Shown here in pieces: positions 1 through 64,000 of a stretch of DNA of 64,000 nt (positions are counted from its first letter, which is position 1; each line of letters starts with the position of its first letter). The notes under the pieces are model-generated. The model saw only the letters and a program-made list of their open reading frames with translations, had not been told where the DNA came from and ran no database searches. The DNA is from Neckera pumila (lineage: Eukaryota > Streptophyta > Bryopsida > Hypnales > Neckeraceae): assembly GCA_963969595.1 (NCBI GenBank), contig OZ018418.1, forward strand, positions 3,973,001 to 4,037,000, written 5' to 3'. The translations under genes and the position numbers were made by a program.

Positions 1-558
1 AATCGAAGTGACAGTATAGTATCATCCACGGATGATGATAAGGATGAGACCTTGGCTGCAATGGTGCTTCGGAACGCTTCTCGCAATGCACCACCACGAC
101 AGAACAGAAAATTGTCATCCCGTATGCCGCAATCTAAAAATGCAGTCAAGATAACCATTCAGGGAGGGCACACATTAAAGAAACAGGAGGTCAAAGAAGG
201 CACCGAAGGCAATAAGAAAAGAGTTGTGCTACCTTTTGCAATTTCTCCAACTAAAAAACTGAATGTGGGTAGAACTCCCCTTGATACTCGGCAGCCTGTT
301 TTACAGACAAATACGAAACCGGTCCCATGTCCTAAGGAAGAGAAGAGGAAAGCTGTATTGAATGTAAAAATTGAAAAAAAGAAGGGCCGAAGAAAGAGGT
401 CACGCACTTTGAAAGAAGTACAAGAGGGAGGATGGAACCTTTGATGTTCTTCATTAGATGACATGGAAGACAAATCCAACGAAGAAGGTTACAAATGGAC
501 AAAAGGATGTGAGAGTAGCGGGGCAGATGTGAAAGAAGATGATGATTACTATCCTTAA
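1..558 (+). CDS. 3' end of an unrecognised lysine-rich protein, interrupted by an in-frame TGA
   Basis: Frame 1 is open from the first base of the window, so the gene begins to the left. It encodes a basic, Lys/Arg-rich, low-complexity segment with an acidic patch at the start (DDDKDE) and a strongly basic run near residues 120-140 (KKKGRRKRSR). A TGA at 442-444 stops the frame. The same frame then continues as plausible coding sequence for another 37 codons, acidic and ending DDDYYP, to TAA at 556-558. The TGA is followed by TGT, so CGA to TGA is the simplest origin; an unseen intron is the alternative. The composition suggests a nuclear protein, but no domain is recognised. It may be a host gene end or part of another mobile element. 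Confidence 0.45.
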
Positions 559-904
559 ATAGGAGTTGAAGAGATGCAAACTTAGGGACTCATATGCATA
601 TATTACATGTACAAATAGCATGCAATGGGAAAAGGTTGTTTTCATTGTTTATTGTAGCACTACCATGTTTTTTTATGTAATGAAAAAATTTACAATTTTC
701 TTTGGTGAACAAAACCATATGGGAATTTCATTTCATTTTGACATCCATTTTATTTGGGTGAAACAATTTGTTTTTTTATATATATATTTGTGTATGTGTG
801 TGTGTGTGTGTTTGTTTGTTTTACACCCTAAATTTTTGGATACGCGTCTTAGGTTTAGGGATTTTCATTTTTCTTTTTCAAATCCATGTTTTTAAAATAA
901 GAAC
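559..904. other. AT-rich downstream stretch with a TG microsatellite
   Basis: No gene is seen. The stretch is AT-rich and holds a TA/TG simple repeat at about 776-812. The short frames here are low-complexity by-products of that repeat. It ends where the GC-richer repeats of the candidate foldback element begin. Confidence 0.6.
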
Positions 905-1212
905 CAAAGTTCAAGACTGTCCGAACGTCCGAGTGTTCGCGGCTGTGTCCAGACATCCAACATCCAGTGTCCACTACCCCTCGGACGTCCTTTAACATCT
1001 GAAGTTTATATTTACCAAGTGAACGATAAATTCTGCGCATCACCAGCGGCCACCCGGTAAATATTACTAAGAGTCTAATCACTTGCCTCATCAATCCCAG
1101 TTGTCCACCCCTAACCAATGCCTTGTCCGCCTCAATTGATACCCGACCGCCACCCTAGCTGACTCGATCGACAGTCCGACTGTCCCGTCCATCTGCTAGG
1201 CCGTCCGCCATC

Positions 1213-1690
1213 TGTCTGATAATGTATATTTTATAATATACCTTTGGAAAGGTATTGTCAAGAGCTTTCCAATGGTATATTATGCGTCCGATTTGGCCAA
1301 AAACTCCAACGGTAAGACCCTTCCAAAGATTGGGGTCCACCAAGCCGTCCGCCAATTTGTAGTCCGCCTAGCCGTTCGAGTATCCGTCCGCTTGTTTGCC
1401 TGTCTGTTCACTATTTTGTACTTCATAATATACCATTAAAAAGGTGTTGTCACGAGCTTTTCAATGGTATATTATGCGTCCGATTTGACCAAAAACTCCG
1501 ACGGTGGAACCCTTCCAAAGATAGGGGTCCACTAAACCGTCCGCCTATCTACCTGTCCGCCTAGCTGTTCGTCTGTTATTATATGCTTCAAAATATACCA
1601 TTAGAAAGGTATCATTGAGAGCTTTCCAATGGTATATTATGCGTCTAATTTGGACAAAAACTTCAACAAGGGGACCACTCCAAAGATTGG
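1213..1690 (+). repeat. Left-arm tandem repeat, about three units of 165-190 bp
   Basis: Each unit holds an AATATACC box, a GAGCTTTCCAATGG-type box leading into GGTATATTATGCGTC, then a CCAAAAACTCC box, a CCTTCCAAAGAT box and a CCGTCCGCC-rich spacer. The landmark recurs at about 1274, 1466 and 1631. Copies differ by many substitutions, so the array is old. The same unit is found inverted at 4930-5240. Confidence 0.75.
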
Positions 1691-3028
1691 GTGCTAGCCA
1701 TTATTTTAATTCTTGTAATCTTCAACACTCTTGGAGTTCTTATCTTCACCTAAAAAGATTGAATTGGTCATTATTCAAAAAACACAAGTGGCTTGCTTGC
1801 AATTGTATTATTAAAGTCTTACTATGCTTGATTAGTAAATATTACTAAGAGTCTAACCATATAGTTTTCCTTCTTTCAAATCAACCAATATTGTAATCTC
1901 CAAGATTGTAAATTGATTATGTAACTTTCTATAAAACAATTTGTATATACACAATTTCTTATCGTTACCACATTTCTTAATTTATAAGTTTGTGGCATAC
2001 ATTTATAATTCTCTTTATGCTAATGGCTTTGGTCATATTAGTTGATATTTGTAATAGTATTGAAATTTTCTTGTGAAGTTAATAAAACTATTTTTTGAGA
2101 TTATATCTACTTGTAATCATTAAAGTACAATCGTTAGTCTTAAAATACCTACACTACAAAGTGAGATTGTGTAAAATTAGGTGTGACGACATTAATACAT
2201 GTTAAAACATATGCCATAAAATTTATAATAAAAAAAATCCATAATGCATATTCATTGCCTAAGGTAGAGTGAGTCCTTTATTGTGGTGGGTAATATATGG
2301 CCGGCTTATCCACTCTTGATTCTTAGAATGATTCACAATCAAAAAAGTTGTAAACTAGTTTAGGACCAAAAATCACCCAATATTTCTAAGAGTCCTTATT
2401 ACAAATCTAATGTTCTATCCGGAACTTTGAATAGATTCATAAGATTCACTATAATAACATATTTTAAAATACAAGTATTGATTATTTAATTAAATGATAT
2501 TCAATGCCATCATATTTAGATCACAAGCATGTAAGCATTTTTTTTGTTCAATGAAAATCTATTGATTTACTCCAATGAAATCCATATTTTCTTTTGAATC
2601 TCTAAAATGCAATTGTTTTGAAAAATCACTGAATATTACATAATATACATATTTGGTCTTGAAAAGATTAACGAGCTCATGTGGACATAGGTGATTATTC
2701 ATTTCTAAAATATAGCGCCATCTAAGAAAATTATAAACTTGCTTGTATACTTGTAATATAATAATACTAATCCCTTGAATTTGGCATGCACCCTAAGGCC
2801 TAAATTCAAATTTTCTTCAAATCAAGATTGCACATTTCACACTTTCGCATTTGCATATTACAACAATATGAAATAATGATATCATTTATGCTGTAGCAGT
2901 ACATAAATGAGGTCCATAATTGTCGTATATGAGGGGTCATCATATTTGAAATCAATCACCTTTTTGACTACTAAAGCACCAATATTTTTGGTATGGGATA
3001 CATTGTTGATGGTTTGTAAATTAGGATG

Positions 3029-3030
<2 letters not shown>
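1691..3030. other. AT-rich stretch, no gene seen
   Basis: No frame of credible length or composition is present on either strand, and no terminal repeats or RNA gene were recognised. It is probably internal sequence of the candidate foldback element. Confidence 0.5.

Positions 3031-3092
<62 letters not shown>
3031..3092. repeat. (TA)n microsatellite
   Basis: About 60 bases of uninterrupted alternating A and T. An apparent 67-residue frame across it (poly Ile-Tyr) is an artefact of the repeat. Its length is likely to vary between individuals and is vulnerable to assembly error. Confidence 0.95.
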
Positions 3093-3095
<3 letters not shown>

Positions 3096-3852
3096 GGTAT
3101 AGGAAAATAACATAAATTTTTTTGTGTCGTGTGAATGCAATATTTAATCTTGAGCTACATTAAACTACACTAAATTTCATTGAAGTGCTTAAAGCATTTT
3201 AGTAGCATCTTCTAATAGAATAATAAGTTAATACAATTGCTTGTACTATGTATACCTTGGTGTTTCAAACTATCAATGCATTTTACAATAAAACTTAAAG
3301 GAATACTTGAAGTTAAAGTTGCATGTTCCACATTGTACATTGGCATATAATAATTGATAAAGAAAACAAGGACCACATTGAAAACATAAATGAATAAATT
3401 TGTGAGGTTTATATGTAGTATACTTTGATAATGACATTTAAAAAGGATTAAACGTCAAACATATTCTGCACATTGCACTAATGTTTTTGGTCACTATTGT
3501 AAGATTCAAAATTTTGGTTTTATGATATAGGATTTAGGATATAGAGTTTGTACACAAAATAGTGAAATTAGGTTGTTCCATACCAATTTCTTGACAATCC
3601 ACACTATAGAAATATTCACAGCTTTTGTGCAATGATGCATTCAATTTAAAGCCATGTGTATGGCATAGATTTGTGCACCAGTTCAAGATTTAGTTCAAAG
3701 AATGGCATGCACCTCCATGTGGAACAAGCATTGATCAATGAGGTAAATTCTTTCAGATAAGGCAACCTAATTAATAAAGCAACCTAATTTCACTATTTTG
3801 TGTAGGTTTTAATTTGTTGAAAAATAAATTCAATGACCCTTTCTTGCATACA

Positions 3853-4782
3853 TTAACCCCTAAAGGACCATTTGTTCCCTTGGAGGACAACTCAAGTCTA
3901 GGTAGGTTCCTATTGTCTCAATTTTTAATAATATTTTTTGGGGATTTTTTGAGGTTGTGTATTTTTGCAAGAGTTTTGTGAGTATATATTATTTAATTTA
4001 ATTGATGCCTGAGAGAAAAAGTTATGGCACAATAAGCAAAATTGAAGTTCGGCTGGCAACACAAAAAAAATCACAAAAAGTCAAACTAAGTTTTTTCCAA
4101 ATTTTTTCTCAAAGATTATATTTTTGTCTACATGTGAAGCTCTGTTTCATTCAATTTGGACTAGTAATGAGAAAGTTATGGACAATCTTAGTTTTTTGGG
4201 CAATTTAAGCATCTTCTTGAAAAAATAACTTGTAGAATTTGTTTTTCAATGCAATTTTAGAATTTTTCAAAAAAATTGTTAGACAAGGTTAGATTTTTTT
4301 GCTAGAACAATCTCACCGTTGGGATTATTGTGATTCAATTCCATCAAAAAGCTATTAACAATTTAGTTTTTTCTTCAATCTTGAACCCACTTCTACTCAA
4401 CAATTTTTTAATGAGTGAAAATTAAGTGCTTTTTATCCTAAATTTTTTTAAGAGATTCCTAATTCAACTGCTTAACATAAAAAAATAGAAAATCAAAGTC
4501 CATAGGGCAAAAAATTTGAACTAAAAAGACTCAAAGCCAAAAAATCTAGTCAAGCAAGGTGCAAAAAACTTGTATTCTTCACTTTAAATGCATATATCTT
4601 GCAATCTACATGGTGAAAGTTTCTGAAATTTCTTCTACATGTTCATATACTAGTTAAGTATAAGATATTATGGTTGAATATGCAAGAAAAAACAACTTTT
4701 AAAGCTCTTTTCTCTTTGCAATAGAAATGACAATTTTGAGTGTTTTTTGATAGGAAAATCACCTTGTCTCTTTAGGGGTTAA
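3853..4782. mobile_element. TTAA-flanked MITE-like element, copy 1
   Basis: TTAA at 3853-3856 is followed by CCCCTAAAG; the other end reads CTTTAGGGG followed by TTAA at 4779-4782. The enclosed 922 bp is AT-rich and non-coding. A TTAA target and termini beginning with CCC are the hallmark of piggyBac-type elements; family membership is inferred from ends only. An internal stretch near 4020-4060 (GTTATGGCACAATAAGC, then a GTTCGGCTGGCAACA-type box) is shared with the copy at 47892-49123, so these are relatives rather than chance palindromes. Confidence 0.65.
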
Positions 4783-4929
4783 TGTTGCATTGGATGCTTG
4801 TAGCATTAAATAGCAATCTTTGGAAGCAAATATATGCTTTTTAGAATCCACTGTTTTAGTAGAAGCGGATGGCTAGGTGGACAAGCAAGTAGTCGTTGAG
4901 TGGATGGGTGGACAGGGCGGAGGGCTGGC

Positions 4930-5240
4930 AGACGACTAACGTACTCCAATCTTTGAAAGGGCCCCACCGTTGGAGATTTTGGTCAAATCGGACGCATAAT
5001 ATACCATTGGAAAGCTCTTGACAATACCTTTCCAATGCTATACTATAAAACACACAATAGTGGACAAACGGGCAAATAGGCGGACGGATAGTTGGACGGC
5101 TGGGCGGACTACATACTGGCGGACAACTTGGCGGACCCCAATCTTTGGAAGGGTCCCACCGTCGGAGTTTTTGGTCAAATTGAACGCATAATATACTATT
5201 GGAAAGCTCTTGACAATACCTTTCTAATCAAATATTATTA
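4930..5240 (-). repeat. Right-arm copies of the 165-190 bp unit, inverted
   Basis: At least two copies of the left-arm unit appear in reverse orientation. Each has the box CCAATCTTTG, then a CCACCG segment, a TTTTGGTCAAAT box and GACGCATAATATACC, spaced about 180 bp apart. Together with 1213-1690 this forms the inverted arms of the candidate foldback element. Confidence 0.7.
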
Positions 5241-5599
5241 GATATACGCCAAGGGACGGGGATGGCGGGCGGCTCGGCGGACGGATGGTGGACGGGGCGT
5301 CGGATACGGCGGTCGGCCTGGCGGACGGATGGATGGCGGATAGGGTAGTCGGACCGTTGGTTGGGTCAGATGGAGCGTCGGTTGAGGCATCGGTCAAGGT
5401 AGACGAACCACCAAACAAAGCAATCAAGGCAGACGAGGTGATTGTATACCGCCGTTCGCTCCAGTAAGCCGTCCGCTCTAGTAAGCCGTCCGCCTGTTAA
5501 AATTATCCAACAGCGGACGCAACGTCTTGACGTCCGAACGTCCCAGCGTTCCTAAAATGGACGTAATTTTGCTTGGGACCTAGCATCTTGTTAACCCTG

Positions 5600-6790
5600 T
5601 CGGAGTTAGACATTTGGTTGGTTTGAAAATTTAAATTCCTTTTCACGTCTTGTATATTTTTACTTTGACATTTGCGTATATTTAAAAAATTTCACTCTCA
5701 ATTTTTTTGGGTAGTACATCTACGTTTAGGTGAATTTATCTGGGTTTTTGTATATCCTATGTTGTTAGAGTTTGACCTTTGGAATCTTCCAAAAGTTCTT
5801 CATGTTTTCTCACACCCAATTTTTTTTGGCATTGTGAAAATTGGTTAATGACCATTTTTACTTTCTTTCCACATTCTGTTTTAGGATAGGTGTTTCTAGT
5901 TTATGTCTTGAGAATTTTAGGTGAAATTTTTATTTTTCTTTCCACATTCTTTTTTTTCCCCTAAGATCCCAAGTTAGACACCACCTTTTGGTTTGGAATT
6001 TTTCATTCTTTTTCACATCATATACATTTTGGTTTGACACTTGGGTTGGTGCTGATGTATCATTATTTTTCACATTCTCTTTTTTGGTATAGCACTCTTT
6101 GGTTCAAGTTTTTTTTTTTTTCTAAAACATCATTTTTGTTGAGGGGGCTATACACTTAGGTTAGGGATAAAGTTTTGATTTCTTTCACAACCTATATTTT
6201 GGAATAAAACACTTTGGTCAATATAAACTTTTTAATTTCCATATTTATTACCACCCCATTTTTTGGGCTACGTCTCTTTGGTGTAGGTTTGATGTATTTT
6301 TCTTCTTGTACCTCCTTTCTTTAAGTAAACCTAGAATTTGAGTGTTAGACACTTGGGTTGGTTAGAAATTTTTCATTTTTATTCACATCCTATATATTTA
6401 GATTTGACACTTGGGTTGGTGTAGAAGTTTTGATTATTTTTCACACTCAATTTCATTCGGAGAAGAGTGCATCATTGAATTCCAAATTTTTCATTCTTTT
6501 TCACATCCTAAGGTTTTGAAGATTGCCACTTGGATTGGTTTGAATGTTATTATATTTTTTTGCACCCTAATGTTTTTGGTAGGTGTTTTTTAGTTTAGGT
6601 GATATTTTTATTTCTACTTCTACATCCTTATTTTTTTAATAGATTGGTTAGACACTTTGGTTGGTTTGAAATTTTCATTCTTTTTCACATCCTATATGTT
6701 TTGGTTTGACTCTTCGGTTGGTGCAATATTTTTGACACTTTGATTGGTGTGAAAGTTTTGATTTTTTTCACACCTAATTTTTTTAGTTAA
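5600..6790. repeat. T-rich degenerate tandem repeat
   Basis: A phrase close to GAAATTTTTCATTCTTTTTC, then ACATCCTATAT and a TTTGGTTTGACACTTGGGTTGG box, recurs at about 5620, 5990, 6360 and 6650, with partial versions between. Copies are strongly diverged. No gene is seen here. Confidence 0.55.
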
Positions 6791-7029
6791 AATAGTTCAT
6801 TCCAAATTTAGGAAAAAATTATCTAACTATAATTAAACACAGTCATATCCATAAACAAAATAAATGCAAATCATATTTAAAACTGGAATCATATGAGAAA
6901 TTTACCAATCCCCTTAATGTAGACCTTCACCAAAATCTTGAAATTTTGTGCTATTAATATCCATATAAACCACCCAATCGACCTGCAGTCTGCTAGGACT
7001 TGGGCCGACCGCCCAGTCGTCTGACGTCC

Positions 7030-7370
7030 CGTTTGCCACAAACACGACCGTTGGCCGTCCGCCCTCCCGTCCATTAAAGTTCCGACTGTCCGCCCTTCTG
7101 TCTGGCAAAATTCCAACCGTCCATCTTCCTGTCCGTCCTCCCGTCTGCCAAAATTCCGACCATTTGCCCTCCCGTCCACCAAAATTTTGACTATCGGCCC
7201 TTGGTTCGCCAAAATTCTGACCATCCGCCCTCCCGTCCACCAAATTTCCGACCGTCCGCCCTCCCGTCCGCCAAATATCAGACTGTCGGCCCTCCATCCA
7301 CCAAAAATCCGATTGTCCGTATTTTTGTTTGCCCTCCCGTCCGCCAAAAGTTTGACCATCCGCCGTTTTA
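7030..7370. repeat. GC-rich minisatellite, about 31-bp unit, roughly 11 copies
   Basis: The unit is close to CCAAAATTCCGACCGTCCGC followed by CCTCCCGTCCG, repeated head to tail with substitutions and small indels. It keeps overlapping frames open on both strands (about 190 residues on minus), which are low-complexity shadows and not genes. The downstream edge (about 7400-7490) resembles the right end of the candidate foldback element near 5500-5600, so it may mark another terminus of that family. Confidence 0.75.
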
Positions 7371-7490
7371 TCAGGACGCCCGCTGCATCCGCTACGTCCA
7401 AACGGCCGGATGGCCGGACCTCCAATTTTTGGATGTAATTTGCCTCGGGACGCAATGTCCCGTCAACCCTGCTTTGACCACCATTTGCTG

Positions 7491-8255
7491 AATTTTTACC
7501 ACTACAAACCTCTTATTTAAAAAATTTTCTTATGGGAAAACACGTTAGGCATATCTATGCCAATTTTCAAGGCAATCCAAGACAATATCGACATTCAAAA
7601 AAATTAAAATTTGCCACTATATCCCATTAAATGACAATTGACTAGGCCATTTTCAAATAATTTTTCCCATTATACATTTTTTGATCTAAAAAATCTGAAC
7701 AGTGGATTGAAAGATGCACTTGTACTTCAGAAGTAGGAAAAAAAAAATAGAAAAGTATCAAAGTCTCTAACATCTACAAGCTCATAAAGCCTAATGTGAC
7801 CTCTCTTGCCACCTCTCCTCTCTTGCCACCTCTGCTGCCCCTTGGGAGTCAAAGGCAGGGGCAATATATTCTCAAACTGAATTTTCTTTTCAAATGCTCA
7901 TAATTTTTGGAGAAAAAGTTGGATTTTGACGAAATTTGTATCCACGTGAAGCTAATGTGATTTCATGTCTCCCAAAAAAGTTATAAAAAATCATGTGAAA
8001 AATTGAGATTACATGAGCTTGCCCAAAGTACCAAGTGTCCCCCAAGGAGACACTTGGGCTTTTAGGGGTTAAAATTTTAAAAGGAATTCTAGAAAGATCC
8101 TCTTTTTGTGTTCTTTGTGGCTCCTAATACCCATTAGAAGAGATTTGCGGCCTTTAGAGGGCCATTTCATGCTTATTCTCCAATCTGGCCTGTGGATTAT
8201 CAAAAACTCCAGTAGATAGAAAATAGGAGAAAACTGGGTTAGTATAGTCTAATTT
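7491..8255. other. AT-rich stretch with a right-hand TTAA-family terminus
   Basis: No gene is seen. At 8055-8072 the sequence reads GGGCTTTTAGGGGTTAA, the same terminus as the MITEs at 3853-4782 and 22995-23542. A matching left end could not be found, so this copy appears truncated or too decayed to bound. Confidence 0.5.
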
Positions 8256-8651
8256 TTTTTGAATTTGTTCTTAGCGTCCAAGAATCCGGGTCAGCTAGAA
8301 GGAAATTAGAAATAGCTGATACCTGGATTGTTATAATTCCTAAACCGGATAAATATTCCAGTTAAGACGGAAGCTGTAGGACGGAAGACGGATTTGGAAA
8401 TTATACGACCGGTAGCCTTCCGGCCTAGATCCCCTAGGGCACCGTTACGGGAACGGTCTCATAGCTGTTCCCTTAGGGAACTGTTGGCCAAACGTTGAGT
8501 ATTTAAGGGCGCAATTTTAATTTCTTCTATCTCATTCTTCTTGTACTTGTGGTGTGCGCTTAGAGTGTGAAAGTGTGGTGAGTTAGGACCGCGCTAGGGA
8601 GAGATCAGTGGGGTCGGTGCCAATTGCACCGAATTAGCAAGTCGATAAACT

Positions 8652-10484
8652 ATGGCAGAACCGGACCGGATAATGTCTCCGGTGATTTCTAAGGATCCGG
8701 AAGTCTGGAAGCACTTAGAGGAGGACTTAGAGACAATAGGATGCGTCGGATTGTTGCGACGCCCTTGGAGTTTGAAGAATGACAAGATCATTGTGGAATT
8801 CATAATAGGAGTTCCAAATCAGTACTAGCTGACTGTGAGAGGCCAGCCCAAACTGTGGACGGAGGACATCTGGGCGGAAGTGTATTCATTTCGGAAAACC
8901 AGATTTGGTTTAGTTGCCCGGAATGATAGGACCGGGCAAAGTAAGTTCCGGAGTCCGACGCATAGTAAGGAGGGATATAGTATTCACGACTGTATTGAGG
9001 ATAGGCATAGTCGGATTTTCGAGTTCCTTATTTTGATTTTATATCTGGAGAAGCCAACCCAGGCTATGGTGACAGTAGCGAGCACCATATTTGGAGCGAT
9101 GGAAGGCCGGCTGGTGAACTGGGGTAGACTAATCACAGACATAGTCTCCAAGTTAGTCGCGCGGGCAACTTCCGAGAAAGCCACCCCACTCAGCTCGTAT
9201 CTTTTCCATCTTTATCATTAGCAGGGTTTTTTGAATGAACCGGAGATGCATGTGTACATCCATGGAGAGGAAGTCATGAAGTACAAGTTTATAGAAGAAG
9301 TCCAACCAGACCAACCCGTCCAAGGAGAATCCGTAGAGGAGGAATCGGAGCAGCCGCCCTTGACTCATAAGCAGATCCAGAGACGGAAGTCGACAAATCA
9401 GGCTGCGCGAGGCAAGCAAGTGGTGACGGATGATGAACTGCAATTGGAGTATCCAAAAAATGACTACATGAAGGAGTTCTGGGAGCGCGGATATAAATGA
9501 GCCGACGAGTGTCGGTTGATCCACAACAAGATGGCGGAGTACATCAGCGGGGCCATGACGCTCTTGGGAGTCAGTTGCCTGGAACAGATAACGGACGCGA
9601 TTTGGAAGAGGATGGATCCGGAGGCACTGAAGGTGCAGAAGCTCTGTATCCGAAATCTACAGCAGGACAGGACAGATCTCAGATCCCGGGTGGCCCAACT
9701 GGAGAGCGAGCTAGAGGTGGCAAGGACAAAGGAGGCAGATGCTTCCAACCTTGTCCGGAATCTGTTGACTTTGGTGGCAGCTGCGGCGGAGCAAGTATTA
9801 CAAGCCTGGCTCTTTACTGACAAGCTGACAAATGAAGCTCACCCATCTGGATCGCATGTGCTAAGGGTGCTCATTGACTACCAAGCCCGGATGGAGGAGG
9901 TGTTGGTGGAGATGCGACAACTGCTCGGACAACTTGACCTGGGGAGAGAGTTGGATTTTGAGGGTTTTCCGGAAGTCGCGGATGCCCAGAATTACTTGCA
10001 AACTCCGGCCAGAGAAGCAGTTCTAGAGGAGAATCCGATAAGGGGACAAGATATGTTGATCGATGAGACCAGTATGTCCCTGATGTCCGGAAAGGAGGGA
10101 ACCGGAACATTTGTTCCGGTGAGGACGGCAAGAGCTATAGTGACAATACCGGAAGCTTCAACACCGAAAAAGGCAAAAGACCTAATTTCGGGAACGAGAC
10201 TCACCTTTCTTAGAGGTGAGCCGGCCCAACCAACTGGAGCTGCAATCTTCGCTACATCAAAGTCCGTAGTTTGTCGTAACCTGGTCGGACCATCGAGAGC
10301 CATCAAGGATCCGGCTCAGAGTTATCCGGAGAAGTTCACCTACATGCAGCAAGCTTCTCCACTCAAGGGCAACAAAATTCCGTTGGCGATTTTGGACGTT
10401 GAAGAGGAAGAATGCAAAATCGGAAGGGAGTTGGAAGACAAGGCCACTCCGCCTCAAAGGCACATGATCATCACCCGAGCATAG
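8652..10484 (+). pseudogene. Gag-like protein of copy 1, with three in-frame stops
   Basis: One frame of 611 codons runs from ATG 8652 to TAG 10482-10484, broken by TAG 8826, TAG 9219 and TGA 9498. All three are one C-to-T change from CAG or CGA. The N-terminal domain (about residues 15-190) shares with copies 2 and 3 the patterns LEEDL...GC.G...RPW, W..D.W.EVY, KF..P...KEGYS.HDC and TVASTIFGAMEGR.V.WG. The middle is predicted helical, possibly coiled coil (about residues 320-370). The C-terminal part is charged and low-complexity. The TIFGA...WG pattern loosely recalls the putative plant transposon protein family PF20167; that link is by eye only. An independent host gene is unlikely given the three related copies. 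Confidence 0.65.
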
Positions 10485-11570
10485 ACCAAGAGCACGCCGG
10501 TGAAGTCGTCACTGTCCAAGGCAGGGAGCAGCGTGAAGAAATCGTGCAGGAAGTAGTTAGTTTGATAGGTTTTTATTTGGTTGTTTTGAATTTGTTCCGT
10601 CTTGGGTTTTCCGGAAGTGGAACACGGTGTCAGATTCTTTGGAGGCCGCCGGCCTGGATTTCCTGGGTAACTCGAGTGTTAGTTTGATTGGTTGCTTGGA
10701 TTTTGGGTGTGTCCTTTTTGCGTTTTTGCTTTTCAATTTGGGTTATAAAGGGAGGGCAGGCTTGTTGCCCTCTCATTCCAATCCAGCCCAGTAGAGTGCA
10801 GTTTGATTGTGTTTTTTTGCTTTCTTTAATCGGAGACCCCCCTTGTGGATATTCCTGGATCCGGCTATATACATGAGTAAGAGTATTTGCAAGAGTGTTG
10901 AAGTGTGAGGAAGACAGGTGAGGAGGAGTCCGGATCTAAGTAAATTGGGTATGATTGGTAGTCGGCATTTGAGAGAACTCTGGATCTATGAAGGAGGATT
11001 AGTGCATTGTGTCTTTAAACTATTGGGATAGTAATCCTGTTGATTGAATAGCGGAAGCGAGTTCGGCTGTCAATCCGTGCGGAGGTAAGCGCCCGCCAAG
11101 AGGAAGTCACTACTCGACCGGAAGGCCTGCCAACTTCCGGATTATTCTGAGAGTCTCAAACAATGTTGCTACCTATTCCAATTATATTTGATCTGTTGTT
11201 GTAGTGAAGGAGTAGAAAGTAGATTCTGAGTGACCTGTTTTCTGGAAGGATCATCCGGAGAGCTGCAAGGATCATTATCTGCCTCTTCCCTGCAGCAATA
11301 TCGGAAGAGAGTTGTGTGTCTTTGTGTGTGTGTGTATTTTGAACTACGAGTGGTGAGTCCCTACCCCTCTAAAAGACGAAAAGTGGACCCCCTGAAGGTA
11401 AAACAGGGGTACAGAAAACCAGAGTTTCGATTGAGAGTTATCGGATTTCGGATAAGGACGGATCCGGATTAGATTCCGGAAGATAGTATTATCCGGAAGG
11501 AAAAAGGATAAAAAGATTGAGTTACGGATTGCTTGGGGTTTGTTTTGGAGAAATATTCGGATAGCCTTAG
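10485..11570 (+). other. 3' region of gag-like copy 1
   Basis: No further protein is supported. The region has a TTATAAAGGG box (about 10743) followed by a C/T-rich leader. This arrangement resembles 62820-62900 upstream of copy 3 and the TATTTAAAGG box in the 3' region of copy 2. This could be the promoter-bearing part of a long terminal repeat, but a matching direct repeat 5' of the gene was not seen. Confidence 0.4.
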
Positions 11571-11790
11571 TTTGCAATAACACCTCAAATTCCCTGGGAT
11601 GATATTTCGTGTTATCTTAGCACATCTTTGTGTTAAGGATGCTTACGCCTGGACTGCGCGTACAGCATGGCCCAATTTTGTGAATAGCAATATGGGCTGT
11701 CAAAATTTATATCTTTCAAATATTTTTTTTTCCTAATTTTTTTTTAAATGCCATATTTAACTACTTTTGGACTATTCAAAGTCCAGAATT
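11571..11790 (+). repeat. Left terminal inverted repeat of the giant element
   Basis: Contains the exact 30-bp match to the right end (11744-11773; ends TTAAATGCC and TTTTGGACT). It is preceded by a T-rich run and a weaker ATTCCCTGGGA block. The first palindrome half-sites begin directly inside it at about 11794. Confidence 0.7.
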
Positions 11791-11793
11791 TAA

Positions 11794-12000
11794 AATCTCC
11801 CGATGCATGGTGTTAGGGAATACACCGGGAGATTTTTGTACACAATTATGTTTATTTTTGTGAAGGCGTTGGAAGGCTCCCGGGTGGTCCATTGATGCAC
11901 AGCAATATGGATCTCAAGATATACATGAACTACAAATGTGAAGTACATAGCCTTTGAATGGCTACATGGTGTTTGTCAAAACATCGGGAGATATCCAGAT
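11794..12000. repeat. Subterminal palindrome half-sites, left end
   Basis: Degenerate or half copies of the CGGGAGATATCCCG family occur at about 11794-11805, 11825-11835 and 11984-12000. They lie just inside the left inverted repeat, as transposase-binding subterminal repeats often do. Confidence 0.55.
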
Positions 12001-12614
12001 ACATTGAAGTTCATTTTGTTGAGGGTGTTCACATGTCCCAAGAGGTCAATGAGAGCCCATGAACATGCATCTCAGGATTTACATAAAATGTAAATACGGA
12101 TCAGTATATAGCCTGTGATGCATAATGGTAGGCATAACTTTGGAAGATATCCAGATACCTTGAAGTTCAAGCACCTAAGTGTGCTGTGAAACCCCCGAGA
12201 GGTCAATTGCACTCAAACTTGTATGTCACGGACAATATGAACTTTGAATGATGCTCCATGTTTGAATGCAGGTTCCAAAGGTGGCAAGTGAAGATGAATA
12301 TTGACAACAGTAAGTGGCAATGAAAAAAAAGTCTTGCAACATTGTAGTAATCCCACAGGAGATCAAGTACAATAAAAGAAAGAATAGCAAAAGAAAAGAA
12401 CGTGGACATTTGCTACAACTACAACATGGGATTTGGAAGGTGCCCTTGAGGAATTGTAATAAGAACCGCACATTCTGATATTTTTGAATAAAATAAACCC
12501 ATCCTAGTCACAACAGCTTCCACTACCAGCACTAGTAACTTCTGTAAAAGACATAAAGAACCATTTATCAAAGAAATGAACTGTGTCATTATGAAGCCGA
12601 ACAAAATAAACCAT

Positions 12615-12680
12615 CGGGAAATATCCCGATAGCCCTGCCATGGTCACAGTGAACAAAGGAAAGCATCGGGAAATCTCCCG
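12615..12680. repeat. Two palindromes 3' of the transposase-like gene
   Basis: Near-perfect copies CGGGAAATATCCCG (12615-12628) and CGGGAAATCTCCCG (12667-12680), each preceded by CAT, lie 52 bp apart. They sit within about 140 bp past the 3' end of the minus-strand transposase-like gene. Confidence 0.85.
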
Positions 12681-12748
12681 GTAGTCGTGGTAGACCACGA
12701 GACGTTAGTCGATCAGGAGTTCACCTTGTTTGCCCTATTCAAATTCGC

Positions 12749-15700
12749 CTAGGCAGCCTCTCTGCTTTTCTTAGGAATAGTACGTGATTTTGGGTTCACT
12801 TTCTTGGACCAATTAGCGTACAATGCACAAGATGCGTCCACCCAAGTGGGAGGCCTGTTCTCCACAACCCATTTTTCGTACCAACAATTATGGTACATCA
12901 ATTCCAAGTTACTTTCAGAATTATCTGGTCGCCAATACTGGAGCATGAACTTTCCATTATTCTCATGTCCTTCCTCTCTGCAGACATTGGACAGTGCTCT
13001 TCCTTGCCAGATAGTACATACTAAGGGGTCCTCAAGTCTAAGCTGTACCCATGAACCCGGTCAAATATCAACCCAAGGATTAAAGCTTTCCCTTGGCGCC
13101 TCATTTGCGGGTCCGCAATAAGGTTCAAATTCTTCTTTTTCTGGAACCATGTCGACAGGGTTGATGGTCGGCCGCTGGCCAACGGATTCCTGCAACCTCC
13201 TACTGTACTTTGGCCAAAAGCCTTCCACCAATTTCGAAGGGCAGTTGGGAAGGGACTCCTTGAGCTCCCGCAACACACATTTCCAGTAATCAACATACGG
13301 CGCAAAGGCGGCCGCAAACCCCTTGCATTTGGACATTCTGTTTCGCCAATACTCAATGTACTTCTCGATTTCTAACAGAATCAAACCCTTGCTTAAGGTC
13401 GCTTTCCTTGCTGCCTCCACTGCCTTCTCTTGATTTCCCATGGCTTTCGCAACTTCGCTAACCCACATAGGCTTGAAAGGAACAGGCTTAGGGCAACCTC
13501 GAGGGAGTGTCGCATGACCCATGCGGTCTTTCTTCCACAGGCATCAAGAAGATGTATCTGATGGTAGCCACTGTGAATCTACTGCAGACTTTTTGTACTT
13601 CATGACGGGGATTCCATCTCTATCCACGTAGAACCGAAAAAGGTGCATCTCCCCTAAACCAATTAGTTTAGCCGTGCCACTGCACAGGTATCCCTTCACG
13701 AAGGACTTGAAATCCGCCACCTCTTGGATGAATTCGGGCATGAATGACAATTCCTGGGACTCCATGAACAACTTCATGAGGTCTGCGACAACAAATGTAT
13801 TCTTGCTCTTTAAAGCCTTCGAGAGGTGGCTAAAATACACATCAATATCTTTGTGAGTATGTCCAACTAAAAGGAAACCGACCTGAATTTCCTTGAAGAC
13901 TCCTCGCGCAATAAGCAAAGACAAGAACGCCATGAGGTACTGGTTCTTGTTATCCTTGGCGGAGTTGTCAAGCTGAAGATAGAGCTTGCTAGGAAGGGGA
14001 CTAGATCCACGTCGACCTTCCTGTGGAATCAATTTCAAGGCGTCTATACATTGAGATTTCCCTTTGAGTAGCGCGTCAAACATTGCATTTGCAGGTGGAT
14101 AGGGAAAGAGGTCGCCCGTCTCCCGAATTGGTGGACCTTCAAGTCGCCTAAATAGTCTAGCCACCAATGAAATGGTGAAGTTTGAGTCCCCCGGCCAGCA
14201 GGCTGGTGCATAATGCGCATACGCACCATCGGCATGACCATAAGCCACCATTCCAGTTATACTCATGGGAAGCTGACCCAAACCTTGTATAGCCTTGGTC
14301 GTCATCCGCATTCTTGGAAGAGCCGTCTTCCTTGTGTCCATCTTGTCATGAATAACGCACAATACCTCTTGAAGGTTCCTCCTTGATTCCTCACGGTATG
14401 AAGTATACAGGCAATGGCAGGATGCTTGATGATTAAGGTGTTCTGTTTGTTGCCTCATGAATTCCACGAAGTCCGAACTCCCTTTTGGTGATTTCAGAAA
14501 GAACTGCTGTAGTTCATCGTATTTCGTACACTTCGCAAAAGAGCTACCAACAGGCTTAATCGAGACGTTGTTGAAGTGCTCTTTCTTTATTCTACTAACC
14601 GTTGCTTGGCTCACTGGAGGAAGGCCATACTCCACATTTAACTGCGATTTCCAAAAAACAGAAGCACAAGCCGCAGAGGCAGTAACACGATGAGAACTGA
14701 TAAACGAAAAGGAGCAAAGAGAACAGCAGCAATGAGGACAATTGATTACAGGGATCAACAACAGGATATCTCCCGCTGAGTAGATGAGTGCATTCAAGTC
14801 CTATAGTGAAACGTATGAAGAGCTATTCAAATGAGAGAACCATCCAAATGAAGTACCCATGGAGTACTGTGTCCTGGAGATGTCCAGCAGAGGGAAAACT
14901 CTTAGTGAAGGCCCTATACAAAAGTTCAACGGGATATATCCCGTTGACGTAGTAGTCCGACAAACCCAACAATAATAAAAAACAACAGAAGGACAGTTCA
15001 TGGAACTACCTCATTGGCATTCGCATGAACGCGCTTCCAGTTGTTCCCAACAGGCAGGAACTTTAGAGTGTCCACTCTCCCATTTCCAATGCACCGCATT
15101 TGGTGCGGCATCTGGTCAGCAGTGCTGTCGATGATCGCTTTCATTGTACCAGTGACTTGCACCGTTTGAAGTCGAGGCCGCTTAACCCCTTTGTTCCCGT
15201 GCGTAGATGAAAGAATGCCTTCCTTGTACTTGTCAATGTAATTGTGATAGGTCAACTTCAGTATTCCGTGAATAATGTACCACACTGGGGCACAGACTTC
15301 CACTTCTTCCAGCGTAAAGTATTTCCGCTTCCTTGTCCACTCCATAGTATACAATTGTCCACCAACTACAATTCCATACTCTCGACACTCTTCAAATGGT
15401 TTCGAGAAGTATCTTTGCTTAACCTTCAGCGATTTCTCACGTTGATAAAGTTGGCAACAATGATTATTGCAGCAGTTCTGCGAGCTTATCTTCTGAATTT
15501 CGAAGTCCGTCATCTTCCGCGTGAACTGTGTCTCCTTTTCACTGAGGGAGGGTTGACGAACTATGAAACAATAGGGTGCCTTATGTCTTCCACCCAAATA
15601 GGCTAGCGGATCTGGTACATCAGGGAAGGTGAAGAAGTGGTCGACTATATCCTTCAAGCACTGACCACTAGGGAACCAGCAATTGGAAAGGGGCCACCGA

Positions 15701-15883
15701 GCATGGGTCATAATCATGTCTGAGTTACCACCAAAATCGTCAAGGACTGTCACACCTACGTAGCCTTCACCGAGGGTAGAACTCTGGAAATAATCATCCG
15801 CCCTCCAGCAAATAATTCGACCGGACGATTGAAGAACACCAAAGGAATCTAGTTCATGCATCTTGTCGTAGCACAGAAAGTAC
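12749..15883 (-). pseudogene. DUF7869-type transposase-like protein, main part
   Basis: Reading down from 15883: an exon of about 295 codons (to about 14998), an intron of roughly 300 bp holding two palindromes, then one frame from about 14700 to TAG/TAA near 12749. The core LQLDNSAKDNKN, then GVF.E...GFLLVGHTHKDIDVYFS (about 13810-13990), matches the DUF7869 region found in plant and animal transposon-borne proteins. Its Asp/His-rich motifs fit a nuclease-type active site, though that is family-level inference. TGA at 13544-13546 and TGA at 13061-13063 interrupt the frame, which continues in phase after both; each is CGA to TGA. The N-terminal part is at 19760-20221, separated by a nested element. 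Probably the giant element's own transposase. Confidence 0.6.
14763..14943. repeat. Two palindromes in the intron of the transposase-like gene
   Basis: AGGATATCTCCCG at 14763-14775 and CGGGATATATCCCG at 14930-14943, the latter with perfect CAA/TTG flanks, fall in the non-coding gap between the two main coding blocks of the minus-strand gene. Confidence 0.85.
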
Positions 15884-18800
15884 AAAATCCTTCTCTAAGG
15901 CCTTAATGAACCCTAAAGTGACTCGTGTATCGTTCCGCAGAGATCTCGGTGAAATTCTACTAAGTGGCCGGAATGCAGTGAATTGGTATCCCAAAACAAA
16001 CCCCAAGTACTAGTCTAGACCGAATCTAGCTCCAGTTATCCAAAACCGGAAACTCCTTTCCCGATTATATATCCCGTCTAGAGTATGTAACTATATGTAA
16101 TAAATTCGAGTTTAACCTCTGGACCAAGAGGGATCTGCAACTTTGGGCTTCAAGAAGGAAGCTTAACTCCTACCCTCCGAGTTTTAATGTGTCAGAAGAT
16201 CCACGATATAAACTTCAAAAGAAAACTTTGACAAGAACAACGAGAAAGAGACCGTCCTCACAACTAGACCGGATGGGCTACGCAGGCTAGCAGGTCACGC
16301 AAGAAATTCTGGATTCTCCTAACAATTACTATAATGACAGATTACAGGACAATCCACGGCCTAGGTAGAAAAGGGGCGTTAGGAATAAATGAGAGAGCTA
16401 TAATACTTCTTGACAAAAACAACTTCTTGACAAAAGCCAGCTCTAATCCAAGCAAGGAAATCCTATTGTATCATGTCTAACACGCAATCTCTCTAGGGAC
16501 TAGATACTTCTTGTATCCGGGTTTCACTTCCTCCTTACCCAAATCTGCACGATCTCACTGCTCTCACAATAACACAGACAAGTGCTAAAAGGTACAGCTC
16601 ACAATTGTAAATTGAAAAACTCCAACGGTATTTGCAGAAAATTGGGAATACAAAGTATGGAAAATGCTATCCGGATCAAACCTAAAATCCGCCTTTAAAT
16701 ACTAAACTACACCTCAAACTCAAAAAGCACATAAGGTTAAATACAGCTAATGGAATGACACGTTTCATTCTTAACTTCATGTCTAATTTAGGTAACTTAA
16801 GCTACAGTCAAAAAGCTCCCACTAAAAGTGGATCTTAGATCCTAAAAATCCAAAATCAACTTGAGTCCTGACTCCTTCTAAACTAAAAATATACCTTACA
16901 CATCTACTTGTCAAAATTAGGCATGCAGCCCTACAGTCACTATCAAAACCTTCACCTACTTCCTAATCTTCTTAACTGAAAAAAACCCCGCCTTTGCTGG
17001 TCCCTTCCGGGTCAAGGGCTTCTTTCTAGTCTGCGGTCTGGCAGTTTGTTTGGACCGGGCTTTGGCCTTCTCTCTGGCCGCCTTCGCTTTTGTCGCTCGG
17101 GTCTTTGCCAAGGCCTGGTCGGGATCCGAATAAGGTTCAGAATCCTGGTCGGAACCGCATTTCTCTTCATCATAGTCGGAATCCTCTTCTTCTTCCTCCT
17201 CCTCCTGAACCTTGATGAATTTCTTCTTGGCCGACTGTGGCTCAGAAACCTTTCTCTTATGCGGGACTAGAGCAGGCCTTGCTATCTTGCTCTGAGGTGT
17301 TGCATCTCCTCCAGCCGGTTTTCTGATTAGGCCCTTACTCGGTGAGCCGGATGAAGTGCCGCGACCGGCTCCAGTCTCTGTCTTCACCACGGACTGCATC
17401 AGGGTCGTCATCTTCCCTGCATCTTCAAACTGCACCTTCTTTCCAGGAGTCTTGGGAAAAAAACTTGGAGGGTGAGAGGGCACTGATCTGCTTCGCCTTG
17501 GCACTTTCCTCTGGAATGGACCCTCCTGGTCCGGTTGCCGGTTCCGGTCCTTGTGCCTTTGCTGGATCCGGTCCTGTCAACTTCGTGATCTCCAAATCAT
17601 CATCCTCCGGATCCGGGTCGGTGACTTTGGTGATCTCCACCTCAGTCTCCTGCACCTGACTTGTCTTGGCTTCCTGTTGCTCCTGTGGTACAGGTAGGTT
17701 TGGTTGCTCGTGAGAAGTCTCACCTTTACCCTTGTCCTCTGCTATTGGCTGCTGAACTGGTTCGTGATTTGGTTCTGGTCACGGTGTAGAATCACTTCGA
17801 GGGTTTACCTCGCGCATCACTTCTCACAACTGCTCCAGTGTGGACTCCATCTTCTTGTGATAAGTCACCATAGCCAGTATGAGCTTCTAATGCAGCTGTC
17901 GTCCTTCCACCATTACTTGTTGGTCAAACAAGTTAGCCTTGTTGACAACTTCACTCGGATGGGTGATGAATTCCCGGATTCGGGAAATGGTGTCTTGCGT
18001 CTGCTTGGAGAACGTTTTCTCCTTCTCCACCTCTTCTGTTTTCTGGCGCAACTCCTATTTAAGAGTGGCCACTTGGTCGGAAAGCTTTGCCAATTCTTCC
18101 TTGTTTTCACTCTTCTCCTTCTCTTGGGTAAGCCGTATTACCCGGGTTAAGGCTTGAGCTGGGTGGACGGTGCCCACTGTGGCGCAGATGGTCTGCAGCG
18201 CCCCTCGCTCTATCGCGTACCGGTTCCTGAAGTCGCTCAATTCTCGGGTGATTCTCTCTAGCGGCTCGTCTCTTCAGACCGGATCGGTATCCTTGGTCTG
18301 CTCTTTCTCTACCTGACCCTTTCCTCTCGTTTCCTCACCCTTATCATCATCCTCACTCTCATCCTCATCCTCACTCTCATCCTCATCATCCTCAGATTTG
18401 CTCTACTCATCCTCATTATTTCCCTCATCTGAGGATTCTTCCTCATTTCCGGTCTCAGGATCTAAGTCCGGAACTTCAAACTCTACCAGGGCAGCAGCGG
18501 CTTCATACTCTACCTCTTCCTCTTTTGTCATCACCCCCTCAGAATGATATAGATGAAACAGGAACGGACAGATGGTGGAAGGCTTGGCCTTCCAAATATT
18601 ATTCACCATTTTCAGTACTTGGTCCTGGATGACCACTCCCCAATCTACTTTCCGGTCTCCAGACAATGCACCAAATATTGTATTGGCTAATGTCAAAGAA
18701 ACTCGGCTTAGCCTTTCCGGGTTGAGAATGGCCAAGACATACTGTAACAACCGCTTCTCTCTCTGATTGATATAATCGGTGACTTAGAACCCGTCTTTCT

Positions 18801-19728
18801 TACTAATTGGGTTTCGGAACTTACCCACCGTATACTTGTGTTTCTGGGATGCACTTCCATCGCCTTCCTCGCCAAATAGATAGACCTTCCTCCACATGTC
18901 CGCCGTCCATCGCTTGGGCTTTGCACGGATTGTGGTCGCGGCGCGAGTTGGCGCTCCAGGCCTCAATTCCGCCACTATTGCTTTGCTTCTGAAGTCCCAT
19001 GGTCGGATCAGGAACCCAGCGCACCCCATTTGCTCCAGGTCTTCCTTCAGATCTGCCAGCTCCAGCTCCTCCTTAGGCAATCGTGGCGTCACATACCGGA
19101 GCAAGATGGTGGCTCCCCCACTCTGACTTGCAGCCATCTCTCCTTCCGTTAGGATGCGGCCGGTCTACTCTCGGAAATCGGAAAAAGAGTGGTCCTCACG
19201 CCTCTCTCTTTCTCTCTTTCAGCTATGCAAACCCTAACGCTAAGCTGGGATGCTAGCAGACCTCTCTCTTGCGCTTAATGTTCCTCAAGTACTCTCTTCC
19301 GCAGTCCGTCAACTCAAAACCCATATTGATGCTCAGACCGGAAACCAGTAATGGTGCACGTTGCTACAACTTTCAGTCAGGGTAGGAAAATGTAAGTGAC
19401 CAGTCTCTGGACAGATGGGGTTTAAGAGAGCCAATCCCAACTGCTCTTAATGATTCCCCTAATCCAGGCTTTGCCCGTTAAACCTGCCCATTTAAGATTT
19501 CCGTTTACTAATGATTAGAACGTTCCCGTAGTTCCCTAGGGTTAAGTAGGTCATCGTTGGATACCGGTTCCTGTTACCCCTTTCCTGATTCAAACTAGGC
19601 AAATTCGAACTCCAATTCCTTGTTTTCGGTACATTTGGTTAGCCTTTACATCGATTCCTGATCAGTCTACTTCCGGGTTCCGGTTCTAAACATTAAACGG
19701 TCTATAACTATCTTAAAATCAAAAAAAT
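15884..19728 (-). mobile_element. Unclassified element with gag-like protein, copy 2, nested
   Basis: It lies between two GTAC tetranucleotides (15880-15883 and 19729-19732) and splits the DUF7869-type gene: coding sequence resumes on both sides. On its own sense strand it begins with an A+T-rich run (ATTTTTTTG) and ends GCCTTAGAGAAGGATTTT. It is 3,845 bp long and has a ~590-bp leader, a decayed gag-like frame and a ~1.07-kb 3' region with a TATTTAAAGG box. No long terminal repeats or polymerase are seen. Being inside the giant element, it is younger than that insertion. Confidence 0.6.
16956..19137 (-). pseudogene. Gag-like protein of copy 2, decayed
   Basis: Starts MAASQSGG at 19137. The N-terminal domain matches copy 1 and copy 3 (LKEDLEQMGC.GFL.RPW, KRWTADMWRKVY, KF.NP.SKKDGF, TLANTIFGALSG...DWG, FLFHLYH). 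A Glu/Asp-rich linker (about 18300-18480), a helical region (about 17900-18250), a Pro/Glu-rich stretch and a very basic C-terminus (about 16956-17100) follow. Stops include TAA at 18784-18786 (from CAA) and TAG at 18403-18405, with several more beyond. The frame shifts at a seven-A run on the plus strand (17457-17463), after which the basic domain is read. A basic tail would suit nucleic-acid binding by a capsid-like protein; this is inference. Confidence 0.6.
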
Positions 19729-19759
19729 GTACTGCTAAGAAGAATATTATTTCTTCGTT

Positions 19760-20221
19760 TTAGTAAAAGTGGATTTTCAGGTTCCGATATCCCTCTAGGC
19801 CGATCCAATCTTCCTGAGGAATGAATGGGCTTCCGTCGACATACGGATCCGCAATGACCTTCACCACATCGGCTGCCCTCCACAACATTGTTCTGTTTTG
19901 AACTTCCCCCAGCGTACTCAGACCTCTCTGGTAGGGAGAAACCCTGATATGTTGAGCTTCTGGGACAACCAATGAAGGCCTTACGAGAACAAATACCCAC
20001 GGCTTGACCGGGATCAGCACACCCAGCCACTCGCCGTGAGGACGGGCCTCCACAACCGAATCCACTCCAACTTCTCCAAAATCCGGTAGGGAAAGCCTCA
20101 CTACGTCACCATCGCTTAGCGGAGCAGTTCTTGCAGTAGATTCTTGAGAACCAGCGTCCCCGGCTGATTCGCCAACATATGTAGTGATGGCATCATGAAA
20201 TAAATCAGAGTACGAATCCAT
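19760..20221 (-). pseudogene. N-terminal part of the DUF7869-type transposase-like gene
   Basis: ATG at 20219-20221 opens a 153-codon frame (MDSYSDLFHD...) ending at TAA 19760-19762. It lies upstream of, and on the same strand as, the main transposase-like block, separated from it only by the nested element. Past the stop the DNA encodes a hydrophobic run ending at the insertion point. The reading phase differs by one base from the YFLCYDK frame on the far side, so either a small intron or an indel is involved. The segment is mixed beta-like with an acidic N-terminus and no recognised motif. Palindromes lie about 400-560 bp upstream, in the presumed promoter. Confidence 0.45.
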
Positions 20222-20621
20222 TGTCTTTGACGCACTGAATCTAGGAACCTTATAGTGGCAGAAACGTAATGAAGAGTGAATCTGGAGACGAAGATTCCAG
20301 AATATCAGTCCACATTGTAATTATGATTGGACTTCGATAGGGAAAGTAGATATGTTGATTTATCCCTTGACCTAGTTATATGTGAAGTTTGCGCCGTTGG
20401 TCGAGGTGGAGTGGGGTTGCACTACTACGTTACAAAAAAAAGAATGAATTAGAGTACAAATGGAATATTGTCTTTCGGAATATGGAACTTCAGAACCCAA
20501 CGATCGACGAGATCGGAAGGTCACATCACAGAACAATTTTATCGATCGATTTGATGCAACGGTACATATTACCATGTACAGTATCCACTGTTGACCAATT
20601 GAAATGTTTTCATGGAAACAG

Positions 20622-20789
20622 CGGGATATCTCCCGCTGAGAACAATGGGATACCTCTCTCTGGGAACAACGGGATATCTCCCGCTGGGAGGAACAGGATA
20701 ATTCTCGCTGGAAACAACGGGATATCTCCCGCTGAGATCAACGGATGACTTCTATTTGTATGTTCTTAACAGTGGGATATTTCCTGATG
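20622..20789. repeat. Palindrome cluster upstream of the transposase-like gene
   Basis: Three perfect-core copies of CGGGATATCTCCCG (20622-20635, 20670-20683, 20718-20731) alternate with decayed copies near 20646-20661, 20694-20710 and 20773-20789, at roughly 24-bp steps. Most are followed by CTG(A/G)G. The cluster lies 5' of the minus-strand start codon at 20221, so a regulatory or transposase-binding role is plausible. Confidence 0.85.
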
Positions 20790-22340
20790 TTTTGAACGAC
20801 AAACAGGAGATTATCAATTGTCGTAGCTGCACGGATCCGATATACAGCATTCACTATGTATTATAGTCTGTACTCGTAGTCGACGGTTGTATACAGTACA
20901 AGAGGCAGACGACTACACTATTATGTCTTACGACTTCGTTGCTTTCGCCACTGACGGAATGACCAGGACTGTCCTACACTGAAGAAAACAACATTATAAA
21001 CTGCCATTGCTAGCGGTATGCACAGTGCCGCTTACAGCACTGTGCCCAGCAAACGGTTCTGCGCACATTCTGCACTACTTCGGCATTGCAGGCACTTATC
21101 CTCTTTCACCAATTAGCACTCATGTGATACGCAACTAATGCTTAAGTATCAAACTCAAAGGACCTGATGTGTGGACAATCAAATCATTGTAGAAGGTGAC
21201 CTTCCAGCCATTCCTCATTGCTGGTATCACTTGCCCGATCATTATTCCTTCACAACTTCTATATTGTCCTGAAAACACTGAGCTGCTCGTGAAAGTTGGA
21301 ATCGCAAGTAATAAGATTTGAAGAATTCATACCTAGAGAGGAAATGCAAGACTACGACAGATCCACAAGCTCCATACAATCTAAGAACGCTGCCAATTAA
21401 CGAAAGATAGGTGTCCAGACTCCTCGACCGCCACTGCTCGTTCACGTGCACCTGGGAAAAAGAAGGAAACTCGGTTGGGGATTCAACATATTGTCGGAGG
21501 TCCTGTTTCCTGCTTTCACTTGGATAGGGTCCACCTACATGTTCATTAGCACGTGCACTCTTCAAAGCCGTGCACCAATGTGTCCAGGTAGAATCTTAAG
21601 ATGCGGTCATGCTTGCGGAATGTTGACTGCGTTCTCGTTCGTCTCGATTCCTTCAATGCAGAACTTTCGCATACTCACACCTGAGTTAATGTGCACGTAA
21701 TTTGGGTCCTGGGAGATTTTCGAGGGGATATGTGCGGCATTTGAATTCGAATCTAATTGAGATTCCAGAACCCTGCAGCATTCACTACGGCTGTTAAGGA
21801 CCCATTGAAGCTCCAAGCTTGGCATTTCTCGGGAACCGGACTCAACATTTACCACTCTGACTAGCATTCTTGCGTCCGTAATCTTTCCGGTGCTGTCTTG
21901 AATAAACCGACTGCCTTTCTAACTTTGAAGATGCCGCACCCTGACATTTTCATTCCGGCAATACATCTGTTGTTTACATTTGTGGAGGTCGTTGGATTCA
22001 CTGTTCAATGCATTTCAACTTCAAATATTCGTAACGAATTCCACCAAGGTCAAAGACATATTAACGAACTTGGCTTACAGTCATGGCAATCCAATTTGGA
22101 AAATAAAAAATTTAACTAAAAATTGTTTCAAGGAATTATCCTTCCTCGACATCATTATAGTCAAAAAGCTCGTACGTGGTCGCTACAAGAGCAGACTAAC
22201 TTACTCAACCTGTTCAATTACACTAAACAAACAGATTAATGACTTCACAAAGCACATCCACTAGTCTTCATAGACATTCATAGGACAACATAGAGTTACC
22301 ACACACTTAATTATTCCATGTCATGTGCCTTGCCCGCATT
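20790..22340. other. Stretch without a recognised gene
   Basis: Several frames of 80-107 codons exist on both strands, for example 21242-21565 minus, but none shows a family motif or convincing exon structure. GC content is higher than in the AT-rich regions to the right, similar to the coding parts of the giant element, so an undetected exon is possible. Confidence 0.35.
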
Positions 22341-22358
22341 CAATGCTAGGGTTTCAAG

Positions 22359-22392
22359 GTTTAGGGTTTAGGGTTTAGGGTTAGGGTTTAGG
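22359..22392 (+). repeat. Interstitial telomere-like repeat, cluster 1
   Basis: About four and a half tandem copies of TTTAGGG with one shortened TTAGGG unit, followed by decaying variants. This is the plant-type telomere repeat. Confidence 0.85.
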
Positions 22393-22602
22393 ATTTCAAG
22401 ACTTCCAGTTTAAGGTTCGGGTTTCTACATTCAGGTTCATTGAGTTCAAGATTAAGGTTTTCTAACATATTCGGAACAATTGTAAACGTACTCCAGTTTA
22501 GGGTCAGTGGGTTTGTTTTGCTTAATAATGTGAACTTCACTAATTTTTGGTTGCTACATGGCTTGGTGTGATTTCTATTAAACTAAAAGCTTCAGTATTC
22601 CC

Positions 22603-22915
22603 TTCTAACATACTTAGTATCAGCTTAGTGGGTGGGTGGGTGGTACAAAAAATATAAGGAAGTTCAACATCTTTTCTTAGTTTGCCCATACATTTTACAG
22701 TACCTGGTTTTAGAATTTATCTTTTATAATACCTATGAAGACAAATATATATATATATTCTAACATATTTAGCATAGGCTTAGTAGGTGGGTGGGTGGGT
22801 GGGACAAAAAATAAAAGGAAGTTGAAAATCTTTTTTTTGTCCATACATTTTACAATATCTAAAACCATAGTATTAAAATTTATCTTTTTCAATATCTATA
22901 AAGACAAATATTTAT
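22603..22915. repeat. Tandem duplication, unit about 155 bp
   Basis: The block TTCTAACATA, then a GGTGGGTGGGTGG run, an AGGAAGTT box, a CCATACATTTTACA box and an AAGACAAATAT box occurs twice head to tail, with diverged copies meeting near 22757. No gene is seen. Confidence 0.7.
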
Positions 22916-22994
22916 ATTCATTTATAGAGATGACCGGCATGTAATTCCATTTTATTATTCTTTTCCTTCAATCTTCATAAGTTTTAAACTTTTG

Positions 22995-23542
22995 TTAACC
23001 CCTAAAAGCCCAAGGGGTTTGGACAAAATACAAATATGTTATAAAATAAAATTTCTAAAACTTTTTTGAAGTTTGCATTAAAGAAGATAATGTAAAGCAC
23101 AAAAAGTAGAAAGCATCCGTACAGTCAAATTTATAAAATTATTTTTAGATTTATCTATAATGAATTTTGAAGATATGACTTCAAAAATTCATAAAAAATA
23201 CAATTTTTGTTTTTAGCATTTGAATTTTTTTTTGATTGGTCAAATTGTGGTTTCTATTGATTTGTGAAAAAATGCATGAGATCTACTAATGAGAATACCA
23301 ATACTTTCCCCAAATAGTACATTTTTCAACACTAGACAAATTTAGACACTTTGTGCTATTTCCCTTTTAATTTTTGTTTGACCGTAGCAATCTGAGTTTT
23401 GAATATGAATATTGCTAAACAACCCAATCTTTTGAAGAAAAAAAAAAAAAGAACTTGAAAAAAAGAAGAATTCGCCCAGAAATTTGGACTACAGTTGGCC
23501 TGCAACCATAAAATGGTCACTCGAGCGCTTACTAGGGGTTAA
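22995..23542. mobile_element. TTAA-flanked MITE-like element, copy 2
   Basis: TTAA at 22995-22998 is followed by CCCCTAAAAG; the far end is CTAGGGG followed by TTAA at 23539-23542. The 540-bp interior is AT-rich and non-coding. Termini match the copy at 3853-4782 (CCCCTAAAG). It sits between the two interstitial telomere-like clusters. Confidence 0.55.
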
Positions 23543-23603
23543 GAAAATTGTCTCCAAATTTTTGTTAAGTATCCAAACCAAAAAAAGGGTTTACGGTCAG
23601 TGC

Positions 23604-23675
23604 TTAGGGTTTAGGGTTTAGGGTTAGGGATTAGGTTTAGGATTTAGGATTAGGGTTGAGGGTTGAGGGTTTTGG
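23604..23675 (+). repeat. Interstitial telomere-like repeat, cluster 2
   Basis: Begins with three TTTAGGG-type units and decays into GATTTAGG and GGTTGAGG variants. It is in the same orientation as cluster 1, about 1.2 kb away, with the TTAA-flanked MITE between them. Confidence 0.75.
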
Positions 23676-24318
23676 TGGTTTAGGGTTTCCAAAATCTGGT
23701 TCCAGGAATTGAAGATTGAGGTTGCTGAACATTTCTGCAACTACTATATACATACTCGGGTCTTCTATTCGGTTTAATGTATCAAAAATAGCTTTTAGTC
23801 GAAAGGGTATAGGGAGCCAGGTTTCTTTCCAAGATATTTATTTCAGGTTTTGTGATTTTGACTGCACGTATTTTCTTTATTAAGTATTTTCTTTCTTTCA
23901 TTTATGAACTCAAAAAACATGTTATAGTTTTCCAATGTTCAAAGATGCATTTCAATGATTCTTCTACCTCCTTAATGATCAAAGTAAGGATTCTGTTAAA
24001 TCTAAGATCATTTTGTTGTTGTATACATTGAGGAGGGCTATTATTAAATAATGTGAGCACTTCTATGATTTATTATAGTACTTAATTTTTATAAGTCTTT
24101 GAATCTCCTATGTAACTTTTTTTTATGTAGTAAATTATTGGATTGTACTTCTCCAATTTGTTTTGGAAGGAGTGCAAGAATGTAGAAGGATTCATTGGTA
24201 CTACCTTTTCAAAAATGAAATTAGTTTTCTCATATTTGTTGAATATCCTTCATATATAATCGAGGACATTCACATTGATTAAATGATTTTATTTAAATGT
24301 GAACATTATGCTTCATAT

Positions 24319-27300
24319 CACTACAAGGGAAAGGGGCCCTAATTGACAAGTTTATGACAAAGAAATGTCCGGTTTGACAACAGCTAGTTTTTCCAGAGTT
24401 TTCTTTGTCAAGTTGGTAATTTGCACTGTTTCTGTCAATTTTTCTGTCAATTTTTTGTGAAAGTCGTGAAGCTCAGTTGTAGTTACATGTGTCTTCAAAT
24501 TTTAGAAGACATTCATTACACAATTTATTGGCCTTCATTGGCCGACTGACAAGCAATTTGATGAAGTCATAGCTAGTGCAACCTATTGTTCATATTGGTC
24601 TTATTTTGGTCATTTAGAGAAATAAAAGGTTTACACTTGAGCATTTTAGAAATGCAGAAGCAGAGGCAATTCATGTATTTTTTGTAATACAATACAAGTT
24701 TATCATTTCCCTCTTGAAGCTCAAAAGCCACTATTTCCAAACACTACTTCCTGCCATGGACGATATTGTCCAGCAGCTAACAACGTAATAGTCTGAGGTT
24801 GCTTTCCATAGCGGCTTTTGAACAAGAGAGTGACTTTTGAGCACTGCACAAACAAATTGTCCTAAAATTCTTCTCCTGCTCCAAATTGACTTGAACAAAA
24901 AACACAAATACACCACATTTGCAGAGGACATCCTGACCGTCATGAAAATGTGCATTGAACGGGATACTATGGTGAATATCAAGGTCCTCACAGCACGCCA
25001 TCCCAATATTTGCATATACGAAGGGCAACTGAAATGCCTGACCTCGACTACAAATAGGGTTGCATTGACCTACACAGTCAAGTGTAGGCTTCATCTTCGT
25101 CATAGCTGCATTATCTTTGTCTTCGTCCCTCTTTGTCATTCAACTGCTACGACTTCAGCTCTCATGTCCAGATAGTTTTTTTCCATATCTGCCAACACTT
25201 TCCACATTTGTTACTCTACTGCATTGAAAGGGAAGCCAGGTCTTTCGGTTAGTATTTCATACTACCGTTCCCAACCACTTGGCAGTAATACCATTAGGCA
25301 TTTCTGATGGAACCTTGCTTTGATCAATTTACTTTCGAACATTCAAGAAAAGAAATAGTAATCACAGTCCACTGCAGAGCACAGGAACTCCAGTCGCCAT
25401 AACTAACCCCATCTGAGACGCTGCAAGTTACATCTGCATATAAATTGAAGACAATATTGATCACCGCTTCAGCTATTAACTTTTACATAATAAAATCATG
25501 GCTCCACATTAAAGTTGTACAGCAAGGCATATCAGAAACGCCATTCTTTGATGGACTCCAATACAACACACAATATCATCTTTGGCATCTGCAAACACAG
25601 CACACATTATAATAAGTTTGTACTCTTGTTGCTTTCATTCTTACATGTAACATGCTCTATAATAAGTTCCATAAAGTGCACTTCCATTGCACGGTAGGAA
25701 AGTGAACTCCCCCATATATTCTATCCATCCCAGCGTTACATCTTCACATGCAGTGCTACAATCATATGTTCTCAGAAGAGTTCATCGACGCAGAAGACAA
25801 ACTTCAGAAATGCTCACCCTCCATTCCATCTTCGGCACTGTCGCTGGAATAGTCATCATTTTCCAATCCTCTATTGGAATTTTTTTCAGTTCCACATCAC
25901 TGATTGGATCATGGGCATTGCACATCTAGTGTTCCTGATTTCTACGTCAATCTTTAGCTGCATCAAACTTGAAAGAAATGAAGCCGACAAACAATTCGTC
26001 CAAATCTGTAGATCCATCTATCACATCCATTTCTAATGGCGGACCTCCTTCACAATTCCTGAGAGAGATTGTTCACAAACGATTATACAACATTAGCATT
26101 AATGCCAAAGTCACTATAAGAAGACTGTCTTCAACGACTCTCCTACTTGTACGCCAGAGTCAGTAAGTTACAACTGCAAAATACTTCGACCATTTCAGGA
26201 ACCTAGAATTTGTCAATACTTCTGTCGGGTATACACAAATAGTTTCACTCACAAGATTACTCTGGCACTATGACTTTGAATTCATGATCCTCCTTATTTG
26301 AGGATGCAAGCAATGTAATCATCAAAATCTGCTTTGTTAAATATCAATACTTCAATTCATGAGCTGTTGGTCTCGAGAGAATGCTCTTTTGTGATCGCAT
26401 TTTGCCACTTCTACACTTCTGAGATGCCGAAGTGCACAGAAGCCAACTCCCACTCCATGATGAAAGAAACATGTAATATATGTATGCATGATACTTCAAA
26501 TAGAGAATACCTGAAAATTTTCGGAATCTGAAGAGGCTGAAGAAGTTTGTCTCTGCACCTTCGGAAGAAATACCCAATCAACGGGTAACACTTCCTCCGC
26601 TATTTCTCTCCCTTATCCACATCCTATCCATCCAATCCTCAGTCCCCACTCTTGCATTGACAATGGCCTTCTACCTGACTTCCAGACAAACAACAATCTC
26701 ATCATGCCTTCCAAATTGGCTCTACCATTGATATTGCTTTCAAATTTCCCCTCCACGTTGCAAAGATTGCATTCACACACGTGAAGAACATTTCAGTACG
26801 ACTTGAGAAATAACAGCAATGACAGTATGATACATTCCTGATATTAGGCAACCTACAACATGAGAGTTTGTTTGGAACTACCAAAATTAGACATATTATA
26901 TATCTCACCAACACTCACATATAAGTTCTCTGCCATTATAAAGCCTACAAACACTTTCAAAAAAGCTTATTAAGAGCAAATTCCTTACGACATCTACATG
27001 GAGTCCACATACATGCAATCTTTAAAATGAGAATCTCCTTTCCATCATAAATTCCAAAACAATACAGAGAATGTCGTCATTCCTCCTCAAATTGATGTCG
27101 ACAGACGTCTCCTTCTTCTTGACAAATGAAAACTGGTAGCATGTCAGCAACCGTACCCGAAAATGAAAAAAAAAAGGAACATTACCAACGAGAACGGCCT
27201 ACTGCGCTAAAGGCGTACTACTCCATTACACTCGAGATTATACTATAGCTCCTACTACCATTACTGTACCTCTCCAATGCCCTCTAGTTGTGTGGGTAAG

Positions 27301-28900
27301 TTTGCGTGCACATACCAGCCTCTTTAATTCTCCTCACTTCTGTATTGTCTCTCTTGTCCTTTTGGCAGCACCAAAGCCCTGTCCTCCTATGCTTCAACTT
27401 CTGTTGACTTGTACTTGAACCTACTTGGGTCCTTACTTTGCAGAACCGGAGGATGCTTCCTACATAAAAAGGACATGACAAGTCATCATCTTACAACTCT
27501 ACACAAATGCCAACTTCTTTGACCAAGGCCGCGGCATGTCAGACATTCCTATACCAAGCTAACAACTACACTGATTTCCATGAAAACCAAACCTTATTGC
27601 CCAAATTACATTATCGATAGCATTGTTCCCTATACCTGCCCACGATTCGTATCCTTCACTCTTATTCCCAAAGACTGGACTGATTTGAAGGAAGCCAAAA
27701 AGGAAGTTGCATTATCTACGTCCAAACACTGATAGAAAATTCATGGTACCACTTAGCTGGCAAGTTTTCATGCACGACACCCCACATACTTCATGGTCTT
27801 CAGCCATACGTGTTCAATAGAAACACTATATCCTTTTAGTTAATTTGCAACCTCCATGTCCCAATCCACGTCCCTCGGGCCTTGTTCGACGTGTTCATGC
27901 CTGATTGCACTGTCCCCCAAAAAATGAGGCTCCCAAATGGCAACAGTTTTCTGCCACTTAACACCTACCAAAAAAAAAAATTCCAGAAAGAGGATAATAA
28001 CGCATATGTAATTTTGCCGACGGTAATGTTCTATACCCAATATGTGGATAACTGTTAATAAATGGAGCATTACTATAACATTTAATGAAGCAACATCGTC
28101 TCTTCCAACAGAATGGGAAAAAAAAGGCAAGGACCCAACCTTTCGTGCTCCAGAATAGTGCCCGTCCGCATCAGTTTCTTACCTCCTAACTCATGGTTGC
28201 TATCATCCTCATTTCAATTAAATAGCCCGCGGTATGGCTGCGACCTCCTGCATTCAATCCTGAACGCTTCCTCTGCATGGCCTTCCTACTTGGGTACGAG
28301 ATTGTTGACATCACTGTCGTAATGAGCGGACCCACACAATTGTGCAACACTGTTTGCCTAGAAAAAGAGTAGTAATTGGAAAACCATCTGTAGACTATGA
28401 TGCATTAAATCATCTGTAATCAACAGAAAACACAATTCCATTCTACTACAGTTTTGCATACAGCAATGTCAATCCACTTACGGGGAACAAATTTGACGGA
28501 CACACCCACACGCATGTCAGCAAGTAATTAGTTTATGACAAATACGAATTCCAAGGGACGTTCCTCCGCCTTCTATTTTCGTCCCTATCCTGCAGAAAAA
28601 TGACCACTATTGAGATTCTATAATAATCAGTGAAGCACATGCTTCAGCAAACACGGAAAGAGAAACCAATACACAAATGAAGACCTCCCATTTCCAACGA
28701 CAAAGTTCCCCTTCAGCTAAGTGCTAGAGACTAGTAATAGACGATTTTAACTCTCCATTCTCCAGAGCCATTTGGACGCACATGACTCATGCATGATGGC
28801 TTCCACATAATGGGTGCTTGTGCATCTCAACAAGTCACCTCCCTTCAAGCACACATGCCACAAACAACATCCAAAGAGTTGACAGGAAACATGGAGTGCA
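24319..28900. other. Left non-coding part of the CACTA element
   Basis: No credible gene is seen in 4.6 kb. The first about 150 bp hold clustered TGTCAA/TTGACA words at about 24340-24460. Beyond that the sequence is moderately AT-rich with only short chance frames. It is the 3' side of the TNP2-type gene. Confidence 0.6.
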
Positions 28901-28914
28901 TGCTCCTTTGCATT

Positions 28915-31900
28915 TCAAGCAAGCATGAAAGTAGGCATTACTAACAATTTCACATAACTTACTGCACTACCTTCTAAATCAGCTGTGTTGCTTGTGAATG
29001 TAGATGTCGTCGAAGTGCTACTCTCCGTTGAAGTACTGCATGAGCTGCTCTCATGACGATTGCAATATTCTTCATCTGACTCCTCCCGTTGGCGAACGCT
29101 TCTCCTGCCACGGCCTTCGTTTTCCGGTCTTCTTCTTCTCCGATGTTCAGTGCCCTCGGTCACACTGTTTCTGTACATAGTTTCTTCTTCCTGCCGTTCC
29201 TCTTCGTCGGTGCTAAAGTTTTCAACTGGTACCGACATCTCTGGTCTTCATCCTCTGCTACCCCCCCCACGTGAGGCACTTGCCGTTCCTCCATGACGTC
29301 CACGGTGTTGGACTCCTGCTCCACCACGACCTCGATTTCTTCGAGAATTAAAAATGGGTTGCAGAACAACATGTCGACCTGTTGTTGCTGTTGGTACATG
29401 ACCCTCTTGAACTTCCCTCTCAGGGCGTAGACCTTCAAATTCTTCAGCATCTCCCATCCGAAACAACGTGGGCTCCGATTCCTCTTCATCAGTAGGTAGC
29501 ACTCGTCTTCCTCTCACCTCCTTCCTAAGAACTACTCTCCATCCGGGTGCCTCCATTGCGTTTGAATAATACACTTGTTCATAGTGTCTCGGAAAGGAAA
29601 AGCTGTCTCTACCAATACTTCCATACCTTCTACCATAGTTAGCCAAGGTGAAACCCCATTTATCTTTTTTTATAGTTACATTTTCGCCAATGTAATTGGC
29701 TTTTACAAAATCACAGACTAAAACTACTAAACAATGCCTTCTGTAGTTAAGTTCCAAGATCTCCTCAATATAACCTACATATTCTACATTGGCATCCACA
29801 TGATGGGCATCTCGCATTCCATTTCTACAAACCTGCTTAAATGTTGCTGCCACTCCGCTGTCGGAAGCTTTCAATGATTGCTCGGAACTAAGAACACGGT
29901 AATGGTTTCCAAAGGCAAACATTGATTTGTACGCTGCAGCAACTAGCTGTGGTCCCCTTGCTGTGTCAATTACCTCTGCGTCTAAAATATGACCACCTTG
30001 TTCTTCCCTTCTAACCTCGTCTAGTACCCAGCCAGCAAAATTTGGTAATTGGCAAAGCTCAAGTGGGTATGCAAATTGACCTCGCCGTCCACCTCGACTT
30101 TGATGACGACGGTAATCATTTCTTTGGTGCTCTCTTTCACGCACAGCTTCTTCGTACCTCCTGCACATCCCCACAATGCCCACCACACTTGCTTACAAAA
30201 CTCTTCAATTCTTCCCTTTTGATTACCCTTTTAACAAGGACAGAAGCATGCTAGGAGAGAAACATGTTGTAGTGGCACTGCTCCAAAAATGCCAGAAGAT
30301 GATACCGTTCCAATGAATTCGGGCATGCTGTCTCCCAACCCTTTCATGCTAATACACTTTCACAAAGCATGTAGATAATTGCATCTTTCAATCCTCATGT
30401 CTCAACATCCCTATGTCGCTTTGGGTACCAACATGCACTGAGACATATAAGCAATATTTCTTGAAAGCAGCGCTACTCAACAAACTAGGCCCTTCCTACA
30501 AAGTGGGCTATGTGTTCCAACTTCTATGTGTGCCATAGAATCGAATGGATTAATAGCATATGGGAAAGTGCCATCTTCAATACATTTTCAACACCTACAC
30601 ATGATAAGATTTTGTATATAGAGAATATATACGACAAGGTTTACACCCCCTGGCATCAACGCATCATACCTTCTGTACAGTTCCATGTGCTTAGTGTTGT
30701 CAAGCACAAAACTATGAATTAGCTTCTAGAATTCAGGACTCATTGGGCGGTCTCGCTTGACACCCTCCAAGATTTCATCGTACATGGTCGGCTCTTCCTC
30801 TGCGTCCCAAGCTCGCTTTCTTGTGGGAGTGTATTCGCTCAAATACTCGTTTAGAAAACCAATGGCCTCTTCCCTCAAATAACCGTTTGCCATACTTTCC
30901 TTTGGCTTAGCTTTGTTTTTTACGAAGCCTTTCAAACCCTTCATATACCTTTCGAACGGGTACATCCACCGACTGTGAATTGGACCACATATAAACAACT
31001 CTTCTACCAAGTGTATTGGCAAATGCATCATAATTACAAAAACAGATGGGGGCAATTCTTTTTCCAAGGAGCAAACTGTTTCACCGACTTCCTCTAGCAT
31101 TTGCTCCCTTTGCTCGACGTCCACCACCTTCATACAAATTTTCCGGAAAAGTCTGCTCGCCCTCATAACAGCTCCTACAACTTTGGGATCCCTGATATTC
31201 CTCAAGCACAATGGAATGACTTGTTCAAGTAAGATGTGGAAATCGTGTGTTTTTAGACCTCGCAACTTCCCTTCATGAATCTTCTTGCTCAAGGAACCAA
31301 CATAATTTGAGGGAAACTTCAAGTCCTTAAGGATAGTCAAAAATGCTTCTCGCTCCTCTCTCTTCAATACATACGATGCGTCTGGCATAAAAAATGTCTG
31401 GCCATTTTGATTTGGTCGTAAGTGAAGATGATCTCAAATGTGTCTGACCCGCATATCTTCTCGCGATTTTGCATCGTCATTCTCTCCTAACCGGGTATGT
31501 AATAAATTCTCAGAGACATTCTTCTCACAATGCATTGGGTCTAGTGTGTGCTGGATTGGCAATTCCTGCACTCAAATACAGAGCACCTGTAAATCTTTAA
31601 AAGGCCTGAAATCATTCCAGTAGAAATCATTCCACCAGTGTCAATTAAAAAATTATGAAACAAAATAGAGCTCAATTCATTTACCTTGCGCATCCCTTCG
31701 ATCTAATTTTAATACTAAGAATTCAAATATGGATGAAAAACTTGCAAATTTCATCATGCATGACAAATAAAAAATTTCAGTGTTCTCCCTCAGTGACAAG
31801 CAATGGAGTCGAATGTCTACCTTAAAATGCTTGGCATGCAATTTGAGACAATAATGTCACTTAATTATGGAAAGACAAACTTCCTAATCAGAAACACGTT

Positions 31901-34350
31901 ATCCTGAAAACCTCAACTACCTGCAAATACTTGTTTTCTTCTAAGTTCACTTCCAATACTACTTTTGAAAGTGATGTTTTGTATTCTCTTCCTACACTAA
32001 TCATTCTTTGAAATACATTTCTCTACGACTGACTTTGTTATTGTCTAATAGAACTACATGCCTATAGATCATAAAAAGCAGAATGCAAACTTGAAAATTA
32101 CATACATTGTTTCCTCAAACGAGTAACATGAGTGCAGAAAAAAATGATTGGCCGAATTACTTAGATAAGAATACCACATTCGATTTCATCTCTACAATTC
32201 AGACAACCATCGAGAACAATTGCCCATAACATGATAAACAGAATTCATATAAATTTCCAACGGTGTGCACTTCATGCTTTCACTCATGATCATAAGTATT
32301 GTTTCAAAATGCAGCAACAGCATGTTGATCTCTATTGATTAATTTGATTCACGTACTAACCAACAGCAAAGTGAGCGTCATGTTTCAGTCCGCCCTGTGA
32401 CTTGTGCTTTATGAGAATTTGTCGGTAGTCAATTAAATTTAAGGTACCAATCCCATTGCATGTGATATATCACCAGAAGAAACACATGCCTGAAGAAAAC
32501 TACAATTGTGATTCCACCTTATGAAATTCAAATCAAATTGAAGTAAAGGCTTACCTGCCAATACGGCAGTTCAAATAATATGCTTATTCTCTTCACTCCT
32601 GTTTTCTTCACAGGGTCGTCGTTTGAATTAGGACGCCCGCCACATTGCAAATACGATTCCCTCCACCCACCACGTTGGACTATAGTCAATCCACTTTGAC
32701 GCGGCGGTGCCCGGTCGTGATTTGGTTGCCCATTGAATGCTGATCGAGCTGAACGCCAGCGGTCATTATGTCGAAGCCATGTACGATTTCCAAGGAAAAC
32801 CGTTTTCTTGACCTCATTGGAATGCTCAGCAAAAGTGCCATCACCACATACCGGGCACCCAGCATATCCCTTCCCAACTTGACCTGATATTAATGTATAA
32901 GCGGGGAAGTCATTTATGGTCCACATGAGCATACCTCTCATTTTGAAGCTCCTTTGTTGCCCAACAAGTTCTGACATGTCAACCGCTGGTACTCCCCGCC
33001 AAAGTTTTTTAAGCTCGTGAACTAGTGGTTGTAAGAAAATGTCAATGGTCTCTTCAGATGGCGAATTTGGTCCTGGTATTATCATGGTCAAACAAATAAA
33101 GAATCGCTTAGTGAGAAGATATGGTGGTAAGTTATATAACACCATCATCACCGACCACACAGAATGCTTACTGGATTGAAGACTATGAGGATTCACTCCA
33201 TCCAGAGAAAGACCCATTCTAATGTTCCTGGAATCTCTACAGAAGCATGGATACTTCTCTTCAATGAATCTCCACTGCTCAGTATCCACTGCGAATCGCA
33301 TTTTGTTGTCTGTCGAGTGGTTAGCAGAGTGCCACTTCATGTGCTTCGCAATTTCTGGGCAACGGAACATTCTTCAAAGTCTTCTTATCAACGAAAAATA
33401 CCTCAGTACTCTTACGGGAACTGTATTAGATCCCTCTATGTATCGTGACTTGTGGCATTTTAGACATTCCTTTAGGGCAGCATTCTCTTTCCAATACAAA
33501 GTTTTCCCATAGTCGCAACAGTGGATAGTCTCATGTGACAGACCAAGTTTCATCAACATTGTCTTCAGTTCATAAGAATCTTTAAGGCATTGGTTTCCCA
33601 CGGGAAGAACATCATGCTTTAGGAATGTCAAAATCTCGTCTAAGCAATGATAGCTTACAGAATATAAGGTGCACAACGACATTAAGATGATGCCAAATTG
33701 TAACCTACTTGTCTTTGATCCAGGAAAAAGAGGCTCTGCAGATTGTTTCAGTAAGTCTTCAAGGACAGGGGTCATGTCTGGTTCTTCTTCATCAGACGAT
33801 AAATTGTCAAAATCTAGGCCTGAATCTTCATCTTCCTCTATTTGACCATGAATCTCATCTACCCGCGCAAAATAATTACCAGCTAGTTCCTCGAAGTTGA
33901 CGGTGGTGTTGGGAGGGTCATTTTCGAATTCCACGTCTTCCTCTGCATCCACAAATAGTTCTTCCCCTTCGGCGTCCACTTCAGGTGGTTGAAGTTCGTT
34001 GACACCTTCCTCATCTTCTGCTTCATGGAACGCAGGAGGTGCAACATTGTCACTGGGACTCCGCTAGGAAACAGATGTGCGAATTAGTAAACTACAGAAG
34101 TAGGAGCTGCAAAGTGGAGTCTAAAATGCAGGATGTAAGAAACTCACCAGTACAGGCTCAGTTACTTTTCAATCTAAAACGCAGGATGTACAAAACTCAC
34201 CAGCTAAGGCTCAGTTAAGTTCCTGTCTCGACCGTACTTTCGGTGATGAATCTCTACAACTCGGACTGGCTGCATTTTGAAGCCGTGACATATTTGACAA
34301 CCACAAGCATAACATTCGATGCCATGGTGCGCCGCAATTGCTCTCTCCAT
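28915..34350 (-). pseudogene. TNP2-type CACTA transposase with in-frame stops
   Basis: Starts MERAIAAHHG at 34350 with a Cys-rich zinc-finger-like motif (CYACGCQICHGF). An acidic exon (33979-33400) follows, then the transposase_21/TNP2 domain (33370-32530) with GLSLDGVNPHS and NDFPAYTLISG...KGYAGCPVCG. After an intron come the HTLDPMHCEKNV block (about 31560-31500), the DUF4218 region (31388-30726; LPPSVFVIMMHLPIHLVEE, RWMYPFERYMK) and the DUF4216 region (about 30000-29550; KKDKWGFTLANYG). The tail is Arg/Glu-rich with a probable frameshift at a C7 run near 29265. TGA at 33374-33376 and TGA near 31429-31431 break the frame; both are CGA to TGA. It would catalyse cut-and-paste transposition if intact. 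Confidence 0.88.
34121..34220. repeat. Short tandem duplication over a splice-donor region
   Basis: Two about 55-bp copies of a segment reading GCAGGATGTA, AACTCACCAG and GGCTCAGTTA lie head to tail. On the minus strand each holds ACTGAGCC...CTG|GTGAGT, so the donor of the first TNP2-type exon is duplicated. Confidence 0.6.
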
Positions 34351-34399
34351 ATGATAAGCACAAACAAATCCTTAGGGCCTCATGGTCAAAATTGCCTAC

Positions 34400-37300
34400 A
34401 CGTGAAGCAACCAGTTTTGGGCAATCACCACATGTCAGCAAAGGTTCACAAGCTCATTTTCAGCCCCTCAAGTATTTAGAGGACACTTAATACATGGGAT
34501 CATGCACATATTGAGCACCTCTAAATAATTTAGATAGTCGTCTATATTGTGTGAAAACACATAAAAATTGGTAGTGCAATCACTGGAGTTCTTCCTGTCT
34601 CTCCCTCCATGTCTTTAGAAAATGCAAGGCACGTATTTTTGGTTCCTTCATTGCTGTTGAAAGAGGTTGTGATGTTTATTGTGGATGCCTCTTCTTTGAT
34701 TTATAAAGATATTACACAAATGTGGCAGCCATGTAGTACTTCCTTCTATCAACGACTCCGGACTTCAATAATACTAGACCTAACACATGTCCTGCAGGAT
34801 TACCTTGATGCAATAATTTGAAGTCTTTCCTTGGTAATTACAAAGTCTGGCATCCACAGCGCTCCTATGACTTTTTATGACTCGGGCATCAGATGACAGT
34901 GCCAAATTGAAATAAAAAGAAGGTGAGCTCCAACAAGGATGACAAATTCTGGAGTACGGAGATTCATAAGCCAATGCAATACTGAGGTACATTATGATAA
35001 ACCCCAGAAATATAATAGTTCATTACCCACGTCCTTCACAGTACTGATTCAAAGCTGGGACAATGCTATGTAGTTCACTTTGAAATAGTTGTTCGGAACC
35101 CTAATGAAAAAAATTCATGCACACAAACGACATCTTAGTACGTAAATTTGCTTTCCCTCTGTCTTCATATAAGTCATTCCTTCATCCAAGTTTGGTGCTA
35201 CGGATTATTCGACTTTCGGCAACTGCATTGTGAAGCTTTGATTGTGAAAAATGTAGACAAGTTGTACTACATTATTAATTTACTTTCACTGTTTCAGTGG
35301 ATTTATACAAAAGCAAAAGAAGGGGTGCAACGTATACCTTGACGGACAAAAGAAGTGCCAAATTAACCACTGTTCTACAAGCTCACCTGAAGTGCTCCTA
35401 CCAATACACATGTTAATTTACTGACAAACATATACCAGGCATTTCAAGTCTCCATACCAAAAAGGTAATTCACAAAGAGGCATATACGCAGAATCAAATA
35501 TTAGCACTAGTAGGTGTAGAATCACAGACCAGACTTAGTACTGTCCTTGTACCACTTCACCCGCAGTGCCACTACCCCGCACACCTTTTCTCTTGGGACA
35601 CATTACAAATTAGAAATTATAGCAACAACAACTTATTGAAAAAATTTGCTTTAGCAATTGTTGTGAAGGGTCTACAACGTAGTCAATGTTTTGTCCCAAA
35701 GAAGTTTGTGTGGAATTTTGTGCCCGCCAGTATGATTAAGACCCATGTTGTATGGATTAAATTGTTCAAGTGTACTCATGAAAATTTTATATGATAGCAA
35801 GTTACGTAGGTGGAGTCATGAAGGCCTGCAAAGGATTGATTAAACATCTAGCGCTCTAAGAAGAGAAGACAATGATGACGAACAAAGTGACAGGCTATTG
35901 ACTCCCTTCTCTGTAACGCTCATAAATGTTTTTGAACAAAAATCTGGAAAAGAAGGGGATTGGAATTGTTGTCACCTGCTCGCCAATGCAAAATTCCACC
36001 TTCAAGTAGGAGTGACAATTATGTTCTCCCTACTCCAAGTTGTGCGCAGATTTCTCGTACATGCCGGTAAGCAGAGGATGGTTGTGACAATTTCTTCAAG
36101 CTCTCCTTAATTGAAGTGCAAGCGGAAGTTGTCGCAAGTGCTTGTAAGAGTCTTAAGCGGTCATGGACGTTCCCAAGTAAGCCGAAGAAGCAGCGGGCCT
36201 ATCAGGAACCAACCCTTGTCAGAGTCATTAGCATAAGCTAGGGGAGGCCATCCACAGCGTCAGCGCTTGTGCAGGTAATGAAATGTAATTTTTCCTTGCA
36301 ATTTTTGTCCACTTGCCAAGCGACTGATGTCACCTACTCTTACTTCAGTAGTTTCACTTACTTTTTCAGGTTATCCACATCCTTCATTACATTGCCAGTG
36401 GTTGCATTATTAACGGATGCAATTGACGGCAAGGGAAATCCTGAAAATGTTAAACTTAGAGAGAGAGATATGGGGAGGTGGACGGAGCACTACAAAATTG
36501 TGATTGAGTGAATCACCTTTCCGGTAATGACGATATTCTTGATTGACGTGTACACGCAAGGTGATGCCATGGAGATAATACTCGTAGAGAGGTCGAATGT
36601 CAACCCTGTGCAGTGCTGGGAGAGAGTTTACATGGGGGGCGCATTCATGGTTGCCGCCTTCATGGTCGCCGCCATGGCCAGTTAACTTTTTCAATAAATA
36701 AGGCGCTTCCTGACCTTGAATTGTGTCTGCTACCAAATTGGTGAATTAAAATTGCATTGTCTTTGATGAATGATGACAAAGAATGGGAAGCCAGTATAAC
36801 AGAAGTCGTTGAAATAGGCTGCTTTGGATGAATGTTAGTTGACGTCCATGCATGAGGAGGCACAAATTCCAACGTCACAGAAAGTGTTCTCCTGTACTTC
36901 GTCAAACTTGCGTCTAGGAGTTCCTATCGTTGTTTGCATTGCTTAATTGTCATCGGAGGTGTTCATCGGTTTTCTGCGTTGCCGCCTGAAACGCCAAATT
37001 GCTGGATAATGTAGAGGCAGTTGAACACAGATGCCGCATTCCTAGTAATTTATTTCTCATTGGAGGACGGAGGCAACCTCAGTAGGGTCATCGCACAGCG
37101 TTAGAACTGCAGGGGTACAACATAAATGCATGTTGGAAATCACGACGAGAAGAACAAGGTCTTCCGATATGAAATTGTCTTCAGAGGAGCATTTAAACCG
37201 TAGGTCTTTAGTCCATATTCGCGTCTGCAAAGAGAATAGGAAGGTAAGTTGTAGTCTACCCTTGTGAAGTGTTCTGGAAGTGTTCATGCATGTTGTGAAG

Positions 37301-40300
37301 AATGTAGCACAATGATTGGGAGTATTGTCGTAAGTCATTTCTATCCTCACCGAGTCACCGTTGAGTTGGCATGTAACAGAAGAAGTCGCTTCCCTAGCAT
37401 TGTGATTGGGGCAGGGTTTTTGTAAAGAAGAATTAAACCATAGAGGGTTTGTTGCTTGTGGAATTCAAACAAGTTGTTGTATTGACAAAATTAGTTTAAG
37501 ACATGTCGTAACCAAGTAGAGTACGATTTCTTTCCCTGCTGATACTTGTGACTAAATTGGAACAGAGTAATGACAGCAAGGAGAAGCCAAAATAAAAACA
37601 CTCTCAGATAACCTTAAAGACTACAAAGATGAATCCAGTACTAGATGTGTATATATTTTCTATTTCCTCCAAGGTAAATTATTTGCTGGATTAGACGGCA
37701 TGAATGATAGAAGAGTCACTGGGAGATTGCCTGTTGCTTTGCGGACTATAACCTTCTCTACGTGAACGACGGTCTTTGTGCTTGATGTTGTATGTTGTCT
37801 TAATATGAAGATGAGGTATTCAGAGGTGTGGATTGTTTTTTCAGAGGTTTATTTAAATTTCTGTTGTGGGAATTTCTCACTCAATTTGTTTTCATTAACT
37901 AAGATTGATGTGCTTTGGTATGTACTTGTACCTGTAGATCCTAGATGAAGTGCTTGCTAGTGAAGAATAATTCGTACATCTAGTTTTGTACAAAGAAAGC
38001 TGCTTTGAATTGGACGAGGTAAACACATATTTTTGTTCCTTCAGTGTAAATGAAGTCGTATTCAACAAGTCTTGCTACTTTTTATATTTTGCTCTTCAAA
38101 ATACTTTGCATGAGAAATGTGGTTGATCAAAATTGTTGATATGAGTGATCTTTGTATCTGACTCCGTAAATTGCGTCCTCAAGTATTCACATGAAGAATT
38201 CTAAACATAGCTATTGCTTACTAGTTTGCATTTCTTAGCATGGCAGCAATCGAAGACTGGTGTAAAGATTACAAGATCCCCAAAGGCGAGCCCGCCAACA
38301 AATTTGGATTTGGCAGCGAGGTCATGCAGAAGGACAGAAGGTATGTTTGTACGGTTAAGAAGGTTCAATTCCATCTTGAAGTCCCTCAAAGCCAAATGAC
38401 CAGAAGTAATACTTTTAACATGCCGCAAAGCTATGAGAGTCTCTATTCCTGTCCCTGTAGAGTAGTGTGTCTGTCAAGTGAGGTGGAACTCAATACTCCA
38501 AAGAAGTTAACAGAAGGTGTCAGTTGAAAGAGAAGAGTTTCTGGAATGAGTGAATTTAATGTTTTCAAAGTAATCATAATCAAGTATAAATTTTGAAGAC
38601 TAATATCCTATACCTTGTTAGGGCAGTTTGGGGATTCAATTCATGGCATTAAATAATCGCTCTCTTTGTTAATGCTCTTTCCTTACTCTTTAATTTTGTA
38701 TGATTCATTGAATTTGATCTTTTTTAACCGGAATCATGTTTGTAGTTCATCTTGCCCTTCCTACAAAGTGAGCGTCGTACCATTGCTTTGTGAACATGTA
38801 TGTGCCTGAGTACTTCCCATGTCACAGCAATTGTAGTAATACTAGGCTCTATTTCTTTTTTTCTTTATTATTATCATTTCCTTCTAACTTTCTGTCACTT
38901 TGTTTATTCTTGGGAATTGAGCCCCATTTCTGTCTTAGCATGAATTACAGATAGGCTGGGACACTCTACATTGTAGGGAATGCAAAGTTGTTACTTGTTC
39001 TTGCAATAGTGGCGTCGTTTGAATCTCTCATTGAATTCTTCAGGCTGGGCAGCTCTTACTCTCCTCTTCTGTAGTTTTGCTTTGGTAATTTCCATGTTGA
39101 CCATTCTTTGGATTTCAAAGTTTCAGTGAAAGCAGTCCAATACTTGTAATACTGTGCATGAAATTTTTAGCAATGCTTGTTCAGTACTGCAATTGCTGTG
39201 GTAGAGATCGTGGTTGCTCATCGCTGTCGGCGTGTTGTCATGTTAGCTTGACTTTGTTGGAGCTATCAATGATTTTTTACTGGAAAGGTTAAAAAATAAT
39301 GGAAATTTATTTAAGTAAGAAACGACTGTACTAGAGTGTTTGCAAGATTTTGGGGTTAGTTTTCTCGGAATGCTTTGATTGTGAATTGTAGAGGGTATTG
39401 GAACGCCTCAAAATGCTGCATCTGGACAGGTACATTAGTTATGATTGATTGATGTTGCACAAATTTTCTTGTCATGGTGGTCATGTATGCAGAATTTGGT
39501 TTCTATTGGGTTTAGTTAACATTGACGTACATTTCTTGATGATGCTTCAAAGTATGAAGTGAAGTTCAAGCAATTTAGTGGGGACAGGACGTAATGTGTG
39601 CAGTATGATTTATTTTGAAACTAGCTATGCCATTAGTATGAATTTCTGTAATATGAGTGGGTGCTTATTGAAATGTGATGTGCCTCATACTGAAGAAGAT
39701 GTAATATGAGTGAGAGCTTATGGAAATGTGCTGTGCCTCATACTTAGGAAGATATATGTACATCATTTTGCTTCAGCAGAAGACCATTGGGATGGATCTA
39801 ACCTATGAAGAATTTGGCTCTAGCCTGCTACATGATAAAGGGTCGTTCTGTATAAAACAAAACTTCAACTGTTCATGGTCAAAGCTTTCTGTGAAAAGGG
39901 GACCTTGTGTACAGTAGTCATTTCTTGTAATGCGTGCTTTTGGAATATCATAAGTCTATCAATGACACTGTAGTAAAGTGGATGAATTAGATGGTCTCCA
40001 CTCCGACCTCTAAGGTTAAAGGAAAAATGCTGAAATGAAGGCTTATGCTTCATCTCGTGTTTCTGTTCTAGTTTCAATATTGAAGAAGTAATGAAATGTG
40101 AGTATATTTTTCTTCAACATGAGTTCTTTGTATTATAAAAATCTACGTAAGTATATCTACGTATTTGTTTGGGACAAGTTTGCAATGCTTATCAATGATG
40201 AGGTACTGCTTGCTAAGTTGCATACATGTGTAGGGCATTGTGTGAGCAATCGGAGAGTGGTTCAGGGATTAACAAAATCAACAAAGGCAAGGCCAGCAAC

Positions 40301-42570
40301 TTAGTTTGATTCAGCAACGATGGCACTCAAAGGGAAAGAAGGTAGTCCCGGACAATTTTGAAGATTTGCATTCATGTTTAAGTGCCCCAAATTTCAAATT
40401 ACCAGAAGAAGGAGTTATAGTAGGCTGCATCACAATGAGGGTGTCAGTCCTTGTTGCTGTAGAATTGTGTCGCTGTTATGTGAGGTCGAACTGAAACTCC
40501 ATGGAAGGTAACAGAAGTTGCCAATGGAAAGAAAAATGGTAGTATATGTTTATGGACCAATTGAAGTTATTACTTAGAAATTCACCATAATGAAGTAGTA
40601 GTTACTAACTTGAACATCCTATATTCTGTTAGGGCAGGTTGGGGATTGATTCAAGCATTGGAGTATCTGTATCATGAAATTGAATGTTCCCTTATTCTTT
40701 GATGTTGTATGGTTCATTGAAGGTGATCGTTCTTAACATGAAACAAGTGTATAGTTCATGTTGTCCTACCTACAAAGTTAGCATGTAGCCATTGTTTTCA
40801 GTACATCCAAGTGCCTAAGTACTTCCAATCCCATGTTTAGCAAAGTTTAATAAATTATCACAGGCTGCAGCACGCATTGAAGTTTGTTGCTGAAACAAGG
40901 AAGGGAAGGGCTAAGCTGCTGAAGATGTAAGTGCCACCTGCAGAGCTCTCTTAGTCTCTCTCTCTATGTCAGTTCAATTGTTTTAAATCTTGAAGAGATT
41001 GTTGCTTTCTCAATCTAGTAACTAAATTTTACAAGAAAGTATGTCATGCAGTTATTCGATCTTTATAGAGGCTTCAGTGGGTTTTTTTTTTTATGTCTAT
41101 TAAATTTTAAGACTTAGACCGCTTCATGGCATTCAGTTCTTTGCTGTAGAAGAATTTTTTTTTCACTGGATGGCAACTACTTTACCTTTATTTGTATGTA
41201 TATGCGATTGGAAGCTTATCTGCATTTCAAGAGAATAAATATACTTAGAAGAATAAATGAAATGAACATATATAGCTGCTAAACAATATTTCCATTTCTC
41301 ATGATTTGTTGTTTGTCGACTTATGTTATAATGAAGTGAATAACTTGTAGCGGATAAATGAAGATCACATTGAATGAAGTGTCTATATAGAGTCTAAATT
41401 GTGAAGTAGGTGATGTACAAGAGAAGGATATAAAAATAAGGCAGTAAGTTAATATCCAAACAGATTAAAGGGAACACAATTTTTAATACTGAGGAGGGGC
41501 AGTTTCCTGACAACCTCAAGGAGGTCAAGATTATTGTTTGTGAAGAAGCAGCTACGTGGTGCCAATTTCTTCATTGCCAGTTAGACCACAGCATTCCACC
41601 ACACTGTGCAACGTGGCACCCAAGAAGGCAAGATATTTGAACCTCAGACTTTGCACATTGCAGGCTATTCCAAATATAGCTTTGTAATTCTTCATGTCTA
41701 TTGTGTATGAATGTTATGCAATAGTAGGTCACATAGACATTGATTCATGACAAGACAGGTCACGTGCTAAATTATTGTAGTGAAAAGAGGAACTAGAGCA
41801 AGTGAGGTAGTGCATGATTCTTAATGCATAGGGTGAATTTTGAGGGAGAGGTAAATGAACTTTAGAATGTTAAGCATTTTTTGAAACCAGCAGTACTTTT
41901 GTAGTGCGGACTTCCGAATAGTCATTGCCCGATTCATCTTGACAAGCGATATTGTACTGTGGAACTGTGATTGGACAGCTTCAAAACTTAAAGGACGGAC
42001 TGGTGTGAGTGGAAATCATACCTTTGATAAGCGTGTGAATCATTGGCTTCAGCCGTAAACAACTTTGTAGAAATCTTGTGACCAATGAATTACAGAGAAA
42101 TCCTTAGTGTAGGACAGAAGGGCAACTATTAACACCCGGAATTTGGTGGTGAAAAGGAGAAATGTGCAAGAAATTTTTCAACTATTGTAATTGCTTTTCT
42201 AAATAAAAGAGCCAAATGAATGATCGATTCTAGAGGTATCTGAAGTCATGATTTCCAAGGTCAGCAAGCCGTCCTTTAAGTGTTAACGACGGTGTTCTTT
42301 GCAGAACGTGGAAGATGAGGAAGGTGTTTCTTTACTAATTTTTTGGCAGAATTAGTATTGAGAGGATGTTGCCTTGAACTTAATGAACAAACGAGTGGCA
42401 GCCTAGAACATGTGGTCATTTTGGCAAATATTTAGTTTCATTGCAGCAACAGTCAGGACTTGTGCAGTCAAAGACTGATTATTCGGCAATAACTGAAGTA
42501 ATGAAGAGTACCTTGTACTTTTAGAATGCACTAATGCAAAGTGGAAGGTGGTTTCTAATAGGTCGATTTT
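34400..42570. other. Central non-coding part of the CACTA element
   Basis: Over 8 kb without a recognisable gene. Frames do not exceed about 110 codons and lack family motifs. Two regions resemble each other loosely (about 38220-38800 and 40300-40830: both have a GTGTGTCTGTCAAGTGAGG or TTGTGTCGCTGTTATGTGAGG-type block, then a GGGCAGGTTGGGGATT-type block and a CCTACAAAGT box). This suggests an internal duplication about 2.05 kb apart. Confidence 0.5.
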
Positions 42571-42572
42571 GA

Positions 42573-45303
42573 ATGTACCAGAGTATGCCTCCCCCAAGCG
42601 TTTCCGGGAAAAAAAAAGAGAATTTTGTGCAGTGGAAGGAAGTGACGCAAGCGCCTGGTGATGGAGGGAACTTGGGGGTTGGCGGCTCCTCTATCAGCGC
42701 TGGAATAAAGAATGTTGTTCACACGCGAATTAGTCAAGTTCCGTTGTCAACGAATTCACAGTCGCGGCGTCTTATGCCCTCCGTCTGTGAAGGTAGACAT
42801 GCACAACCTCTTAGGACATCACGTGAAGGTCCTCAACATAGAATGATGGGGAAGGCCTTTTTGCAGACCGTGGAACGTGATTCACTTGAAGGAGCTACCG
42901 CGACTGTGGAAAGATTTCCTACTCAGGAACCTTTAGGTACGTGCATATGTGGATTGTAAAGTTACCCTTGTTCGTGGTCTCATCGGGTGCTAACGTTTTT
43001 GTGGAGTCAAAGAGGAAGACGTGTCGCATTCCCTGCATAGGGATATGACTTCTGGATCGCAGTCATGACATTTTGTTCATTGATTTGTCCTTTCAGCACT
43101 AATACACAATTGTGACAGTAGGTGTGGCATATAACCTGTCTGTAGATGTAGGCTCAAGGCAAATTATAGCAACACGTGGAAAGTCTCCAGCTCTGACGTC
43201 CAGTGTACAAACAGATGACCGCATCCGTAGAGGCCTATATACAGGGCCAGGTCAGGGGTTGAGGGTGACGTTGACAAGCCTAGCAGGTAAGCTGATTTTT
43301 CATTGAAGTGATAGACAATGTAGGTGTAGTCAAAGAATTTCTTGTAACCATTGAAACGGAAGTGCAGGATGCAGTCGTCAAAGTGCAACTCCACTACATC
43401 TGGACGTTCATTTGGAGGAACGTACTTCACTGTACGCACAATCAAAAACTGCTTTTCTGGAAGCTATGCACAATGGAAGTGGGGAAGAATTCGATGGTGG
43501 TATACAAGAAGAGGCAAGTAATTGAGGTCCTAGAATGAACGGAATTCAGAAAGTGTAGGCAGAAATTGCCTTGGTTTTTTCAAGCAACGTTATAGTGCAG
43601 TTGTGTATGTAGTTGTTCAATTGTAGAGTATAGTTTTATTTTAATTTCTGTGATGTCAAGGAGGGAAGGAGAGAACCTCACTGCCTCAGGCAACACGTAA
43701 GGTGAAATTCTTGGTTTTTCATGATCAAGGAGAATAGAAATTGTGGATGGACTGTGGAATTGGTGAGCGTCACCTTCTGGCATGTGTTACAATTGTACTG
43801 GGAACTGTAGGTATAACTTTAAATTCAAAGAAAGCCGTCAACATGCCTTCAGTGTAATAATGATGACAATATGAGACACTGACTAGTCTCACTGCCATTG
43901 TACGCTGTGTGGAATGGGTTTGCTAAATCTGCATGAGTAGTAAAAAGAGAGAGACAGATGAACTTCGGCAAATGCACATGCTGAATTTGTGATATGATGT
44001 TGTAGAATGATACGTACGAGTTTATGTTGTTTGTCATGAGGACTGTGCGATGAACTTGCAGGAGGACGAAGACATGATCGATCATATTCCCGAACATGCA
44101 TGGAGACCGGATCAAGGTGCGACATCTTCTTTCTACAACAATGACGAGGAACTTGAAGAGAATGCAAACAGTGAGGAGGATGAAGAACCCTTGTCGACTA
44201 CTGACAGTGCTGGAGAAGAATACGATGTCATCCCTGTGGACACAGAGGAGGAAGTAGAGATCTCGGAAATGGATAAGCGGAGGCAAAGGAGACACGAACA
44301 AGCCGTAAGGAGAAGAGAAGGTGATAAGCGGTTTTCTGAGGGCCTCCCCCGGAACTACCTCCTTGTTGATAAATACACAAAGGAGCCTTACGGTCCAGGT
44401 ATCGGAATGTGGAAGAAGGAGCTCATGCTCTTATCCCAGCAATTAGATCCCGCCATAGCAAACATAAACAGGCAACCGGAGGATGCTGTTAAAAAAATTG
44501 CAGACTGGATACAACACGCATGGCAATATAATAGGCCAATAAAATGGGAATGTGTGAAAGAGGTAATAGCTCGTGGGGTCAATCTGCAGCGGTCTGACTT
44601 ATGGAAGAGAATTCGCTTGAAGAAAGAGAAGCCAAAGGGAATGTCAGATCGGACTTGGCGGTCATTAGAACGGCAGTTGCAGAGCCCTGCCATGATAAAA
44701 AAGTTTCAGAATTGCAGCAAGGCTAATGCAAGCCGCCATAACTTTGGGAGGACCGGCCCTTCGGGTGAGGTGGGGGTGCGGGAGAGATTGCGTAAGAAGT
44801 TACAGAGGTCGCCTTCTCCAGACGAGGTGAGAGCAGAGATGGCCAGGCCTAAGGGTTACAGTGGGCGATCCAAGCATAGAGATGTGGACACTGTGATGCA
44901 TGGCAGTGGCAACACACCACTTATAGTGGTCAGCGGGCGCAGCACTCCTCTATCCCTTGAAGGAAATGTGGAGTGCTATACGGACGAAAACACTTATGAA
45001 GGTTCGCATGACGGAGTGGAAATGCATGATGGGGTCATGGGTGTCGCTGGACGAGGATTTTTGAACTTAGCTCCTTCAGAAGTGCAGTCACTGCCAGAAG
45101 ATCAAGTTGCGCAGCATCCTGCATTCATTCGCATACTGAAGCGTTTGGAGGCCCTGGAAAGTAGAGGAAGCAATTCCCCAACTGAAGATGCTGTTGCAAA
45201 GGACGGTAGCGTAATTATACCACAGACACAAGGAACACCAGAAGAAGTGCATGTAGAAGATGAGGTACGCAATATGGAGAGAATGAAAATGAATTGCATT
45301 TAG
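42573..45303 (+). CDS. TNPA-like protein with plant transposase (Ptta/En/Spm) region
   Basis: Three exons are visible: about 42573-42934 (donor GTACGTGC), about 43098-43285 (donor GTAAGC) and 44063-45303 (acceptor CAG before GAGGAC, stop TAG 45301-45303). The last exon opens with a very acidic region (about 80 residues) and a Lys/Arg helix (DKRRQRRHEQAVRRREGDKR). Next comes a W-rich helical segment (WIQHAWQYNRP..W) and the Ptta-like block MIKKFQNCSKANASRHNFGR, followed by G.SGEVGVRERLRKK. Such proteins bind subterminal repeats of CACTA elements and assist TNP2. The exon is uninterrupted, unlike the TNP2-type gene. Small exons between 43290 and 44060 may have been missed. Confidence 0.75.
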
Positions 45304-47021
45304 TAGATGAAGTATTTAATGTAGCAATTCCAAAATGAATTGTTATCCCTCTGAATCTATAGTCCTTATGAACACTGTGGATGGAGGCATGTTTAGCAAG
45401 GTATAAAAATTATAAAACCTTGTTGTGCATGAATGAAGCATTGTCATTGAGCTTTCATTATGGCTGAAATTGTCGTTGTGCACTAATTTAGGCGGCGGTT
45501 GTTAGAAACGCTTCTGACCAAGACAGCACTCTCCCAATTTGAAGACAAGGTCGACCGAAGAAGAATGCTACACTGCAAAAGGGAGGAGAAAAGGTAAACT
45601 AATCTTCCATTTTCTCTAAGAGGGCAGACACCTGAGGTGAGTATCTCAAAATGCGCAACTGACCTTGAACTGCCATGTTCACCCTGTGGATAGCTGTGAA
45701 TTGAGTTCGTTATTTATGTGGAAGAGATGCTTGAAGAACTGAACGTTGTTCCTTCAAGAAATTGGCATACAGTATCCTAGTGTCCTATTTTTTTGGTGTT
45801 TTGAAACCTCATGTCAATTGCCAAGAAGAAAATTTACAAATTTCAGCAGTGAATTAGAAGTAATGAGGCACAATAGCAATTAGTAGCGGTTTTGGGTTAC
45901 ATATCTTACTGGAAGTGTTCAGTGTTGTTCTGCAAGTGCTGTAGTAGAATTATGAGGTGAAGGTCCAATGTGGTACACGATGAACTCATGAGCACTTCAA
46001 TGTACATATGGTGTCGCCAAGAGAAATGCATAGGCAGCATAAGACGGTGGTTTTGAAGGTGGTTCCAATGTTGTGGTCCAGTGAAAAGAATATTGTTATT
46101 CCTCAAGCAACACCCTCTTTGTGCAAGCTCAAATGAAAATCATCTGACGTTGCAAATGGTGTGCGGATTGTGATTGTTAGGGAGGTCGTCACCAAGCAAT
46201 GGCACCAGGACCTCAGCACATGAATGAAGCGCTATGAAGCCATGGAGTGATGGAAGTCTTTAGTAGAGCATGGAGCCAACAGGAGTGTACATTTCTTGCA
46301 TGAGTACTTCGTGAAGGGTCTCTCTCAGTAGTTCACTACTTAGCACATAGGTGTTTGGCATTAATAGTGAGAAGTGGTTTGGGGTGCATATAGGAATACA
46401 GTACTGAAGAGTTTGAAATAGTAGCTGTACGTAGAGGGGTCACGTGTAAGTAGTTGTAGAGTTGATTTCTTTGGCACGTGAACACATTGCTTTTTTGCTA
46501 ACAATGAGCAAAACTTGAAGTCTATGTAAGTACGTATACAAAAATATATTATAGCATCCTTGCAGCAAGGTACATGCTTCACTAAAGAGTATTACTACAT
46601 CCGGATATCAATGAAGAATTGAACGGCTAAGATTGCATCCCCTGCAAAGCACCCATGAAGGCTTTATAGAGAAAAAATTAATATAACACAATCAGTCATT
46701 GGTCAACGTGGACGCACTTGAAAGAAAGAGAAGCATGTAGAAATTGCAAGGAAAGTGCAAGAAAGTGGTAAACAATTAATGAAGTTCAAGCGACTAATGG
46801 GAACAATTGTGAATGCTATTAGAAGATGAAAGTGGTGACGTGGATGCAAAATCCAGACTGACAAAGGGGGCACGATCTGAAGAAGCTGACATACTGAATT
46901 GACAGCCAAAATGACAAAACTCCGTCATATAACCATCCGAATCAGGTACTCCTAATTGACAGAGGAATTGACAAAATTACGTCAATTCCTTGTCAATTAG
47001 GACAGACTGTCTCTTGTAGTG
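45304..47021. other. Right non-coding part and subterminal region of the CACTA element
   Basis: No gene is seen. The last about 110 bp hold five or more AATTGACA/TGTCAATT words around 46900-47000, directly inside the CACTACAAG terminus. Confidence 0.6.
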
Positions 47022-47304
47022 TATGTAGCTAGATTGAATATAATTAGATTTTACTCCATTGTATATAATTATTCGGGAACCCTCATGTTCATGAAATTCA
47101 ATAATGTATTTAGCAATGATGAATTCAAGTTAATAGGACCATCTCCATCATTTTGGGCCTACATTTAAATAATTATATGATGTACATTCAATTCACATCA
47201 AGAACTAATAGCCAAAAAGTAGCCAATGAATGTTGTACATCTTCAATTTTCCATTTCAAAATACAATCATAAAATTTCATACATAATATGATTATGTCAT
47301 TCTT

Positions 47305-47435
47305 ACATGCCCATATCATGGCATATGATGCCCTATGAAAATATTAGTGTATCGATACTGGAGGCCCATATCATAGCATATGATGCTCTATTACTATATA
47401 CTATATCATGGAGGCTCATAGCCTATGATGCAAAA
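47305..47435. repeat. Short repeats with CATATCATGGCATATGATG
   Basis: Three copies of a phrase near CCCATATCATGGCATATGATG occur at about 47311-47332, 47367-47390 and 47404-47430, each partly palindromic. Function unknown. Confidence 0.6.
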
Positions 47436-47891
47436 GAATTGAGTACACAAATAAAGTTCTTCTGAATTGATTTATGATCCCAAAGAAAAAGAGTTATGGT
47501 GAAGTGCACCCTAAACCACAAAGTAGAACGAAGTCCATTGAATAGTTATGCCTTCGTAGCTAAGTTTCTAGAATTGAAGATGCCTTGCGTCAATAATGGG
47601 AAAAAAATTGAAGGTCCTAAATGAATCTAATTTGCTTCCCAATGGCCAGTGAATCTACCACTTGTCCCGTATTAATGTATTTTACTTTCAAATTACTGAA
47701 GTCATTTTGACAATATTTTAGTTTAGTGGTGCCCCATATTTTGAACCAATTGAAACCCGAAACCAAATCCTTGATAATTGAGGAAATGAAAATTGAATAT
47801 GGAATTTCTAAGGGAATGATGGAATTACTAAATGAATGATTAATCCCTCTATGTCCTTTTTTTTTTCAACTTCGCCAAATGTGCTATAAAT

Positions 47892-49123
47892 TTAACCCTA
47901 AACTAATATTTGGATAAGTTGTAAAAAAGCTATGGCACAATAAGCCAAAATCTAGTTCGGGCGGGCAACATAAGAAATTCATTTAAAGTGAATTTCAAAT
48001 TTTTTGAATTAATCTTCTACAAGATAACGTTTTTGTGTACAAGAAAGCCTAATTTCATGCATTGCATTTTCATTAAATATGACAGAGGAAGTTTTGGGTT
48101 TTTTTATTTGGCCATCTAAACATGTTTTAGCAAAAAATAACTTGATGTACAGTTCATTTTTGAATGCAATCCATATTACAGTTTTTCAACAAACAATTCA
48201 TGATTTAGTCCACTTTGCTTGGTAGAACAATCTCACCATTGCAATTACATTGATTCAATTCCATCTTAGAGTTATTAATGATTTATTTTTTAATTTGCTG
48301 AATCTTGGACATACCTTTAATAAATCCTTTCTTGGAAGATGGAAACGATGTGATTTTTCCCTAGTACATTTTTGGTTCCACATTTAGAACTCAATTCCAA
48401 AGCATATGAAAAGTTGTCAATGCAGAAGTTTGTTGAAGTGCAAGAATTTGAAGTTAAGAACATTTTAAGTGAAGAATAGTAGTGAGTCATTGAAGTTGAA
48501 TATAAAACTTATTTTCTTCACCTAAACCCTCCAGAAGACCAAGTGCGGTTTTTGTCAAAACCATTCCGGTAAACCTGCCATGTCTATAGCAAAGAAAGAA
48601 AAACTTAAAAAATTATTTCGTGGGCAATCTAACCATAGGATTTAATATTAGACTTGTAACTATAAGAATGTGTCAATGAATTCTTAGAAACTTGACCCCA
48701 TATATTGCAAGATTTTATTTTTCATTAAATGTGCAGAAATCAAAATCTTTTGCAACTCACTTGTAATGATTAAATTTTTTGGCTTTGAATGTCTTTAACT
48801 AAACATTTTAGCACTATTGATTTTGATTTTCTAACTGGTTCAGTTGAATTGTTGGTGGGAACTAATTGGAAAAAAAATTGAAGTGAAAAACACTTAATTT
48901 TCAGTCATTATTTGCAGTGTTCACCCTTGCATAAAATGTGAAGTCAGAAAATTAAAAATATGCTTTTTGTACCCAGCATTTGTTGATGCTAAAAGTAGAC
49001 TTCCAAAATGAGTATCCCAGAAATACAAAGTAATAAGTTAAAGCAGTGGGGTTGCTAGATTTTAATTCAACTCTTTAAAATTTTGGACACCCACATTGGG
49101 TGCCTTGGGCATTTAGGGATTAA
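47892..49123. mobile_element. TTAA-flanked MITE-like element, copy 3
   Basis: TTAA at 47892-47895 precedes CCCTAAAC; the far end reads TTTAGGGA then TTAA at 49120-49123. The 1,224-bp interior is AT-rich and non-coding. It contains GCTATGGCACAATAAGCC and a GTTCGGGCGGGCAACA-type box, homologous to the interior of the copy at 3853-4782. Confidence 0.6.
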
Positions 49124-49249
49124 GGGGTGTGGAAAAATAGATGAATCGCCCTCCTAACTTATTTGAGGGTAACTTCCCCCCCTCGCATTAATTTCAATAT
49201 ATTACCACTCCTTGCATAGGAAGTGAGGATCCAATTCATCATGACCCCA

Positions 49250-49680
49250 TTATGACCCCATCTCGCTGCGGGTCAAGTCCTCCCTTGCCTGTCAGATCGG
49301 TAATCACAATGGGCGGCACGCCATGATGGCCAAGTTCCCGACCTGGCTACGGGCCTCTCCCGCTAAACCGCTTGTTCATCCCGTTGCTCTCACTGGTGAG
49401 CGTCCTCCTCCGCAGGCTCTCTCCCTTTGGTAATCGTCTTCCTCCACGAAGCGCCTCCTCGTTTCTCCCGTTGCAACAAGCAGCCCGCTGGAAATCGTTT
49501 AGTTGGTTGCTTGAATTGCGGGACTTGGGAGAGGAGACCCCGGCATCCAGTTCGTCATATTTGCGAGTTTCCATGGCTTCGAGGGAGGCGTCGAAGTTGC
49601 GGCTGTTTGGTTCACTTGAAGGGAGGCATTGCGATTGAGTTTGCGCCAGAGGTCCACGCTGCAAGGACATGGTAGGGTTT
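49250..49680. other. GC-richer island, no gene recognised
   Basis: GC content rises sharply above both flanks. Frames on both strands reach 80-134 codons but contain no recognisable motif. It may be a leader or upstream exon of the plus-strand gene that starts near 50503, or a captured fragment. Confidence 0.35.
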
Positions 49681-50805
49681 TCCATCTCCTGCTCTGGATT
49701 TTTTTCTCTTGTGAAGTTTCCAAGTTGGATTCGTTTGATCAAATGAACCATGACAAAAAAACCCGAAAGTCTGCTTAGTCACTTGTTTCTCGAAACAAGC
49801 GTGAGAGTAGCGAGAAGAATTATAGGTGAGGCTCTTATATGGATTAAGAGAGAACACTTTAGGTGTGACATAGATTCAAATAGTGTAGACAGAAGAAGCT
49901 CAACCTCCCGCGTTGGTCATTGCGGCGTGGATTGTGGTCTATTTTTTTGAGGAACGGAATTTCTATCAGTTGCAGTGGTCTATGCGATGAGCTCGAAGCT
50001 GCACTGTCTGGCTGAATTTCTGCACTGTGGGTATTACATATTTACAAGTGAGGAAGTTTGTGTTAATTTGGTCTTTGATTTGTGAGAGTTTCGATTCCGT
50101 GCTTGCTGCGAGGGTCTCCATTGTGCCATTTCCGGGTGTCTTGCTTCTTCCGGATTTCAGAGCTTGTTGCGGAGCTTGTTTTCCGAAAGCAGAGAGGTTG
50201 TGGTCAGTGATCTCAAAACGGGTTCTCGATTTTTAGAAAAATATTCATTTTTGGAAGATTTTTTTTTATTTACACTGACGGCCAAAAAAATATAGTAGAA
50301 AAGAAGCGAAATTTAGCCAGTTTTGGGATCGCTGGTTGTGGTGTGCTCAGTCACTGGATTCTGTGAGGGCGTCTATTGGTTGGCTTAGTGGTTGGACGTG
50401 TGTTAAGAAAGCACTTTGAAGTGCGCAGGAATTACAGAGGCGAGAGGTCATTGTCGACGAGTAGCACCGTATCATCGGCATATACGGCATGAGCACACCA
50501 TCATGGCTACATCATCGGCAGTCGAAGTCACACCAGCATTCTGGAATGACCCGTAAGATTGCAGTCCCCTGAAGTTCTGGGTTCTTGTGGTTGTTTGTGT
50601 TAGATAGAAAGTCAGTATGTTAAGCATTCTAGTCCAGTTTGCACGGATAAATTTCAAAATGCCCTATAGCCGCGCAAGACCGGACAATGCCTTCGGTGGG
50701 AACACCGGAGACACTTGCAAGTGCAAACCCTGAGTCCTAATTTCATCATGATTAATCCCGATAAAGACCTGGAGTACAACTGAATTAGTGCTTAATGATA
50801 TGACT

Positions 50806-51429
50806 ATCGGGAGATTGGCCAATAGTTTCACAGTACACATAGTACAACAAAGCAGCCGGGAACGAAACAAAGCGGTTTTAGTTGAACTGAAAACGAATAA
50901 ATGGAGAAAGAAACAGCGGGAGATCTCCCGATAAAATTGAAAAAAATAATAGAGTTTCGACCGAAATGTTGACACCGCGTTCATAAGATGAAAGCGCTTC
51001 CTCGTGCAAACCATAGACAGCACATGAAATTAGCATCAGGATATATCCCGATGTCTGACAGGGCATAACATGAATAAGGTGGAGAGAAGAGCAGCAGGAT
51101 TTCTCAAAATGCTCTTGTTCGAACATGACTGGTAAGAGAACTCGGGAAGGATTGCGTGAATAATGTCGATAAGAGTTGTATGCACTGGGGAGTGAGGACG
51201 GTCCGGTAAGAGACAAATCCAACGGGAGATCTCCCGATGATTTGAAGAATAAGTAATGATCTATGCAATAGCAGAGGAGAAACAATTATAATATGGAAGG
51301 TGTTGCTTATGCCGGCACCTACTGGACATACTCATCGGGAGAACTCCTGCTGAATATGGTAGACGGCCTAAATTGAGAAGTGATGTAGAGCAGGACAGCA
51401 TTGACGTTTAGCGAGAATAATCCCGATGA
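50806..51429. repeat. Palindrome cluster in intron 1 of the ParB/HAD gene
   Basis: Good copies are CGGGAGATCTCCCG at 50917-50930, CAGGATATATCCCG at 51037-51050 and CGGGAGATCTCCCG at 51223-51236. Decayed copies are at 50806-50816, 51096-51108, 51336-51349 and 51412-51426. All lie between donor 50553 and acceptor 51487. Confidence 0.85.
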
Positions 51430-52877
51430 AAACACATAGGACAGGATATGAGGTGGACTTCTGACCATTGTGCATGGCATTGCGCAGAGAAAATACATCG
51501 ATTGACCTGCCTGCAGACTTGTCACCCATCAAGCTGTACAAGTTTATCGACTCAGTGGTGCACACGTTCGAGTACATGGGCGAGAGCAATCCAAGAGCTG
51601 TGTTTTGATGCAACCAGAAAGTTACAATGTGGGGCCTTGAGTGGATGGACCAGGCCAAGGGTGTTGCAATCATATGCCCTAGGCTCTCGTTCGAAGGCAA
51701 GGCTCACGCCACAACAAGCTTAGACGTTGTGGAGCTTCAAGGACTAGATAACTCTACTGTCCTTGTCATTGTCCGAGAGATGGTTCCCAAGAAGTAGGAA
51801 GCACGGACCTACGGCCTCATCCTTGACTATGCCACCATAGATCTCCAGATGTGCGAGTCTATGACAATAAAGGGATTTCTAGACAAGCCAGACGGATCTC
51901 ATTCCTGGACACCAACGGAGATGTCCAACGAATGGGTCATTACAGACGACAGCCGTGGTGAGTCCAAAACGGACATAGTACCAGTCGTTGCTACTGCATC
52001 AACGCCTTCTGCCCCAAAGAAGCAGAGGAAGAGGAAAGCCATAGCGGGTGGGCCAGGAGATGAAATTGTGGAGGAAGCAGAGGAGAAGGGCAAGGGTAAG
52101 AAGAAAAAAAAGGCCACCCCACTGACTATTGTGCAGGCAGTGAAAATGACCGAGGCTGAGGTCAGTAAGCTCAAGCCCGGTGAAATAAAGGAGATCAACA
52201 AGTTGTACAACCAGGTTTTTAAGCCAATGTACAGATGGGACAAGAAGCCACTAGCCAATGCGAAGGGGGAATTCCTGCGGGTGCACTACAAGTTCCTCCA
52301 CAAGGCAGAAGCCGGGGATCTCGTATACAGAGCTATTGACCAGGATTGGCTCAAAGGGATTTAGAATAAGGTTCTTGTGGACAACGACTTCCACTCGGAG
52401 AACCGATATATAATCGTCTTGCCCTTGAAGAAAGGACTATACGGACCGAATAATCTAGTAGAGTTCTGGGACACGTGTCCGAGGAAAGAGAGTCTCACCA
52501 CCAAATCCCACTACTACATTATTGGTGGTCAACACACTGTTGAAGCGCACAAGGAGTTGATTGAGAAGAAACATATCAGTGAGGCGGATAAGGCCGACGC
52601 TTCCACGTTCAACATCATTCCCATATGGGTGTCGCATGAAACAAAGAAGAATGATATCGTTCACGTTTCGAGAGCTCACAACCAGAACCTCGCTGGTGAG
52701 CAGAAGGAGCAGAGATTTGCACAGCAGCTTGGTCATGCTCGTGTGAAGTGGAAAGACGTGGGGTCCTCGCACCTGTCATACGGAGGATGAGCGCACTCAG
52801 CAGCGTACCGTGTAAGTTTTACTGAACTTACGCCCGAGTTATGGTCGTACATTGTTTTCTTCCTTCCTGGAAATCAG

Positions 52878-53067
52878 CGAGAGATATCCCGATGACTGTC
52901 AATAGCGGGACATATCCCGTTGTCGACAGAATCAGAGTAATATTCCTACTAGGAGGGAGAGATACAGATGTTATGAAAATGCACTGATCTCTCGCTGGCA
53001 TTCAGCGGGAATTATCCCGTTCTTCACAACATAGCCCCGAATCAATCCAGCAACGGGATTTATCCCG
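52878..53067. repeat. Palindrome cluster in intron 2 of the ParB/HAD gene
   Basis: Four copies lie in a 332-bp intron: 52878-52891 (CGAGAGATATCCCG), 52906-52919 (CGGGACATATCCCG), 53006-53019 (CGGGAATTATCCCG) and 53054-53067 (CGGGATTTATCCCG). The arms CGGGA and TCCCG are conserved while the central four bases vary. Confidence 0.88.
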
Positions 53068-54689
53068 ATGACGAACACTTTCATTGTCTTCTTATTTCTC
53101 AGTAATCCCCAATATAACTCGCATTGTCGGCATTCATGTGTAGGGATTCTATAATGTGATGTCCTCAATCTTCACTGGGTTCAAGAATGCAGACAACCCA
53201 AATTTGAAAATCCCGCTACTCTTCATGGAGAAGGATGAAGACTTCAACCGCTGGATTCAGATTGACAAGGACTTTCTGGCCAGAAAGCTTCCTGACAGGA
53301 CCGGACCAAAATCAAAGGGTGTCCGTAAGCCACTGGCATACACCGACTTCAAGCCTTTGTGGGGATTGCGAGATGAGGACTTGAACTACTTGGCTAACCA
53401 AGTCGAGCAGGGAGTGGTGTGCATGAAGAAAACGGCTATCAACCTCGATATTGAAGGAATGTCAGTCACCCCAGTGGGGGTGGCAGCAGGTCGGGAGAAG
53501 AAGGTGAGGGCCATGAAGAACGAGCTCATGTGCCACTATAGGCAGTTCCCGCTTCTGAGCAAGAAGCCAGAGTACTCTCCCTACCCAGCAGAAGAATGGG
53601 AAGACTTTGTGGCTGCGAAGAAGATTATCCGGGAGCAAGTCGAGTGGTGGACGGATAAGAGTATGGCGACGAAGCTGGGCAAGGAGTGGCTAGAGGGTCA
53701 TACGAAGGCCCTGAACAAGACACACGATCCAAGCAACTGTCCAGAGGCGGTAAAGAAGATGTGGGAGATCTTCATGAATGCGCATACAAAGGAGATCCAG
53801 GAATATGTTGCCAAGGACTTCGGAAGCGACTATCTATGCAAGGTCATGGACGAGAAATGCTGGGACATCAGCAAGATTTTGGCAGAAGATTCCGTAAAGG
53901 CATGGCGAGGTGAAGCAAAGACCCACATGTATTTCTGGTTTCTCTTCGAAATGACCAGCCGCGGTGCTCGTGCTAAATTCCTGAAGAACCGGAATCTGAA
54001 TCGCGTATTCGATGCCATAGAGTATAAGGATACCGATCGACGCCTTGTGAGAGCCCGTTCACCAGAAGTACTTATAACGGATGGTGCTGGATTTCACGCA
54101 ATTCTAGCACACCTGGAGAAGCGGCGGCAGGACATGAAAGTCCGGCTCTGGGATTGGCATGTAATTCATTACATTCCGGAGAAAGTGGATGGCTTCCCCC
54201 CTCTAGTGACAGGATCGCATTTCACCATGTACTTGGTCTTGCTCTTTGCCTATGACGAAGTCCATGGTCCGACGAGCAGCTTCCACAATTTCTTTTCGAG
54301 TAAAATCGAGATGTCTGCTGTGTATTTCTCGAGAGAGTTGGATGAAGTGGACAAGATGTATAGGCAGTCGAATATGCCTTGGTTTTCCATTGCCGCAGCG
54401 ATTGAAATTTTCCTTAACCACATGACCGACAACATGGTCATTGTTAACGTTAACGGCGGTCCGGAAATTACTTCTCTTGCACTGGTAAGCCCTAATTCAT
54501 TTTCCTTCCCATTATTTTTTGTAACTCAATCAATTTCCAGTGCATTGACATTTGCTTCTACAATGCTATCAGGTCTCCTTGAATAAGGTTATCAAAGTCG
54601 TTTATGACTCTGAATCAGAGTCCAAGGCAATTTTGGTTGCCCGGCATATTTGGGAGCAATTGCATACTGCTCAATCCCTTTGTCAGGAG

Positions 54690-54870
54690 GATGAGGACGA
54701 AGAAGAAGAGGAGGGGGGGGGAGAGGAGGGGGGGGGAGACAGCGACAAGGTAGAGGAGGAGGGACGAAAGGGCGACGAAGAAGAAGAGGAGGGACGAGGA
54801 GACGGCGAGGAGGGGAGAGGAGAGGGCGACGAGGGAGGGGGAGAGGCTGGAGGAGTTGGCGAGGATGCTG
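54690..54870 (+). repeat. Purine-rich GAG/GGA low-complexity run inside exon 4
   Basis: Encodes an almost pure Glu/Gly/Asp stretch within the ParB/HAD protein. It lies between the unrecognised exon 3 domain and the Ser/Thr/Asp-rich end of exon 4, so it acts as an acidic linker. It is prone to length change. Confidence 0.85.
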
Positions 54871-55194
54871 ACATCGTTCCTTCAGATCACCGCCTGTCTT
54901 TACAAAGTGAACAGGGAGACGAAGTCATTGCCACCGCAGGGGAGGGTGATTCCTCTCATCAGGGAGTGCAGGACGATTCTCCAGACCACCAGACCAAAGA
55001 AACGGAGACTGGACGTCAAGACAACGCTTCGGACAAGGAAGATAGTACCTCCCGCACAGAGAGTGATCATGACGATGAGGAAATTCAAACTCCTACTCCT
55101 CTGATCACCGCAAGGACCTCTCTCGCCAAGGAGGACATGGAGAATGACAAAGAAACTAGTTCAGGCAGAAAGGTCAGTCATTGTACCTTATCAT

Positions 55195-55208
55195 CGGGAT
55201 ATTTCCCA
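55195..55208. repeat. Palindrome in intron 4 of the ParB/HAD gene
   Basis: CGGGATATTTCCCA with a preceding CAT, in the 97-bp intron between exon ends 55172 and 55270. Confidence 0.75.
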
Positions 55209-55684
55209 CTGCCAGTTCCACATTGCGCATAATCATCTGCTGAGGAAATCCTACGTGTTCTAATCGCAGGATAAGACTGCACGGAGACGGAAGCCACGTC
55301 CAGTGGACAAGATAGGCACGGTAGGGCGGAGGATGGCCTCAAGCTCAGCATTCGTTGAGGTTGAGTCAGGTCGGCGCAATGAGTTGAGGACGAAGATGAG
55401 ACTGGATATCAGCCTCCCTCCTGATGACCCTTCGGTTAGTCGGCCGCATGCCCCCCAGTAGCCTGCAGGGAATGAAGGCCCCAGCGTCTCCTCCCCTACA
55501 CCGTCCGGAGCAATGGTTGCTTTGACGTGGACTCCTGAAGCGACAAACGCTGCGTCCATTCTTCTTACCATTGCAGTACAAGGAGGAGCTGCATCTGTGA
55601 AGGACACAATCGTTGACATAGTGCCCCCCAGAGCAGAGTCTTCACATGACGTACCTTCGAGGCCAGAGGAGTGCGTCGGTGCAG

Positions 55685-55782
55685 CGGGAGATTTCCCGAT
55701 CCCGGGTGATCATGCTTCTTTTCCTGGACCTCGGCTTTCGAAGGGGAAGGAGCCGAGGTCTGATGCAACGGGAGATATCCCG
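55685..55782. repeat. Two palindromes inside coding exon 5
   Basis: CGGGAGATTTCCCG (55685-55698) and CGGGAGATATCCCG (55769-55782) lie in the open frame and are translated as AAGDFPI and ATGDIPL. The second has perfect CAA/TTG flanks, forming the 20-bp consensus. Confidence 0.85.
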
Positions 55783-56984
55783 TTGCTTGAGACACCTGTT
55801 GTTCCATCGTTCGCGGAAATGGCGGATACCATTATGGTGGATACAATGGTGGACCTCACGCAAATGAGTCCGGATGCGGCTGAACCGAAGGTGAATCCAA
55901 TGATTGCTGTTCCACACCCGAGACGTACGCATGCTGACATGGTTTCCTTGAAGAGTAGGGTTAAGGATCTTTTGAATTTGCCAGCTTTTCATGCTAGACA
56001 GACGCGCCATTTGGCAAATAACAGCCGGTCCAAGTTTTCGGCCGTCTGGGAGGCGCACTCATTTTTTTATCACGACATTTTTCAGATAGCCTCTGACAGT
56101 GGACCGATGGAAACAGAGGAAAGGGCCGAAGGACAATGGGGTCGAAGGAGTGCGAAAGTCGATGAAGCAGAACGGCCGAGGAAGGAAAAAGCCATTGTGA
56201 CCAGTACTTCATGTGACACATTCCGTATTTCTAAGGGTTTCATTGAAGTTCTTTTTTCTTTTTCATGGACTTGTCTCTAATTGGGCTTTGCCGTACTTGT
56301 CTGCAGATTGTGGTGGACCTTCAACGAAGCAACCAAGCACATTGGAAAAGGTAGCTCGGCGAAAGTATTCTGTGGTCCTTGACTTGAATGGAGTGCTTCT
56401 TCACAGGTCATACGACTGTAATAAACCCCATGTTGAGCATCGCCTGGGTGTCACCACGTTTCTTAATTGGCTGCGTTGTAGAGCGGATGTTGCATTCTGG
56501 AGTAGTGTTACTCCAAAGAACATGGACAATTTGTTGGACATTGTCCTCGCGGATTGTTCCTTCGGCCGTCGAGGTGTCATTTGTCTGTGTCAAGGGGCAT
56601 GCACGAAGTCCACGTACAGGGCCCCATCTGCACCCAATAAGCCGATCTTCCTGAAAGAGCTGACGACATTTGCAAACATGGCCAGTTTGTCCGCATTGGA
56701 TAACATTCTTCTCATTGACGACAGTCCAGAAAAGAACATCTTGAACGATCCTTGTAACGCTGTTTTTCCTCAGTCCTTTCGCGGTCAGCTGCTCGACAAC
56801 TACCTCTGCATGCAGTTGATGCCGTGGCTTGATGGCCTCCTTCTTTCGATGAGGCGGTGCCGGTGTATGTGAAGGCGAATCCCCTTCCAAGCGGGCAGAA
56901 TGCAGTGGATCCAGAATCCACATTGGGCTGGGGAATCATTACCGGAATTCAGCGTCATTGATTCCTGTTGGCATGGGGCTTCAT

Positions 56985-57871
56985 CGGGATATTTCTCGTT
57001 GCTGGAGACGACAGTTTCTTGGAATGATGTTTCATAATCGTCTGATTACAAATTGTAATTTTAATTCTAAATGCTGCTGTAAATTCTTGATCAGACATTT
57101 CTCTAAATCTGTAAATGTCAAATAGTCAATACATTAGCAAATATGGATCATGATTGAAGTGATACTTCTTGACAATTCATTGCATATGCACACTCGAGTT
57201 GTTCCTTCATGGTTCTTTGTTTACACCCAAGATGAATTCTATGTGAGTTGTGATCCCGTATTTGCTTTTCAATTATTGGTCACATGCATAATTTCTGAGC
57301 TTCCCTGTCATTTCTTAGCTGTCCCAGTATTCCTTGGCAAGGACTCGCGACTATGATTGTACTTGTAGCTCGTACTTCAGATGCAAGATAATTATTGCAT
57401 CTCATGCTTGCTGAGTTTCGTCTATCTCAAGTGACCGCATTACAAATTTGTAGGCTCACTTCCATGTCATCGATATCCAGTTTGAATACAGTAATGTAAG
57501 AGTGTAATTCTACTATATTGGGAGATCTCCCGTTGGGCAGGGGTTCTCCGTCAAGTTCTGTGTCCATTTGAACCTCTTGAGATCTACCATTTACAACATC
57601 TGCGTAATGTGAGTGTCCCTTTTAAGCTTACCGGAAGATCTTTTGTTGTTTAGCGGTTCTCAATGACGTGGCTGTCCATTCTTAATTCAACGGGAGATCA
57701 TTACTTGTGTACTTCTTTTCAGTGTAGTAATAAATCAGAGGGATACCTCTCGTTGTTTTATTGCCTCTAAGCGAAGTGACTGTGCGTTCCAAATTGATCG
57801 GGATACCTCCTGTACTTTGAAGGTTCTCAATACAGTGAGTCCCTTTTGGAATAACATCGGGAAATCTCCCG
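56985..57871. repeat. Palindrome cluster between the two HAD-like exons
   Basis: Good copies are at 56985-56998 (CGGGATATTTCTCG), 57519-57532 (TGGGAGATCTCCCG) and 57858-57871 (CGGGAAATCTCCCG). Decayed ones are near 57691-57700, 57740-57755 and 57799-57812. No coding sequence is recognised from 56962 to 57937. Confidence 0.8.
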
Positions 57872-57937
57872 TTCTTTAGAAATTTTGTCCTCCTCTGTCT
57901 GACGAGTTAACTTCCTTGCTATGTTCTGATTGTGCAG

Positions 57938-58420
57938 AAGGCGGCTATCCTTGTTCTTACAGGTGATTTATGCGTTGAGGGTGGTGTTCTGGATCTTCCG
58001 GAAGTAATTGACGTTCCCTCTGGTTTCCATGACTTCCTTAGTCAGTTGCTTGAACGGGCTCACTGTGGGTTGTATTCCTCCATGCATTTGTCTACTTTGG
58101 AGGTGCTTATGCGGCGTCTTCTCCCACGAAAGACTTGGAGAGGTTTTCATTTTTTTGCCGGTTTGAACATTCCTAACAAGAATAATCCTTATCCACCCCG
58201 TGGGGCATTACTAAACTGGATCTTAGGTAGCCCTAGACTGCGCAACATTTTTTTGGATCAAACTATTGCAGTACTTCAGATAGATCCTCTTGAATGGCCA
58301 CGTTCTCATTTGATAGGTCCCTCTGTAGACGTGAGGGATGATATTGATCTCCTGAAATTAGAAGATCCATGGTATGTACGGAAGGAGCTACTTATAGTTG
58401 GGAATTCTGTTACGCATTAG
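57938..58420 (+). CDS. Second, degenerate HAD/FCP1-like exon
   Basis: Begins after an acceptor (TTGTGCAG) and is open for 160 codons to TAG 58418-58420. It aligns by eye with the FCP1-like exon at 56307-56961: ILVLTGDLCVEG against VVLDLNGVLL, FHDFLSQLLE and LYSSMHLSTL against the WSS motif II segment, and RNIFLDQTIAVLQ with LEWPRSHL against the IDDSPEKN segment. The first catalytic Asp of motif I is replaced and the motif III double Asp is reduced to one, so phosphatase activity is unlikely. It may be the last exon of the same gene or part of a tandem paralogue; no start codon or earlier exon of its own was found. Confidence 0.5.
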   Translation, partial: KAAILVLTGDLCVEGGVLDLPEVIDVPSGFHDFLSQLLERAHCGLYSSMHLSTLEVLMRRLLPRKTWRGFHFFAGLNIPNKNNPYPPRGALLNWILGSPRLRNIFLDQTIAVLQIDPLEWPRSHLIGPSVDVRDDIDLLKLEDPWYVRKELLIVGNSVTH

Positions 58421-58606
58421 TCAATGTCAGTAGTTTAGATACTATAGGGATTGCCTTTCTTTCTTTTCGTGGGCAACTTCTTGATTGTGACCTTCTTTAT
58501 TGGTGTTAATAAAATGTGGTGACCCTTCTTCACCTTTTCTTTACTTTCAAGTTCCATTCCACCGTGCCAACAGTCCTCTTGTATCGTAAGTTTGAATGCG
58601 GGAATT

Positions 58607-58946
58607 ACACCGGGAGAATTCCGGATCCTTATTCTGCAGGGAGATACTAATGGGTTAGACAGTGCTTGCTTACTAGTCTTTGTAATAATCTAAGTTGAAT
58701 GATATTTGTTTTCATTGTTTTCTTGCAACACTTTAGATCCCAAAGTCTGGTATATGCACTACAGCGGCAACTTTCCCGATGAATCTTCTCTACTGTTAGG
58801 TAGAATTAATGTACTATGGGTGAAATATCTTAGTTATTATGTTTCTTTGTCCTCTTCTTGGGTATGAACATGGTCTACTTCATTCTAATCTTCCCACTTT
58901 CATAGGCATTGCGATCTTCAAAACCAATACAACGGGAGTTCTCCCA
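58607..58946. repeat. Subterminal palindromes, right end
   Basis: CCGGGAGAATTCCGG-type copy at 58610-58624, a half copy near 58765-58780, and CGGGAGTTCTCCCA at 58933-58946, ending 38 bp before the exact inverted-repeat block. Confidence 0.7.
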
Positions 58947-58959
58947 ATGTAGTCTCCCA

Positions 58960-59117
58960 GGACATAGTCTAAAATTACTCCTAAAGTCCAAAAGTAGTTA
59001 AATATGGCATTTAAGTTAAATTTTTTTTTTTTGTAATGACGTAGCATAGTCTTGGCCACATCAGCCAGCAATTATCCTGCGTTTTTTGCGATCTGGGAAT
59101 GCATATTAACTTGCAAT
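58960..59117 (-). repeat. Right terminal inverted repeat of the giant element
   Basis: Contains 58985-59014, the exact inverse of 11744-11773, then an A/T run and, further out, a GGGAAT...TTGCAA block comparable with 11571-11595. The outermost boundary is uncertain. Confidence 0.68.
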
Positions 59118-59149
59118 CTTTTAAAGGCCCTAAATCCCTTCTAATGTTA

Positions 59150-60390
59150 CTTTGATCCTACTGCACTTTAAGAAAAACAGGTATTTTACGACTGCAAAAA
59201 TATAACTAGAGATGACTGGCGACTGTGAGCAGTCATATTCTTGGTGGCCAACACCTTGGTGCAAATATGATTGTAGAATATGACTACCATTCATTTTTTG
59301 GCCTTGTACCTTATGGGCGTATACTATATGCCCGTTGGGAATGCCAAAGTATTTTATAGGAAACACCAAAGTAGTGAAAGTACTTCGTACGGAACAAAAG
59401 GGAATATATTTGGAGAATGTTGAATCATATTTTGCAATCATATTTTTATTGGAGTCATATTTTGCAGTCATATCTCCATGGTCGTGACATTTTTTTTTTG
59501 GGGGGCAGCCCAAGGGAAATCTAAATGGGTGGTCATATTTTTACTTTAGTCATATTTTGCAGTCATATTTTTTTGTCAAAGATATTTTGTATTTGCGTTT
59601 ATTTATTAGTTAATTCCTTTTCTTTTGGGGCAGCCCAAGGAAAAGCTGAACAATCTGAAATGTCCCTCTTGTATTGATTTGGGTATAATTGTGACTTTAT
59701 TTCATAGATTGCTTATTAAAAATAAAACAAAATAATGAATTGTGTCCATTATAGAATTGGTGTCCAATAAGTTAAGGTGGCACATGTTTATATTTTAAGT
59801 ACTTAGTTTAAATTTTTCAGACAACCTAAAGAAATTTTGGGCAGGAAACATGTTTGGAGAATGTCTAGTCATACTTTTGCCTCAGTTATATTTTTCTGCC
59901 AGTTATATTTTGTAATTCCATTTATTTTGTTAGCTTTAGGAGTCCTTTCTTTTAGTATAGATGTAACTTTGTTTCATGTTTGTTAAAAAAACATTATTTT
60001 TTTTGTGCGTTGTGTCACCTATAGATTTAGTGTCAAAATGATTTGGAAAGGCATATATTTATATTTTAATAAATATATCTAGAATTTTCATAGACTTAGA
60101 AGGAAACTAGAGAAGAATGAAGCAATTAACATCAAGAGATAAATATATTTTTTCTTAGGATTTAGGGGGAAATTAGAGAGGAATTAAAGCCTATGAACAA
60201 ATTGCAACACCAAAGTAGGACCAAGTCTAAAAACTCAGGTTAGAAATTGGACTTACCTTAATTCATTATTGGGACTTGCTGAGAACCAGCTATTGAAGAC
60301 AAATCCATTTATCGAGGGTCAAAAAATTTGAACCCTCAAATTTTTACACAACGATATCGTCTTCCACACTTGACACTTATCTAATACAAT
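59150..60390. other. AT-rich stretch with GTCATATTTTGCAGTCATAT repeats
   Basis: The phrase GTCATATTTTGCAGTCATAT, or close variants, occurs at about 59459-59480, 59549-59570 and elsewhere; related TTATATTTT words follow to 59910. A GGGGCAGCCCAAGGGAAA-type block occurs near 59503 and 59627. This is probably a decayed DNA element, but no ends were defined and no gene is seen. Confidence 0.5.
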
Positions 60391-60395
60391 ATGCA

Positions 60396-61375
60396 ATGTC
60401 AGACGGACAACTCAACATTGAACCCCCCCAACACGTCCAACAAGACAACCTTGGCAATGAGGGAATTGCAAAAGTGCAGAAAGGGCGATGGCATCTCATA
60501 GCGCTTCCTCAAACAGCAAGGGTGATTTCACAAGATGAAAAAGTCATGAAGGACGGATTTGCAACAATTTGTAGGGTCCAAATTGAAGGATGTCCTGGAA
60601 TAAAAACATTTTGGGAGTTTGCATCAAAGATATCCCACCAACAACGCATACAATCAAAACTTGCAAAATTGGAACACCAGAACAAATCAATGGCAGTGAG
60701 GATTCCACATGATGGAGTCATACAATTTTATGCAGTCCATGCAACAAACAACAAAAGGTATTCATATTGGTGGAACGGCGGAATACAGCGGCAAATGTTG
60801 AACTTGGATATGCAATATACAGACAACATAGGTATTGCATTGGCTTGTGCAAACGTTGAACCCAAAGAAGTGATTTCAGCTTTTTGTCTCGATTGATGGA
60901 GGAGGAAGTGCACGGAGTTTGCGTGGGCATTGCTGCACATCATGAATGCGGTGCACAATGCTAGACATTTCCCCAATGATATTTCCCTGGACATCATGTT
61001 TCACTTTCCTGAAGACGAGTCATATATCTACATTAAAGTTTGCGATTGGAGCTTGACTATCTTACGTATCAAACCACCCAAATCCTTGTATGTGTTCACA
61101 TCTGCGGGTGAAAAGGAAAAAGCTTTGCAAAAGAAGTGGTGGATTGGAGGAATATGCGGTTGGTCGAATAGCTAAGAAGATCAACAAACAATGCATGTTA
61201 GTGGCCTACCACAAGTTACATTGGAAAACATAAGGACATACAAAGTTTAGCCATCAGGATTTGGCAATGGTGTTTCATCAATACTTGGAGCGGCTTTGCA
61301 ATGAAGACCTTGATTCATGAAGTAGTTTGGCCAAAATCATCCACCAATTTACTACTTATTTCAATTGGCCTAAAC
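60396..61375 (+). pseudogene. Decayed protein-kinase-like protein
   Basis: ATG 60396 opens a 166-codon frame stopped by TGA 60894-60896. The same frame continues with WRRKCTEFAWALLHIMNAVHNARHFPNDISLDIM, then IYIKVCDWS, before a frameshift near 61130; coding-like sequence continues as EEYAVGRIAKKINKQ and SHQDLAMVFHQYLERLC. The order ARHF..DIS..IM, then CDW, then EYAVG, resembles a kinase catalytic loop, DFG site and helix F. The catalytic HRD is changed, and DFG reads DWS. Similar kinase-like frames are known in repeat-rich bryophyte genomes (recalled from general knowledge, not checked). It is probably inactive and possibly element-borne. Confidence 0.42.
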
Positions 61376-62559
61376 CAGATGAATAGTTCCGACATTCATT
61401 TTAATAGTTCAGCGTACTATATAGATTATAAAACTATAGAAGTATTTGATAAATGTAGAAGTAAGGATGTACGTATGCGGTCTATGCAGACTGTATTGTA
61501 TTACGCACTACCAATGTATGCCAATTTATATACAACTGGATTCACATTTTGGATTCTAGAGTGTTTTGGATTTGTTTATCATTACAAACTTTTTCCATAT
61601 TAAACATATATTTTGCTTGAATGAATAGTGCAATAATTCTTGTTGATGGTTGTTAAATTGACAAGGTTGTGTAAGAAGTTGTATGATCTATCATGTATGC
61701 ATGCATGTAATAGAACAATGTAAATGGAATACATTTTATGCATTCAAGGTTTTTAGTGCTTTTTAAACCAAAAAGTTGTTTACATTTTCTTACAATAAGT
61801 ACTGAAAGAAAAAAGCCAAGTCACTTGCAAAAAGCAATTGAAATCATTTGCCTTTGTTTCAATTGGTTGAAGACAAATACATTATAGTGGTGAGTTCTAT
61901 GAAATCAGTGATCAACTTTGAAGATTCCACATATTGTAGGAACATTGAAGAGGAAGAATTGAAGTAGAAAAAAACAGTAGGAAGATGAGAGTGGTGTGAA
62001 ATGAAGTAGCTTACTGTCGTTCTTTTCTTCAACCACGGGTTCTAATTTGAGGAATTTGTAGAGGTTCACTTCACTCTGCAACTTGGTATTTGGGGTTTAG
62101 GATTCAAGCTTCATCAAGCAAGATGATAAAAGGTGAGGTTTTTAGTTTGTAGCTCTAGCACTTTTTTAGATCCATAGCTCTTCTATCTATCTGATGTTTC
62201 TCTTACAATTGCCAAAAGCTATGCAAATTTGGGTCACCTTGAAATGATAGGGACTACCAATCCATCATCTTTTGTAGATTCCTCGTAAAATGTTGATGTT
62301 AGTGATGAGTCGGAGGCTGAATTCAAATTGAAGGGCATGATGTTTTGGTATTTCTTTGCTGCAAACTACAAAATGTATTCTATACCACTAGTATTAAAGT
62401 ACTTTAGCAAATTTCTAGCAAGTCTAGTAGGCGAGGAAAAAACTATGGACAAATTATAAAACATCAACTGCTTAAGGAATAAGGAGATCTTTTACATTAC
62501 CACATATTTACATTTTGTACCAAAATACCCACAAAATATAAACAGCTGTCGCAACCAGA
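61376..62559. other. AT-rich stretch, no gene seen
   Basis: Only short frames (up to about 100 codons at 61301-61603) without motifs are present. No repeats or RNA genes were recognised. Confidence 0.5.
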
Positions 62560-64000
62560 ATTTTGGTTTTCCCTTGCTTATCTAAAAGTTGGAACGGAAA
62601 CAAGTAATTAGGATCCGGATCCTACAAGGAGGTAGAAGAAGACTAAAGATAGACAATGCTAATGCAGTAAGGGATAAACTGGATTTGATCTAGTCAGAGT
62701 ATTAGTATTCAAGAGTGGAATCACATTCGAAACTTGTCTAAAATCGGATTAGGATTGAATCGGATTGCTATGGACCGGATCGGAAAAGGTCATGATGACT
62801 AGTCAGGGATCTGAGGACTATATAAAGGCTGGTTGTCCCCATTTTCACTCCTTTACTTCCCTCCAGTTTTGGAGCTGACCTTGAGTACTTTAATGCCTTT
62901 GTTTGCGCCAGAGCCGTTGTGTGCATGGAAACTTCAATATGAGTGTGTCAGAGTGTAGGAGAGGTCGAGTTTGTATGGGTTGCAGGTTTTGTGTTGTCTT
63001 CCGGTTGAGATTGGACGAGAGTGTGGGAGCACGCAATGTCATTATTTAGAAATCCGTATTAGTTTAGGATCAATTCCGTAAATATTTTCGAAATTTTGTA
63101 GTAGTGGAACCGTGAACCGGAACATTTAGTAGAAACTAGGGAGTCGGAAAGTTCCGGCTCACAAAAACTTGTAGAAGGAGTAAGAGACGGACTTTTACCG
63201 GATCCGGAAACCGGAAGGAGATCCGGATTCCGGCAAACCTACGAACTAGAGGTCCGGCTTACGGAAACTAGGGATCCGTTTGAAAAAGGCGGCGCATTAA
63301 ATGACCGAACCAACGGGTGTCAGTCATTGGCCAGGTACTTAAGTGGATTATCTTCTCATTCTTCTCCCTCTTTCTTCCGCTCGAGGAGGTGTGTGCTTGC
63401 AAGTTTGGAGCGCGTTTTCTTTTAGAAGAGTGAAAGAGTGGTGAGTTAGGCCGGATAGGGAGAGAAGGAAAGGAGGGTGCCGATTGCACCGGATTAGAGT
63501 TCAATGGCGGAAACGTCAGCGCAGGGGCAGAAGACAGTTCCGTTTGTCAAACTCTTATACCCGATCATTCCATCTGATCCCAGTGAACGTTTACAGTTAG
63601 AGGAAGATCTATCCACACTAGGGTGTATAGGGTTCATCCGGAAACCCTGGACGGTGAGGAGCGAGGACTTTCTTCGGGAGTTAGTTTTTGGGGCACCGAA
63701 CCAGTTTGAGCCGACGCCAAGGGGGTGGTTATCATCCTGGACGGAAGGGATGTGGGCGGAAACTTACGGGTTGACGCAGTCCGGATCCGGAAGCGCAACC
63801 CGGACGGATAAGTTTTATGAAGGAAAGTTCAAGAAGCCATCGCACCACAAGGAGGGCTTTTCCGTTAGTGATTGTAGCAATGAGCGTCATAGGAGGTTAC
63901 TGAATTTCCTAATTCCTATAGTATATCCGGAAAAACCAACGAGAGTTACGGTCACAGTCGCGAATACGATTTTCGGAGCACTGGAAGGCCGGGTCGTGAA
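62560..64000 (+). mobile_element. Unclassified element with gag-like protein, copy 3 (truncated by window end)
   Basis: Contains a TATATAAAGG box at about 62820 followed by a C/T-rich leader. A CCGG-rich region (63100-63270) and a leader with CATTCTTCTCCCTC, GTGGTGAGTTAGG and GTGCCGATTGCACCGGATTAG precede the start codon. The second half of this leader matches 8530-8650 in copy 1. The region up to about 63270 resembles the 3' region of copy 1, which would fit a 5' long terminal repeat or the tail of an adjacent copy. The left boundary is approximate. Confidence 0.5.
63504..64000 (+). CDS. Gag-like protein of copy 3, N-terminal part, frame intact
   Basis: ATG 63504 opens a frame that runs without a stop to the window edge (165 codons). 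It starts MAETSAQGQK. It has all motifs of the family: LEEDLSTLGCIGFIRKPW, W.SSWTEGMWAETY, EGKFKKPSHHKEGFSVSDC, RHRRLL.FLIP, YPEKPTRVTVTVANTIFGAL, EGR. It is the best-preserved of the three copies. A perfect family start context (ATTGCACCGGATTAG, then about 8 bases before ATG) is shared with copy 1 (ATTGCACCGAATTAG). It probably continues for about 450 more codons. Confidence 0.7.
   Translation, partial: MAETSAQGQKTVPFVKLLYPIIPSDPSERLQLEEDLSTLGCIGFIRKPWTVRSEDFLRELVFGAPNQFEPTPRGWLSSWTEGMWAETYGLTQSGSGSATRTDKFYEGKFKKPSHHKEGFSVSDCSNERHRRLLNFLIPIVYPEKPTRVTVTVANTIFGALEGRVV

Follow-up and report, generated by a model that had tools for sequence, protein, structure and literature searches.

A giant inverted-repeat transposon of Neckera pumila with divergent DUF7869 and ParB-like genes and candidate self-recognition palindromes

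The 64,000-bp stretch of the Neckera pumila genome analysed here (the window) carries a single giant transposon, and the reading we favour, with a probability of roughly 0.55, is that of a cut-and-paste element of ~19-20 kb with a DUF7869 transposase and a ParB-like protein that reads the element's palindromes as a self-tag. Two gene units, DUF7869 and ParB-like, are transcribed divergently within limits at 11748 and 59010 (Table 1), and the element comprises ~20.6 kb (20,637 bp of element-own DNA) without two large insertions. An earlier note on this DNA had proposed a TIR transposon of about 19 kb before later insertions, a size supported here as ~19-20 kb; the limits of 11571-59117 that it gave are corrected. 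The exact 30-bp inverted match between 11744-11773 and 58985-59014, which according to that note brackets 47 kb, is real and was resolved by other copies into the TIR itself (26 bp) and a target site duplication of 4 bp (TTAA), which in the window copy happens to be palindromic.

Table 1. Features of the element and its insertions (window positions)
Feature	Position	Strand	Basis
Left 4-bp target site duplication TTAA	11744..11747	.	4-bp duplications in 8/8 other copies examined
Left 26-bp TIR, DUF7869 side	11748..11773	+	Host-genome matches (642 + 604)
Left subterminal palindromes 11982, 12612, 12664	11982..12683	.	Palindrome scan
DUF7869 transposase-like gene	12713..20221	-	Start ~20221 and end ~12713 by eye; Pfam DUF7869 E 1.1e-43; 35 relatives
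DUF7869-gene intron with palindromes 14759, 14927	14642..15009	-	GT..AG borders
Nested insertion of ~3.9 kb, gag-like ORFs	15864..19791 (approximate borders)	-	Absent from genomic copy
Palindrome cluster 20619, 20667, 20715, 20770, upstream of DUF7869 gene	20619..20789	.	Palindrome scan
Nested CACTA (tnp2, DUF4218; DUF4216 weak, below its cut-off), TSD TAT	24319..47021	-	Pfam and termini
Palindrome cluster 50914, 51034, 51220, 51333, upstream of ParB-like gene	50914..51352	.	Palindrome scan
ParB-like part, YYIIGGQHTVEAHKEL motif	51474..52811	+	Start by eye; in-frame stops including TAG 52362-52364
Intron with four palindromes 52875, 52903, 53003, 53051	52812..53143	+	GT..AG borders
C-terminal exon of ParB-like gene	53144..54484	+	P0036 64%, P0037 50%; no known domain recognised
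FCP1/NIF-like phosphatase domain in ORF 56201-56872	56369..56839	+	Pfam NIF E 1.9e-12
ORF, function not assigned	57911..58420	+	Common to genomic copy
Right 26-bp TIR, ParB side	58985..59010	-	Match to left TIR and host-genome matches
Right 4-bp target site duplication TTAA	59011..59014	.	Copy of left TTAA

In the host genome (339.5 Mb in 18 contigs), the 26-bp end is matched at 1,246 places with up to 3 mismatches (642 forward, 604 reverse), and the same pattern read backwards at none. The pairing of ends was analysed in the first 100 places listed among these matches, all of them exact: 36 neighbours lie less than 60 kb apart, 31 are convergent at distances of 14-33 kb, with 22 of these spaced 18.4-21.1 kb, and the remaining five have other orientations (including one at 17.1 kb). 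Paired TIRs around many copies, a feature of TIR (DDE-type) cut-and-paste elements, are thus present, and the inverted end pairs that the earlier note expected 15-30 kb apart, together with their duplications, were found. Among 30 loci, the outer 4 bases are identical at both ends in all eight convergent pairs, with no longer identical stretch, against 0/56 agreements in wrongly paired ends, and each pair joins one DUF7869-side end to one ParB-side end with unlike inner sequences. The target duplication is therefore of fixed length, exactly 4 bp in these eight pairs, with TTTT on both sides of a second copy (G000:C3:8458072) and TTAA in the window. Superfamilies specific for TTAA (piggyBac, Kolobok and Sola3) were dropped, since the 4-bp duplications vary among the other copies.

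The second copy measures 18,879 bp, of which ~15 kb align, in order, to the window from 59010 to 11746; it lacks both the CACTA element (24319-47021) and the ~15864-19791 insertion. Its unaligned remainder is mostly mid-element, and a 560-bp segment (window 22985-23545), probably a small mobile repeat, is found elsewhere within it. The earlier note had considered, as an alternative, two related elements lying side by side, in which case the shared palindromes would reflect relatedness; the two gene units and the 22.7-kb CACTA that separates them fit such an arrangement, but we regard it as extremely improbable, because the ends recur as convergent pairs at a narrow spacing, the eight pairs unite one end of each kind between duplications, both halves lie in one copy, three complete relatives described below each have both genes, and inner termini are absent from the window, where no third TIR copy was found (after the two TIRs, the closest match differs at 8 positions). 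The second copy and the eight paired ends with duplications exclude two adjacent elements for practical purposes. The note had also held that a commonly dispersed match would speak against a single element; the 26-mer is indeed dispersed, but, as the pairs indicate, its dispersed copies are the ends of elements. In six of the 30 genomic ends (L031, L034, L037, L048, L059 and L060) the match to the second copy extends over 32 to 98 bp only, which suggests that related families share the TIR. These six have the exact 26-bp TIR and an unlike interior, and are perhaps other or non-autonomous families with the same transposase.

The second exon of the DUF7869 gene starts at 14641, and the gene has an in-frame TGA at 13544-13546 and is interrupted by the ~3.9-kb insertion; uninterrupted counterpart ORFs are found in the second copy. 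Its N-terminal part was recognised by eye against the moss proteins P0004 and P0007, and the named close relatives in a protein search are mosses. For the protein, an RNase H-like fold is predicted from the modelled structure of a relative; a PDB sequence search with the DUF7869 exon gave no match, and viral contigs queried with the DUF7869 alignment and with P0001 yielded no relatives. We infer that this protein is the transposase, which would cut at the TIRs.

The ParB-like gene is constrained as strongly as the DUF7869 exon, with a dN/dS of 0.12 over 330 codons in the ParB-like part and of 0.18 and 0.23 in two comparisons of the C-terminal exon, which has 96 matches in the host genome. Its homology to ParB appears to consist of one short motif: Pfam gave no match for a ParB domain, PHROGs gave a ParB-like match at E 0.043, and the profile matched that of the relatives over 26 columns (E 0.00077, probability 25%) in a single comparison made without a shuffled control. 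No protein match was obtained with the joined ParB-like sequence as query, and a PDB sequence search with the ParB-like piece gave one weak match (E 1.4); the structure of the ParB-like part modelled from the single sequence was unusable (pLDDT 33.5). No match was obtained in viral contigs with the ParB exon or the relatives' ParB part, in phages with P0036, or in genome contigs with the ParB exon. For N4C/N6A methyltransferase motifs, the window exon, P0036 and P0037 gave no Pfam match below E 0.1, and a methyltransferase identity of the C-terminal exon, suspected because of a faint likeness of motifs, was not supported, the hhalign and alignment scores against the relatives being at shuffle level. 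The FCP1/NIF-like ORF downstream is present in the genomic copy, with a dN/dS of 0.46 over the whole ORF; its domain has a DLNGVL motif and weaker constraint, and it is perhaps a captured host gene.

The palindromes form a family of the type CANCGGGA-KATM-TCCCGNTG and are confined to the element. When the whole window was searched, all 39 occurrences of the half-site CANCGGGA fell within 11571-59117, which bears out the earlier observation that the palindromes occur inside the element only and on both sides of the CACTA; in 100 first-order Markov controls the half-site occurred 4.36 times on average and nine times at most, and at least three occurrences (29084, 49379 and 49466) stand without a palindrome and resemble chance matches. 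Of the 20-bp palindromes with no more than 3 mismatches, 25 lie in the element's own 20,637 bp and none in the nested insertions (26,634 bp) or outside the element (16,729 bp); allowing 4 mismatches raises the number to 29, one of which (37717) lies in the nested CACTA, and in each of 15 controls the count was 0 or 1. They are placed upstream of both genes, in GT-AG introns, near the ends and mid-element, and two (55682 and 55766) lie inside an ORF. The same confinement is seen at 30 sampled ends in the host genome: the 1,526 bp on their inner side yielded 112 half-sites along with 84 palindromes at up to 3 mismatches, and the 1,500 bp on their outer side 0 of either, counting both ends of one element, and possible duplicates such as L054/L055, separately. 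At least one palindrome lies within 1.5 kb in 27 of these ends; in the other three (L037, L048 and L060) none was found. In viral contigs, the palindrome pattern occurred once in each of seven contigs, which we take as chance, and the TIR pattern did not occur.

A scan of prokaryote genomes for DUF7869 returned nine loci, in bins labelled Trichormus (eight) and Arcticimaribacter (one). The intron-split appearance of the genes and the eukaryotic origin of the named family members found make it probable that these contigs are eukaryotic and were mis-binned; our guess at their source is a plant host, for instance Azolla. The reference bacterial bin labelled Trichormus (G001) contains several eukaryotic-looking transposon contigs, a probable contamination of a public bin. 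Three loci in Trichormus-labelled contigs hold complete relatives with TIRs of ~34 bp and both genes in divergent orientation (L025 3147-10951, L027 391-8114 and L015 177-6220); by eye, L027 has a target duplication, AACA, and L025 and L015 have no clear one. They resemble the window element in that DUF7869 and a divergent ParB-like gene lie between TIRs, and L025 and L027 also in having palindromes between the genes, but they differ in size (6.0-7.8 kb), in the sequence of their palindromes and in their recognisable methyltransferase motifs. The relatives' accessory gene combines a ParB-like motif with the methyltransferase motifs DIPYG and LDLFSGTG (SGTS in L015), and Pfam N6_N4_Mtase matches L011 (E 4.1e-8) and L008 (E 8.6e-8). 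Exact inverted repeats (10-base arms, spacer 0-4) occur at least once in eight of the nine loci (none in L015); Markov sequences, ten per locus, gave means between 0 and 0.2. L008, L011 and L016 include some repeats that are rich in AT or belong to a different type, but a family-type palindrome is still present in all eight. Most Trichormus-bin loci have the palindrome TCGATGC-3-GCATCGA, which differs in sequence from that of the window, L009 has ATCCGATGC and L016 has CTCGATTACGCGTAATCGAG. In the Trichormus-bin relatives, the palindromes occupy the stretch that separates the two genes or are found upstream of DUF7869, away from the TIRs; in L016 the DUF7869 match itself contains one, and there are more on either side of it.

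In bacterial ParB-parS systems, a ParB domain acts with short palindromes. The window element likewise combines a ParB-like domain with repeated short palindromes, but it differs in having no visible ParA or partition role and in palindromes that are of other sequence and far more numerous. We infer that the ParB-like protein binds the palindromes, because the gene and element-specific palindromes co-occur both here and in distant elements, and because its constraint matches that of the DUF7869 exon; the case is weakened because the ParB homology is a single motif and the C-terminal exon is not linked to the relatives' methyltransferase. Such binding to the element's own palindromes would provide a self-tag; in the relatives with methyltransferase motifs the accessory protein may also methylate the element, and in the window element its action may be limited to binding and spreading. 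By doing so it could oppose silencing by the host, adjust the activity of both promoters or assist in joining ends 19 kb apart. In general terms, it is possible, although we would give it slightly less than even odds, that eukaryotic giant transposons tag themselves by means of a ParB-like protein and dozens of lineage-specific palindromes that co-evolved with it, the protein recognising, coating or marking the element's own DNA, with binding but not methylation in the host studied here.

Subterminal repeats serve as transposase binding sites in En/Spm-type elements, and the palindromes might similarly be bound by the DUF7869 transposase, leaving another job to the ParB-like protein. Their presence near both ends, and within 1.5 kb of nearly all genomic ends, would suit such a role, but many window palindromes are intronic or mid-element and those of the Trichormus bin are not near the TIRs, so that we consider it unlikely. 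Slightly less likely still is that host factors bind the sites, or that they act as transcript hairpins in regulation or as silencing targets, with no reader encoded by the element: the intronic sites and those upstream of each gene are compatible with this, and transcribed palindromic DNA can fold, yet the relatives carry palindromes of other sequence and the sites lie inside the element, not beside it, which favours an element-encoded reader. For a ParB-like reader, the palindromes that stop at the element border in the 30 sampled ends, together with different ones in distant elements, make self-recognition directly testable.

Sola-1 elements, of the Sola superfamily, have a 4-bp target site duplication by definition, and one of this length was found in all eight pairs. 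The likeness to Sola-1 is otherwise one of layout. The earlier note had stated that the element matches no known type; however, passages of a published study describe Sola1-1_Ec32 of Ectocarpus, a giant Sola-1 element of 21.5 kb with a like transposase/ParB layout, whose accessory protein of 1104 aa has a ParB-like and a predicted N4C/N6A methyltransferase domain (PMC12477816). Both are giant DNA transposons with a ParB-like accessory gene on the strand opposite to the transposase, inside the TIRs in the window element, where the ParB label comes from a short motif; they differ in the methyltransferase domain, no motif of which was recognised in the C-terminal exon of the window element. Among the relatives, L008 and L011 have N4C/N6A motifs. 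According to the same passages, transposons of green and red algae encode ParB-methyltransferase proteins suggested to bind and modify their own transposon (PMC12477816). By description, these belong to the same proposed accessory class as the protein studied here, and the published proposal (PMC12477816), whose passages name no sites, gains candidate sites here; the main text of that paper never uses the stem 'palindrom'. The new part is the palindromes as candidate self-recognition sites, the layout itself having a published precedent that is extended here to a host with mosses as the named close relatives of its transposase. No literature on DUF7869 was found, and no other paper on such elements appeared among the matches listed for ParB/transposon/methylation and Sola/moss/ParB, as judged by title and start of abstract, with few subscription journals covered.

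Several other repeats were seen in the window. Gag-like ORFs that are similar by eye lie at 8829-10484 and 16956-19164, the latter inside the DUF7869-gene insertion, and DNA near the former (8560-9118) recurs at 63422-64000. Dispersed AT-rich repeats occupy 22985-23545, 4016-4732 and 47924-48910, and telomere-like TTTAGGG runs occur at 22340-22400 and 23597-23660 in the AT-rich middle of the element.
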